Below are positions 1 to 64,000 of a stretch of 64,000 nt of DNA, one piece after another; within the stretch, counting starts at the first letter, position 1; each line of letters starts with the position of its first letter. Source of the DNA: Fistulifera solaris (lineage: Eukaryota > Bacillariophyta > Bacillariophyceae > Naviculales > Stauroneidaceae); the NCBI GenBank assembly GCA_030295235.1, contig AP026132.1, positions 929,501 through 993,500 of the forward strand. Reading direction: 5' to 3'. Both the position numbers and the translations under genes were made by a program. Under the pieces are notes generated by a model. It searched no databases. It was not told the origin of the DNA and saw only the letters and a program-made list of their open reading frames with translations.

Positions 1-273
1 GTGTACTTTCCACTCTCTACAGAATTCGAAAGCTTGTCGCAGTTCGCAGAGGAGGTTTTCAGCATAGGTGATCTAAAAAAGCTACGTCATGCATCCAAAT
101 TTTCCACGACCCCGCCGCAAAAAAAAGCGAGAGAACAGAGAACGCTTTTCTGCTTTTCATCAAAAGAAAAATAAATAATGACAATGACTCCTCATCTGCT
201 TTTAAAAGCAACAAACAAGCGCTTCATCTGATGCAATCGAACGATAAGTTTGACTAAGCATAGCAGCTGAAAC
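1..273. other. Left-edge non-coding stretch, possible tail of an upstream gene
   Basis: At positions 9-21 there is an acceptor-like pyrimidine tract ending in CTACAG, followed by a short open stretch that stops at about 69-71 (TGA). It could be the last exon of a gene lying left of the window, but it is too short to prove. The rest (about 72-273) is A-rich and serves as the 5' flank of the first RING gene. No other feature is seen. Confidence 0.25.
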
Positions 274-873
274 ATGGGCCTGCCCTCTGCTTTTCGCAAC
301 ACTACTGAAACAAGTGGTTCCGGTGTGCGAGAATACGATGAACAAAGCCCTGTAGCCGTGATTATCAACCTACTTCTACTCCTTCTTGCCCTTGTTGTTG
401 TGTCGCTTCTGTGCTATATTATACGCTACCTTATGCTGAAGATTCAACCGCTGGATGAGTCTGAAACGGCCGGGTCAAATGATGAGGATCGCGCTGACTT
501 TATCAAGGAGAATCTCCGTGTTCATGCATGGGTCCACCAGGAGGAGGATGAAGAAAGACAAGGAGGCAGTTTGAAAGGCGACTTATCAGAAACGAGCATT
601 AATTTCCACGAGTCTCAGGGGCAGGTATCGGATGAAGGGATCGCAGATATTAGTGGATACAGCAACCGCAGTTTGGACAGCTTTTTCGATGGATGCGCGA
701 TTTGTTTAGGGAACTACAAACGACATCAAAAAGTTTGTGAATCCAGTAATCCTGCTTGTACGCACATATTTCATGAGGAATGTATGGTGAGTTGGTTGAT
801 GAAACATCATACTTGCCCTATTTGTGGACAAATTTACATCATAACAAAGACCGCACCAAAATGTCCTGGATAA
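274..873 (+). CDS. Membrane-anchored RING-H2 E3 ubiquitin ligase, copy 1
   Basis: This 199-residue protein has one strongly hydrophobic segment at about residues 29-50 (rich in Leu/Val) and a C-terminal RING-H2 finger at about residues 141-184. The finger follows the order CAIC, then CTHIFHEEC, then CPIC, which gives the C3H2C3 zinc ligands. The family is known to recruit E2 enzymes and ubiquitinate substrates at membranes, much like the ATL-type ligases of plants. The middle is acidic and low in complexity. A second gene at 1369-1983 has the same architecture and direction, so the pair is a tandem duplication. The ATG at 274 is the first in frame and places the hydrophobic segment near the N-terminus. 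The substrate and the compartment cannot be read from the sequence. Confidence 0.85.
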   Translation: MGLPSAFRNTTETSGSGVREYDEQSPVAVIINLLLLLLALVVVSLLCYIIRYLMLKIQPLDESETAGSNDEDRADFIKENLRVHAWVHQEEDEERQGGSLKGDLSETSINFHESQGQVSDEGIADISGYSNRSLDSFFDGCAICLGNYKRHQKVCESSNPACTHIFHEECMVSWLMKHHTCPICGQIYIITKTAPKCPG

Positions 874-1368
874 ACGAGAGAACCAACTTAAATTGTACCT
901 TTATTAGTTTTACCATTGCTTCATACCTAGCGTTGCTGTCACTCTTTCTCTCAGCGCCATATTCTCCCTTAGATCACGACATATCATATTCCCCTGGCGA
1001 TTCCTCTCTTGGCTCGGTTTCGAGTCATGATGTCTTACCTTTTGAAATACAGTTTGAAAGAATGCGCTTTTTCGGTTTGTCATTAGTTGTTGAGGAAGAG
1101 ACACTTTGGAGTTATAATACCTCTTGGGCGGCTTTGCATTAGAGTTGGAGAACGTTCCCTGACTCAGTATTTGCAGTCCCGAGTCCTCATCGGAAAACGG
1201 AAAATGCGAAGCGAGCCATCACTTTTTCGTCTTTTTCTTTTGTTCTCTGCGCCACATTTTCCGAACCCGAAAAGAGTTGACGCTTTTTCGATAAATGAAC
1301 AACAACGAACATCTCTACCACATAAATAATCAAACCGCTAAACTCTATAACAAGCAACAAGCAAAGAA
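874..1368. other. Spacer between the tandem RING genes
   Basis: This 495-nt spacer holds the 3' flank of copy 1 and the promoter region of copy 2. Open frames inside it are short and show no recognisable domain. No repeat or RNA gene was recognised. Confidence 0.5.
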
Positions 1369-1983
1369 ATGAGCAACCCTTATTATCTCCGTAACTCTAC
1401 AGATACAAGCTCGAATGATGACGATGAGTACGATCAACAAAGCCCACTGGACGTATTCGTGAATTTACTGCTACTCGTGGCAACTCTCACGGTAGTTTCA
1501 CTTGTTTACTATCTCATATGTTATATCATGCTCAATGTTCAGACGTCATCAGAGACTGCAGTAACCGAGTCGAAACGAGCAAAGCGTGCTGCCTTCATTA
1601 AAGAGAACCTGCTCGTCCATGAATGGGTTGATGACAGTCAGAATAACGACGAAGAAACACAACGAAAAGAAGACGGCTCGCAACCAGCAAGGCAAGAACT
1701 GACAGTACAATGTAGTGGGCATGATGAATTGGATTGCCAAGTACGAACAAAGGCGTCTCAGGAGGGCCATGACGACGACAGTGCGTGCAGCACCGTTAGT
1801 TTGGACAGTTCATTCGATGGATGTGCAATATGTTTGGCCGATTACAAACAGAATCAAAAAGTTTGTGAGTCCAGTAATCCGGCTTGTACACATGTGTTTC
1901 ATGAGGATTGCATGGTGAACTGGCTGATGAAACATCATAGGTGTCCTGTTTGCCGACAAAGATATATTGCACAAACGCCATAA
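1369..1983 (+). CDS. Membrane-anchored RING-H2 E3 ubiquitin ligase, copy 2
   Basis: This is a 204-residue paralogue of the gene at 274-873. It has an N-terminal hydrophobic segment at about residues 29-51, an acidic Gln/Asp-rich linker, and a C-terminal RING-H2 finger (CAIC, CTHVFHEDC, CPVC). The RING and the lead-in VCESSNPACTH are almost identical in the two copies, while the linkers have diverged freely. That pattern suggests selection on E2 binding and looser constraint elsewhere. Both genes also share a short Asn/Thr/Ser-rich stretch before the membrane segment. Role: predicted E3 ligase at a membrane; the target is unknown. Confidence 0.85.
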   Translation: MSNPYYLRNSTDTSSNDDDEYDQQSPLDVFVNLLLLVATLTVVSLVYYLICYIMLNVQTSSETAVTESKRAKRAAFIKENLLVHEWVDDSQNNDEETQRKEDGSQPARQELTVQCSGHDELDCQVRTKASQEGHDDDSACSTVSLDSSFDGCAICLADYKQNQKVCESSNPACTHVFHEDCMVNWLMKHHRCPVCRQRYIAQTP

Positions 1984-2048
1984 AATCCGGATAAGTGAGA
2001 GGTTTTAGTTCAAATGAGCCTTATTTTATTTACAACCGGTAGAGCCTT

Positions 2049-4662
2049 CTATTGGATCTCGGCCGCGCTTTCTGAATTTTCTAAGTCGTTCAAGGTGGCC
2101 TGGAGGAAATTGGCAATTTCACGAGCGCTTGGTCTCTCTGTGGGATCGTAGGTATAGCATTTGAGCATGGCATCGCGAATTGCGACTACCTCGGGATCTC
2201 TTGTACTCAAAACATCCTCTGGGATGAACGGAAGAGTGCCTTCTATAACCTTTTTCGTCACCTCCTCTTTTGCTGGGCGGCCACCGGGTTCTAGTTTATG
2301 CCATGGCTCGTGTCCACAGATCAAGCGGAAGAAAATGTGACCCATTGAAAAGACGTCCACTTTTTCAGTTAGGTGCTGATCGTCGCGAGCTTCTTCGGGT
2401 GAGCGCCACTGCGGATTTGGATAACGAGCTGGAAAGCCACACGGTGTGTTTGACGTTGTGTTCCATCGTCGCAAGATACCAATGTTGAAATCGTTGAGTT
2501 TGAGCGTTCCTCTCACTGTGACAACGTTGGCAGGATTCACGTCAAAGTGAACCAAGGTAGCATTGCCATCTCCGTCAATTCCATGGACGTCAGCTATACC
2601 GTTCGCAATATCCCGTGCAATACGCAATCTAGATAGTGGTACCTTCTCGGCTTTCTCAGCGAGTTGACCAAGTCGTGTTCCATCGGCATACTCGGTAATG
2701 ACAGAGTGCCCACAGTAACCGAAAATGTTGATCACGTGAGGCGATGAGGTCAAGCGCTCCATGGCGATGGCATCAACACGGTCGTTCTCAAAATGGGCTT
2801 CCTCGAAGCGATGTTCAATTCTGTGGACAGAGTTTACGGTAAGAAAAAGCTTCGTTTAGCATCGAAATACATAGATGAAATTACGTACCGCAGTGTCTTC
2901 AAGACGGTTGTGTCTCTTTCCTCCTTCGACTGATGCCCACCAATTGTATCGACTCTCCAAGCGTTCCTCCAGTAACCTTTGGTTCCGAAGAGATTAAAGT
3001 CATCTCCATTATCTTCACCAATCTTTGCAAGGTCGAGCTCATGCATGGAATTACAGGAGGGATAGAAGCTGGTTTGCCACTCTTGCATGGGGACACATTC
3101 ACCATCGGACAGAGGCTTACGGAGCTCCATTGTCGTCATCCTTTCGTCACTCGAATCCAGGACGGAATACAACTGTGTGTTATCTGTGAACTTGGCTGGG
3201 TATAGCTCAAGAGTTCGTGTTTTCATCGGCGCCATATCCGAGTCGATGGAAACCATACGTCGCTGAGCTTCGGACCGCGTCTGCGATGGATGGCGGTAAA
3301 GTTCGGGGTCGATGGCACTGAATTGAGCAGACACGCCGGAAAGGGCGTGTTGGGGTAGGGCAAAGTGTGTACTTGCTTGTGTGGCAATGTGTGCATGATG
3401 ATGCGAGGCTTTCTTGGTCTTTAACGTGCTCGCTTTGACTTTCTCGTCTGCCGTATCGTCCTTCGACTCTTTCGTCGCGTGTTTGTGTTTCTTTATTTCT
3501 GCAGGGTGCTTCGGCTCATCCTCTTTCGGAAGCTTTGCCGCAGTATCCTGGTGCGCGTCAGCACCACCACGAAGAACGGGCGGCGTTTCTTTCGAGCGAA
3601 CACGTTTGATCTTCGATAGACCCTTCTTTAACGCCCTGGCCTTCATGGCAGCATCTGCCGAGTCGTCCGTATCGAGTTGACGATACAAGACGGACATGTG
3701 TTTGGGATGTTCGAGCGCATCTAGCTCACTTGCAACCAGCATGGAATGACCGGCTAGAAAGGTGAGACTCACGGACATGAATCCGCACACGACCATGATC
3801 CATGGGAATAAGCGAGAGCCTGCTAAACGCACGCATTGCTTGTGAAATGTCTCGGGTGTAGACGGTTGTTGGGACGCCAATATACTGTCATGACGGCTTG
3901 AACGCCGCCGCCTGTACTTTCGAGAGACTTTCTTCGAAGCCCGTCTCGAACGAGATGAGATAACAAACTCATCCGTGTCTTCACACTCTTCGTAGTTCAA
4001 GTCCAAGGTAACTGTACTGCTGATGCTTTGATGCCGTAAATCGGACCCGGATATCGATCGACGCGAGCGCAAGCGCCACTGAGAAGGGTCGCCGGGTATA
4101 CATTGCGGAACCGTGTCGCTGGCCGCTCGGGGAAATAGTCTCTCCGGCTGGGCGAGTCTTCAAACTGGATGGAATGCGCTGGCTCGAATTCATCTTCCAG
4201 CGAATCGTTATCGGGCGATTCTGGAAATAGATTACTGCGAAACTCGCTCGGCGGGCTTTCCGGTCGACTGGGTCGATGTGTGTTGGAGCGAGCGTCATCG
4301 AGTCCGCTGCTGCTCGTCATGCTCGAGGATGATGTTTCCGACGCTCCGCTCTTGTGTTCTACTAAAAATGACTTTGGGGTTGGCGTAGAGAACTCTGGCA
4401 GGGCCGACTCAATAGTCCAGGACGATGGCTGAGGATCCGATATACCCATTGTGGGTGTTGTGGCATCGGTTTCCGGCGTCCCCACGCGTTCGCTTTCTTT
4501 GAGAAAGTCAGTCTTACGAGGTGATGAGGTCCAATCTGATTTCACAGTGACTCGGATGCGATGAGGGCCAGGGGTATTGCCACGGCCGTCGTCACGACTC
4601 GTGCTCGTACTCGTGTCACAGTCGGTGCAAGAGCTCGAAGAAGAATCGTCATGATCGAGCAT
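2049..4662 (-). CDS. Membrane-linked atypical protein kinase (HFD / DFN motifs)
   Basis: The protein would be about 850 residues. Residues 1-190 are Ser/Thr/Asp-rich. A single membrane segment follows at about residues 285-308 (LFPWIMVVCGFMSVSLTFLA), then a Lys-rich linker, then a C-terminal kinase domain from about residue 570. Kinase landmarks are the beta-3 lysine in TTVLKTLR, a catalytic loop HFDVNPANVV in place of HRDxxxxN, and DFN in place of DFG; Lys, both Asp and Asn are kept, so it may be active. An intron at 2821-2888 (68 nt, GTACGT...CCACAG) is supported because splicing joins KTLR to IEHRF in frame. Near 4085-4105 the frame moves by one base without a credible intron (a 23-nt GT-AG stretch there is too short), so I suspect an indel. 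The closest named family is unclear. Confidence 0.75.
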
Positions 4663-5558
4663 TGTTGTAAAACAGTCAACGACAAGTCAATCACAACAAC
4701 AAAGAGGCACGATATGTAACGAGGTGAAAGTGTTTGTGTTGTGTCTGTGTCGACGGTTGCTGCGGCTCCGGGGTTCTGCTCGCAAGTAGTTGTTATGAAT
4801 TGTTTTCTTTGCCTCTTCAATGGCTCACGATGACAATAATCGTTATCGTTCGGCCAAATTTACTTGAAAATTAGTCGATTTTCAAATACACGAGTTGCGC
4901 GTTGTATACGTTACCTCGGTCTCAACCGTGAGAGTGCCCTCTTTGGTGGTAAACTACGCCGAGGCAATTGTCCGAAGCTGGTTTTCATTTAGTGAACGTT
5001 ACCTTGTCTTTTGGGCGTGACATGCTTGCACGGCTCTAAGTAGCGCGTCAGCCGACTAAATCGGAACACTCTTCGTATCGATACTATGGAGGCTGTTAAA
5101 AGTAAATAGTTCATTTTGTACCACTGTTTAAGAGAAAATTCCCATACTATCCGTTGGACGAGAATCGAATTGGAGGGAGAGTACCGGGAATTCACCTTCA
5201 ATTTTTCGGCGGCCGGCCGATAACGATGTCCCAATTTTCTCGACCAACAGTAGAGACACTTTTTTCGAAAGTGACTTACGTGTTTCGCCGTGTGACAAGG
5301 TGGCGCAAAATCTCCGCAAGAACTCCGTATCATTCCTTCACCCGACTCAAAGTGACACGTGACCGAAGTGAATGGAAAACTAGATCCATGGAAGATGGAG
5401 TCACGATCCAAATCGCATGCCGCCACCGGCCGCCACGACTACCTTAGGAGCAATGGTTAAGGCTATAGATGCCTGCTATGGCTCCTACGAATTCTAAATG
5501 TTTTCTCGTTATGCTATGTTCATTGTCAAAGTATAAGAGGAATGAAATGGAATCAGTT
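4663..5558. other. 896-nt intergenic region, kinase promoter side
   Basis: The region lies between the UGGT stop and the kinase start; both genes are on the minus strand. It has a perfect inverted repeat at 4864-4871 and 4878-4885 (TTGAAAAT / ATTTTCAA, 6-nt loop). Open frames on both strands near 4989-5447 are antiparallel to each other, carry no recognised domain and are probably chance. Confidence 0.5.
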
Positions 5559-8500
5559 CTACTCCGTCAGGGCGTATTCTTCCTCGTATTGCTTGACTGC
5601 CGCATCTAGTTCTACCCAGCTTTCTTGGAACAAATCTCCCTGAATCACACGTTTGGCCATGGAAACTTTAGGTTCCTTATGCATGGGGTTGTTACAAAGG
5701 TCGATGGTCTTGGCGTTCGCTTTACTCTCGTCCGAGCACCAGCTTTCACACCATAGCCACTCTTGGGGAAGGCTGAAGATGGGGACCGAGTGTTGGGCAT
5801 AATTTGGCAAGTCCTGATCCAAGTTCGCCAGACTATTCGGATCAGCTGAAAGTTGCTGATAAATTGATCGGAGTGTGTCGCCGACTAAGTTGCGACGGAA
5901 TACCTCCAAGTCCACGACGTACAGGGCGGAAATGTGGTACGGCTTTCCACGCAAGTGGTTTTTCCAGAAGCCCTCCTTCCAAAACTGGTATCCCAAGGTT
6001 TCTTTTCGTGAGGAGCAGAAAGGGGTATAACCATATGGAGCTCCTTTGAGGTCCATATCCCACAACTCCTTGAGATCACCTCGGACAACTTGATCCGCGT
6101 CCACGTAAATGATCTTCTTCACACTTTGGGGGAAGAGAACGTCAAGGAAAAGGATTTTGTACCCCCAAATTATGCGTTGCTTTTCCGATTGACTTCGAAG
6201 CCATTGTGGCCATTTGTACGTGACAAACTCCACTTCGCATCCAATCTTTCGTGCCATGGCTTGCGCAGACTGCTTGAATGTCGGTGAAAGAAAATTTTCA
6301 AACAACCAGAATTTCACTTTTGAAGTTGTCCGTTTGGTGACAGAAAGCATCATGATTTTCAAAAAGCGTTCGTAAAGGTGACCTGTCGCGAGTGAAAAGA
6401 CGTGAATTGTATCATCAGCTTCATCTACACCATTGTCTTCGCCATGAAAAAGACTAGTAGTTTCAGCGAAACCAGGCTTTCGCTGCAGCACTAGGAGTTC
6501 GCCGCGATTGCTAAAGTCTTGGACAACGATTCGCATTCTGACCTCTTGTGGTATGCTGTTCGGATCCACGACCAAACGACCTCCGCGTGCAGTACCATCA
6601 ACCATATCAAACATTGTGGCTCCCTTTGACCCTTCAGCTATGGCTAGCTCCCATATTCCTGGGTTGGCTCTCAGCTGCCAATATCCAACAGTCTTCATAA
6701 CCACAGTGTCCGAATAATTCACTTCTGTGCGATTTCTAGGGATATATTGGTTAGCTGATGATTCCGTAATGGACCCATCAATCCCCACTTCGACAATAGG
6801 TTGCTTGATTTGCACACCTAGTTCAGTGTCCCTATTCAAAGTCAATTGCAATCCATTCGGTGGCGCACCCTTTGTTTCAAAACATTGGCCGAAAACGAGT
6901 AGGCTTTTGAGCTCATACACGACTTTAGTGTTACCCTCCCCATTCAGAATAGGACCATCTCCACACCTCGTTTTCACATCACACAGCAAATTATCTGTAT
7001 CTTGCAAGGCCCAACTCTGCTGGACATCCCAAGGCTCCGGCACATCCATTCGGACAGTCAACGTATGGGTTTCTGGTAAGTTCGTAAAGCTGGCAACAGG
7101 ATTCTCAGAATTAGAAAATGACCTATGATCCGCAACGAATCTGTAATAGCTCGTTAGTGGAATTTTTGATTCGTTATCCAAAACAGATTTTGGCAACAAT
7201 ACAAGGTCGATTGCGAGTCGTAGGTGATCCCGAGCAATCAAAAGAATTGAAGAAAGTCGCTGAGCGGCCTCAGACAATGGGTCGAGTACAGCGCCGAGAT
7301 GAACCTGCATTTTAATTAAAATCAGAGAATGTAAAAGTCAATAACCAACTCGCAAAGAAACATACCTTCAAAGCTTCTCGATCATCAGGTCCATTATTCC
7401 ACGACAACAACACTTCCTTTAAGTCTTCCTCGCTGGTTGCCTCCAAATCTCTTATTGTATTGCTCAATCGAGTCCGAGAGCTTGACTCGGCATGTTCAGA
7501 TAGCAATGCGACGACGCGGGCAACACTTATTAAGAATTTTGGTGATTCGACTGGGAAATAGGGGCTGAGCATGCGTGTGACTGCCCTTGAACTTGCCATC
7601 TGTACCGACAAAAGCATTTCTAAATCAGACTGAGTTACGAGCTCGTCATGTAATAAGATAATGCGCCCGTTTCCGACGATCAAGTTGTCAGCTGGTAATT
7701 TGCGATGTAGATACCTCTGCGAAGAACATAAACCATCATTTGATAACATTATCTCAGCGACCTCTGGACTTATGCCCACTAGTTTGTCAAGAAGCTGTTT
7801 AGTGGTAAGCGACTTGTACTTGTGGTCCATGATTTTCTGCAATGCCCCAGATTCCAAGACAGAGGCATGTGCAAAGAGTGGACAAATAGCAGTAGAGGCC
7901 GCTTTTGCGTTACTCGGAAGAATGCGATACGCGACGCGTTCGGGTTTGTCTGGTAGTGATTTCATGACCGACAAAAAGGCAGCGGCATGGGCCATTCCTA
8001 ATTCAGTGCTGAAGTCAAAAATACCATCAATGACGAATTTGGTAGCATTCACTTGATCCGCTACATCCGTTACCATTTTGTTCGGGCTACACATAGCCTC
8101 CTCCCCGAACGAATCGTCAAGATTCAAAAATTTGGGTACGGAGCCGGAACTTGGATCGACGAGCAGAGGATGAATCTTAGCATAAACATTGTCTCCTTCA
8201 AGTAAATAAGCATAGACAGACTTTGGTGACGTATCTGTGATTTTTCCGTGCGAAATAAGAGATAAGACATGGTTTTGTTCCTGCCCGAACAGTCGATTGA
8301 TGCCTTCATCAGCGGTATTAGCAGGCAACGGTCGTCCATTCACAAAACCCATTCCTGGTTTTAGGCCCCGCTGAACAGCAAATTTTATCGAATGACCGTA
8401 TGCCATGACATCGTCATTCTTGTCGCCGGCTTTCATGATTGTCGTGGCGTCCGAAACGGCTTGTTCCGCTGACTTCAAGTTAAGACTCTGGTAAAGCTTT

Positions 8501-10452
8501 CCATGGAAATCAAGTAATTGGCCTATCGATACAGATTCGCTGTTGGATCGAGCATCTCTGAGAAATGACATGATATATTCAATGTATGTGAATATCCCGC
8601 CAGGGTACGCACGCAAGTCTCGAAGGGCGGTAAGTATTAGGAGATGCACGGTTTGAGAAGTGGCTTTGGCCTTCGAAATATCTAGTTTTGACTTCGTATC
8701 GAAAAGGGTAGGGATGGGACAGGGTTCGCTTGTTGTCGTGCCTTGCTTGCTCAGAAAAGTCGAGCACTCCTGAAAATGTTCCGTGTCCACGAATAGCAGA
8801 CCGATTCGAACAGGGTATGCGGCTTGCATGAGCTGGAGACCAAGATTCAAAGCAACACTTTCTGGATCTTGAATCGGATCCACCACAGCAAGTAGTGTGA
8901 ATAAATTTCTTCTCACGGAAGGCGGTCCTCCGTATTCCATATTCATCCTCATGTGATGTAGCGAAGTAGGCCATCGCGAATACAAACTATCCTTCTCAAC
9001 ATCATTCAGATAGATCACGGCATTCTTCCAGCCACGGGCGACATCAATTCGAAGAGTCTGTGCTTTGCGATCTCCATTGTCTCCCGCAGCACCCTCGAGA
9101 AATCGTTTGCCGTTCATCCATGCCGCTTGAACATCACGGAGTGCAGCACTAGGAAGATCCTTCAACATTTCAGACATCTCGTCCAAATTTCTTTGCTCTT
9201 TTTGTATGACATTGAGTATATCAAACAAATTGAAGGACGCCATATCGATCGGCAATGGCTTTCCGTTTATATAGAGCAACCCTGGTCGGAGGTCTCCGCT
9301 TTCCTCGAGCACCTCTACAGCCTTCCGAAGATTATCAGGCACCTCCAACTGAACTAGTGATGAGACCATACTCGGTAAATTCTGTGATATTTGTTGCAAA
9401 GTAACAAGTGGGTCGGTAGCCGAATTCAGTATAGCTGTCGTTGCTTGCAGGGGTAATTGTCGCCGGCGCCACACCGGAGGAATGATAGATGAGTGCAGAT
9501 TCTGATTGTGGTGGGCTGACCAAAGCTTGCGAACTAACGTTTTTTCTGTATCTAGCCCCAAAGCTGTCAAGTTGACTCCAGCAAGAAACCCCGGAGGGAC
9601 ATCCAGGTCATCTTTGGTTAGGTCGACCATGATCTCGTCATCCGAATGCAACGAATCGTTACCACGGTCGTCAAAAACCTTGTACTCCACGTTCCGAATA
9701 TCCAACCATACACCATACCCCTGCAGCGGGAGACCCGTTGCGTTACTTTGGTTCCGTTCTTCGTAATCAACAGCACCCATGTGACGCACAACAAAAGGAA
9801 TCTCCGAGTTTCTTAACAGGCGGTAGGTTGCTGCGAAAAGTGGCGTCCCCATATTTCCGTAAAGTATCCCATATGCATTTTCTCCAAAAGCAGGTATTAT
9901 TGTTTCGTTCGGGATCGTTTTCACCGCAGTTTGAGGCTTTGTGGCAAGGACGGAACTGAGTGTGTCGACTGTGATAATCTCTCCGTCTACCACCGCGAAA
10001 GCTTCTGGTGGATCCAAAAACAACTGGTGCGCTTGTTGCTGCTGCAATGTCTCTCGTGCTAATCCTCTATAGAGCTCACAATGCGGACTCTGCGCTCGCA
10101 ATGCGAGAGAAAGCTGTAACAGCTGTTTCGCTGCTCCCATCAAAGGAGTGACCTTCATGACCAGCTCCTCGGCCATCGCGTCACTCATCACTCGATCCAA
10201 ATTTTCTTCCGCCAGGCGATCTAGAAAGTCGATTCCTTTCTCTTCCTGACTGTGATACACAAAAGCTTCACAGAAAATATTTTGCGGAGTAGAAGGCCAA
10301 TGATTGGCGACGACGGATGTCTCCAACTCTCGATTCACCAGCGGGGATACTATTGTATGGAGCTCATCATTATTTCCATCTACGACCCAAATTACGATCA
10401 GTAGAAAGGGACAGAGCAATGCATTGAAGAATATGATCGAATGCTTTGCCAT
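5559..10452 (-). CDS. UGGT: UDP-glucose:glycoprotein glucosyltransferase (UGGT)
   Basis: UGGT is the ER-lumen folding sensor that re-glucosylates N-glycans of misfolded glycoproteins so that they re-enter the calnexin/calreticulin cycle. Two exons are joined across a 61-nt intron at 7305-7365 (GTATGT...ATGCAG), giving about 1,610 residues, close to the usual 1,500-1,600. A signal peptide is evident at residues 1-26. The large N-terminal half matches the thioredoxin-like/beta-sandwich sensor region. The C-terminal GT24 catalytic domain is unmistakable: IIYVDADQVVRGDLKELWDM contains the DxD metal site, and the conserved NLDQDLPNYAQ and LPQEWLWCESWC blocks follow. The protein ends in ALTE, which is not a standard KDEL/HDEL-type ER retrieval signal. 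Apart from the intron, the frame is open over 4.8 kb. Confidence 0.97.
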
Positions 10453-11174
10453 GGGTAATCTCGATTTGTGCTTGACGCAATACGACGTTTAGATCTCAAG
10501 TTGAAAAAAAAAGACGAGCTGGTCGCGTAAATGCGTCGCTGCAGCAAACAAAGGGGACGACAGGCCTTCAACTTCCAGTGATATCAAATGCTGTTTAAGC
10601 TCACGATACGATGACTTCTTCGTCAATAGATGGATAAAGGTATTCCATCAAAAGCAATAACAAGAGCAACAACAAAAAATCTCCGTAAGTTTTATACGTC
10701 GAGTGAGTAAAAAACGAACCAGAACCGATCCGACACTTTACAAAGTAGATAAAGGAATAAAGTGGGCACAGTACCAGTACCAGGTACCGGTATGTCATTT
10801 CAGACAAATAATGAATGCAAACGCAGTTCAAAAGAAGAAACTATGGATGCACGCGTATTATTCTTGTATCTCTAGAGAGACACTTTCGCCATGATTAATC
10901 GTCGGAAACTCTTGCTGCAACCTGCTAAATTAGTCTTTCAAAAATGGCTAAAGCGCTGAATTGTTGTCCGTATTTGGTCACGACTGGATATCAGTTTTGA
11001 GTCATGAATGGTTGCCAAGTTTCGCGCGCTAAGTTTAGGATACTAGCTAGACCATTATTTTTTAAAACAATAGATTCACATATGCAATTAGCTAATCTGT
11101 AAAAACGCAAAGCGTAGCTAGACGCCTACACATTTGGATCAAAGGCTGATCTTGCTTCCGAGTGGCGTGTCCAT
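10453..11174. other. 722-nt intergenic region upstream of UGGT
   Basis: It holds the UGGT promoter side and the 3' flank of the HD-domain gene. It contains one E1-like palindrome at 10982-10996, read in minus orientation and so pointing toward UGGT. It also has a small run of overlapping GTACC/GGTAC palindromes near 10770-10792. No gene is seen. Confidence 0.5.
10982..10996 (-). repeat. E1-like palindromic element
   Basis: GACTGGATATCAGTT followed by TTGAGTCATGAAT matches the E1 palindrome plus its CATGACT flank when read on the minus strand. No clear CTATAG box accompanies it, so this is a weak member of the family. Confidence 0.4.
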
Positions 11175-12656
11175 CTACGCCGCTGTCAAAAGAGGAACGA
11201 CTTGGCTTTCAATCATCTCCCGTCTGGGCATTGCCAATTTTGCCATACTTTGAGTGACATGCATTGCAGCTTCCTTCGGTAGATTTGTGAGCAGCGTCTT
11301 GGCTTTCGCTAAATCCATCGGATAGACAGCAACTTCCTGCAGTATTCTTTCGACTCCTTCGTCGCCTAGAAATGAATAGAAGTACGCAGCCAGCGGTGAA
11401 TGCCGCACGTCGAAGGAGCATTCACTTCGTCTACCAAAAGCCAGAATCTCATAGACGTCGGCATCGCACTTTTCGTTCGGTTCTTTCTTCGGTTCTGGGA
11501 GCCAGTTTTCCAAACGATTGCTGCTCTGCTGTTGGGACGGAAGATCTCCCATAAAGACACTGACAGGTGCATCGCCACCGGTAAGCTCTGCGATTGCCGC
11601 CAGAACGGAAAGAGACAGTAATTTGGCACCAACGTACTTTCTTCCCACTTCTAAATTACGTTTGGCATTCAAAGTTAGTCGATTTAATTCTTCATCCGAT
11701 GGAACGCCCCTGAACTGACTGAAAATCACGTTGGGCTTCAAAAAGCCGAAGAAGCCATACATTTTGAAAAGCCCAAATTGAAACTCCTTTACAGTGTACA
11801 GGAACTGATGACGAAGCGCTTCGTTCGACTCCGGAAGCAAACTCCAGGTATTGTCGAGAAACCACAATTGATCGTCCGATCCAAAATTGCCGACATCTTC
11901 GTTGGCCAAGTCTGCGGCACGCTGCACACAAAGGACGCACTGCTCCTCGGTAAGATTAAGCTTAAATTTTTGAGTTGTTGTTAGCATTCGATGGTACAAA
12001 CGATCCAGTGGTGATCCCAGCAATGGGTCTGTGGGACGGAATGGAATCGTAGATTCGATGCAACAGGCAATCGCTGCTAACTCTTCTTTGGCCAGCGCGA
12101 AAGCGAGTTCTCTCACAGCAATTACCGCCGATAGAAATTCGTTCAATCCTGTCATCGGTGTCAGCTCGTCACCTGGCTTTCTGCCAAAGATATCAATCAC
12201 TATAGCTAAAACTTCATCCTCGTCGGAGCCAGCATCGGGGCTAATCCTTAGTGTCGTTTGTCCATTCGCTTCCTTTTCTATAAGAAGAACTCCTCGCAGC
12301 TTCTCACTTTGAATTTTCGAAAGCCCTCCGTCGATATTGTAGTAGACGCAATCATGAAACAAAGCCGCCAATATTGTAATAGGATCAACAAGATGTTTGG
12401 AGACATCGAAGACATGCTGCACGGAATGATAATCGCGGCTGCTGATCGACATGCTCTCATGAATGAGGGTAGACATGGACTCAATTTTCGTCGTGACATC
12501 ACCTGATAAGGGATCAACGCCCAATTCCTTCAAACATCGCTCCATCCGCTTCACTAAGCGACTTATATAAGGGCTGGCTTCATCGTCTTTGCCATAATCA
12601 ATACACGGTCGCTTCGTTGCTGGTCCGATGGGACTGCCGCGCTTCGTCAACGACAT
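11175..12656 (-). CDS. HD-domain protein (putative metal-dependent phosphohydrolase)
   Basis: The predicted protein has about 493 residues from the ATG at 12656 (MSLTKRG). The frame stays open upstream to 12797, but that extension is basic and low in complexity, so I prefer the internal start. An HD-superfamily core is visible at about residues 75-115: YHSVQHVFDVSKHL followed by ALFHDCVYY, giving the H...HD metal ligands. HD proteins are typically phosphodiesterases or nucleotidases. The first His-to-HD spacing resembles cyclic-nucleotide phosphodiesterases, but I do not see their full signature. The C-terminal half (for example FGLFKMYGFFGFLKPNVIF) is not recognised. The substrate is unknown. 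Confidence 0.65.
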   Translation of the reverse strand: MSLTKRGSPIGPATKRPCIDYGKDDEASPYISRLVKRMERCLKELGVDPLSGDVTTKIESMSTLIHESMSISSRDYHSVQHVFDVSKHLVDPITILAALFHDCVYYNIDGGLSKIQSEKLRGVLLIEKEANGQTTLRISPDAGSDEDEVLAIVIDIFGRKPGDELTPMTGLNEFLSAVIAVRELAFALAKEELAAIACCIESTIPFRPTDPLLGSPLDRLYHRMLTTTQKFKLNLTEEQCVLCVQRAADLANEDVGNFGSDDQLWFLDNTWSLLPESNEALRHQFLYTVKEFQFGLFKMYGFFGFLKPNVIFSQFRGVPSDEELNRLTLNAKRNLEVGRKYVGAKLLSLSVLAAIAELTGGDAPVSVFMGDLPSQQQSSNRLENWLPEPKKEPNEKCDADVYEILAFGRRSECSFDVRHSPLAAYFYSFLGDEGVERILQEVAVYPMDLAKAKTLLTNLPKEAAMHVTQSMAKLAMPRREMIESQVVPLLTAA

Positions 12657-13143
12657 TCTGCTTCGAGTCGTTACGCGAGTTGAGGTATCTGTTTGGTAAA
12701 TGATGAGGATCAACAGACGTCTGCGGATTGTGGACCCAGATGAAGAGGCATAGAGGAGTCGGAATTTTCCGGCATCTTTCTTGACATCTTGTCGCAAGAT
12801 TTTTTCACGCGCAAAATGAAGGTCTAGTAAGCTGTCTACACAATATCATATACTCAATTAGATTAAGTACCGCATCCATAAATTCTCTACGCGAAACGCG
12901 AATACCCAAAAGGCCCAATCAACAATCCTTGCGGTGCACGTTCTACGCTTCCTCCGGGTCTTCCCCTGAATTTTTCGTACCTTTAGCCGGAATGAGAATG
13001 AATAAAAATACGGAGCATAGACTAGATGACTGTCAAACAGTCAAACACGGGATGCAATCAACTCATCTTAATTGTGAGTCTATTGTTCCGAGCTTATAAG
13101 GAAATCTTTATAGAGCGATGAACCCAATTTATTAGCTGATTGG
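12657..13143. other. 487-nt spacer upstream of the HD gene
   Basis: The 3' end of the fibrillin gene and the 5' flank of the HD gene meet here, both on the minus strand. The first 140 nt could be extra N-terminal coding sequence of the HD gene. The rest is AT-rich with no recognisable element. Confidence 0.4.
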
Positions 13144-14106
13144 CTAATAAGAGCCCTCCATCATTGTCGGGTCATCCTCTTCAATACCACCCGTTGAAAC
13201 AGCAGCTAGCAACGCTGAGGGCCAGCATAAAAGCATACCAAGTATGCTCAAGTTTCGGAAAATCCCGGAGCACCGCCAAACTCCCATCAAACTTGCCAAA
13301 CCAAAGCCCCCAAAGAATGACACGAGTTGTCTTTTCCCCACAGGTTTGTGCGCCACCAGACGTTTCCATTCATCCGCCACGGGATCATTAGACCGCACAA
13401 AGACAAATCGTGAGCCTTTCGAACCTTTTCCAATTCTCACACGATTGTCGCAGAACGTGGTATCCAAAAAGACACTCGAGGTCGGTCCCAAAGACAGACT
13501 CAACAAGACTTTGTTCTGGCGTGTACAAAGGACGACACGCGGCGGATCAAAATCCGCGCGCACCGTTCGCGGCGACAAGCCTCCCGGTGTATTGCGGACT
13601 GCCGACAATCGATCACGATCCAGCGAGCTGAGACGAAAGGCATCGCCTCGCAGAATGACATAAATCCTCCAGAACAGAATTCTTACAATGATCATATTCA
13701 CCGCTTGAGCGACGGAGTTTTGTACTTTTTTCGGTATTAAGTGTTGCCATTGGCTTTCGAGTACGAAGGGTCCACGATTCCATTTTCCTCCCACGGGTCG
13801 CTCGTTGGGTAAATTGGGCAATGTGAAGGAGACATTGTAATTTCCCAACAGCGGTTTGAACAAAGATTCGTCGTCCTCCGCGTCAGATCTTGGAGAATTC
13901 AATGCACTGAGTTCCTCTATTGTTTGACGAATGGAAGTTTCGTCGCTATTGTGTTGCACCAATTCCAAGAGCTGATCGACTTTGTCGGTTACAGAAGAAA
14001 ACAAAGGCTTCACGTTCCTCCTCAGCGACGGACACGGCGATATCAGACTATTCGCACGAATCAGCAGAATTAGCGCTAGAAGCAAAGAATGTACGCTTCT
14101 CGCCAT
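13144..14106 (-). CDS. Plastid lipid-associated protein (PAP/fibrillin family)
   Basis: This 320-residue protein starts with a signal-peptide-like hydrophobic segment (residues 1-20) and a basic Ser/Arg transit-like stretch, the two-part leader expected for a plastid reached through the ER. The PAP/fibrillin domain follows: a helical part (VDQLLELVQHN...IRQTIEELSALN), the characteristic LLGNYNVSFTLP with a nearby GGKWNRGPF, and a C-terminal strand RFVFVRSND. Fibrillins bind lipids and help organise thylakoid membranes, plastoglobules or quinone synthesis. A hydrophobic segment near residues 280-300 (LGMLLCWPSALLAAVS) suggests membrane attachment, which is unusual for the family. It is divergent with the gene at 14468. 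Confidence 0.8.
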   Translation of the reverse strand: MARSVHSLLLALILLIRANSLISPCPSLRRNVKPLFSSVTDKVDQLLELVQHNSDETSIRQTIEELSALNSPRSDAEDDESLFKPLLGNYNVSFTLPNLPNERPVGGKWNRGPFVLESQWQHLIPKKVQNSVAQAVNMIIVRILFWRIYVILRGDAFRLSSLDRDRLSAVRNTPGGLSPRTVRADFDPPRVVLCTRQNKVLLSLSLGPTSSVFLDTTFCDNRVRIGKGSKGSRFVFVRSNDPVADEWKRLVAHKPVGKRQLVSFFGGFGLASLMGVWRCSGIFRNLSILGMLLCWPSALLAAVSTGGIEEDDPTMMEGSY

Positions 14107-14467
14107 TTTCTTTTCGAGGAACAGGTAATTAACTCTACCAATAAGTTGTGTTTCAATAAAATAAAATGATCAACGCCTTGATTTTTGGGCGTTTTGTCAT
14201 TGTTTATCGAAAGCGCGGCACCCACAAATATACGGAGCGACATTTACACGATCTGCGAATAATGTAATCTTTCGGTTGGTGATGCAGTATTACGTTTAAA
14301 GTAGTCTTGTGCTTTTGTTTTTCCCTTAACCTTATCCGCAAACGACGCTCGCGATGCTCGATCGCGAGAAAGATAAGGTTGTCTTTGTTGCAAAGTAAGT
14401 TTCAAAACGAAAGCCACAGTTGATTAAAGCACTAACCATTTTCCTGAAGTCGTTCAACTGATGAATA
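14107..14467. promoter_or_regulatory. Bidirectional promoter region with nested inverted repeats
   Basis: This 361-nt region separates two divergent genes and must hold both promoters. At 14328-14380 lies a two-level perfect palindrome: outer arms AACCTTATC (14328-14336) and GATAAGGTT (14372-14380), inner arms CTCGCGA (14348-14354) and TCGCGAG (14362-14368). It could be a paired binding site or a transcribed hairpin. Confidence 0.5.
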
Positions 14468-15615
14468 ATGAAGCAAATCAAGTTGATGGTGACGCCTCAA
14501 CCAGGGGCAAAACCCGAATACATTGACGACATTCGGTTAGTCGATGATAGCCCTGCTCTTCTCGCGATATGGCAAAACAATTTACCATCGGATCAAATCA
14601 CACTCGAAGCGTACTCTAAAGATTCTTGGGCATGGAAACCGGGGAGTGACTGGATAACTCTGACGGTTGAATCCGGCACCGGTCGTAATAAACTTCCAGG
14701 ATTTTGTGACTATTTGAAGCAACGACAAAAGTCGGCCTTTGCTCGGTTTCCTCCGACGGGCATTTTCGTGATTTCCTACATTCAACCGAAAAGTACACCC
14801 GATGCCTTTCGGATGCAATGCCGGGTCGCCATAGACCTGTCGAGAATACCCAATTGTAATTTGAAGCCGCTTACTGTACTTAAAGCAGCCATCAAGCCGC
14901 CATCGACGAGTGTGGGTCCACCTCGCAAAGGAGGAGGCTTATTAGCGAAACTAGTGGGAGCTCAGGAGAGAACCAATCATCATGTTGCCATGGCTTCGAC
15001 CAAAAGAAAGCTGATGCTGCCCCGGTCAACGCTGCTGTTGAAGGAGCATCGACAAAACCAAGTAGTGTTACGAAACGAACTGCGGCCGAAGTATTTTCCG
15101 CATTCCGACAAACGATGCAAGACAAGATGCTTGATTTTGATTTGGATGAAAGTGAAGAAGTGTTGCGTGTTCAAGTCTCACTGGCCGAACATGTCGCCGG
15201 CCTGTCGGACGAAGACAAAGGACGTGTGACGATGGAAGTTTTGAAATACATGGTGTACGAAGCTGCAGAAGAAGTGAATGAAGAATGGATTGCACATAAA
15301 GAGCCATCGGAATTTATGGATGAGGTGACTATCGCGATATACAAGGAAGGTGCCGCGCCCGATGATGTTTTAGAGGAAGTGAATAAAGGTGAACTTCCCG
15401 ATGAAGTACGAGGCCAGCAACGCGCCATTCAAGAAGAGCGCAATCGACAGGTGAACAAAGCCGAAAATCGAACTTCTCAACTCGTGGAAGCCGATGCTCA
15501 CCGTCAGTTAGACGATGGAGATGAGGAGGATCTCGCCGTTTTGAACACAGCCAAACGAGATCGACGGACAATCGAAGACTACGAAAGGGAGAAGAAGCGA
15601 TCACGAGGTTCGTGA
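14468..15615 (+). CDS. Unrecognised conserved-looking protein (weak SPOC resemblance)
   Basis: The ATG at 14468 opens a frame whose first 160 residues look like a folded domain. A stretch GFCDYLKQRQKSAFARFPP leading into GIFVISYIQP loosely resembles the SPOC domain core, but I would not assign it. Around A4 at 15002-15005 the frame shifts by one base; with one more A the product reads on through ASTKKKADAAPVN into a charged helical region and ends at 15615, about 380 residues in all. The C-terminal 60 residues are Glu/Arg/Gln-rich and probably coiled-coil. The function is unknown. It converges with the next gene, leaving only about 60 nt between stops. Confidence 0.6.
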
Positions 15616-15674
15616 TAACTATAGTTTACTTCTCACAATAACATCAGAACTAAAAGTGCTATCTGCTAATATTT

Positions 15675-16460
15675 TCAACTACCTTTCGTGATTTCATTCC
15701 GCAATACTTCGGCTTGTTCGGGATCTCCGACGGCAATTGCATACTCTTGGCAACAGTCAATAAAGATGTCTAGTTTCCCCACAGCTCCCTGTCCCAGCTG
15801 AAACACAACGTTGTCCAAGCACTCTTGCATGGCTGATAAATTTTCAGAAATCCCGTTTGAATCGTTATGTGACCCGTCGTTGTGTTGTAAACCCAGCTTA
15901 CAAGCCAATGCGGCCCACGTAGGACTCTGGAATAGCCAAACTGGTGGGGATAAAGGTGAAGACACGAAAGTCTCCTCCTGTTCTGGCACTCGGCATGGGA
16001 AAACGCCTCTCAATAAGCTGTCGCGTCCCTCTTGAACATTGCGATACATCCCTACCTGCAATGACTCAGTGTGTTCGACACACCAGCTTTCCAGCAACAG
16101 CCACGCCAGCGCAGGAATAGCTTCCTGGATGCTTTTGGCAATGATCGACAGAGGACCCAATTGATTTTTTCCCGGAACCATCAAATGAACATGGTAACTC
16201 GAACGAAGTGTCTTTTGACACTTTTCCATTGCTTCACGACCACCGAAATAACGATGCTGTCGTCCCAAAGGTTCAGTAAATTGATAATCCTGGACTAAAA
16301 GTTCGATCAAGCACGTGCATTCTTTCAAAGGCGGCGGCGCGGCATCCGGGTGTCGCCGTTTTGGAGGAGGACGATACGGTCGGCCGCCATGACTGCGTCT
16401 TCCCACTCCAGCGCGTGCGGAAGAGCCATAACTGTACATGTTAGAGTTGCTTTTTTCCAA
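15675..16460 (-). CDS. Unrecognised 261-residue protein with basic Gly/Arg/Pro-rich N-terminus
   Basis: Residues 1-45 are rich in Gly, Ser, Arg and Pro with an RPYRPPPKRRHP stretch typical of nucleic-acid-associated tails. The body begins at ECTCLIELLVQDYQF and includes VHLMVPGKNQLGPLS, which is reminiscent of a small alpha/beta RNA-binding fold but not assignable. The C-terminal third is helical and acidic. The ATG at 16460 is the first in frame; a second ATG eight codons in (MYSYGSS) is possible. Function unknown; an RNA-related role is only an inference from composition. Confidence 0.5.
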   Translation of the reverse strand: MEKSNSNMYSYGSSARAGVGRRSHGGRPYRPPPKRRHPDAAPPPLKECTCLIELLVQDYQFTEPLGRQHRYFGGREAMEKCQKTLRSSYHVHLMVPGKNQLGPLSIIAKSIQEAIPALAWLLLESWCVEHTESLQVGMYRNVQEGRDSLLRGVFPCRVPEQEETFVSSPLSPPVWLFQSPTWAALACKLGLQHNDGSHNDSNGISENLSAMQECLDNVVFQLGQGAVGKLDIFIDCCQEYAIAVGDPEQAEVLRNEITKGS

Positions 16461-16594
16461 TTGAATTTATGAAATGAATCTAGTTGCATCGACGAGAAAA
16501 CAAGTGCCAAACCCAGCGTCAAAAATCTAAAGGCGTCGAGTGTCATCGCACGTCCCCAGAAAATCTGGAGGATTTTTGCTACACATCTACACAT

Positions 16595-16693
16595 GACTGA
16601 AATGCAATCGTGGTCTCCTGAAACCATCACTTTGGGTCTATAGTAAAAACGGAAGACAACGCTTCGCAAGACTTTTCCACGTAAAATACAATG
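16595..16693 (+). repeat. E1 dispersed element, full-length copy
   Basis: It begins with the palindrome GACTGAAATGCAATC (16595-16609), runs through CTTTGGGTCTATAGTAAAA (about 16630-16648), and continues to ACTTTTCCACG and AATACAATGA. The copy at 51816-51915 matches it over the whole length (about 100 nt), with the same order of blocks. It points toward the gene at 17676. Confidence 0.7.
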
Positions 16694-16789
16694 ACGGTTG
16701 ACAACCGCTTCCGCTTGCGGGAAGGGCAACAGCGAAAAAATGCTCCCCGCAGGGGCTAGCCTACCACAGGTGGCATGCTACAATAATAG

Positions 16790-17335
16790 ATCTTAAGCTA
16801 GTCATGATCTCACCTTAATATTTCGCGTAATTGCGACCTTTATGTTTTTACTATGATCCAAACAGTTGGTTGTACCAATTCACGACTGGATTGCTGTCAT
16901 GAGACTGCATCGATCCTATTGTACATGCAGCCTACAGCGCGAAGTGTGTGTTTTTTTCGCGTTTGATTATAGTCTCATTACTATAATGGATCCAAAGCTA
17001 ATCATGCTCTCACTTTAGAATTTCGCGCAATTGCGATTTCAGCCGGCAATGTCTTCGGGTCCTGATCTTCATGTTTTTACTATTATCCAAACAGTTGGTT
17101 CTACCAATCCACGACTGGATTGCTGTCCTGAGAAAAAAATCTTTTGTACATGCAGCCTGCAGCGCGAATCCTGTGTCTTTTTCGCGTTTGATTATAGTCT
17201 CATTACTTTAACAGATTCAAAGCTAATCATGCTCTCTCACCTTAGAATTTCGCGCACTTGCGATTTCAGCCGGCAATATCTTCGGGTCCTGACCTTCATG
17301 TTTTTACTATGATCCAATAAGTAGGTTACCATTTC
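16790..17335 (+). repeat. Degenerate tandem repeat, unit about 200-230 bp, 2.5 copies
   Basis: Three successive segments share the same blocks: AGCTAATCATGCTCTCAC, then ATTTCGCGCAATTGCGA, then CAAACAGTTGGTT, GACTGGATTGCTGTC, TACATGCAGCC, and finally TTTTTCGCGTTTGATTATAG. Copies start near 16790, 16988 and 17215; the first lacks an internal block present in the later ones and the third is truncated. Each full copy carries an E1-like palindrome (16884-16898 and 17113-17127). Confidence 0.75.
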
Positions 17336-17675
17336 ATGATGATGATTCTTCATCATTGATGACTTTTAGTTTTTAGTCGTTACTACCAGGTATCCAAAAA
17401 CTTTAGAAGCAACGGCACCACTAGCGCTGAATAATTCCACAATGGTTATAACTACAACATAATAATCTCATTTCTTAGTGTTTTAAAGTTGTCAAAAGGC
17501 TCGATCTTCGAAAAGTAGCAGACTTGTACCGAAAAAAGCCCACAGTATCTCTCACTATCGGATCGGTATTCGACTTGTTGCCCTCATTATATTTTTGAAA
17601 ACAGACGGAAATTCTAGAATGTTTCTAAGTAGCAAAAAATGGTCTGCCACTGTCCTTGTTCGAACTTGATAAAGA

Positions 17676-19011
17676 ATGAGCTATGAAGAAGTGGAGGATG
17701 TCGAAAAGGCGCTCCAGTGGACGCCGGACGATACGGTCATGGATGTTGCACGACGGCGTTACCCCGTCGTTGACTCGGATATCGAAGCATTGTTTCTCGG
17801 ACGACTCGATGATACTATTGATCACTTTCGCTTGGAAATCAGGCTTCCTCGAGTACACGTTGGCAAGCTGGCTCAAAGCAGTGATACTCGGACCCGTTGG
17901 GCGGATGTTGTGAATTCGATAAAGCTGCCGACTTGTGCACTGGTCGTCACAGTGTCGACCGCAATTCTTTCCATTTTGAGTCATCATCCGCTCGGGAAGG
18001 TCCTTCTACCGTACTTTTCATGTATTGTGACATTTCTGTCGTCTATTCCTTCTATTCGAAAACGATTGCTGACAAAATCGTCCTGGTTGCTAGCACAATT
18101 CGACTCGGTGCAAACTCAGGTCGAAACCGCCATGGATGAAATCGCTTCCCGAGGATTCCAAATTTTGCACACGACCGAATCAACCATGAATCAAGCTCTG
18201 GCTCCCATCAACGTCAAACTGGCAGCCATCACACGTGTCGAATCCATGTTGAAAACAATCAAACCGGATATCGATATTCCAGGTAAAGCTTGCGAGTTTG
18301 CCACGAAGTAATTTGTACGACTCCGACTCATCCAATTTCTCTCGTGTAGATCCATCCGACGTCAAACGATCATTTGAAGGATTGAAAGAAAAGTTGCAAA
18401 ACGGCTTCTCTAATGCGCGGGAGTTAATCCATGTTCGTCGGAGTTTGCCATCTCCCTTCCAGTCTCCGGAAAACTTTGAATGGTACATTGTGATTCCGTA
18501 TTTAGTGGCAATGCTGGCGGTCCAACTTGTCTTAGCTTACATGTCTCAGAAAAAAGCAGACCCTCTTGAAGAAACCAACATGAACCCAGCCGAGGTAGAC
18601 AAGGAATGGTATTTACTGTGGACTGCTGTTCAAACCTATATCACGGCCGTCGGCCAAATTCTTCTGGCCTTTTTGTTGACACAGTTGCATAGTTTGGTTT
18701 TCTTTTTGAATCAAGAGATTGGCGTATTTGAAGGCAACATTAATCAAGAGCTCCGAAGAACGGTGGGTGGTGTGTTCGAGGACATCTTTCGCCGCGGCTT
18801 CCAACTAGTCAAGGCGAAATTTCTAGATCTGTTGGAGAAAGTGAATCAGCTAGAAGCGCCCATCGAAAAACTGAAAGCAAAGTTTCCGGATGTGCTGGAG
18901 AACCCCGAGTTTTCCGAACTTGCTAGCTTGGTCAAGGATAATTTGGCGGGGAAAGTGCAAAAGAAACGAGAAAACATTCTTACTCATTTGAGCAAAATTT
19001 TTGGTGATTAA
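17676..19011 (+). CDS. Multi-span membrane protein, function unknown
   Basis: Two exons, 17676-18282 and 18350-19011, flank a 67-nt intron (GTAAAG...GTGTAG); joining restores the frame as DIP-DPSDVK and gives 422 residues. Hydrophobic segments lie at about residues 89-130 (probably two spans), 205-225 (WYIVIPYLVAMLAVQLVLAY) and 245-270 (LWTAVQTYITAVGQILLAFL). Between and after them are long amphipathic helices with a coiled-coil look, for example MDEIASRGFQILHTTE and the C-terminal LDLLEKVNQLEAPIEKLKAK. No known domain is recognised. The composition suggests an organelle or endomembrane scaffold, but that is inference only. Confidence 0.7.
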
Positions 19012-19697
19012 TAGATCTATAGAACGTACAATACAAAGAATAAAGCTATTGCTTGTACTTAGAGACCTTCGGTTACGACTGATGGATGCTGGAGGAATAA
19101 AAGCAACGAAACAAGGCCTCTACTAGCCTTCCTAACCTTAGCTAACTTGGATTTCGGTCACTGCACTTGCAAACGAAGAAGCGGATCACGGATCGACACT
19201 CATCAAAAATTCCAAAGATCTTTGTTGCAAACCACGGCATTTCACGAGAATACACATTTCACTTTTTTTTGATACAGTAACACAATAAGACATAAGTATA
19301 TACAGAAAAGGATACTGTAGACGTTCAGTGCGACATTTACACTTCAACCAAACCAGACAAAAGAACATGGCGAGCCGAATTCTGCGGTGCACTTGCATGA
19401 AACGGGAAAAGTTCCGGAAAAATAGTTGCCGCCGAGGAGAGATGCGAATACGATTCCTGTCCGCGTTTCTACGCGGTACTCAGTACATTTCTACGTAGCG
19501 GGTACGGTGAAACGTGGTCGGTTTCCACTCTCCCCTCCAAGAAAAAAAACCGTCTCGGACTTGCAAAAATTTCGACAGGTTTTCATCATCACGAAACGTC
19601 GAAAGATCGGTGGCACAATTTATTTTTGCAAAGAGAAACTCTCATTAGTCGGATAGTATTGTTTGTAACCGGGTTTTCTTTATCTGCCTAATCTGCT
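19012..19697. other. 686-nt intergenic region
   Basis: It lies between two plus-strand genes. Short open frames on both strands show no domain. No E1 element, repeat or RNA gene was recognised. Confidence 0.5.
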
Positions 19698-20689
19698 ATG
19701 CTTCGAAATGTCATCCTCAAGGCTCCTCTTAATTTGGTGGGCCTGCAATCTTCACTACTCCTCCATTCGGGTGCATCGGTGAATGTGGCCTCGGCCTTGC
19801 AACGAGCATGCTACTCGACATCTCCCAACGGTAACGCAACTCCACGTTCGTCATGGGTAGGCAAAGGAGATCGCAAACGCGGTGTATGCAATTCTCGGCC
19901 GGCACGGCGGCATGTTGTGAATGGCCGACACATTCCCCTTCATGTCAATGATTTGCACAAGTCGAACGAAGGCGGTCGCTCGTACGAGAAGAAGAAGAAG
20001 TACGATTCGGATTTGATCGTCGTACTAGATATGGACGAATGTCTCATTCATGCGCAGTTTTTATCATCCCTGCTCACGCTCGAGTATATGCACACCAACT
20101 ACAACAACAACGTCGACAGCAATCGCGGACAAATTCTACAGTGTCTTGTCCGGGTGCCGTGGATTCATTCCGCGTCACACTTCCGGATGGTGATTTAGTG
20201 CATGTCAACGTGCGACCGGGTCTCTTTGAATTTCTCGAGGCCGTCACGGATCGCTACGAAACGCACATTTTTACCGCCGCACTTCCCATTTACGCCGATC
20301 GCGTCATCGATCGGCTCGATCCGGATGGTACACGTATCACCGGTCGGTGGTTCCGCGACTCATGCACCTACGATCCCCTGGCGGGACGTGGCGGCGGAGG
20401 CGGGGCCTACGTTAAGAATTTGGAAAAGTTACCCTTTGATGACTTGTCGAGAGTCGTTTTGGTGGACAACAACCCGCTATCTTTTCTTTCCCATCCCGAA
20501 AATGGTATTTTGGTGAACAGTTTTTATACCGACCCGAAGGACGACGCTCTTCCGCAAGTTCTTGATCTCTTGAATGAGATTGACGAATATCCGGATGTCC
20601 GACCAATTTTAGCACCGCGCTTCGGACTCGAGGAGAGCTTACAACAATATTTGTCATCGGAAAAGAGTCGAGCATTTAAGTGTGCTTGA
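19698..20689 (+). CDS. FCP1/SCP-like HAD phosphatase with mitochondrial-type leader
   Basis: The N-terminus (MLRNVILKAPLNLVG...RACYST) is basic, Ser-rich and acid-free, like a mitochondrial presequence. The FCP1 homology domain starts with VVLDMDECLIH, the HAD motif I with both nucleophile Asp residues; Cys sits where Thr is usual. It continues with VNVRPGLFEFLEAVTDRYE, THIFTAALPIYADRVIDRLD, and motif VVLVDNNPLSFLSHPENG, as in SCP/Dullard/TIM50 proteins. The frame moves by one base between about 20056 and 20080 without a usable intron, most simply a missing base; the downstream frame (ARVYAHQLQQ...) then fits to the stop, about 330 residues in all. Role: predicted protein phosphatase, or a TIM50-like import factor if mitochondrial. 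Confidence 0.8.
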
Positions 20690-21458
20690 GGTGCTGTGAC
20701 AGTATTGATGTTGTATCCTTTTATTACCGATCCTTGCTTTCTAATCACTCGCTCTTCAAACTTCAAACCGCTTACATAATTCAAGTTTTTCATCAAACTA
20801 TTGCGATTGTAGATAATATCCATGCCGTGCATCGAACGCAGTGCCATGCGGCCAACAGCCAGCATCCATTCGTTGCCATTGGGTTTTACTGCGAATGATG
20901 AAAAACCTAGATCTGGTTTTTACGAAGATTATTTTTGTGGAATCTCGTTGTAACAAATCACTATAGGCCAAAGTGTGTCTGTTTTCACCACGACTGCATT
21001 TCAGTCATGAATCATAATTTTCCAAGCTCGACATTTATTCAACCTCCTCTCGTCTTGCAAGACTGATAACATGTACAGGTCTTTAACATGATGCAATTAT
21101 TATCAGCAGTTGCGATTCACGTCTTGCTCACAGCAAGAGGGAATGTGAGAACATTGTTGACGTTTTCGGGACTGGCTCTATTTGGTTCACGCGAAAAGTC
21201 GCACTGTGTGCCGTCAAGACTACATTCCACTCCACAGTAACTGGTTGTCGAGTTCGTACCACTGACAGACGATGACGTCTTGCGTCTTTCCGTCTTTATT
21301 CCTTCCATCATTCGTTTTTTTGTTTGCGCGTTTTTTTTTCTCGAAACCTCTTGGTCGCGAGATGGGGCTGGAACGAAGAACGTGCCATTTCATTCGTTGG
21401 GCGTAAGGTTCAAAGGTGAGGAGAAGAATCGAAAGACACCCACCACACACATAACAAA
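20690..21458. other. 769-nt intergenic region upstream of GTP cyclohydrolase
   Basis: It carries one E1 element in minus orientation at about 20960-21006. From 21110 to 21458 it is promoter and leader of the next gene. No coding feature is seen. Confidence 0.5.
20960..21006 (-). repeat. E1 dispersed element, minus orientation
   Basis: The perfect palindrome GACTGCATTTCAGTC occupies 20992-21006, and the reversed box CTATAGGCCAAAGTGTG starts at about 20961. Read on the minus strand this is the standard order, palindrome then CACTTTGGCCTATAG. Unlike most copies it does not point at a downstream start codon. Confidence 0.65.
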
Positions 21459-22355
21459 ATGTCGGAATTATTGAAAGAAGCGGCCAAGATCATCGCTGAA
21501 CCACAGCAGCAGGAGGAAGATCTGACAATCGTGTCAGATTCGTTCGTCCCTTCGGACCCGGACATGCCGTGTCGACGATCGGAAGGACAAGTTTGCATTT
21601 GTGATGCATGCGAAGCGACTCGAATGCGGATCTTGCATCGCATGAACAAAAAGAAAAGAGCAAAGGCAGACGTGAAAGATGAGACATCTCTCGCGGTAGC
21701 CCCCGAGCCTGTCGTGCCGAGCGAATCTCGTCTGGCAAAGAAACGAAAGGAACCCGACGAAGAGAAGGACGATGAAGCAACACGTCTGCTTAAGATGACA
21801 GATGCCTGTAGAACAATACTACGATGCATCGGAGAGGATGAAACTAGAGAAGGTCTCTTGAAGACTCCTCAACGATGGGCCAAGGCATTAATGTGTATGT
21901 GTTCCGGATACGGCATGGAGGCACAGGACGTCACAAATAACGCTGTATTCTCCGAAAATCACGACGAAATGGTGGTTGTTCGTGATATTGATATACACTC
22001 GTTGTGTGAGCACCACATGTTGCCATTCACAGGGCGTGTGTCCATTGGTTACATTCCGAACGGGAAAATATTGGGGCTCAGTAAACTAGCTCGTATCGCG
22101 GAGTTGTACGCCCGCCGATTGCAAGTTCAGGAACGCTTGACTCGCCAGATTGCGGATGCCATTGTAGAAACGGTAGAGCCCCTGGGAGTGGCGGTTGTCG
22201 TAGAATGCACACATTTCTGCATGGTCATGCGGGGTGTGCAAAAAGTCGGAGCCGTCACCACCACATCGTCGGTCCGAGGTTGCTTCGAAAACAACGCCAA
22301 GACACGCGCCGAATTCTTTAGTATTATACAAGGGAATCGCATGAAAATGTGCTGA
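21459..22355 (+). CDS. folE: GTP cyclohydrolase I
   Basis: The enzyme converts GTP to 7,8-dihydroneopterin triphosphate, the first step of folate and tetrahydrobiopterin synthesis. The 298-residue protein has a charged N-terminal extension of about 110 residues, then the full family core: [16 protein letters not shown], the zinc-binding [42 protein letters not shown], and the [11 protein letters not shown] block with the second zinc Cys. All catalytic Cys/His positions I can check are present. The extension has a CxC-like pair (CICDAC) and Lys-rich stretches and is not a clear targeting signal, so a cytosolic location is likely. The frame is intact. Confidence 0.96.
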
Positions 22356-22712
22356 GTGGCATGTTTCGACTTGGCGGTGTGTTTCATGGGAAAACACACC
22401 TTTCAAATAAAAAGTAAAGTAACAACAACATAAAGTTGCATATTATTTCTTTATTTAGCATGGGGTAATTGTAATCACAATGATAGCGAGCGGCTATGTA
22501 GGCTATCGAGAAGAGGAGTTATATTTTGTGCGTCGAAATCAGCCATTTGAGCGCCATTTCAATGTTCCATCACCTTCAGATGAACAGATCAGGTAGGATG
22601 CTTACTATGCTTTGTGCAACGTAGGACGACAATAAAATTGCTATTTATAAAGACTGCTTTTTGTAGTGACTAACATGAAACATTTATGTTGAGTGCATGA
22701 AAAGCTAGCAAT
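22356..22712. other. Convergent 3' spacer with a hairpin
   Basis: This 357-nt region separates two convergent genes. Directly after the GTP cyclohydrolase stop, 22376-22384 and 22392-22400 form a perfect 9-bp inverted repeat (GGTGTGTTT / AAACACACC, 7-nt loop), followed by AATAAAAAG-like sequence that could serve for polyadenylation. Nothing else is recognised. Confidence 0.5.
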
Positions 22713-23990
22713 TTAGTCAGTTCCCATAAGCGTTTCTTCGATTTCCAAAAATCGTTCGTCTTGCTCGGGATCTCGACCGCGGGCCCAGCCTTCATTGGTT
22801 AGTTTATTTGTTACTTCTGAAGAGCAAAAAGTGTGAGATAACTGAAATTCGATGACGGATTGATTTGATGGTTTGATACGCACTTCGCTTCAACGGCTTT
22901 AGGTGCAATGGATCTTCGCGTTCTAGTTTCCGCACTTGCTCTTTCATCGGTTCTGTGACATGTTCCTTGACCGGTTCAATGATGTTCTTCTTGACGGGAT
23001 CTGTGATATGCTCCTGAATAGGATCTTTGCGACCCAATCCGAAAGGGTGTTTGAAGAATCTGACCACAGACGACTCTCGTTTTAATGGAGAAGTTTGGTA
23101 ATTCGTCGCATCTTAGATGTCAGAAATAAATCGTGAGCTAAACGAATGACATAATTTTTTGGAACGGAACTGTAGATACTCACAATCATGACGATTCAAA
23201 GGATCAGCATTCAGCGGGTCCTCGTGTTCGAGCTTTCTCAAATCATCGTCGGTGGGGTGTTCCAAACTTCTTTTGACAGGATTAATAATATTTCGTTTGA
23301 CTGGATCAGTTACGTGCTCTTTAACAAGATCATCGCGACCAAACCCATATGGCACTTTAGAAGACCTAGCTGAGGCTTCCTCTTCCACGGGGGTCATTCC
23401 GTATTGAGCAGAGTCTTTTTTTAACGAATACAAGATTGCAATGTAAGTACGGCGATAAAACGAGCATTTTTCAATCAACCGAGGATTCTTACTTCGGTTC
23501 ACTGATTTGAGATGCAGTGGATCCTCCTTCTCGAGCTTTTTGATCCCCTTCTTTACGGGTTCTTTGATATGTTTTCTGAAAGGTTCCTGGATATGCTCTT
23601 TGACGGGATCTTTGTAACCCAAGCCGAAAGGATGTTTCATGAACTTCATCAAGGCGGACTCTTCCGTCGGTAAAGTTCCTTCTCGAGCACGGCCTTCGAA
23701 AGGGAAAACGAGCAAGGGGTTAGCTCATGACCATCATTTATTGGCAATTGAGAGATTCGAATATTCGTATAAATTCACTCACTTCGGTTCAGCGTTTGGA
23801 GGTACAAAGGATCATTTCTCCCGGAATATGGTTGGCGTTTCTGTACGTCCACGTTTGCGGGGTTATGAATGCCTAAACCGAAAGGGTGTTTCAAGAATCT
23901 CATAAGGGGCGACTCTTGAATTGGCAGCGAGGCTTCTGGCCGCGCAGAAGCTCCGACAGCAAGCAATGGTAATAGATGAATCACACGCAT
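22713..23990 (-). CDS. Secreted repeat protein built from duplicated symmetric exons
   Basis: There are five exons: 23783-23990, 23493-23693, 23184-23414, 22884-23111 and 22713-22816. The four GT-AG introns are 89, 78, 72 and 67 nt, and all are phase 1; the spliced length is 972 nt, 323 residues plus stop. Residues 1-16 form a signal peptide (MRVIHLLPLLAVGASA). Each of exons 1-4 codes one unit that contains a KHPFGLG-type motif (KVPYGFG in exon 3), then in exons 2-4 several 8-residue steps of the form [DEN]P[VIMF]Kxx[IV]x (for example DPVKRNII and EPVKEHVT), then EDPLHLK and NR. Exon 1 is a shortened unit. Exon 5 is an acidic tail. No known domain fits; function unknown, probably extracellular or endomembrane-lumenal. 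Confidence 0.8.
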
Positions 23991-24481
23991 CTTTTTTGAA
24001 TTGTAAGCTTGTGAATTATTTCTTCTCGTCGATTAATTCTTGTCGTTGCACGTTTTATTCCGCAATTTTATGATCACAAGAGGCACTTTGCACTGAAAGC
24101 TCTTTCCTCTTAGGCCTTCGAATGGGAACACCAATCATGGTCACCTGTTCTCAATTGCCTTCGCGAAAAGATACGCGAGTCCGGATGCGAACGCCAAGTT
24201 CAAATCGAAATCTAAATTAAGTGCAACAAAACGGCCATTAAGACTTTCGATATGAATGCCAATGAGTTCTTTCGTAGGAAATTGGGATTTTGATCCCTTC
24301 GACGCTTTAAAGTCTGATCCTTCGAGCTTCGAGCTTTTGGTTCGCCAATTCATTTTTTTTGATAGTGCTGATACAAGTTCAAATTACGCCGAAACAATCA
24401 CTTTGATCAGACACAGGAAGAAACAGAAATGCACAGCCGTTTTCGTTGCCAAATGTTGTGTCTTTTTATTTGAATTTCCTT
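23991..24481. other. 491-nt spacer between two minus-strand genes
   Basis: It holds the promoter of the repeat protein and the 3' flank of the ferredoxin-like gene. Short open frames at 24141-24353 (minus) and 24256-24507 (plus) overlap each other and have no domain. Nothing else is recognised. Confidence 0.45.
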
Positions 24482-25478
24482 TTAACGAGTCCATTGAGCA
24501 GCCTTGATGGGAGGAAAGGTTTCCACCGTAATATCATCGTACGCAAATGTGACACAGGAGAGTCGATAACTATCGGGATTTTCGCGCAGAGTAGAAGCTT
24601 CATCCATGGATTTTCGGTTGGTTCCCAGACTTCCTTTCGTAATGTTTACAATGCAAGTTCCACAGAGCTGCTTGCCCTTACAGTTGGTCCATCGCGTCAC
24701 GCTTTGGTAAACATTAATGTCATTGTCGACCAATAGTTCCCGCACGTTTACTCCTGGTTTCGCTGTCAAAGTAACCACGGCTTCTTCTTGTGAACCTTTG
24801 TTCTGGATCACCGTCACGGTGATTTGTTCAGAGTCGCCTTGAATTGAATTACCATTCGCACAGATCGCTTTCAAATCTTGTTTGGTACCACGAAAGAAAA
24901 CGAAATCAACCTCACGTACTGACTTGTCCAGCTCTACAAAGGTATTCATGACCAAATCAAACGGAGCGCCGATCAGTGGAATGGGCACTCCTCCCACGGG
25001 CGTCAATTCACACAATTGATCTCCTTTTGCACTTCCCCCGAAAAGGCGGCGTCGCCGGCTGGATCCATGTCTCGCACATACACGAAGGAGAAACTGAGAT
25101 CGGTGCCCCAATCAATGCCTAGAGTGAACCCGAACAGAATATTCATTAATGATAATATGTTAGAACTCACTTTATGAAATGCAATTGAGAATCGGATGCA
25201 TATTTTCACTTACCAGGAGCGCGACTGAGCCGCACCTTGTACAAACGTGGGTCCAAAGAGAGATCGATACCTTCGCTTGCATCAATTGCTTCACGGCTAC
25301 CACTTTCTTCCCTGGAGAGATATAATCCTTTGCTTGCAGAACTGCGGAAAGGCAGTCCTCGTTGTTGAAGCGCATGAAGAGGCATCATGGAAAACGACCA
25401 GACGGGATGCAGGAACAACGCGACAACGAGAAGGGCGACCCTTCTGTCTGTTGTTGACGATGAAGGAAGGGAGTACAT
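24482..25478 (-). CDS. Plastid-targeted [2Fe-2S] ferredoxin-like protein
   Basis: Exon 1 (25214-25478) encodes a signal peptide ending near HPVWSFSMMPLHA, followed by a Ser/Arg stretch. A Phe next to the cleavage site is the diatom-type plastid import signature. A 95-nt intron (25119-25213, GTAAGT...CTCTAG) leads to exon 2. The frame then changes at a run of five C on the plus strand (25035-25039); with one more base it reads AAFSGGSAKGDQLCELTP and on to the stop, about 300 residues. The C-terminal 100 residues are a [2Fe-2S] fold: NCKGKQLCGTC gives three cluster Cys and LSC the fourth. It resembles the plant PnsB3/NDF4 type of ferredoxin-like protein, but that link is only a suggestion. Confidence 0.75.
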
Positions 25479-25970
25479 TGTTTAATATAAATGAGATCAG
25501 ATGCTTGTCGAGTTACCCGACGAGATTATTGTGCTTTATTGTTGTCGTCCGCACCTTGCATTTTTCATGGGCTACCCATGGGCAAAATTGAGCCCAAAAA
25601 CATGGTTTGCTCACACTCAGATTTAAATGTAGCATTGAGGACAGAGTCCTTCCCATAGTACATGTTGTTTTGGAGCGGTACTCCTTCCCTGCTTCTTGTC
25701 GCAGCGTGTTCGAAAAATGTCGTCTAGGGTGCATGGACAGACTGGACCCTCTATCAAATTCGTGACTAAAGCATCATCAAACTTGATTTCGGGACTCACG
25801 TACCCTTCCGTACATTGGCTACGAGAATGGATATTATTTGTTTTGTGAATAAACGCAATTGTCTTGTCGCTTTCACATTTTTCCGTCATTTATTCGATCC
25901 CTCTTAGAACAATCGATTCACTCCAGCAAAAAGAGCAAGAAAGAGTGCTGCTGATAAGCCTAAAAACGAA
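25479..25970. other. 492-nt divergent promoter region
   Basis: It separates the ferredoxin-like gene (minus) from ARV1 (plus) and holds both promoters. A minus-strand open frame at 25623-25889 contains several Cys but no start context, domain or splice link that I could support. Confidence 0.45.
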
Positions 25971-26855
25971 ATGGCCGACGTTTCCGCGCCAACACACCGC
26001 TACCAATGCATCTACTGCTCCACTCCGTGCGATGCACTTTATCGTGTGTACGGCGTCTCGGCGACCCAAACCATCAAATTGAGTCGCTGTACGCATTGTC
26101 AACGTGACGTCGATCCTTATTGTGAAAGAGAACTCATGTTGGTAATATTGGATTGTTTGTTGTTTCGCGAAGAAGCCTACCGTCATTTTCTGTTTCATCG
26201 CTATCGCGATTTACAACTGAATACACGGGAATCCAAGATACTATTGTTACTGGCCAGTAGTTGCTTGCGGGCTTATGTGATTTCGGTTGCGGAACACGGA
26301 GATCTTGAAGAGAATGTTGCGCGCTGGCTGATTTACTTTCTCCAACAAACGATCCTTTCCGGTATTGTTTATTTTTTGCAATCGCAGTGCATCTTTGGGT
26401 GCATATTGACTCTCGCCAAAGGAAGCAATGAATTCTCTCCGCTGCTGGAATCTTGTGGGGAAGGTGCAACGAACGAATTGTTCACACAGATTGATTTATC
26501 CTTACTGTTGCCCACGGCGTGCCATGTTGCCACAATTTTTGTACAAATATGGGAAGATAGTGATACCGTTCGCCTGATGGGATCCTGCCTAATACTGGCG
26601 TATCAATGGTTTGCTTTGAATACCATTGTGCGCGGGAGATTGGGTGTTTCTTCCTCATGTTCAAAAACTGTGATGGTGACGATCGTCTTTGTGCTATCCC
26701 TCCTCGTGCGGGATGTCGCGCTCGAACTCATTCGACTTACATGGAGTGAAGTACCATCTACGATCTGTGCTGGGGTAGAACTCAAGATTGGGAATTTATG
26801 GTTACCATTCTTGGCTTCGAAAGAGCTAAAGATCCCTCAACTATGTCTCTCGTGA
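25971..26855 (+). CDS. ARV1: ARV1-family ER lipid homeostasis protein
   Basis: The 294-residue protein opens with the ARV1 homology domain: a zinc-ribbon-like pair of CxxC motifs (CIYC and CTHC) around YRVYGVSATQTIKLSRC, followed by DPYCERELMLVILDCLL and EAYRHFLFH, the hallmark of the family. Several hydrophobic segments follow (about residues 110-150, 175-235 and 240-260), as expected for an ER multi-span protein. ARV1 proteins affect sterol and sphingolipid transport and GPI-anchor precursor flipping in yeast and animals. A single exon is sufficient. The start at 25971 places the zinc motif 13 residues in, which is normal. Confidence 0.88.
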   Translation: MADVSAPTHRYQCIYCSTPCDALYRVYGVSATQTIKLSRCTHCQRDVDPYCERELMLVILDCLLFREEAYRHFLFHRYRDLQLNTRESKILLLLASSCLRAYVISVAEHGDLEENVARWLIYFLQQTILSGIVYFLQSQCIFGCILTLAKGSNEFSPLLESCGEGATNELFTQIDLSLLLPTACHVATIFVQIWEDSDTVRLMGSCLILAYQWFALNTIVRGRLGVSSSCSKTVMVTIVFVLSLLVRDVALELIRLTWSEVPSTICAGVELKIGNLWLPFLASKELKIPQLCLS

Positions 26856-27086
26856 TTCGATGATTCGGGATTGCTACATGCTGTCGCATAGGCGACGCAC
26901 TCTACTCGTGAAGAGTTGACGATGACGTAGAGGTGCGCGCAGCCTTTGTTGCGTTTTCTCGTTTCTCGTTTCTCGAGGCAGACGACGAGTCAGCAATGAT
27001 CGAGCAATGAGCAATAAGCAATGAGCAATAACGAGGTGTGCTCTTAGTTCATGGCGTTGCTCCTCATGTTTCAATCCTGTGGAACT

Positions 27087-28810
27087 ATGAAGCGTTCTTG
27101 TCTCCTTTTCAACTGTTGGGCTATCATTTCATCTAGCGGCTTTTCGCCGCGAACGATTTCTCCTCTTCATTGTCGTCGTCAGTGCGAAGAAGTTTATCCT
27201 CTTCGCCATTTGACGTTGCCGAAACTTCTCCCAAGTCACCACTGACTCAATGGAATACAACCATACAATTACCGTCTTATCCGGATCTCATGGCATTATC
27301 ATCGGGCGAATGCTTTACCAGTGACCCCATTTCCGTGGCGACCGAAAATGGCACATCGTATGATTTTTGCATCAAATTCTATCCACGAGGCGGTGGACAT
27401 TCATCGTCCCGTTCGGTGCTTTCTACAAAACCAAAAAGCGGCTTTGGCATGTCGTATCGTGTCCTCCCGATGTTTGGCCCACCGCCCGACGAAAAAGTGG
27501 GGGTCTACTTGCAATTTTTGCCTCGCCACCCGTCGGATACCGTCGATGCTACTTTTGCGCTCCGAATGAAAGGGCAGCAACGGAAAGGACCGAAATTTGA
27601 TGTCGAATGGCGGGCGGGGATGCGCTTTGTTTCTTTGGAGGAAACAAAATTGGCCGAAGGAAGGGCGAATGATTTCGGTGCTCATTTGATGCAAACGTAT
27701 TTATTGGCGGATTTTGTCGGCTACGATGACTCCAACAACCAACCTACACCTGTGTATCTATCTCTCGAAATCGCCATTCACGGGAAACCTTTGCCGGTTC
27801 ATGAAAATCGATGGACGGCAAATTCCGCTCGGGAACAACCCACGACGTCGTTTTGGAGACGAGCCTGGCGAGATCTTCGTGAATCCGACGCCTCGGTCGC
27901 GTATCATGATCCCGAACAATTGCGCGTCGGTCGTATTGTGGTGCCGATTCTACGGAGTTTAGCGGAACGACCGGCCATGTTCCGTCAGGGGACTTATCCC
28001 GGTGTCGAGTATCGAATATTGCGAATCATTGACCCCGAGACAGGAGCCGATCTGTTCTACAGTCGTCCCGGAGTCGATTATGAACTCAAGCCAATTTACC
28101 CTCTTGTACAACAATTGGAGCGATTGTGGCCGGTTCGAGTGAATGAACGAGATATACCGAAACTCTACACACCCGCCATGTACAACGGCATATCGGCCGT
28201 TGGATCGTTGTTGACAGCTGTTACGGGTCTGCTGGCGGCCTTTCTCGTTTCTCAAGCTATCTCCATTTTTGTGATCCCCAGTCGCTCCATGGAACCGACG
28301 CTGCAAGTGGGAGATGTGTTGCTTGTGGACAAGGTGACGCCCAGATTGACGAACAAATTGAATTTGAACAAATACAACGATTGGGTTGGAAACATCATTC
28401 TATTTCATCCTACGGAAAGCTTACAAGACATTGTGTTGAAATCGGGCGGAAGAAAATTAACGGACCGCGAGTTATTTGTCAAACGCGTGGCCGCAGGACC
28501 CGGTTCAACGTTGAAAATTACGGATGCGTCTGGAGCTGTGGAAATCGATGGACGCAAGCCATTGGAACGACGGGACTTTTGCGGAGAAGAACCCACTCGA
28601 TTGATTGAGAAGTTTCTTCGTCAGGGTGACGAATTTCAAGTCGGTCCCAAGCAAGTCGCCGTTTTGGGAGATTGCAGCTCGGTGAGTATTGATTCGCGCG
28701 TTTGGGGTCCTTTACCGACCGACAACATTGTAGGTCGACCTCTTTTGAGAGTCTGGCCACTCTCTCGAGTAGGTCAAATTCAATCTCTGGTAACAGATTG
28801 GAGCGAATGA
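27087..28810 (+). CDS. Type I signal peptidase, probably plastid thylakoid processing peptidase
   Basis: The enzyme removes signal peptides from proteins crossing a membrane; plastid forms process thylakoid-lumen proteins. The C-terminal 190 residues carry the S26 core: a membrane span (LTAVTGLLAAFLVSQAISIF), the nucleophile Ser in SRSMEPTLQVGD, the general-base Lys in FVKRVAAGPG, and LGDCSSVSIDSRVWGPLP, where Cys replaces the usual Asn of the GDN motif. The first 270 residues form an extra domain I cannot name. The start is probably the ATG at 27087 (MKRSCLLFNCW), giving a signal-peptide leader. A one-base frame change at T4 (27141-27144) must be bridged; with one more T it reads SSSGFFAANDFSSS, a diatom-like plastid leader. 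Confidence 0.85.
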
Positions 28811-28968
28811 AAAAAATGCTAATACTCTCAATTTAGATAGAAGACTTCAATTTTTGGCGTTTTGATTTGTTTCGGATGGAAAAGTGTTTTCCAAACTAGA
28901 AATTTTTCAATAGTTCAGTGCACAGCTACTTGCAAAATTGTTCGTGCGAATGATAAATTCATCGCGTC

Positions 28969-30362
28969 TTATTCACCATCTTCTTCGTCATCATCGTCCT
29001 CCAAGGCACTACGATCCAACCACAATCGTTCATCATCATTCAAGGCATTCTCACACAACGGAACTTGCGTTTCATCGGGAATCGTCTTACGCAACCACTT
29101 TCGGAATTCCACAAAGGTCTGATCGACACGACCACGTTTGGTCGACAACCAATCAAAATGCGGATCGGACGGTTTCTTCAACTGCTGCCCTTCCTCTCCC
29201 CCATTCCAATGCATCCGCGCCGTCGAATCCAGGTGCGGATAATGCAACAAGAACGTATTGAGTTGCCAAAATGTGTATCCCATTCTCCGCAATTGCATCA
29301 TCCACGTCATTTTGTTTTTCCCGTACCCCGAAAAGACTTCTTGGAAGGGCGGTACATCTTGACAGTAGCGAAAGACCAGATACGGTTCAAAGCGATTCGA
29401 TAAGACACACTCGAGTGGCAACAAAATATCGGAGGCTTGGGTCAACCAATCGCGGTACCGCGTACTCCCGTGTCCACCGGGATTGGTCGGATCAAACGGA
29501 TCAGCCTTGCCTTGCATGAGCATGTGAATTAATTCATCGCGGGTTTGTGCCATGAGCGGAATGTTGCGTTCTCGACAATCCCGCCATTCTTCGCATTGTC
29601 GAAACATTTGAAAGGCGGGCATTAATAATGCTGTTTTGGTACTGGACAAGAGGAACGCACGGTGTTTGTGCAACAAGTCGTACAAATCGGTGGCGGCCCA
29701 AAAATCAATGTCGACGTAGACGACGTGAGACGTTTGGACGGCCCTCAATGCCGTATTCCGCAAGACATTGACGGGATATTCTTCTTCCGAGTATCCCGAC
29801 ACCAGTTGGATTGTCAAACGTGAGGAATTGGAACAATGAATTTGTTCTTTGACTTCAGAAAGAGGCAATGGCGTAAAGACGGCCAGGGAAATGGGCCCGG
29901 GCCATCGTTGACAATGATATTGTAGCATCCACAATCGATCTTCGGATGTTTGCGTGACAAGTGTAAAGTCGACTTGTTCTTTGTGTGTAAGTGGTGTACA
30001 GACGGGGGCGTGTTTCGAATGCATTTGGAATGTGGGGGAAGTGCTGCGGATTGTTGTTGTGGTCGGCCAGTAACGGACGGCGCAGTAGGAAATGACAAAG
30101 GAAGCCAAGAATAAGGTGCAAGTGAAGGAAAGAATCGTCACTAGTTTCCTCCGCCATCGTTTGTAAAAAAGAGAATTTCGAGGGGATATATGCGGGGAGT
30201 GCGTCGTCGCCGTGGTCGACCGCCGAGACTTTCGGGAGTTTCGACCGCATCGTCGGAACCCGATAACACTGTTTTGAGTTTTCGGGGACTACTCGTTTCC
30301 TGTAAACTAAGTATAATTTCATCGACGGATCGGGAGCGTGGAACAACATTGCGGCGATTCAT
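28969..30362 (-). CDS. Type II membrane glycosyltransferase, GT49/LARGE-like
   Basis: The protein (about 460 residues) has a short cytoplasmic tail from the ATG at 30362 (MNRRNVVPRSRS), a basic KRWRRK stretch, a membrane anchor (TILSFTCTLFLASFVISYCA) and a lumenal catalytic domain. The domain shows a nucleotide-sugar DxD in VVYVDIDFW, plus blocks PVNVLRNTALRAVQTSHVVY, FEPYLVFRYCQDVPPFQEVF and GYGKNKMTWMMQLRRMGY that match the GT49 family (the second domain of LARGE and related beta-glucuronyltransferases). A one-base frame change sits in A6 at 30165-30170 (plus strand), exactly between tail and anchor; with one more base the protein reads LFFYKRWRRKLVTIL. Role: glycan extension in the Golgi; the acceptor is unknown. 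Confidence 0.82.
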
Positions 30363-30936
30363 GGCTTGATAAGTGTTTGCTTCTATTGCTGTTATTGTCG
30401 ATGGAAGGAAGAATAAACACACACAGCCACAAATTTTTTTGTCATCGTCGTCGTTGTTTTCGTCCATCTGCCTCGAAACTTGAACGTGGTTCTGACTCAC
30501 CTTCCAAGTACACTCCAAGTGTCAGACCGGTTTCAGTCAACGGTCAGCATTTTGACTCACGTCTCAAACCCAGTCACGACTTGAAGCGACAGCTGCGGTC
30601 TGTCCTTCAACAGGAAAGCGACAGAAGTGTCAATGACCGTCGCAACAACTGTACCCGATGTGACTGAATCTTCCCATACAGGAGTGTACGCAGCCGGACT
30701 CTCTTGGATCGGAGTGTCGAGGCTGACGTTTGTATGTCACAAAATGTAGTCGCACGCGCCAAGGCATTGACTTCGCAATCCTCCCTCGCTTATCACCGCG
30801 ACGGAAGGAAAAAAAGCACCGCCATTTCGCATCGTCCGCCGTCGTCGCCGGATGGATGAGACGAACCATTCAATAGCATAGGAACGGTTGATTCCGTCTC
30901 TTCTCACAATACAAATAAAACTACTACACGACAAGA
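30363..30936. other. 574-nt divergent promoter region
   Basis: It lies between the glycosyltransferase (minus) and the WD40-UIM gene (plus). The glycosyltransferase frame stays open to 30518, so part may be coding if an upstream ATG is used. No repeat or RNA gene is recognised. Confidence 0.45.
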
Positions 30937-33900
30937 ATGGATTTACAGGATCGTCCGCAACGACGACGCAAATCGGTGACACATTACTCCGATGACAATC
31001 CGAGTACGTTTACTATCAAACGCAAACGGGGAGACAAGTCATTCTCACCGCCCACCGCTGCGGTGCGCAAGAAAGCGTCTGCAACAACTTCAAACACTAG
31101 CACAACAACAACAACTACAACGCGCAAACGCAAGCTCCGTGTTGTTCCGGAAGCGCCTCCTCCGTTACAAGACACGATACTGTCACACGCCGTATCGATC
31201 GAACCGATCCTTCCCTTGAATCTTCTCGCGAATGCTTCTTCCACTGCTTCAACCACATGCGACGCCCTCCAAAGTTTACCGCATCCACCTCGAAAACCAA
31301 CTTGGTCTTCGGTGGTTTCTGCGTACTCGGGAATTTTATTGCAACGTCAGTATGTCTCCGCGTCGGTCGTACAAGTTCCACCTCCGGCCGTGTCGTGTTG
31401 GACTTGTTATCAGAATCAGTTCGCCGTGGGTGATGTTGCGGGGGCGTTGTTTTGTATACGACGCAAGGTCGGACGTTGCCCTTGGCGCGACTGCACACCC
31501 GCGCCTGGCATCGGGAACAAACGCGCATTTTGGATAGCAAAAGACCATTTCGTATCCGAATGCGGTCCAACACGTCGTGTGGCGGCACGACAGTATCGTG
31601 TTACAAACCAGTCAAGAAATAGAACTCTTTGTTATCGGTAGAGAAGGAAAATGGAATGAACACGCTGTACGAACAGTGCCATTGCGAACGACTTTTCTCC
31701 ATGTGTGGTCGGGAAATTTGGATGTCTACTCAACAACGACGACGACGACGACGACGACTCATCGTATTCTTTGGGCGACCGGTGGACGAGAATGCTCTAC
31801 GGATGATGGGAACGAATGTATTACGAAGAGTGAGAAATCAATAAATGGATTGAATGGGAAACGAGGTGACGACGACGCAAACACCGAGGATGCCGTGGTC
31901 AACACATTGTTTCAAATCACCGTCGAGGATTCCAACATGTCGATCGAGTCGATTCAACCAGCGGAAGTATCCACGTTCACGGTATTGACGGCAATTTGGG
32001 ATGCAGTGCTTGCTAATTCGACTATACCTACCCTGTTGGCGGTGGCTTGGACGAATTCCGATACTGTCGAATTGGTGCGATGCGAGGCAACCAATAACAC
32101 CATACTACAACGAACGGAAGGCTGGCCCTTGTCGTCCAGTGCCAATACGTTAGTCACAGTGACGAGCACTTATTGTCACATTCAACAATATTCCAAATTC
32201 ACATTCTTGGTGGGTGGTTTCAAAGGAATTAAAGTCCTCGATACGGCAACCTTGGCGTGTGTGCAAATCATTGGCGAGTCTGTCTCCTTGCACGGAAAGA
32301 CGGTGCAATGGCAATCGGTGGAATGCATTCGACGTCCACGCACCATTGCGCAAGATGAACGAATTCGGCGTCACAAAAAGCAGGAATGGATTGAACGAGC
32401 CGATGAAGTATCACGGAGATTGGAAGAAACGAACGACCGTGATGATGATGACGACGACGATTATTGGCTCATTGGGGTGCCGTCTCCTTACAAAGGTCCG
32501 GAAGAAATGAAGTCCACATTGCACGTGTGGAAACGGGGCATACCCAATCCCATTGTTACGTTACAAGCTCCGGCGGGGGGATGTTTGGGCTTCTCGGCGC
32601 AGTGTGACACTAGTGGGTGGAAGATGTTTTGTGCGACCGCCGAGTTTGGAGAAATTTGGGAATGGAAGTCTTCGATGGTGTCGGACTTTGCTGGTGTCAT
32701 GTACCCGGTGGGATACCAAGTCGTGGATGACAACATCGAGTACATGGAAGATGAAGATGAACTCGACCAGCTGGTGGTGAGCGAAAATGTGGAAGAAAGG
32801 AACGAGCCGTCGAAGATGCTTCGTGGACGCGATGTGAGCCAGCATGACGAGGATTTGATGCGGGCGTTGGAGTTGTCTTTGCAAGAGCAGAAGAAAAAGG
32901 ATCGTGACGAGTCGTCATCTTTGGCTAGTCATGTGCCTCCTATCGATATATTGAACCATGATTCTCCGAGTCATTCGGAACTCATACCTTGTAATCCGGA
33001 CCTGGTACTCGTTCGCAATGAAGCTGACCAGCAGACGAATAGTCCCAAGTCACCAATATTGTCACCACAACGGAGAGATGGGTTTGAGTCGGAAGTACTC
33101 TTGGAACTCCCTCAAACGAAGCAAGTTCGTCAAACATATGCGCGTTTGAAGCAGCAACAAGAAGCGTTGGCGCAAAGCGCGACTGTTCTGGTGAATGCAT
33201 CGTCTATACCCTTGCCTCCTCGACTCAAAGGAAAGCGCACGAAAGTCGCCAATGTCGAAGTGCTTCTCCAATCTTGCGTCAATCCAAATTTAAGAACTTT
33301 TATGGGGACACAACAAGCGTGCTGGTCGTCCGGAGATGGATGTCATGTTTCGAAAGCAGCGGCAAATGGTGCAAGGAGATCTATAGCGAGACAGCCAAAG
33401 GAAGTCTTGATGGAAAAGAACAATGGCCCCGTAGACGAAAAAGAGCTTGCCATGGAACTCCTCTTTCTGGGTCCGGGCAGATCGGCATCCATGTCCCCTA
33501 ACACGTCACAAGCTTCCGAGTCCAGTGTTGCAATGCCCGAAACACAGGTGAGCCATCCTACGCAGGCAAATTGCTCAGTCAACAATACGTGTGCAGCATG
33601 TCGGGGCCGTATGGTATTTCATTCTTGCGGAAGACGAGAAAAGCCGGTGGATTATGAGGCAATTGAACGTGCTGAACGCGAGCAGAAGGAGAGGGAAGCA
33701 GAAGAAAGGAATAAGCAGCGGGTTGAAAAGCGCCGAGCTGCCGACGCAAAGAGACGAGAAGAGCGGAAGAAAAAGAAAGACGAAGAAGCACGAGTTCGAA
33801 TGGAAGAGGAGCAGAAGAGACGAGAGGAAGTGGAAAGAATGCAACAGTTGGAGGCCGACCAATTTGACGAAGCCCATATTCGCGAGGATGCAGGAAATGT

Positions 33901-34765
33901 GAATGTTGGGTCTACCTTGGCTTACATGGAGGAAAACAACGATCGACCATGTTCTCTGCACTCCTCTAGTTTCAATTCGGTGGATCGTGACTTCCAGCAA
34001 GAGCACCGAATTGCTCATGCTCAAGCATACACCACATTGGAAGAGGCGCACAACAACCGGAACTCTCATCTGCAGGTTTACGACGGACTGAAAAGTTCGC
34101 CAAACAGCGCTCACGCTCAGGCAAACGGTATGTTTGAGGAGCAACGAAGTCACAGTTCATATCACAGCGTTGACTATGGGCATCAAGATAGTTTTCGTTC
34201 GGAAGTGTCATCTATTCGTCTCGAAACGATCCGCATCGACGGTGCTGAAGTAAAACCGTACCAGACTATTTCTGGAGAAGATGCCCTTGCCGCTCTCGCA
34301 GGTCTAGCCGATATGGCAGCAGCTGTCAGCACCGAGGAAAGCACTCCAGAATACTCTGATGGCACCTTCCAACATAATAACGATTTGTCAAGACAAACAG
34401 ACACATCGTCCTCCGCACCTGCCTCGTGGTATATGCGTGAAAGCGAAAGCGGTTTTCACTCGAACTACCCCGATCCTGGCCATCATTCGATAGGAAATTC
34501 TGAACCTGTTGAGGCTACCTATGTTTATCGAGGCTCTCAGGATCGTCGAACAGCGATTGCCCAGGCGTTTCTTGGTAGCTTTTGTGCCGGCGGGAACGGA
34601 ATTCAGCCGTCTTTTGATGGCACTGTTCCGCTCAATTCGATCAACTACAACGAGCTTGCAAAGAATTCTTTCGATGGAACGGATACGAACAAGGACAAGA
34701 AAGAGTCGCAAGAGGAAGGTAATCTGCGTAATGGTACGAGCACTTGGGAGCAGTACCAGGGTTAA
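30937..34765 (+). CDS. WD40-like protein with UIM and long coiled coil
   Basis: The protein has about 1,250 residues. A basic, Ser/Thr-rich start (residues 1-75) is followed by WD40-like blades (for example FAVGDVAGALFCIRR and FLVGGFKGIKVLD). A ubiquitin-interacting motif comes next, DEDLMRALELSLQEQ (near 32850), then a small Cys/His patch (CAACRGRMVFHSC, near 33590), a Glu/Arg/Lys coiled coil (about 33650-33850), and a Ser/Gln-rich disordered tail. A plus-strand ACG microsatellite (31732-31763) encodes a Thr run. Between 31460 and 31545 the frame changes: either a 76-nt intron (31468-31543, weak donor GTCGGA, joins RRK to TISYPNAVQ in frame) or two missing bases. The UIM suggests ubiquitin binding; the pathway is unknown. 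Confidence 0.7.
31732..31763 (+). repeat. ACG trinucleotide microsatellite inside a coding region
   Basis: About ten tandem ACG-type triplets code for a Thr run within the WD40-like region. It is in frame, so length changes would only change the number of Thr residues. Confidence 0.75.
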
Positions 34766-34875
34766 AGCGAGAAACGCAACAATGGGAGTTCTAGCTAATG
34801 AAAGATAATTTGTTAATTGTAACTTATAATTTTCACTTATGCAAAGACCACTGAGCATAATGCTTGAGCAAACAA

Positions 34876-35716
34876 TTAGAACTCGACGAATGCAGAACGT
34901 CGCTCCGCCGCTGGAAACAGCCACGACAGAAAGCATCCCTTCTCCTTTTTCTGGGGCTTGAAGGTTCGCTTACGACGCAGTTCCCATTCTGTCGGAATTT
35001 CAATTCCGTCTTGGTACTCGGCATGTTGAATGATTGTTTTCAACACGCGCATGATAAGATCCGCCTCAAAGAGCGAAACTTCATCATCGCTGTCGCCGAA
35101 CTTCGTTTTGACATAGAAGCAGAAGCACGGATTCATGGTGATCGCCATCTCAATGAATTCCAGCATTTCCATGTCTTCCAGCTCACGATAACCGGCTCGC
35201 CCGTTGTACGAAACGCGAAACCAGACCGTATCTCCCGACAGGTGCTCTCGATCGTAGACCTCAATGGTCCAAGAATACTTGCGATAATCCGCTACAACAA
35301 GCGGATAGTCACTAAGATCCCAAACTTCTTCTTCCCATTCGTCTCCGGTGACCACAGAAACGTCGGACGAGACGATGTTGGAGTCATCCTGAGACAGAAT
35401 CAAATCGAAAGGCAAGGTTTCCTCGGGTTGAGGGGGGTACAACGGGGAACAAACGACGCATCAGGTGCACCTGCTCGTTCAAGTCATCGCCGGGTGTCTC
35501 TGGCTTGTCTTCGCTGTCAGAAGAAGTATTCAGCATCATCTTCTCGGCCATGTCCTTTCGAACGAGAGCTTTGGCTTGCTCCTGCTTCAAGAGGGCCTTG
35601 CGAGACGACCCAATCTTCTCCGTCATGTCGTCATGAAAGTTGAAGACCGGCGTGAAGCGAACGAGCTTTGGTTTGGGGAGGAATCGGAGGTCGGATACTT
35701 GCAATTGAGCGCTCAT
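34876..35716 (-). CDS. Unrecognised acidic protein with Trp/Tyr-rich domain
   Basis: From the ATG at 35716 the protein begins MSAQLQVSDLRFLPKPKLVRFTPV... shown here only in part, with a Lys/Glu helical segment and an acidic linker. A folded-looking region then starts at about 35360: EEEVWDLSDYPLVVADYRKY, then VWFRVSYNGRAGYRELEDME, then NPCFCFYVKTKFGD. The C-terminus is basic. The frame changes by two bases between 35432 and 35447 at two homopolymers (G6 and G4 on the plus strand); if both are one base short it reads RRLFPRCTPPQPEETLPFD in one frame, about 280 residues. No known family is recognised. It converges with the WD40-UIM gene, with 110 nt between stops. Confidence 0.55.
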
Positions 35717-36004
35717 GGTGATGTCTTGATGGGTCGGCTTTGACTTTTGCTTTGTGTGTCGAGTTTACTCGATTGTTTTTTTATGAGACGAACTCATCGC
35801 ACTCCCTTTGAACAACACGACCCACAATTTGTAAACTGGAAACGTTTTGAATATAAAAACTGCATCGTGCGTTACAGTTTCGGACGACCCGTTTCGTTGC
35901 AACAAAACTTTTGGAAACGAAACAATAATGCGAGCGGTTTTCTTTGTCGCAAAAAAATTGAGTCTTGCTTCGAAAGTCATATCCGGGTTATCCTCTGTCG
36001 AACA

Positions 36005-36047
36005 ATTTCCTACGAGGACTACGTGAAAGTGACGTAGACATTGAAAG
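36005..36047 (+). repeat. E2 dispersed element, copy 1
   Basis: ATTTCCTACGAGGACTACGT is followed by GAAAGTG and ACGTAGACATTGAAAG. The CTACGT / ACGTAG pair makes an inverted repeat. Three other copies in the window share the same order of blocks. Confidence 0.6.
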
Positions 36048-36219
36048 TGCTGAATCAAAATCAAAACTTCTTTCAATGTCTTGAATGTGAATAGAAATCG
36101 CAAATTGGTTGCCAAACCGAGTACGATTGTTGAGTAAAGTAACAATGGCATCGGGCCCATAGACGCTAAGATGAGTAAGATCAAATTACACAATCTCGTT
36201 GAAGTACCTACGTCGCTAA

Positions 36220-36330
36220 GATTCCTACGGCGGCTACGTGGAATTAACATAGACTTTCAAAGCATTGCATCTTTCCTTTTTCTACTTTTTGAGCTCAATT
36301 TGACGTCTACCAGTGCTTCACAACCCATTG
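36220..36330 (+). repeat. E2 dispersed element, copy 2 (long form)
   Basis: GATTCCTACGGCGGCTACGT leads into ACATAGACTTTCAAAGC, ATTGCATCTTTC and TTTGACGTC. The copy at 51610-51700 matches over roughly 90-100 nt, so the element is longer than the palindrome alone. Confidence 0.6.
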
Positions 36331-36369
36331 CTTTCATATTGCTGAAAGTGAATAATTATATTTGCAGAC

Positions 36370-37700
36370 GGACGCGAGAGACGCAAAACGGAACCCTTTG
36401 TTGTTCGGTTCATGACTACTATACAATCCAGTCTTGGCTCTTGGCTGGCGTAAACCAACACTCCGTAACATAGTGGAAATATAAAAAGGTGTCGATCCTC
36501 GGATTATTTCGACGTGAAAATAAAAGAAACTCTCAACAATTAGTTCATAATCATCATTGTTGCAACTTTATTTACCCGTTATTATAATTATATTATATTC
36601 GCAGTTGAATAAAAAGGGACGGATGCGAGATGACGCAAAGCGGAACCCTTTGCTGTTCGGTTCATGACTACCGCACAATCCAGTCTTGGCTGGCGTAAAC
36701 CAACACTCCGTTCTATAGTAAAAAAATACAAGGTGTCGATCCTTCGGATTTTCGACGTGAAAATAAAAGAAACTCTCAACAATTAGTTCATAATCATCAT
36801 TGTTGCAACTTTTTTACCCATGTTTTAATTATATTCGCAGTTGAATGACAATGGACGGATGCTAGAAACGCATAACGGAAGCCGCTTTGTTGTACGGTTC
36901 ATGACTCATGACTACTGTACAGTCCAGTCTTGGCTGGCGTAAACCAACACTCCGTTCTATAGTAAAAAATACAAGGTGTCGATCCTTCGGATTTTCGACG
37001 TGAAAATAAAAGAAACTCTCAACAATTAGTTCATAATCATCATTGTTGCAACTTTTTTTACCCATGTTTTCATTATATTCGCAGTTGAACGAAAAGGGAC
37101 GGATGCTAGAAACGCATAACGGAAGCCGCTTTGTTGTACGGTTCATGACTCATGACTACTGTACAGTCCAGTCTTGGCTGGCGTAAACCAACACTCTGTA
37201 TTATAGTAAATATACAAGGTGTCGATCCTTCGGATTTTCGACGTGAAAATAAAGAAACTCTCAACAATTAGTTCATAATCATCATTGTTGCAACTTTATT
37301 TACCCGCTATTATAATTATATTCGCAGTTGAATGACAATGGACGGATGCGAGAGACGCAAAACGGAAGCCTTTGTTGTACGGTTCATGACTCATGACTAC
37401 TGTACAGTCCAGTCTTGGCTGGCGTAAACCAGCACTCCGTTCTATAGTAAATATACAAGGTGTTGATCCTCGGATTTTCGACGTGAAAATAAAAGAAACT
37501 CTCAACAAGTAGTTCATAATCATCATTGTTGCAACTTTTTTACCCATGTTTTAATTATATTCGCAGTTGAATGACAATGGACGGATGCGAGAGACGCAAA
37601 ACGGAAGCCTTTGTTGTACGGTTCATGACTCATGACTACTGTACAGTCCAGTCTTGGCTGGCATAAACCAACACTCCGTATCATAGTGAAAAAATGAATG
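36370..37700 (+). repeat. Tandem array: six copies of a roughly 243-bp E1-bearing unit
   Basis: The block GTAAACCA(A/G)CACTC recurs with its TAAACC at 36451, 36696, 36940, 37184 and 37425, and with ATAAACC at 37664, giving steps of 245, 244, 244, 241 and 239 bp. Each unit reads: GACGGATGC, then CATGACTACTGTACAGTCC (an extended E1 palindrome), then GGCTGGCGTAAACCA, CTATAGTAAA, CGGATTTTCGACGTGAAAA, CAACAATTAGTTCATAATCA and TATATTCGCAGTTGAATG. Copies differ by few bases and small indels, so the array is recent or kept homogeneous. It lies just upstream of, and is co-oriented with, the gene at about 37893. Confidence 0.9.
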
Positions 37701-37800
37701 ATGATTCACTTCAAAAATGGCTACAGTAGACTAGAATGTAGTTTACTGACTTCATTATTTCACAAAAATACATAATATCCGGGTATCCCCTCTCTCGATA

Positions 37801-37844
37801 AATTTCCCTACAAGGCCTACGTGAGAGCTACGTAGACTGTAAAG
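37801..37844 (+). repeat. E2 dispersed element, copy 3
   Basis: AATTTCCCTACAAGGCCTAC, then GTGAGAGCTACGTAGAC and TGTAAAGC. With copies 1 and 2 it flanks the tandem array on both sides. Confidence 0.6.
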
Positions 37845-37892
37845 CGCGTGACCATGGTGATGATAATATAACGCAGTATATTCGCAGTTTCT

Positions 37893-39254
37893 TTGGTTGT
37901 CAGAGCTGCTCTAGAAAATGATACAAGGTCATACTTCCTTGCGACGAAACGTGGAAGGATGCGATTGGGAGGCCGCAAAGGTCAATTCGTGCCGTGGGAC
38001 GATGGACACGTCCCCGTCAATTTACGACACACCGAGGACTACCAATCAACCCTTCTTGTGCGAGACCCTACTTACCATCAGCAACATCAAAGCGAAGTTC
38101 ATACGATTGATGAATCTGTTCACGAATCATTGGTCGACGCAATCTACGAATACACAGTACAACAATCAACGCCTTGGGGTGCTTATGTTCGGATCGACCA
38201 AATTCAAGAGGAATGGAACCGACACGGAACGTCTTGCGCTCTTCCCGCATCGTCCTCGATTTCCAATACCAAGGAAACGTCTTCGAAAGAAGAAATGTTC
38301 GTCAAAGTAGCTGCTGCTTATTTCCATCGCGTCCTACAAGTCTTTCAAGATGAGAAAGACCATTTGGCTTCCAATGTAGATGCTCACGGAATAGCGGTAT
38401 GGGGCTTAGCAGCAAAGGAGGGATCTCAAGTGACGTATCATTTGGATTATGCGGAGCAACTGCGGTATCAATGCAATGTCATCGTTCCACCGATTTACGC
38501 CGGGACTCTGCAATGTAGTAAGATTGCCAACATGGAAGGAGGTTGCTACTGTGTTCACACGGCGGGTCTTCAACATTACGAGAAATACGGCTTCAAGGGC
38601 AAGAAATCTGGATATGTTAGCTCCACAGAATTATTGCTGAACGAAGAGTATTTGGAAGGTCGATGGGTAACGATTCCGTACCGCTACAATCGCATGATCG
38701 TACAACGGGGACATTTGCCACACTTGAGCACTCCCATTGCATCATTACCGCCGGGACAGCAGCGTGTCATTGTGGGCTTTAACGTGTTCCGGCACGACGT
38801 GGGACCTTTCGTCGAGCGAGCACCGGAACACTCTTCGGCATTTCGTCGCAGAGTAGCGTTACAAGGTATTTTGGAACGAAATATGGCTGGTCCAGCATTG
38901 TCGCTGGAATCGGTCCGCAGTAATCCCGCGCTGGCGAAACTCTTGGTACAAGCAAAACGTTTTCAGATCAAGAATGAGCTACTGTTCCGGCAAAACGAAC
39001 TAGACGAGCGTATCGATTTAATCTTGAGGAAAGAGGGTCCGAAATGTGTGGGTGATCTCATCGAAGGTCTTGCACGGCAAGACGGAGATTGGCCGAATGC
39101 TGACGACGTCCACGTTCACATTCATCGACGATGTAAAGAAGGACGATGGATGCCATTGCGGCAAAACGAAAGCGAACCCGTGCAGCACAAACTCATGACA
39201 ACTGTTGCATTGATATCCTTATCTGAGACGAATAATGAAAATGTAAAAAGATGA
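37893..39254 (+). CDS. Putative 2-oxoglutarate/Fe(II)-type oxygenase, 5' end uncertain
   Basis: About 453 residues are open, but 37893 is only a TTG; the frame is open back to 37872 and no ATG in frame begins it. A short leader exon ending before TATATTCGCAG (37878-37887) or TTGTCAG is possible. The central part has an HxD pair in VTYHLDYAEQLRYQ, a later His in MIVQRGHLPHLSTP, and an Arg in QQRVIVGFNVF. That spacing fits a 2OG-Fe(II) oxygenase (HxD...H...R), but the assignment rests on motif order alone. The C-terminal 130 residues are helical and charged. It converges with the gene at 39409. Confidence 0.5.
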   Translation: MVVRAALENDTRSYFLATKRGRMRLGGRKGQFVPWDDGHVPVNLRHTEDYQSTLLVRDPTYHQQHQSEVHTIDESVHESLVDAIYEYTVQQSTPWGAYVRIDQIQEEWNRHGTSCALPASSSISNTKETSSKEEMFVKVAAAYFHRVLQVFQDEKDHLASNVDAHGIAVWGLAAKEGSQVTYHLDYAEQLRYQCNVIVPPIYAGTLQCSKIANMEGGCYCVHTAGLQHYEKYGFKGKKSGYVSSTELLLNEEYLEGRWVTIPYRYNRMIVQRGHLPHLSTPIASLPPGQQRVIVGFNVFRHDVGPFVERAPEHSSAFRRRVALQGILERNMAGPALSLESVRSNPALAKLLVQAKRFQIKNELLFRQNELDERIDLILRKEGPKCVGDLIEGLARQDGDWPNADDVHVHIHRRCKEGRWMPLRQNESEPVQHKLMTTVALISLSETNNENVKR

Positions 39255-39408
39255 CAGGTAATACTTTACTTAGCACCGGACTCTTGGAGTCCATCTTTAC
39301 ACTTCTTTGATACAACTACATCTTTCGACAACAGCCCCAAAATTCAGAAAAACGACCCAAAGTAACTCCGGCCGGATAAAACAGTATCCGTTTCCCCCTC
39401 TTCGCTGT

Positions 39409-39962
39409 TTATTTCAGCGGACAAACTATTCCTTCGTCGTTCTTCCACAATCGCATGATCGTTCGCCGGATCCCATTTTGAACTTTCCGGTTTGCAAAGG
39501 GCGGTCGTTTCTTCTGAAAATACAAGACGGGCCGTGTACACGTTTGCGGATCACAATTCTTCGTTTGCGTGGCCCCGCAGTACTCGCAGTCTTTGGGTGT
39601 CATGTAAACACCGGGGATCGCCGGAGGGTCCTCCTCCGCCGCCGCACACTGTTCTTGAAAAAACGACAAAAAGTCCAGCGGCCTTCGACAGTGCTGCAAC
39701 AGAAAGAAGTATAAAATGATAAGAGTTGCTCTTAAAACTTTGAAAAGTAAATAGCAAATACAGAACGTACGGTTAACATTTCCAATTGCTGTTCGAGTCC
39801 TATTGTGTTGCAAGCCGGTAGACATGACGCTTCTTGGTCGCTGGGCATGAAACCTTGACAAGTACTGTCCATGAATCTCATGATAAAATCATCCCCGTCC
39901 AAGTCGAAAAAATCGTCGCGTTTGGAATCATCGTACGTGTCGTCGAAGGAAGTGGTCGGCAT
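39409..39962 (-). CDS. Small Cys-rich protein, function unknown
   Basis: Two exons (39771-39962 and 39409-39693) are joined across a 77-nt intron (39694-39770, GTACGT...TTGCAG), giving 158 residues. The junction reads EMLT-HCRRPLDFLSFF. The N-terminus is acidic with a DSTCQGF and CLPAC pair; exon 2 has CEYCGATQTKNCDPQTC and a final VCPLK. The Cys spacing could bind zinc or form disulfides; there is no signal peptide. No family is recognised. The plus-strand reading of the same region is a shadow. Confidence 0.6.
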
Positions 39963-40639
39963 GTTTTGTTCTTATATACAATTTGTTCCATAAACTGCGA
40001 CTACCAAAATCTATCATGGATTCTATGTGCAAAGGAATGAGCAAATAGATGTATTCGTGTTGTATCCACGTTCCTCTCATGAAAACGTTCCAACCTTATA
40101 GGCAGCAACGCGAAAACGAGGGAAAAGCGCCAAAAAGTTGAGACGGACAAGGACGTGAACGACAACGAAAGCGGGTGAATTTCCAGACTACTTTTGACTA
40201 TCAAGGCACGTGGTGATGCAGGCGCTCGAGTCATCGCCGGAATGTGTCTTTTCCATAGTATGAAACCTCCTCTATCCGTTAAGGTACCGAAACGACTTCT
40301 TGGAGAAAGCATTCAATCCCGGAAAATATCAATTTTAGTCACGATCCTGAACGAGGGTCAAGTCTGTCCGTCTGTCTACCTACGACATTGATCCATTCTC
40401 TGTACGACATCGCAGTACCGTTTCACTTTGCCTACATTATTCAGGACACTCGATGGCTGGCTTACTTTTGTTAGTTAAGAAACGTCCTTTTTCCTAAGCG
40501 AAATCCGTCAAATTCTGCAAGGGGATTGATTGCAAGGCAAAATTTCGAATTTTTGCTTTGTCGAACAACACGCGCATTACTTCTTGTATCTGACAAACAT
40601 GAAGCACGTTCATAACTATGTTTTACGGCTTTTAGAGCA
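39963..40639. other. 677-nt divergent promoter region
   Basis: It lies between the Cys-rich gene (minus) and the HTH-like gene (plus). Open frames on both strands at 40001-40391 overlap each other and have no domain. No E1 or E2 element was recognised. Confidence 0.45.
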
Positions 40640-41301
40640 ATGAGCACATCATCTGTTCAAGTACACAAGCGATCGACGCGGGAACGAAGTTGGATCGAAC
40701 GAGCCATTATTCTTTTCTTTCATTTCCATCCCCATTTTGCCGACCAGCAACTCAACATCACGAGCCAAGTATTCGATATTAAAGCGAAAACAATCTACCA
40801 CTGGTTTCATAAAGAAGATGTTATTTGTAAATGGAAGGATATTGTACTCGGGTTGACGGTCCAGATGGTGTTGATGGCTTTGCCGAAGCGAAAGGATCGA
40901 GAAATGTACGCGACCCGATTTGCACCAGCCGAGCTCGTGCAAAGTATACCCGAAGCGTGTTTACCCTCTACCCCAGTTCTCTCGGACGCGAAAAAAATTC
41001 TGGCTCCCGTAGGAGTAACACATTCACATCAGAAACAACGAGCGTTAGCACAGGCCAGCAAAGACGAATATGTATATCTGAAAAACAGCAAAAGCGTGTC
41101 CACACCACGAAACACCGAGTCACCAAATTCGCTGTCGAAGAACGGTGGTTGATTGAACAGATCCTGAATGCCAAGGAGCGACGCACTATTTATACAATGA
41201 ACGAGTTGCGGACCATGGTGCGTCATCAGTTCACGCAGGGCACTTTGTACGAATGTCACATCCGCGATCCGGGGGTGGCACGAAAGATTCGAAAGGCTTG
41301 A
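40640..41301 (+). CDS. HTH-like DNA-binding protein, function unknown
   Basis: From the ATG at 40640 the protein begins MSTSSVQVHKRSTRERSWIE and runs into a helical region (HFADQQLNITSQVFDIKAKT followed by IYHWFHKEDVICKWKDIVLG) that looks like a helix-turn-helix or homeodomain-like fold with the recognition helix at AKTIYHWFHK. The frame changes by one base at A5 (41081-41085); with one more A it continues LKKQQKRVHTTKHRVTKFAV and ends at 41301, about 220 residues. The second half (EERWLIEQILNAKERRTIYT) is also helical. It could be a transcription factor or a domesticated transposase-type DNA-binding protein; no catalytic domain or terminal repeats are seen. Confidence 0.5.
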
Positions 41302-41431
41302 ATCAATGGCTCCGTCGGACTCTACAACAAGTGAATTATACGCCCAAGAAACAACCGAGCATTTTGTAGAGATCGCGTTTCATTGTAACTATACCAATAG
41401 CCTAGAGTAAATGACTAGTTATTACTTCGCT

Positions 41432-44400
41432 CTAATGGAAAATTCTGCGCCGGTAGAAGAGAACATAGGCTGCTGGAGTGACGATCGCGTCGTTGGCATT
41501 TGAGACAGGTCGGACACTGGAATCATCAAAGAGACACCAGTCATCGGAAATTCCAGTTCGTTCATTCCACGATCGAGCAAACGCCGTATAGTGGCCGGCG
41601 CCCAGTCGTCCGTAATGATTGGTCACCGCAAACAGATCGTAGATTGCTGGAACATGGTTGTGCGTAAACCTGTCTTTCTTGGACGCGCAGTGCCGACTCA
41701 TGTCGAGTGACGCCAGCGGGAAGTCCACAAACGTATCCAGTTTGTCGCGGCGGAGGATATTCTTGAATTCGAAACGCTTCAAGTGAACTATCAATACGTT
41801 CGGAAGGCGCCAAAGTTCCATTGTTTTCATGGCTTGCACATGCTCCTTGCAGTTTGAACAATACCATTTGTTGTTTTCATCCAGTCGTTCCGGTGTCGTA
41901 AAAGCATCAAAGCATTGATCGAGTGTCACGCCAACTTTGGGGGCCGCCAGTTTACGCCGGGACGCTTCGACCCAACTGGGATGATCGTTGAACATAGCAA
42001 ATCGATCACGATCTATCTGGCCCGGAGAAACCGTAGACCAGTCCAAGGACAAGAAAACGTACGGCTCAGATGCAAGTTGTCCAAGAATATCGAACAGTTT
42101 TTCTTCCGAGTCTGATGGAACATATGGAGAGAGTTGTTCATTGTCGGATGGGAAAAGAAAAAGGCTTCTCCCCCTCCCATCATGTAGGCGGATTTTTAAC
42201 AAGTTTCGTTGATCATCCTTTTCTTCGTTGTCGTGAGAAACAAGGTGTGCCACCTTGCTCCAAATATGCTCGTGGACCTCTTTGCACGTTGACTGCACAG
42301 GATATGTTGCCAAAAGGGGATCCCAAGAGGATCTGCCTTCACGTCGCTATCCGCAAGCTCTGAATCAGCACCTTCCACCAAAACATGGCTAGCTACTATC
42401 TGTAAGACTGCCCCAGCGTGCTCAACTTCGTAGGCAACCATGAAATCATCAGAGCGTATATCTGAGACAGGGTCGAAGATCTTGGGCCGTTCGACAATGA
42501 CATGATTCATGACTTCACAAATGACTAGCTTTTCTGCTGCAATCCCTGAGAGTTCAGCCAAATTTGCGCGTAGATCTGTAAGAGTCGCATTGCGCCGAAT
42601 GTCGACGCTATAACGTGTTGGATTTTTTCCACTACCAGCAGGGTATACCCAAATGGACACAGGTATGACAGCATTCTTCGCTTGTGGTATTTCCAAACTC
42701 ACGTGGTTGAATGCATCGAACGACAAGGAGACGCGATTGCAGTCAGGACAGACGCACGTGCTTTTGAACTGTCCATAGAAAGTATCCATAACCAAGCTGT
42801 CGTTTCTCCGGCAATGAGCTTCCCAAGCTCGTGCAGCTGCAATATTCATATCTTGACCATCCGTCACATCCGGCATTTCCACGTAAGGTGCTTTTCGAAT
42901 GCGGTTCAGATCTTCGTGCAGTCCGTCCAGAAAATAAGCTAAAAATTCTTGGGAATCGTGCTGAATATATCCGGCAAAACGTGGGGCGAAAAGTGCAATC
43001 GCACGTTTCAGAGCGCTTGGGCTCGTTGATGATTTTCGGTTCGCATTCCACCACATATCCTTCAACACTGCAGCATAGGCATCCGCCAGCTTTCCGCCGG
43101 TACCAAGAGGATTGTCCGGGTTCAAATCAGGTTTGTAGGCCCCTGACAAAAGTGTCGTGTCAAAGGAACCGTGTGACTCAGCGCTTGCAAGGCCGAGTTC
43201 ATGAAGCAAGTATTGCCTAGATTGTTGAGTCCGACACGACAGGCTCCGTCGTGATAAACAATCGCTTGTGAGTAACCGGGTTGCTTCTTGCACTCGAGTT
43301 TATGGAACGACCAATGACTTTCTTGACAGGAACGATTGCAGTACCGCGCTCGAAGGCACCTCTGACACCGTGATGTTGCTCGACAAGCCCCGCACGCAGA
43401 ACACGGTGACGGTTCATCCGGGCTATTTTGTTTATCGGGCGTTGCACCCTTACTGCCATTCATAAGGAACTCCAAGTCCCCTGGTGTGAAATACAATGGC
43501 AGAACTAGACTGCCCGTCGGTGTTTTGACAACACGTCGACAAATGGGAGACGACAACTCGCCATACCAGGTACGGAGTGCGGAATACACTTCGCGGGGAA
43601 TAGCTTCGTAGTGATAGCCTCGGACCACATTTGGCTTCAAAACGGGTGACAACGACAACGATGACACAATGTCAGATTCGTCTCCGATCACATTCTCCTT
43701 GTCGTTATCATTTGATTCCACGGTAGACACATGTTCTTTGTAGGGCTTGTACCAATCCGCAAAGAATGCGTCGCGAGTATTGGTACCTATCTTTTCTGGG
43801 AGTTCCAAAATAAGTCTTGAATTATCTATGGGTCCCGGCGGAACGTGCTCGTCATCTTCCTCGTCCATACTATCATCATCGCTGTCCTCCTCTCGTGGGT
43901 CGAGTGGACATGCCGCCGGTAATAGCGACTGGATGTCATAACTGGATGATGCTGGCAAGTTCTTTTGCGGCACCAATCCTACGTATCGACACCAATTGTA
44001 CCACCAGTCCCAGTTTAACAAGAAGAACGCTTCTCCTTCGAACGCGATGCTGGTCGAGTCGTTGTGATCCGCCGAAGCAAGACAAGTACGCCGATTCGTC
44101 AGTAGCAACAACACCGTCGAACGCTGTTCGGCCGGTGCGGGATACTGTATACCCACAGCTGCCTTTTGACGATATTCATGAATTGTTTTTGTAATCTTGC
44201 CTTCAATTGTGCAACGGATTTCTTCATTCCAGCATCCGCGGGCTGTGAATTGCTTTCAAATATTTGAATACATTCTTGTAGATCGTTTTGCCCTAATATC
44301 AAGATCTCGGTCGCTAATTGATACCGTAGTTGTTTTTCACGTTGCTCCATTTGTTCTTGCGTTGTTGTCTCTGTTGTAGAAACTTCTGAATGGTTTGTGT

Positions 44401-45010
44401 GAAATGTCGACGCCCCGTTTGTCTTCGGCAAATCCTCTTGTTTGTCGATACTCATTATAGCAGAAACAGAAGTCGCGTCTAAGCTCACTGGCTCCGTTGT
44501 CATTTCCATAGAGCCCGAAGAATCCGAATGATGCGTTCCATTGGTAGAAGTGTCGGGTTTCCCATTCGCCGCGACGGAATTGCCGCCCCCTGTTTTCGCC
44601 ACGATCATTTGCCGCGCTCGTCCTTCGCGAGCCAGTGCACGTCGGTAATAGATTTTTGCCTGCTGCGTAGCTCCTGGATTGCGCAACGCCGCCGTACAAT
44701 CCTTCTCGGCTTCTTCAAATCGTGCCAATTTCAAGTACATCAAGGCTCGATTTGAATAGAGAGCGGTTTGCAATTCCATGTGTTGCGGTTGCAACGCAGT
44801 AATGTTGTTAAAACACGCCAATCCTTTCCCGTAGGCTTCCAGTGCTTTTAAATATTCCATTTGCTGCACGTACGCGTTACCGGCTTCTTTGTGCGTTTGT
44901 GCCTCTTGTTCCCACGTGTCGGCCGGCGTCGGACGGTCATCGGGTTTGTTGGGCGGCGCCTTGTGTGTGCCTTTTTTGGCTGTGGTGGCTTTCTTCTTTT
45001 TGTATCCCAT
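41432..45010 (-). CDS. Deubiquitinase with TPR, DUSP-like, MYND and USP domains
   Basis: The predicted protein has about 1,193 residues. In order: Lys-rich start; TPR helices at about residues 30-130 (EAGNAYVQQMEYLKALEAYG, LYSNRALMYLKLARFEEAEK); a Ser/Thr-rich linker; a DUSP-like core FFLLNWDWWYNWCRYVG; a MYND zinc finger (CSACGAC...CQRC...YCNRSCQESHW); and a USP catalytic domain with Cys box GLNNLGNTCFMNS, zinc ribbon CVCPDC / YCSNC, and His box LGAGHYTAFA ending WCLFDDSSV. All catalytic residues are visible. Three one-base frame changes at plus-strand homopolymers (44164-44167, 43148-43151, 42312-42315) are all bridged by one extra base, reading IVKKAAVGIQY, LTRHFLSGAYKPD and GIPFLATYPVQ. 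Role: removes ubiquitin from proteins; TPR and MYND suggest partner binding. Confidence 0.85.
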
Positions 45011-45592
45011 CTTCCTGTTTTACTGAGTAGACGCTGATCTTACCAGTCCGTCTATTCAAATCTATGATTAATTATGGTTGCATTACGATGACAATAAGAG
45101 GCACATAGACGACTAATGGCTCTATTTTTCAGTTTTTTGTTTTTTGTTTTTTCGTTCCGCCATCCAATCAATCCATTGGTGGTACGACATCATCTGTCAT
45201 TCATTGTGCTTTCTTGTGGATCTATAAAAGATTGGTCCGTTTGAGTAAGAGAAGAATAGAGTAGATGCAACATTACAATCAAAGTCACTTCAAGAGAAAT
45301 AGCAAAGAGGGTTTTCACCGCAGATGCAAGAAGAATCATAGAATACATGGCAAAACAAGAAAAGAAATGACCCATGACTCAATCCACTCGTTAAAAAGTC
45401 GTCTTCTCTTTGGGGTTATAGTAAATAAATATATAATGAGGTTTAAAGTAACTTTAAGGCTTTTTGACGCAAATAAGTGCAAGGATACACTTCAAACAAA
45501 GTGATAGAAATAATGCCATCAACATTATCCCTCTTACTATCGTTCATGGAGCTTTGTGTTGTCAATGTATTCCATTTCGCTGTTTGGGTCAT

Positions 45593-45690
45593 GACTCAAA
45601 TCCAGTTGTTGCAACCTACATTTGAGCCTATAGTCAAAAATGGGCAAACTTTCCGGAAGAGCTTTTCGACGCCCACAAAACTCGCGATGA
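45593..45690 (+). repeat. E1 dispersed element
   Basis: The palindrome-like GACTCAAATCCAGTT (45593-45607) is followed by CATTTGAGCCTATAGTCAAA (about 45618-45637) and GCTTTTCGACGCC. Block order and orientation match other copies, and it points to the PPR gene. Confidence 0.65.
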
Positions 45691-45792
45691 GGCGTATCAA
45701 CTGAAATATTACTAGCTAGACCGTTATGCTCTATTTTACATGTTTACATCTTTCGCGTAAACATTATCGGTGCCCAACTTTTTCCTCGTCCT

Positions 45793-45850
45793 GACTCAAA
45801 TCGAGTCGTGTCATAGTGGCGTAAACTGACACTTTAGTCTATACCAAATT
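45793..45850 (+). repeat. E1 dispersed element
   Basis: GACTCAAATCGAGTC (45793-45807, perfect 5-bp arms) is followed by GGCGTAAACTGACACTTTAG and TCTATACC. The GCGTAAAC block links it to the tandem-array units at 36.4-37.7 kb. Confidence 0.6.
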
Positions 45851-46090
45851 GAAAGTACACTTGGTGCCATAGAGAAACGCCATAAGTTGTACACACCTTG
45901 CCATGATCGCGGTGAATGGAGCCGAATTCATCGGGAGAGGTGGTGCACTTGCCATTCATGTCAATGAAATAAGCCACCAATTTCTTTATGAAGTTCAGTC
46001 TTCGTGTTTCACAAAGTAATATTGAATCGTTTTCGGTAGCTTGATGAAAAAGCGCGGTAGCGGCGAGTATTTGAATGAATATATGAATGC

Positions 46091-48784
46091 ATGAATCAAA
46101 TTATCATGATTGCAAGCAAGGCAACGAGGATACAGCGGATACTCTCCCGAAAATGGATTCATTCGACCTCTTTGTCGCCAAAGGAGAGCAGCGAAGCAAT
46201 CTCTGTTTTGGTGCTACCTTGCAGTATTCTCTTCAAAGTTACGTACGGCCTTTTACCACTGCCGTCGCGGTGACAGAACAACAATTTACCCAACTGGAAC
46301 AAGCTTCGAGAGCGTTATTGCAAAAATCATCGGGTACTTTTACAGAGGCGAAAGAATTGATTCAAAATGGCACGCACTATTGTCCACATTGGACACCGAA
46401 CGACTGGAATCCGCCGTCGAACGCCTGCAGGACTTGTATCAATCATTACAAGGCAACGATTCAAACATCGATTGTGCATCCTTTCGTTGTTTGCTACAAG
46501 CGTACAGTCGGTTTCAACCGTATGGACCCCAAGCCTTGGCGATTTTGGAAGCATGGAATCACGTTTGGATGGGTGATATGGAACGATCTCCGACCTTGGC
46601 GGATTATCATTCGGTTTTAGAAGCTTATGCCATGGCATCCAAAGACAGTACGGATATTATGTTGGAAGGTTCACAAGTAGCCTTGGAGGTCTTGCAACGA
46701 CTCGATCAGTGGGGATTTACCATGCAACCAAATCTGCTATCGCATTCGTTGGCGGTTTGCTGTATCTCGAATGTATTCTTTCACGTCGACAATAGCCAGG
46801 ACCTACGGTCGTTGCATCAAGCGTTTCAAAATAAATATGTGAAGCGGTTACTCGGTGCTTTGGAAGACCCGACGAACGACGTTGCCATGAATCAAGAGAC
46901 TCGACATTGGGCGACCATGGCATTGGGATCCGTTATCCGGTATTTTGCGATAATGGATGGGAATGGCAGTGTTGACAATCCTGAACGAATGGCGTATGCC
47001 GGATGGATGCAGCAATGGATCAGCTTGTCTCGCGACTACTGGATGCAATTGAACGACGACACGGAAGCGGGTTTTTACGAACAAAGAATACAGCGATGGA
47101 AAGAGCACGTCGACATGACAGCACTGTCGTTTTTCAAACAAGTCGAAAAGGCGAGTTCTCTGTCAGATCGCTTACACGACAATCGTACGGTACTATCTCG
47201 AATTTTGGACGATACCCTGCTGTTGATCGAAAAGATCAATGCAAAGCCGCTACATACGGAACATTATTATCGAGCCATTAAAGCTGCGAAGCGCACTCGC
47301 TGTGTGGACGAAAATGCTGTAATAAATTGGGCGGAAAGGATGCGCGCAAATCACACAGCATTCGCGACGGATGAATCCATTCAACCACCGGAACAAACAA
47401 AAGCCTGGAACTGCTTGATGATGGCATATCATGAAATGGGCAACCACGATGAAGTTCTTCGTCTTTGGCAAGACTTAAATCGGTCTTCTCATGTTCGAAA
47501 GGATTCAATATCGTTTGCAATCATCTTAAAATCTCTCGCAAAGCAAGGGACATTCAAAGCAGCTCAAAAAGCTCATGCCATATGGAAGAAGATGGTCTCT
47601 ATAGATACAGCAAAACGATATATACATCCAACATCTGTGCACTATGCTCATGTCATGTCCGCTTGGTCGAATTCGCGAGATCCTCGTGCGCACACGTTTT
47701 GTCAGGACATTATGGATCACTTGTTGGAAGAAAGCGTGCATGATCCCAACTTAGAGCCAGGGCTCGCACATTACACATCGTTGATTGGCTCTCACGGCTG
47801 GAGTAGAGGAGATTTTGAATCAAAAGACGTGTCTTCAAGGCCATCAACGATCTAGTAAAATCCGGATTAACACTTGATATGCAGGCGTATCAAGCATGCT
47901 TTGCGGCATTGACCAGAACGCAGAGCACAGATGGTGCTGCGGTTGCGCAACAATTACTGTGGCAAAGCATCAAACAAGGCTTACAACCGGATGCAAGATG
48001 CTTCCAAGCTGTCCTAAGGGCATGGGCGGAAAGCAAGGATCCGCAAGCATTTAACAACTGCGAAAAACTGATCGTGGAACTGGAATCGTCCTATCTAGCA
48101 TCTGGGAAGCAATCTTCGTTTCGCCCCAATTCACATTGTTATGTAAGCATGATTATGGCGACAATGTATACGGCTGGAAACTGCGGACCAACTGCTGAAT
48201 CGATTTTAAATAGAATGGTCAATGCAGCGAAACAGAACATGGCAGATGAACCCGACAAAGCGGTTTACTCTTCCGTTATGAAAGCTTACGCTCATGACGG
48301 GTCGGAGACTGACGTTGAAAGGATATACCAAAGGATGGAAAAAGCCTTTGCCGATGGAAATTACAAAGCCACACCAGATAGTAGAAGCTGTGCGATTCTA
48401 TTGCATGCTTGGGCCAAAAGTGAAGACCCAGAGAAGGCATTTCGGACGAGACAAATGTTGGTTGACATGTTCAAGGCATACGAAAGCGGGAACGTGGACA
48501 TGATGCCCAACATTCAATGTTACAACGCTACTCTAAATTCCTGTGCCTTCTCTGATTCGAAAAACGAGGAGCAAAACACGGAAATAGTTCGTCTTGCCCT
48601 CGAAACCATCACTGACATGGAAAAATATCACGGCGAGATTACTGAATATGCTTTCCGTCAAATATTCCACATCCTCGGCCGTTTTGTAGCTGATAAGGCT
48701 GACCGGCTGGACCTTACGGCCACTCTTTTCCAGAAATGCTGTCAATCTGGTTACGTGAGGCGAACACGTCATGCGAGTAATTAA
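46091..48784 (+). CDS. Pentatricopeptide repeat (PPR) protein, probably organellar
   Basis: The protein (about 880-900 residues) is a series of helical pairs with PPR features, such as AWNCLMMAYHEMGNHDEVLR, SISFAIILKSLAKQG, YIHPTSVHYAHVMSAWSNS and AVYSSVMKAYAHDGSETDVE. PPR proteins bind RNA in mitochondria or plastids. The start is unclear: an ATG at 46091 gives MIASKATRIQRILSRKWIHS, a good mitochondrial-type leader, but needs an extra frame change to join; an ATG at 46153 (MDSFDLF) needs one fewer. One-base changes lie at A5 46322-46326 and A4 47822-47825; adding one base at each reads through (ALLQK to IIGYFYRGE, and IKRRVFKAINDLVKSG). Confidence 0.75.
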
Positions 48785-48934
48785 ATCTCGCATTCCAGAA
48801 TTTTACAGCAAGCTTCCAGGAGATAACATAGCGAGACTTCCGTCGCAGTGGACGCGCCGAGTTGTCTCGCAGTGACCTATTGACAATTATAAAAGTACTT
48901 GTTAACAAAAGGGATAACGCATTTTCTATCCGCA

Positions 48935-50878
48935 CTACCTGCTTAATGAATCTATTACGCTCTGATTTCTCACAAATTTCAAAATGCGGTCTTCGTTTGA
49001 CTTGACGCTGATGAGTTTCGAAACCTGAACAGCTGTCATGGACGTGACATCCTCGCCGTCGACGGATATTAGGCGATCGCCGACAACCACTTTGTCCGCC
49101 AAAACAGACTCCGGTTTAATTGCATGGACGATGGGCACACCACCGTTGGGTGTGTCAATCACCATACCCAATTTTCCAGGAGGCACGTGTACCTCAAACT
49201 TTTTGTCTTCTGGAGGCTGATCGTCTTCATATTGCTGTTCAAACGACGCGTCATCCGCAAACACCCGAGGGAACGTCGCTGTCGTTTTCCCACTAGGTCC
49301 CGAATCCACAGATAGCAGACGTTCGCGCGCTTGTCCCATAAGATACTCCTTCGCGTAGTCATAATCATCCGCTACGCTCGCTGTTCGTTCGTCACGGTCA
49401 ACAACATCCATCGCCATCACACCCGTGAACACTGGATCGCCCAACGTGCTGACATCGTCCTGTCGATCCACAACAATTTCGGTCTGAATGCGATTCGGTG
49501 CCTCACTTCCTGTCAAAGCCGTCTCCGTATACACTTGCTTGCTGGGTGGATCTTGGTATTGTTGGCTGCGGCGCGAAAGATAAAGGCCGCTATAGCGAGT
49601 CCCACAACGCCACCAACGATCCCACCAATGATAATTCCCAAATTCTTGCTTTCAGTCGGTTCGACTGCTTCTTCTTCTGGTTTTTCGCCATCCACCAATA
49701 AACTCACCGATTCGAGTGCTGCAAACTCGGAATTCTTTTCTTTCAATCGCGCAATATACGAATTTCGTTCCTCGTTACTATTGAATGCTTCTTCTACCAA
49801 TAACGCGGCATCGAACGGATCATTCTGTGGGGAATCCTGATACTCGATCAAGATCGACAAGGCCACTTGCAGTGGAGCGACACTTTGTAACTGGCGTCGT
49901 CGGTCACTACTTTCGACCACCTCCTGATTATTGATGGTCGTTTCCACGGTAAAATTGGCAATTTGGTAACCATCCAGTTCGGTCGTTTGTTTGATATGCG
50001 CTGCCGTAGCCGACTCAAAGTCAATGGCAGCACGACCCCGTAACAAACCGTTCATCGACTCCAACAACATGATGACATTGACTAGTTCGGAGGACAACGG
50101 CACCGAGGAGGGCCGTACCGTGGGTCGTACCGAGGGAGGTGTGGCCGATGGTGCGATGGAAGGACGTTCCGTGGGAATGTCGGGCAACGTTGGCAACTGC
50201 AGCGCGGTCGGCGATGGAGTTTCCGCCGCCCCCGAGGGTTCACTCGTCGTCAGTGGCGTTGTCGGTAATTGAGTTGTTTCGAGGAATGTGGGCAATGCAG
50301 AAGGTAGGATGGATGGGGCATCCGAAGGCCGGGGAGTCGGTTTTCTCGTCGGTTTGGGGGTCGGTTCTACGGTTGGGACTAAACTCGGTATTTCCGAAGG
50401 AGCTCGGGAAGGCCAAGGCGTGGGACTTGGTGTCGGTGACTTCGTCCGAGGAAACGTTGGCCGAGGCGTGGGTGGTCGGACTGGCGCTGTCACTGGCTGT
50501 GCGACTGGTTGCGATACCGGCTCTGCCACCGGTCGTACCACTGGAGCGGCGATCGGTTGCGACGCGACCGGTCCTAGCGAAGTGGGTGTCACGACAGGGG
50601 AAGGAATAATCACGATACTGGGAGTCGAGGGGAACGATATAACCGCTAAAGAAATAGAATGTGAGAGGCCTATCCTTGTTTTGCCTTACTTTCAGCTCAT
50701 GAACTCGAAACTTACGTTGTTGTCCTTGTACTGAAACGGGAGAGCAAGCAGCTATTACTAAAACGATCCAGCAGCACCATGTATTCGGAAAGAGACGACA
50801 AGACAGGTGTAAATGGTCGGCAGCATGATCAGTATTGCTTTCCCCTCCGAGCCTTATCCGTCGACTTGTTGACTCCAT
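48935..50878 (-). CDS. Surface protein: Pro/Thr-rich ectodomain, TM span, cytoplasmic PDZ domain
   Basis: Exon 1 (50716-50878, ATG at 50878) encodes a signal/anchor (WCCWIVLVIAACSPVSVQG). A 70-nt intron (50646-50715, GTAAGT...CTTTAG, phase 1) joins QGQQP to VISFPSTPS. The ectodomain starts with a PV repeat (VAEPVSQPVAQPV), then PT repeats (PTPRPTFPRTKSPTPSPTPW) and more Pro/Ser/Thr, which are likely O-glycosylated. A folded region (about 49700-50090) and a membrane span (IGGIVGGVVGLAIAAFIF) follow. A one-base frame change near 49555 then leads into the cytoplasmic part, ending in a PDZ domain (KLGMVIDTPNGGVPIVHAI, VGDRLISVDGEDVTSM). The total is about 620 residues. Confidence 0.75.
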
Positions 50879-51609
50879 ATTGATTTTATTTTTGACAAGT
50901 CGAAAGATTAGGTTGAACCAACAAGGATGGAAGTCGTTTGTGGTTTGTGGGGATGGGCGTTTGTTGTACTCCGAGTAATTCAGCCAATCCAAAACAAGGA
51001 AAGCGACGCAGAGTAAAGCACAATTAAATCAGCGCAATGCTTTGAGCAACAATCACTCTTTTCTCTTTCTTTGATAACAACAGAAACGCGGATTGTTTCC
51101 TTTTCTCGTGGTAGGTTCCAGTACCAGGTGGAGACGAACAACGTCGTCGCAATACTCATTGCGTCGTCGTGCGCTTTGTTGCTGTTTGGCCGAGGTTGAC
51201 TTTCAACGGATACGAAACATCCGGCCACGAACGTTCGGTGCTTTGCGCCCAAGTGGAATGAGGCCTGCCGGCGCTGCTTTGAAAATAATTGATAAAAAGC
51301 GGGACTGATTAAAATTAAGCAGGAAACGTGATAACGAGGACGTCATCCAGTGCCGCACGAACCAACGATACAGCAGTGTACAATCGATCTTGCCGTCAGG
51401 TTGACTGGGTTGACGCATTCGAGCAATCTGACGAAACAACCAGGAACGTAGAATAATTGAAATACAAATCAAACGATGATCAGTGTTATGAGAAGCGCAA
51501 AGACGACAATAAGGACGACGAGATCATCCTTGCATTGTGTATGTTCGAGGCCTCGCGAGTCTGGCTACCGACTATAGTGAAAACTGTAGTCTGTTACCTA
51601 CATCGTTAA

Positions 51610-51700
51610 AATTCCTAGGAGGCCAACGTGGAACACACGTAGACTTTCAATGCCTTGCATCTTTCATCGTTTCGTAGCTTTCAGTCAAGCCAACGTCGAT
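51610..51700 (+). repeat. E2 dispersed element, copy 4
   Basis: AATTCCTAGGAGGCCAACGT, then ACACGTAGACTTTCAATGCC and TTGCATCTTTCATCG. It matches the long copy at 36220-36330, including the downstream GCATCTTTC and CAACGTCGA blocks. Confidence 0.6.
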
Positions 51701-51815
51701 AATTGTTAATTGGTATAAAGTAGCTATGTTGATGAGACCAGAAAATATGGAGGATTGCTGTTATCACGATGTATACAAAGTACTCGAATAATGCGTACAC
51801 TGATTCACGACTCGC

Positions 51816-51915
51816 GACTGAAATGCAGTCGTGGTCTCCCCTGAACCATCACTTTGGGCCTATAGTAAAATTTGAGACAACGTTTCACAGGACTTTTCAA
51901 CGAGTAACACAATGA
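51816..51915 (+). repeat. E1 dispersed element, full-length copy
   Basis: The perfect palindrome GACTGAAATGCAGTC (51816-51830), GTGGTCTCC, CACTTTGGGCCTATAGTAAA (51850-51869), GACTTTTCAACGAG and CACAATGA. It is the best match of the copy at 16595-16693. Confidence 0.75.
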
Positions 51916-52032
51916 TGTGTAATGCAAACGCTGCTAATGACTATGCATTGCAACATCGACAAAAGGAGCTCAAGATATTATGCTGAACAACTTAATTTTA
52001 GGCAGCATTGTCGCTCATATAATTGAATTAAT

Positions 52033-52080
52033 GACTGAATTGCAGCCTTGGATGAGTCAAAGTACACTTTCGATTATAGT
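52033..52080 (+). repeat. E1 dispersed element, short copy
   Basis: GACTGAATTGCAGCC (52033-52047) is followed by ACACTTTCGATTATAGT (about 52064-52080), 138 nt before the ATP-grasp start codon. Confidence 0.55.
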
Positions 52081-52217
52081 ATTTATAGTGGTCGTGCTTT
52101 GAGACAAACGGAAATTCTGAAGTGCTGTGTGCTGTGTCAAAAGTCAAAAAAACCTCCGCACTTCATTACCATTCCTCTCCGAGGGAAAGCAATTCCCATC
52201 ATGCACCTTTTTCCGCA

Positions 52218-53145
52218 ATGACTTTTATTCTTTTGACGCTTGATAAAGATCGTCACGGCATTTGGGTTACTCGATTGGCGGAATGTCTGGAGCAACACGG
52301 AACTATCATTCAAATTTTGTCGATCGAAGAAATCCTTCACGGAACGACCGATCAAATTCTAAAAAAACATCATTGGAAAGGAATCATCAATCGCGTGTCG
52401 GATGCGGCGGATCCCATCTTATTTAAAAGCGTTGTAGCATTCCTGCAGGCAGCGCGCGTCATGGGTATTGCAATTTGGAATGGACCGGATGCTTATTCAT
52501 TGTGTGGAAATAAATGGTGTCATCATATTTTGTTTCAACAAGCGGGTCTTGTCGCTCCAACCACGACGGTGACATTTGGCAGCAAATCACTTCCAAAAGA
52601 TCATACGACGGCTTTCTCGGAGAATGAACCTCTTTTGGCAAAAACCCAACGCCGGTGGTTTTGGAGTAGGAGTGCAGCTGGTCGATCCTCAGGAACGAAA
52701 CGATCTACCATCGTCCAGCGACAATGTCACATTGCTACAGCAATACTTTCCTACCGACCACATTTATCGTGTTTGGTTTTCGAGAGGACGTGTTCAATGT
52801 GGCGTGGTTCGTTCCGTCCGCGGGGAATCCGATTTCACCACCGGTTGTACTGGACAAGTGTGCACGAAACGACCCGCACAAAATAATGAAGCACTTTTTG
52901 TATCGGAAGACATTCAAAGGGAAATTAAATCTTTGTGCCGATTGGTACCCGATGCTCATAGTGGAAGTGTGGAGTTTCTGTACGATGAAAAGGGTCGCCG
53001 TCTTTATTTCGATTTAAACTTGTTGTCCACACTTCCTCTTCCAGAAACAATACAAAACTCCGCTCTTGTGTGGGGAGCGGATTACGACCCGTGGAAGCAA
53101 CAAGCCAATGAAATCTTGAGTTTCTTCGGTGATCATATCATCTAA
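52218..53145 (+). CDS. ATP-grasp ligase-like protein (RimK type)
   Basis: The start at 52218 (MTFILLTLDKDRHGIWVTRL) fits a RimK-like N-terminal domain, followed by GIINRVSDAADPILFKSVV and NGPDAYSLCGNKWCHHILFQ, a region where RimK-like ATP-grasp proteins bind ATP. The frame changes by one base at A5 (52640-52644); with one A fewer it reads LLAKPNAGGFGVGVQLVD, the Gly-rich nucleotide loop of ATP-grasp enzymes. The C-terminal part ends SGSVEFLYDEKGRRLYFDLN, where an acidic metal-binding pair (E...DxN) would lie. The total is about 309 residues. The family joins a carboxylate to an amine using ATP; the substrate is unknown. Confidence 0.72.
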
Positions 53146-53214
53146 TCCACTAAACTTATAAATTTTTCTTACCTCGAACGCTGAATCTATTTGAGTCAAC
53201 ATTCGTGGTTTTCT

Positions 53215-54530
53215 CAATATCACCAACAGAATCACAGAACTTCTGTAGGATCCATAATATTGTGTTCCAACGTTTGGTGAACGTCCACAAAATTTAAGTC
53301 AGATGAAAACACCCTGGTCCAGAATTTCTGGACCATCCACAGAATTTCTGGACCATCCACAGAATTTCTGTATGACGAGATCGCAAATTCCAGAATTTCT
53401 GGAATTTACATGAGAACGCTATTTGATATAAAATACCGTGTCGAGACTTTGTGGAAGCTTCACAGAACTTCGTTAGGATCCATAAGATTGAGGTCCAACG
53501 TTTCTTGAACGGCCAAAGGATTTCTGTATGACGAGATCGCAAATTCCAGAATTTCTGGAATATACATAGGAACGCTATTCGATGGAAAATACCGCGTCGA
53601 GACTTTGTGGAAGCTTCACAGAACTTCTGTAGGATCCATAATATTGAGTTCCAACGCTTGTTGAACGTCCACAAAATTTCAGTGAGATGAAAACACCCTG
53701 GTCCAGAATTTCTGGACCATCCACAGAATTTCTGTAAGACGAGATCGCAAATTCCAGAATTTCTGGAATTTACATGAGAACGCTATTCGATGAAAAATAC
53801 CGTGTCAAGACTTTGTGGAAGCTTCTCAGAACTTCTGTAGGATCCATAATATTGAGTTCCAACGTTTGTTGAACGTCCACAAAATTTCAGTCAGATGAAA
53901 ACACCCTGGTCCAGAATTTTTGGACCTTCCGCAGAATTTCTGTATGATGAGATCGCAAATTCCAGAATTTCTGGAATTTACATGAGAACGCTATTCGATG
54001 GAAAATACCGCGTCGAGCCTTTGTGGAAGCTTCACAGAACTTCGTTAGGATTCATAATATTGAGGACCAACGTTTCTTGAATGGCCAAAGGATTTCTGTA
54101 TGATGGGATCGCAAATTCCAGATTTTCTGGAATTCACATAGGAACGCTATTCGATGGAAAATACCGCGTCGAGACTTTGTGAAAGCTTCACAGAACGTCG
54201 TTAGGATCCATAATATTGAGTTCCAACGTTTGTTGAACGTCCACAAAATTTCAGTGAGATGAAAACACCCTGGTCCAGAATTTCTGGACCAACCACAGAA
54301 TTTCTGTAAGACGAGATCGCAAATTCCAGAATTTCTGGAATTTACATGAGAACGCTATTCGAAGAAAAATATCTTGTCCAGACTTTGTATTTGTGAACGC
54401 TTCTCAGAACTTCGTTAGGATTCATAATATTGAGTTCCAACGTTTGTTGAACGTCCACAAGATTTCTGTGAGATGAAAACACACGGTCCAGAATTTTTGG
54501 ACCTTCCACAGAATTTCTGTATGAATCTGC
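53215..54530 (+). repeat. Palindrome-rich satellite, seven copies, mixed 157/208-bp units
   Basis: The landmark CACAGAAC (or CTCAGAAC) recurs at 53233, 53461, 53618, 53826, 54033, 54189 and 54404, giving steps of 228, 157, 208, 207, 156 and 215 bp. Short units lack a block (AAAACACCCTGGTCCAG...) present in long ones. Each unit carries inverted repeats centred on AGAATTTCT: TTCCAGAATTTCTGGAA (for example 53387-53403 and 53544-53560) and, in long units, GGTCCAGAATTTCTGGACC (53316-53334, 53700-53718, 54272-54290). Open frames on the minus strand through the array simply follow the repeat period and are not genes. Confidence 0.9.
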
Positions 54531-54858
54531 TTGAAGTATTGTAGAATTTACTGTAGTCTAGACAAGACGACCCTACCTGGTATCACTCGCTAGTTTCTTT
54601 AATTCCCGACCCTTACCGGTACTAGGACGATTAAATATAAAATACAAAAATCACTTGAGCCTTCCGTTGTGGCATTGCCACGCCAGCATCGCTACTCCCT
54701 CGTTTTTTTTCATCGGAAGCACTTGCACAGCAACGACAATCGGATCGTGCATCAAATTGGCAATCAAATACATCATACCCAACGATTCGGTGAAAAGAAC
54801 ATAGAATATACTCATCAGGGTCATAATAGAGACGATTTAACGCTGAAAGAGTCTTGCC
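54531..54858. other. Spacer between satellite and STIMATE-like gene
   Basis: This 328-nt stretch is the promoter side of the next gene. It includes AT-rich sequence at about 54630-54660 and a short open frame without a domain. No element was recognised. Confidence 0.45.
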
Positions 54859-55754
54859 ATGGCATACGAAAATGAAGAAGTTCGTGTGTGTAAAGTGTAC
54901 GACAGGGACGATGTGTTTACGTTGCTAGTACAGATTGTTCTTGCTCTGTTTGCTCTCGGGTCACTCTATTTCAAGCGGCTACAGGAGGATCCTCGTCGAA
55001 CGTTTCAAACATGGTTTCTCGATGTTTCCAAAACAAGGAATTGGGGCTTGTTACGCGCACGTCTTGAACATGGTAAGACTATATTCATTGATTTTTCGTT
55101 CCGAGGTCTTTGCTTCAGTTGCTCACGTGTTTTATTCAACAATAGATGATCGCGGCGGTAATCTCGCAAAATATAAGAGGCGAATCCGTTTTAGAGGATC
55201 AGTGCGCTTGGTATGGAATGTCTTACATAATTGATACGTCGCTGGGTTTGATTATTGCCATTATGTTTCTGCAAATGCTCGACAAGATTGCGAACGATCG
55301 TCAATGGAGAGCTTTGATGCAGTCTGGTGTTTACAGTGGGGCTGATGCCTTTCCTCATTGGGCAGCTCAGGTTGGTGCTTGGATGGTAATCCTTACCGTC
55401 ACAAAATTCATGATATACATTTTTATGTGGGTCTTCTCGAGCCCGCTAGCTTATATCGGAGGACTCTTGTTTGCGCCCATACAGGGCAATATTCGATTTG
55501 AGCTCGTGTTTGTAATGATTCTTTTCCCTGGCGTCTTGAATGTAATTTACTTCTGGATTGCGGATGGCTTTTTGAAAGCCAAGAAAGAGCATGCGGCCGC
55601 TCACGAGACAGATGGGTTGGAAGATAAACGCGTGGCTTTAGTAGAGGGGGAGACTCAACAAGAAATGGTGACACCATATGCTGCAGCACCATGGAGCTCT
55701 CTGGCGACAAATGCTGACAAAAATGATCACGGAACGGCCACTGCGTCAGTCTAA
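54859..55754 (+). CDS. STIMATE/TMEM110-family membrane protein
   Basis: Exons 54859-55072 and 55146-55754 flank a 73-nt intron (GTAAGA...CAATAG). The protein (about 273 residues) matches the family order: a first span (LLVQIVLALFALGSLYF), the stretch KRLQEDPRRTFQTWFLDVSK, then QGIGACYAHVLNM, then EDQCAWYGMSYIIDTSLGL, the family signature, and further spans (GAWMVILTVTKFMIYIFMWV, FELVFVMILFPGVLNVIYFW). Animal STIMATE sits in the ER and supports store-operated calcium entry at ER-plasma membrane contacts; a similar role here is inference. Near A4 at 55030-55033 one base appears extra: with three A the frame reads DVSKQGIGACYAHVLNM straight to the splice site. Confidence 0.82.
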
Positions 55755-56270
55755 CGAATCTTTTGTATCACTGTTTATAATACGATAACAAACATCGACA
55801 AGTCATGTTTTTTCTCTTTTGAACCTCTGCTTTGACAACAATTTATAGCTCACGTAAATACTATGGCGACAACGATAACATCGCTTGTCTACGAAACAAA
55901 TCCCGGTTCGATTTGACGTCGGTGACATACTTATCGCTAACTCCATCGTGTATGAGCAATGAGAAAGCCGAAACAACAAAGCCATCCCATTCTAATCTCG
56001 ACAAAATAGTGACCCTATTGACCGATGTAAAGCAAGGGACACGTTACTTGCAGCCTCAAAAGGTATTCAACGTTCTACCCCGACAGCACTTCAGTGAAAA
56101 ATCAAAACAAGCAGACTGCCCTTATATCTTCGTTTAATTGGACAAAATATAGGCTGCATTTTAATTGTACGCGACGATCATGAACGTCGTGATTTTCTTG
56201 CAAATTACGTAATACTGTGCTAACCCGAATCGACTATAGCTGGAATTGTCTTGTCTACTTACTTTAGCGC

Positions 56271-56285
56271 GACTGCATTTCAATC
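56271..56285 (-). repeat. E1 palindrome, minus orientation
   Basis: GACTGCATTTCAATC, with a reversed CTATAGC box at about 56234, fits E1 read on the minus strand. It does not point to a gene start. Confidence 0.5.
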
Positions 56286-56485
56286 ATGAATCAAAAGTGT
56301 ACCTAAACTAGTCTAAATTATTTTTCGTTCTTCGTTCATGCGACCAGCTAGCTGAGTTATGTATGTTGTCAAAGCGAAGCATTAACTTTGATCAGCATTT
56401 GCATTAACACTCATTGACCAATGATTTATGATGAATGATGAAAACGAAGCAGCTTGAATAGACCACAACACGCTAGACGTCAAGT

Positions 56486-56900
56486 GACTGAATTACTGAA
56501 TTTTAGTCGCGATCGCGTACAATAAACACTTTACCACTATAGTGAAAATGGCAGTCGACGATACTGTTGCTTTTCGACGCAAATAGTTGCGTTTCGAATG
56601 AAGATGGTAGTTTGATTATGCACTGGTAATACCATGGCATTTAGTTATAGACTTCGCGCTTTTCTTTGACGACCTTTTGGTGCTCTCATTGCTTCGGTGG
56701 CATTTCAAGTGACTGAATTTTAGTCGCAACCAACACTTTACCATCATAGTAAAAATGGCAGTCGACGATACTGATGCTTTTCGACGCAAATAGTTGCGTT
56801 TCGAATGAAGATGATACGTAGTAGTTAGATTATACTTCGCGCTTTTGTTTGGACCTTTTTGGCTTTTTGGTGCTCTCAATGCTTCGGTGGCGTTCCAAGG
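56486..56900 (+). repeat. Direct duplication containing two E1 copies
   Basis: Segment A (56486 to about 56700) and segment B (56711 to about 56900) share the order: GACTGAATT...TTTTAGTCGC, AACACTTTACCA, CATAGT or CTATAGT plus GAAAATGGCAGTCGACGATA, CTTTTCGACGCAAATAGTTG, CGTTTCGAATGAAGATG, TACTTCGCGCTTTT and TTGGTGCTCTCA. Unit length is about 225 bp. Both point to the gene at 57139. Confidence 0.8.
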
Positions 56901-57138
56901 TGAGGCCCTAGCACTAAGTGTACAGTACTGCTTTGCAGACTAAATCATACAGTCGCTAAGTACATATTGAAAACTGTCCGTTGAGCAATGCCGTTGCGGT
57001 TTTACAATGCGCTGAACCTGCACTTGAACAAGATGCGCGACAAGCAAAACACATGTGAGATGTGAGCACAACGAATGCATTGATCAACTTCGACCGTTTT
57101 TCGACCAGCATCGAAGCCTACGTAATATTTTTGTTACC

Positions 57139-57816
57139 ATGAAACCAGCCAACAATATGCTTTCACGATATACAGCCTACATGGCGAATCGATTTTGCGG
57201 CGGGTCGTCGCGTAAATTGATTGCTGGCTGGTGGTAAGGACATGATGCTCCCCAATCGACCCGATCTTAAGGCCCATCGTACAATATTTCTCATTCATTT
57301 TTTATTGTTCTTATCTTATTCAGGTACTCTATCTTAGCGTTGACAGCAGCATTGTCGATTTCTTCACTCACAATCCAAGGGAGACGCCCTTTTGCGGAAT
57401 GCTTCGCCTCCGTGTGGAGTGCCTTACTCCTTTGCGTTCTCAGTGTCGGCGGAACAATGATTATGCGTAAATTCCACAATTCCTTGGCGGTCGGTTTCTT
57501 TTTGGGGGGTGTTGTTGCCAGTAGTCAGCTATTTTTCATGCTTTTCTTGTTTTTCATGGGTTATGGGAAAGATCTAAGAAATCACGGAATGTCCTCGAAA
57601 GCGGAGACAATGATGTCCTTATTTTCCTTGGTACAATCGATACTGCTGGGATCGTTTGCGGCAATCCTAGCGGCTCATCGTTCCGAAATTTTAGACAAGC
57701 CGGGAAATGCTGTCATGGAAATGATGGATGAAATGCACGGCATCGGTAGCAACCAAACTACCGACACAGCGGGTGTCGACGGGGCCTCGTACGAAGCGCC
57801 TTCGGTGAGAGCATGA
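57139..57816 (+). CDS. Small multi-span membrane protein, function unknown
   Basis: Exons 57139-57233 and 57324-57816 flank a 90-nt intron (GTAAGG...ATTCAG); the join reads LIAGW-WYSILALTAALS and yields about 195 residues. The ATG at 57139 (MKPANNMLSRYTAYM) is preferred; another in frame at 57055 would add 28 residues. Four hydrophobic segments are visible: WYSILALTAALSIS, SALLLCVLSVGGTMIM, AVGFFLGGVVASSQLFFMLF and LVQSILLGSFAAILAA. Gly-rich spans with GFFLGGV recall TMEM14-type proteins, but I cannot assign it. The tail after residue 170 is short and acidic. Confidence 0.65.
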
Positions 57817-58013
57817 GTTCCGTTTTTCTTTCTTGTTCGCGTAAATGACGTATTGTGAGTGTATTTTTTACTAGTTATATTCATTTTCATTCTACCGCTT
57901 TATACTCCGGACGACGCAAGAGTGTCTTCTTTGACAAACAATATGATAGAATACTTTATACTTTGTACCTAACAAGCACAAAAAGGAAAGATTGGTGGTA
58001 CATTCTGAAATTC
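57817..58013. other. Convergent 3' spacer
   Basis: This 197-nt spacer separates the small membrane protein gene from the CCCH-Smr gene. It is AT-rich with no recognised element. Confidence 0.5.
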
Positions 58014-59775
58014 CTATCGTTTTACAAGCAGGGCGCCACCCTGTCCATTCTTATCTTTCCCACGAGATACGCGATACCCTTGCTCCACCAGCCATTGTAA
58101 TACTGCCGATTCCAATGCACCGCCGCCCTTTTGATGCGTCCGGTTACCGACATGGTGACCCGTACCGGTCACAATCCAAACTTGTTCCGCCATCTCGAGG
58201 CGCTGGGGTAAAACTGTCTCGAGTACTGTAGCAAAAGTCTTGAGCGATTGAAAGTGCAAGTCAATGACACTTTCGTCATGATAGGTTGCGGCCATGACGT
58301 GATTGTATCGTTGTAATGGATCTTCAATGTAAAAAGCCGCGGCGTCTCTGTTCTCGTGGGGATTCCACAAGTCTTGTGGAATCCGGACCGTTGGAACAGC
58401 GGTTGGCGAACTCGATGTAGAAGCAAAGTTCCTTGCGCCGCTGGGGGCTGCAAAGGAAGACGAGCTACTGTAGCCTCTGTAAGCGATGCTGGCAAAAGAA
58501 CCGGGTGGGGATGAAATTGCATACGATTCTTGGAATTGAGTTGGTGCCGCCCAAGATGAAACAGTGCCGCGGTATGCTTGTGCATCGGACTGATAATATG
58601 AACCGTCATCATAAGCGGTAACCACTTCCGGTCGATGTTTATCATGGAATCCGTGGAGAAAGCGACATGTTTCTCCCTTTCCACAACGACCCCGAATCCA
58701 GAAAATGCATGTATGACTGGCAATATTGTGTGAGAACTGACAATCGCTACGGTAGCAACCGGATTGTAAAAGATGGCGACAAATGGGAGGAGCCGTCATG
58801 GCAGCATTGATGACGTATTGCGCGGTGCCAATATCGGCCTGCGCCAGAACGGCGGCTTCGTACGCTGCTTCGTGTGACAAGTCGACATTCATGGAGAGCA
58901 ACATACTTGCAGTAATTTCGTATTGTTCGGGTTCAATAAAGGGATCCGGAACAGACACATTTGTATTTTCTGATGCCAAAGCAGCAGTTTCATCGATGCT
59001 GGATTGTCGCGATCGGGAAGGACGAAAAAGAGCAGCGGCGAGATCCAATGCAGGGTGACTTTTCCTGGTACCGCCTCGACTTGACTTTTTCGAATCTAAG
59101 GCAGGAAAATCGTCTTCATCATGATCAACTGGGCTAGTTGTAACCTCTTCCTGCACACAGGACAAAATGCTTTTGCCTTCTATTCCATCTTCGTCCAGCA
59201 AATGAGGCGGCAACAGACTATCTGCTCGATTCGGTGATATCAAATTAGTTGGTCGCTTTCTTCCTGATTGTGTCGTCTTTACGGCAGATAAGGAAGGAAA
59301 TTCTTCCCTCGTCGTCGGGAGAGATTACAATGCTATCCAAGTGAAACGATGGCTGTGGTTGCGCTGGCACGGAAGTCAAGACGTTGTGATATAGTCCTCC
59401 CAACGATGAGTGTTGTATCTCCGGAACGGGAACCTGATTTTTCAGCACGGATATCGAAATTTCCTCCAATGCATCCTTCACTTCATTTTCCGAGGCAAAC
59501 CCACAATATTCCTGAAGTAATTCTATCAGACCTTCACCGTCGGCGAATTGAGATAAGTCTCCCGAACACTCACGAAGAACTGACGCAACATACGGTCCTA
59601 AGCTGTCATCAGGAAGGGCCTGTCCTCGTTCCAAAGCATGTTTCTCTAGTACCTGCTGCGCATATGCATCGATCAAATCCGGACTCGCGTCCACCATGGT
59701 GGGTTCATCTTTCGAGAAAACGGCGTTCCCATCAAGAGACCAGGCAGAAGACGAAGCTGCCCTAGCGGTCTTCAT
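58014..59775 (-). CDS. Tandem CCCH zinc finger protein with C-terminal Smr domain
   Basis: From the ATG at 59775 (MKTARAASSSAW) the protein has about 587 residues. Domain order: helical N-terminal domain; a short acidic EEEFPSLSA; a CUE-like helical patch (LSMNVDLSHEAAYEAAVLAQ); two CCCH fingers (CRHLLQSGCYRSDCQFSH and CIFWIRGRCGKGETCRFLH); a Ser/Tyr-rich linker; and an Smr domain (VIDLHFQSLKTF, IVTGTGHHV). Smr domains can nick RNA or DNA, and plant proteins with the same mix are linked to poly(A)-binding protein. The frame changes by one base at CCC 59306-59308 (plus strand); with one base fewer it reads DDEEEFPSLSAVKTTQSGRK. Role: RNA-binding, possibly RNA-cleaving. Confidence 0.8.
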
Positions 59776-60583
59776 TCTCTCAGTGATCACTTGAACACTC
59801 CAAAGCCTAAGCCAAGAACTCAAATAGCTCCTCAAACATTACAAAAAGGAGGAGATTCTCGCACCCGCAGTCGTGCTTCGAACGGAATTTATTTACTGCA
59901 GTTCTACTTTTCGGCTGCTGGTTCCTTGAGGCGGTTACTTTCCGGAATGATTACTCTATTTCAGACGATGATAATCTAAACTTGATTTGTAAGTTTTGTG
60001 AAAAGTCTTGTTCATAATAGGGACGTAATAATCGACGCAAATGAAAGCGCGGGCAAGGTTGAAGTACACGCATCACGCGTTCATTTGTTTTTCAACACAA
60101 CACTCTTTGAGTGGGAAAAGATACACAAGCAGCGTGTCTTAGAGTGACTGAAGCATGCCGTGATAGATACAACAAAACAAGGTTTTTCTACTCGATAACA
60201 AAACTATAGAATATAAAGTACTAATTCAATCTTGCCTAATGAATTCGCGTTTGGCGTCAAGCACTCATGACTCATGACTGAATAATCCAGTCAAGAAAAA
60301 AGTAATCTACATTTTGATCTATACTGATCTACTTCTGATTAATAACAATTCGTGTTACTGGCACAGCGGCTACGTATTTTTTCGCACAACATTGCGAGGT
60401 GCGACCTAGAAAAAATACGGCTACGCCGCGACGATCGAGAGCGCAGGAGAGTGCGAGGTGGGAGGGTGAAAAATGCCACCATGATGCGGGCTGACCGTTT
60501 ATCTTATTGTCCATCTATTTTCATGTGACCTCCATCCGGCCTTATCAATAGGAAGCGCTTTGATTCACCTGTATAGAATAAAG
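59776..60583. other. 808-nt divergent promoter region
   Basis: It lies between the CCCH-Smr gene (minus) and the single-TM gene (plus). It carries one E1-like element (60276-60335), which points to the plus-strand gene. GC-rich sequence at 60360-60470 contains paired CTACG/CGTAG-like motifs. No gene is seen. Confidence 0.5.
60276..60335 (+). repeat. E1 dispersed element, diverged
   Basis: GACTGAATAATCCAGTC (60276-60292, 5-bp arms) is preceded by CTCATGACTCATGACTG and followed by ACATTTTGATCTATACTGAT. About 250 nt upstream of the next start codon. Confidence 0.5.
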
Positions 60584-62174
60584 ATGATGAACGACAAGTT
60601 GAACAAACTTAAATCAGCTTTAAAAGAGCGAGATCCTCGCTACCTTGCCCTTTGTCAGCTAGGCATTTTCGTTCTCTGGCTCAACGTGCTCGTTTTCCTC
60701 AAATGGGATTCCAATATTGGAGTTCCGGATGACATTGTAATAACACCATGGTATGAGTTGCAAGATTATTCGGACAAGTACGATCAACTGGGGCGACTCA
60801 ATACGGAACACGAAAAAGCACTCGTCAAACTGCAATCGCTTCAGAATCGTTTCCATGCCGTGTCCAAAAATATTGACAAAATCCTAGACGAATACGAGGA
60901 CAACTCCCTGTGGAATCAGCAAAAGCTGCTGTTTATACAAGCGACGGACGCATCCTTTCATACACCATCGAAACTCCGTCAGCTTCTTGAAAAGGAGAAT
61001 CTCGAAGATGCGTATCCACTCGAAAATTCTCTTCGCCCCGCATTCCGCGAAGCGGCAGCCGATTTGCAGCAGAATATGGAGCGAGGTATGGGGAACATCG
61101 ATTGGAAAGGATTGCAATCGGAGTTTAGGTCGTTTGCGATTCCTGTGCGGCCTCTGGTGGAAGTGCTACCCAGGAGCTGCGACACAGCGGAAGATGGAGA
61201 AACAGATGACACCAGCCCGACCGAAGACGACATGAATGAAAAGATTCAGATCATTCGAGATTTGGCTGCGAGGCGCTGGCAAGTGCTTCAAAGTCGTGGT
61301 CGTACTGCTTGGCAGCTGCCATTTTCCTTTGAAAAGACGATAGAACGTCAGATGGCGAAACGAGAACTGATGCTGACCGAACTTGAAGCGAGTCGCTTAG
61401 AAATAGCAAAGAACGAAGCGCACTGAAGAGCGATACAAACATGGAGGAAGGAAACATGGAGCAATGCATAAAGTCGCAGGACGTGCTTCCTTGGCTAGAA
61501 GACGGTCTTCAAGCTTTTTTTCGAGGTCGAGACCCTAGGCAAGCGGTCTTACGCAAAGTGATTGAAGCACATCCAAGCGTTGATGCATCTGAGGCTCTGA
61601 TTGAATTACCATCCTCTTCCGACATCTCCAGACAAGAACGAGCAGCACCGAAAAACTTAAGGCAGCTCTTGGATAGCCCGTTAATTATGGAGTCGGGCAG
61701 AAGTATCAATATGATCGTCGACTCTATGGGAGGATATAGCGATTGGTTTGACCAGTATATTGACGGGCTGGGGGTCGACGATGTCGGCAAAGTTGTCATA
61801 AACGCGCTGATGCAAAGAGCAGGTAGAATAAATCTACCTCCCATACCTGAGTTTATCAACAAGTATCGTAAGCAATCCACTTTTCGCTAATAATAATTTC
61901 AACAAAGCCTGTTATGCCCACTGTATCGAGGTGTCCTCGTGTTTCGAGCGTGAGGGAAAAAATGTTCTCGGGATGCTAACTGTTCGTAGTCTCTGACGAC
62001 CTTGGAAGCCCCAAGACTATTTTCAGCGGTAGATCGCAGGAATTACATTTGTTAATCAATTTGATAGCAAGAAAGCAAACCGTCGATTGGCGCCGCATTC
62101 TCAGCATTCCCTTAGCATCTAAGGTTTCGTATATTTATGCAAAACCATACACTATTTTAGACAAACGTACGTGA
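60584..62174 (+). CDS. Single-TM protein with coiled-coil ectodomain, function unknown
   Basis: From the ATG at 60584 (MMNDKLNKLKSALKERDPRY) there is a short basic tail, one membrane span (LALCQLGIFVLWLNVLVFL), then a long helical region (LGRLNTEHEKALVKLQSLQN) and an acidic linker. At 61408-61410 the frame moves by one base; with one more A it reads EIAKERSALKSDTNMEEGN and continues through a second domain (DVLPWLEDGLQAFFRGRDPR, SMGGYSDWFDQYIDGLGVDD). A 122-nt intron (61868-61989, GTAAGC...TTCGTAG, branch-like GCTAAC 15 nt before the end) leads to the last exon: NKY-LSDDLGSPKTIFSGRSQ, ending at 62174. About 490 residues. No family recognised. Confidence 0.7.
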
Positions 62175-62181
62175 TGAGAAA

Positions 62182-64000
62182 CTAGAAGATGACGGCAGAT
62201 TCGTGGGCTGATTGCAGGTTCGAGTTGCTCTTGGTGGCCATAGCTCGCTTCAAGGTCGACATGAAATAATCCTTAGTAGGGCGGTGGCGTCGTTGACGCG
62301 TCTTACTCTCAATGCGTCTGCTGAACTCTTTGAGTAGAATTGAATGCACCTGGCCGTCAATCAAATGGCGTTCTTCTGCCCAATCGAGGAGTTGTGACAT
62401 TTCAGTTTCTACACCACCATCGTCTACCGAGCGATGCAACATTGCTGCAGATTCTTTTATGCGACGAATTTTGAGTACACACTGAGGTTGTTTCCACGGC
62501 TCTCCGTCCACTTGGACGGCAACCTTTTCTTGATCATAATAGTAGCTTCACGACATTGACATAAACGTTGTGCATTGCCAAGGCCCACTTTGATTTGACC
62601 GAGATGAAATGCTCCACGAATCGAAACGATCTCGAGAAGTCCATCTTGACAACTACTCGGACGATCACACGCCGTTACCCGCTCAACTCGTTCTTCATCG
62701 GTCATGCTGAGCTGCGTGTCGTCAATACTTTCAAACGAGTTCGTCCTTTTCAAAAGGGGGCGGGAAAACTCAATCAAGCTCATACTTCTTTTAGGCATTC
62801 TTCGCTGTACCAACCTTGAACGTGTGCTTCGATCTTCAATTTTAGTACCCGTTGACCAAAGAGGGACTCCCCCGGCGTACGAGTCGATATTTAAAAGGAT
62901 AATGCCCTGTGAGTCATGCGGGAGGGGGATTTCGACTCCATCAGCTATCAGCCTAATCTCTTTTCGAATATTGAGACTCGATGCCTTGATGATATCTTCC
63001 GCCCCGAAGACTCCGTACCAAGCCTTGTTTAAGATCCGAGAAAAGAACCAGTCAGGACGAGTCTCACGGAGGTAATGAACTTGTAAAGCAGCTTGTGCAT
63101 CAGCACCAACGCCCAGATAATTGGTGAAATTCTTGACCTCGCTGACTTTTCTTTTTCTTTGTTCCGGTAATAGAGACTTCCCACCTGTCAAGCATGGAAA
63201 TATAACTTTCCGAAATTTGGTTCAAAATACCAAGCAACGACTCGTTGTTATAACCGCCACCCCAACCATGGAAACGAGCCAGGTCGTTCCCCGTTCCGAG
63301 CGGAAGTATGGCTATAGGCGGCCACTTGCGCTTCAGTTTCATCTTCTCAAGTGTACTAATAATCCAACTTACGGTCCCATCGCCTCCACAGACAAGAATA
63401 CGCAAGCGCGTTAAGACACAAAACGATTCAAGAATCACATCAGGACTTCCATCAGCAAGATCCCACACTTGTATTGGATTCAATAGCCGTCGCAATTGCG
63501 TAATAAGTAAATGACCCTGCTGTGGACCTGATCGAGAGTTCACAAAAACCAACAAGGGCGTACACCGAGACCCGGGTAGCATCTCGTCAGCTAGTATGTA
63601 TCCATTTTTGTCCGGCAGCGCAACTTCCACCATAAGCTTATCGAGAGAATCTTGCGAATTCGCCGTCTCAAAGAAACCGTTTTGAGGAGACGCGTCCGGC
63701 GACTGTAGTTGATACTTTCTCTCTGGTGTAACAGGACAACCTGTCTCATCGTCGTCTGCGGTGACGGATGTTGCGGATGAAATGGTTCCTTTTCGCAGGC
63801 TTTTTATTGAATCACGTGACAACACTAAATCCGCATCACTCGCTGTATTCAGTCCACCATTAGGTGATTTCATTTCAGCAATAACGTGCTCTTCAGGTAA
63901 ATTGCTTGGACCTTCGATTTCGTTTTCATTTAGAGTGACAAAATCATCTTTTTCACCAATCGGACTGGACAAGATTCCTTCCTCTTTTTTCTCCTCTTCT
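62182..64000 (-). CDS. Diacylglycerol kinase (5' end beyond window)
   Basis: The enzyme phosphorylates diacylglycerol to phosphatidic acid. The visible part (about 600 residues) begins in an open frame at the right edge, so the N-terminus (where C1 domains would lie) is missing. An acidic Ser-rich stretch is followed by the catalytic domain: PLLVFVNSRSGPQQG, LVCGGDGTVSW (the nucleotide-binding GGDG), and AILPLGTGNDLARFHGWGGG. The accessory domain follows: FTNYLGVGADAQAAL, then PLPHDSQGIILLNIDSYAGG and VQVDGEPWKQP. Frame changes sit at T4 63147-63150 (one base extra: TKKKKVSEVKNFTNYLG) and T4 62525-62528 (one base short: IKKKVAVQVDGEP). Its stop is only 7 nt from that of the convergent gene. 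Confidence 0.88.

Follow-up and report, generated by a model that had tools for sequence, protein, structure and literature searches.

A dispersed tandem repeat with rigidly spaced, possibly promoter-like blocks in Fistulifera solaris

Which described systems come closest to a short noncoding repeat that keeps a conserved box? The 1.688 satellites of Drosophila are short satellite arrays in euchromatin, while alpha satellite holds a protein-binding CENP-B box that stays conserved as the tandem unit around it diverges. Ribosomal DNA spacers contain repeated promoters—tandem promoter-like units without coding capacity. The cis-regulatory and chromatin signals of diatoms are, to our knowledge, poorly known. 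Two short diatom motifs nevertheless bear on the present case. According to the available text of one study (PMC5935921), TABASTA is a 7-mer from DREME with six forms, including TATAGTA; it ranks first in abundance among F. solaris promoter motifs, is linked with higher expression, and shows subgenome-biased abundance. LHCX motif 6 of Phaeodactylum is given, in the portion of the source available, as the 7-bp [TA]TGACTG (PMC4915529). Here, we describe E1, a repeat in a 64,000-nucleotide stretch of F. solaris contig AP026132.1 (positions 929,501 to 993,500; hereafter, the window) and elsewhere in the genome. The titles and abstracts of the literature searched, a set without the original F. solaris genome paper, contained no description of E1.

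E1 consists of three blocks at rigid distances: TGACTGAAATGCAGTC, 27 to 29 nt, TATAGT, 29 to 31 nt, and TTCGACG. The first block is an inverted repeat (TGACTG...CAGTC), and the three form a conserved module of ∼100 bp inside a unit of ∼224 bp. A first-pass annotation had proposed the order palindrome, box, and TTTTCGACG, and this order is borne out: a profile built from 84 distinct sequences, selected on the box alone, recovers both the palindrome and the TTCGACG block. The proposed third block also holds its fixed distance, as TTTTCGACG is found there with two or fewer mismatches in 44 of 62 loci (shuffle rate 7%) and, in 35 of 58 placements, begins its position 26 to 29 nt past the box. The blocks are thus real, but the strings written for them were too strict—CACTTTnGnCTATAGTnAAA is nowhere matched exactly in the window, GACTG-N5-CAGTC occurs there exactly at positions 13028, 20992, and 51816 only, and the box has four free bases, not three. 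Even the shorter exact pair GACT..AGTC is absent from 45 of 157 distinct cores. The right palindrome arm stands 26 to 28 nt from the box in 74 of the 93 cores having both. With wide gaps allowed (16 to 42 and 14 to 44 nt), a scan returned 98 three-block matches, three places being counted twice, vs. 2 in a reversed control; among the 59 whose gaps were measured, which omit most of family C and near-identical neighbors, the first gap was 27 to 29 nt in 46 and the second 29 to 31 nt in 44. Across the genome, CACTTTNNNNCTATAGTNAAA at two or fewer mismatches gave 760 matches, compared with 67 for the reversed pattern. E1 shares with TATA-type core promoters the fixed distances between an upstream element, a TATA-like box, and a start-site block; counting against a promoter reading, TATAGT differs from the classical TATA box.

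All window copies listed by the first-pass annotation were recovered by profile search (Table 1), the one at 45793 by a shorter core profile only. The copies at 16884 and 17113 had been placed on the plus strand, but both belong to the minus strand by profile search (25 and 30 bits) and, with 1 mismatch each, by a fixed-spacing scan that has ∼10 chance matches at two or fewer mismatches. Six copies had been reported between 36.4 and 37.7 kb; six units are indeed present, as one tandem array rather than separate copies. At this family C locus, a 1877-bp stretch in the window faces 130 bp in the homoeologue.

Table 1. E1 features in the window (nhmmer calls at E ≤ 0.01 unless stated; several copies are weak, at 14 to 25 bits)
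Feature	Position	Strand	Score and remarks
E1 single copy	10948..11025	-	nhmmer 21 bits; orthologous copy in homoeologue C16 (L046 2104-2176), aligned
E1 copy	16561..16696	+	106 bits; homoeologous stretch without E1
E1 copy (earlier 16884)	16843..16913	-	25 bits; CAGTC-28-ATAGT-like, 1 mismatch on minus strand
E1 copy (earlier 17113)	17018..17159	-	30 bits; 1 mismatch at fixed spacing, minus strand
E1 copy	20958..21020	-	39 bits; opposes flanking plus-strand genes
Family C tandem array, 243 bp x 5.5	36367..37695	+	TRF; ends just past CATAGT box
E1 copy, absent from the first-pass list	45363..45480	+	27 bits; orthologue in C16 (L044 ~1847), aligned
E1 copy with TTTTCGACG	45576..45684	+	38 bits
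Weak E1 core (earlier 45793)	45789..45837	+	14.8 bits, shorter core profile only
E1 copy	51805..51925	+	87 bits; homoeologous stretch without E1
E1 copy, last of its locus	51997..52080	+	18 bits
Terminal motif AAACGGAAATTCTGA	52106..52120	+	25 nt past first TATAGT of the locus's last core
E1 copy	56264..56304	-	23 bits
Family B E1 copy	56492..56601	+	85 bits
Family B E1 copy	56675..56809	+	79 bits; ~207 bp past copy at 56492
Weak E1 copy	60244..60316	+	18 bits; palindrome recognizable in homoeologue (aligned)

How are the copies arranged? E1 occurs singly or in tandem, 32 of 72 clusters consisting of one core only. Unit spacing averages 224 bp (SD 12; 36 loci) and holds even where the intervening DNA has no blastn similarity. 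Neighbor distances were taken for 47 of 100 positions listed by the CACTTTNNNNCTATAGTNAAA scan; 21 same-strand distances were below 1 kb, falling at 217 to 232 (14), 417 to 453 (6), and 634 bp (1). Head-to-tail copies, a regular period, and similarity higher within than between arrays are features that E1 has in common with satellites and other tandem repeats. Ten of 14 arrays were measured (eight of family C and two of family A); seven end at or just past a box, and in six the palindrome lies no more than 16 nt from the array start. Array L003 has an inverted palindrome after its end. Family C has at least 75 related matches genome-wide, with the best 40 of 101 candidates scored, and all family counts are lower bounds. 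Because loci other than the window and 40 kb of C16 were picked by box match or by family C resemblance, E1 densities are not genome averages. Viral contigs gave no match to the exact 20-nt palindrome string.

Is E1 oriented with respect to genes? The first-pass annotation held that copies point in the direction of the gene they precede. Of 22 codirectional intergenes, 8 carried E1 in the gene direction, 13 in the opposite direction, and 1 in both (P = 0.38); counted by hits, 24 ran with the genes and 35 against. Over the sampled loci there is no preferred orientation, the outcome that the annotation itself had named as telling against its rule. The 47 E1-bearing intergenes comprise 20 divergent, 22 codirectional, and 5 convergent ones, for reference lengths of 15.5, 17.1, and 5.3 kb, so that the types track intergenic length and the convergent share is close to its length expectation. 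The apparent co-orientation in the window arose because most loci there lie between divergent genes—five with plus copies, at 16.6, 36.4, 45.6, 51.8, and 60.3 kb—where a position upstream of a co-oriented gene is automatic, and because two copies were misread as to strand. Copies had also been said to avoid coding regions altogether. At 20 bits or more, 175 of 184 hits are intergenic, and the other 9 are centered in predicted coding stretches, gene calls being codon-bias ORFs without introns. The promoter-like architecture survives these results, but not generally as the promoter of the adjacent coding gene.

How old are the copies? Chromosomes are paired in this 51.7-Mb genome. A protein compared across a pair shows 92% identity, and a partner at 82 to 94% DNA identity exists for 18 of 19 gene ends, the C15:65500 locus having none; the host is apparently an allodiploid diatom. 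Of 18 few-copy loci, picked by hand, 14 are matched in the homoeologous stretch by a core that scores 18 bits or more and has the same orientation. Judged from these sequence comparisons, few-copy E1 loci are old, and many appear to be older than the divergence of the two parental genomes. At five of seven other loci compared, E1 is absent from the homoeologue. Most arrays are younger and show a bias toward one subgenome. None of the 75 family C matches listed falls on a chromosome verified as the second of its pair, and exact box matches divide 40 to 10 between subgenomes, plus 2 unassigned. Two observations count against young arrays, however: the homoeologue of the 56-kb locus has three E1 hits, each on the minus strand, and a single 74% match is retained in C14 opposite the array at C13:1034 kb.

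Orthologous pairs also bear on constraint. Palindrome bins are 85% identical, vs. ∼73% in the flanks, and cores exceed flanks over 19 pairs by a modest mean of 0.065 (P = 0.016), with weaker cores matched in a few pairs. Cores fell below their flanks in 4 of the 19 and equaled them in one, and some flank bins reach 0.80 to 0.82; L011/L070, L033/L071, L014/L074, and L023/L083, with no clear same-orientation core, were left out. Within families, conservation rises above the rest of the unit for block 3 in three families and for the box in two. In the orthologous pairs, selection of loci on the box inflates box conservation in one member of each. Family C runs counter to this pattern: its box does not exceed the rest in conservation (0.851 vs. 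0.839), and its linker, at 0.965, equals the blocks.

Which explanation accounts for these features? The initial proposal, that E1 acts directionally on the coding gene downstream of it as promoter, insulator, or leader, gains support from TATAGTA, which fits TABASTA as presented in the available text (PMC5935921); 9 of 10 TATAGTA occurrences in intergenic DNA of the window lie inside E1, and other TABASTA variants there are mostly outside (4 of 19 inside). Random direction in codirectional intergenes, occurrence between convergent genes, and intergene types that track length contradict it for E1 in general; some loci could still work in this way, and we consider the proposal as a whole very unlikely. 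A leader-RNA hairpin was rejected, as the folding energies of three family consensuses are no better than those of shuffled sequence (z −0.40, −0.70, and −0.28). An snRNA-type promoter of small RNA genes (upstream element plus TATA) would have the same rigid spacing between upstream element and TATA-like box, but E1 is missing upstream of all four such genes located, two for U6 and two for U2. This largely refutes, and led us to reject, E1 as a U6 or U2 promoter, and leaves the snRNA reading scarcely credible. Rfam at gathering score gave no hit in the window, and no rRNA was found there either. Alternatively, the arrays may be a nonautonomous mobile element with internal tandem units, its blocks serving its own transcription or transposase without host function, an account that we find possible, if doubtful. 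Related arrays are spread over many contigs, the homoeologue often lacks E1 (five of seven loci), a AGACGGAAATTCTGA-like terminal motif lies 24 to 26 nt past the box at seven of nine loci (those with the motif within 200 nt downstream of an E1), and arrays tend to stop at the box and start near the palindrome. However, target-site duplications and terminal repeats, signs that the first-pass annotation had associated with an ordinary mobile element, were not seen at two closely aligned homoeologous sites, where high intergenic divergence precludes exclusion. Homoeologue comparisons yielded no clean empty site with a target duplication, and in a nonsystematic look no obvious terminal inverted repeats appeared at the array ends inspected and no coding partner was recognized. 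The 14 of 18 few-copy loci common to both subgenomes, with a palindrome more conserved than its flanks, are unlike a dead insertion.

E1 might instead be a chromatin element, the core a nucleosome-free protein site, the ∼150- to 165-bp spacer the length of one nucleosome, and the arrays phasing chromatin in an insulator- or boundary-like manner. We think this unlikely, although several regularities agree with it. Fifteen spacers without any mutual blastn match average 157 bp (SD 8.6), and length differences among unmatched spacers have an SD of 12.6 bp vs. 14 for unconstrained 155-bp homoeologous intergenic segments (n = 88, partly overlapping, and from homoeologues much more similar than the spacers). 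In Phaeodactylum, small RNAs show a 175- to 225-nt periodicity across methylated regions, as stated in the available text of PMC4247016, which we counted in its favor. The strongest WW-dinucleotide period, 10.2 bp (z 1.9), is not significant, given seven periods tried. Against it, the spacers retain some similarity to one another (mean z 1.2 in 253 pairs, among them known relatives), implying that common descent explains part of the equal spacer length, spacers were drawn solely from core pairs 180 to 275 bp apart, and many loci have one core only. In a further reading, which we likewise regard as improbable, a diatom complex acting in chromatin or transcription would recognize E1 as a three-block site not described before, set at one-nucleosome intervals across euchromatin, with old few-copy loci and a separate expansion in each parental genome. 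One hybrid cell would then contain two differently E1-loaded subgenomes, which could influence homoeologue expression bias.

Our preferred reading, held tentatively and at a little short of an even chance, is that E1 is an ancient, dispersed, noncoding tandem repeat of the nuclear genome, carrying a promoter-like, protein-binding module. From fixed block distances over variable linkers we infer that one protein assembly reads the module on DNA. The layout is most like a TATA-type core promoter, with an upstream element, a TATA-like box, and a start-site-like block ∼31 to 36 bp past the start of the box. Because E1 direction is random with respect to genes, firing, if any, would be mostly into noncoding transcripts. 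The ∼224-bp unit would duplicate in tandem, and most arrays probably arose later through such duplication, mainly in one parent; protein reading, promoter character, and means of dispersal are presumptive.

A rigid multiblock element with hundreds of easily recognized copies, many of them shared by homoeologues, offers a handle on the complex that binds it. As family C and most exact copies lie in one subgenome, E1 is a candidate marker of the parental origin of chromosomes, and homoeologous genes that differ in E1 load provide a testable link to expression bias. The published 7-bp promoter motif may in part be a fragment of this larger repeat.

Like the 1.688 satellites, E1 forms few-copy tandem arrays scattered through intergenic DNA with lineage-biased expansion, but it is also present as old single copies and keeps three fixed-distance blocks while the remaining unit can lose detectable similarity. 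As in alpha satellite, a conserved box, here with putative binding, sits in a diverging tandem unit; E1, however, has three blocks rather than one and occurs in many small arrays through gene-rich DNA instead of a single array at the centromere. It resembles ribosomal DNA spacer promoters in being tandem, promoter-like, and noncoding, yet is dispersed over many chromosomes, and no rRNA was found in the window. LHCX motif 6 is identical to the left arm of the palindrome in E1, possibly by coincidence, and as given in the available text lacks the inverted partner, box, and spacing (PMC4915529). The TABASTA form TATAGTA is the E1 box plus A, and both show subgenome-biased abundance; compared with TABASTA as the available text presents it, E1 is much longer, orientation independent, and tandem (PMC5935921).

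How well defined is E1, the dispersed intergenic element made up of a palindrome, a box (TATAGT), and a third block (TTCGACG)? A consensus of 84 distinct sequences, picked by the box alone so that the palindrome and TTCGACG played no part in selection, shows the palindrome TGACTGAAATGCAGTC before the box and TTCGACG after it. The box pattern has 760 matches in the genome versus 67 for its reverse, and an independent wide-gap scan for the three blocks gave 98 matches (three places twice) versus 2 in the control. The right palindrome arm lies 26–28 nt from the box in 74 of the 93 cores (the conserved three-block part) that have both, and among 59 of the 98 three-block matches, the first gap measured 27–29 in 46 and the second 29–31 in 44. 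TTTTCGACG follows the box in 44 of 62 loci (shuffle rate, 7%), placed 26–29 nt past it in 35 of 58 placements. An exact GACT..AGTC pair occurs in 112 of 157 distinct cores, its loop measuring 7 nt in 70 of the 112, 12 in family C, and 5–15 in others. The block order described in the first-pass annotation is real; its literal strings are too strict.

The window (C15:929501–993500) belongs to a genome of 51.7 Mb in 61 contigs. The family matches of its coding frames are eukaryotic: UGGT thioredoxin and glucosyltransferase domains, signal peptidase S26, ubiquitin hydrolase, and Smr, with a PPR match below its cut-off. Chromosomes are paired: a frame on contig C16 is 92% identical to the signal peptidase frame, and for 18 of 19 gene ends taken from other E1 loci there is a single second place, on a partner contig. 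These features are consistent with an allodiploid diatom, Fistulifera solaris being a candidate, for which 42 chromosome pairs are reported (PMC5935921).

Are the blocks conserved? In 19 orthologous pairs, identity reaches 85% in the best palindrome bins, 76–81% in the box, and ~80% in block 3, with 67% in the linker and ~73% in the flanks (single bins up to 82%); core identity exceeds flank identity by a mean of 0.065 (p = 0.016). Within families C, A, and B of related units, block 3 conservation is 0.98, 0.85, and 0.94, versus 0.84, 0.71, and 0.76 for the rest of the unit. The box stands above the rest in A and B and barely so in C, where the linker scores 0.97. These sequence comparisons are suggestive, not strong, indications of selective constraint on the blocks.

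E1 often forms tandem arrays: 110 of 137 adjacent same-strand cores are spaced 180–259 bp apart, with a mean of 224 (sd 12) at 36 loci, and raw pattern distances are 217–232, with doubles of 417–453 and one of 634. The 110 spacers sorted into families A (10 loci), B (6 loci), and C (8 loci; unit ~243 bp), two loci being counted in two or more of these, plus three two-member groups, with a further 15 spacers lacking any blastn match to another. These 15 are 138–176 bp long, and the length difference between two of them (sd 12.6 bp) is no greater than that between 155-bp homoeologue stretches, which are far more alike in sequence (sd 14, n = 88), a hint that length is constrained. Some similarity remains among spacers (mean z 1.2), showing that equal length comes partly from common descent. 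Array ends are nonrandom, with ends at or just past a box in 7 and starts at most 16 nt from a palindrome in 6 of the 10 arrays measured. A AGACGGAAATTCTGA-like motif lies 24–26 nt past the box in seven of the nine loci that have one at most 200 nt downstream of an E1. This terminal motif is similar to the unit of ACAGAAATTCTGT-like arrays (table). The window's second tandem repeat bears TTCCAGAATTTCTGGAA, which resembles a heat-shock element, in five exact copies and one near copy (chance expectation in the window, 0.46).

Further repeats and segments
Feature	Sequence	Positions	Description
Array with ACAGAAATTCTGT-like motifs	L066 (C1:1093000-1097000)	2430-3720	~186-213 bp steps, near E1
Array with ACAGAAATTCTGT-like motifs	L047 (C13:1152500-1157000)	3403-4225	~186-213 bp steps, near E1
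Second tandem repeat	window	53232-54520	periods 156, 208, 214, 364 bp
Direct repeats	window	35982-36060, 37770-37850	flank the 36-kb E1 array
Homoeologue segment	L044 (C16:891001-901000)	1916-7698	~5.8 kb replacing ~1 kb of window 45.4-46.4 kb; several coding-like frames
Repeats in minus-strand frame	window	22879-23916	24-bp and larger repeats overlap the frame

Is E1 oriented with genes, as had been proposed? With genes called by a codon model and profile hits scoring 20 bits or more, it runs with them in 8 and against them in 13 of 22 codirectional intergenes (1 mixed; p = 0.38), and the proposal fails. The apparent rule arose from five window loci between divergent genes and from the copies at 16884 and 17113, which had been read as plus-strand and are both minus-strand. 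E1-bearing intergenes number 20 divergent, 22 codirectional, and 5 convergent, versus ~19, ~21, and ~7 expected from reference lengths of 15.5, 17.1, and 5.3 kb (the window plus 40 kb of C16). At window 22879–23916, the repeats suggest that the minus-strand frame may encode a repeat-rich protein.

How is E1 shared between homoeologues? It was not found in five homoeologous stretches, all shorter: 130 bp for 1877 (window 36.0–37.9 kb), 88 for 771 (51.4–52.2 kb), 361 for 1120 (16.5–17.6 kb), 66 for 367 (C21/C22), and 320 for 1064 (C9/C10). Two other loci depart from this pattern: opposite the array at C13:1034 kb, C14 retains a single 74% match, and at 56 kb three minus-strand hits in the homoeologue face a minus copy and two plus copies in the window. 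The direct repeat flanking the 36-kb array (~80 bp by eye, 37 bp computed) seems single in the homoeologue, as though a duplicated segment enclosed the array. Few-copy loci are mostly common to both homoeologues: for 14 of 18 picked, the homoeologous stretch holds a core that runs the same way and scores 18 bits or more, for one a core in the opposite orientation, for one only a weak core in the opposite orientation, and for two none. Loci on C17/C18 and C14/C13 are also common to both partners, the latter with one extra ~220 bp unit in C13. Taking each tandem neighbor singly, exact box matches divide 40 versus 10 between pair members (2 unassigned) and three-block matches 81 versus 11 (6 more on contigs outside verified pairs). 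Of the 75 family C matches listed, with scoring that covered the best 40 of 101 candidates, none falls on a contig verified as the second of its pair.

What might E1 do? Linkers differ from family to family while block distances are fixed, which points to a multi-contact protein complex that would contact the blocks. TATAGT followed ~30 nt on by a conserved block resembles the TATA-to-start spacing of promoters, and since E1 is indifferent to gene direction, any transcription it drives would be mostly noncoding. The two U6 and two U2 genes found lack E1 upstream, and we rejected it as their promoter. E1 is possibly a mobile element with its own promoter, or possibly a nucleosome-phasing element; these readings are not exclusive.

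Small RNAs of Phaeodactylum are reported to show a 175–225 nt periodicity (PMC4247016), LHCX motif 6 is identical to one arm of the E1 palindrome (PMC4915529), and the TABASTA motif takes in TATAGTA (PMC5935921). Nine of 10 intergenic TATAGTA sites in the window lie inside E1, as do 4 of 19 other TABASTA variants; given this concentration of TATAGTA, part of TABASTA may derive from E1.
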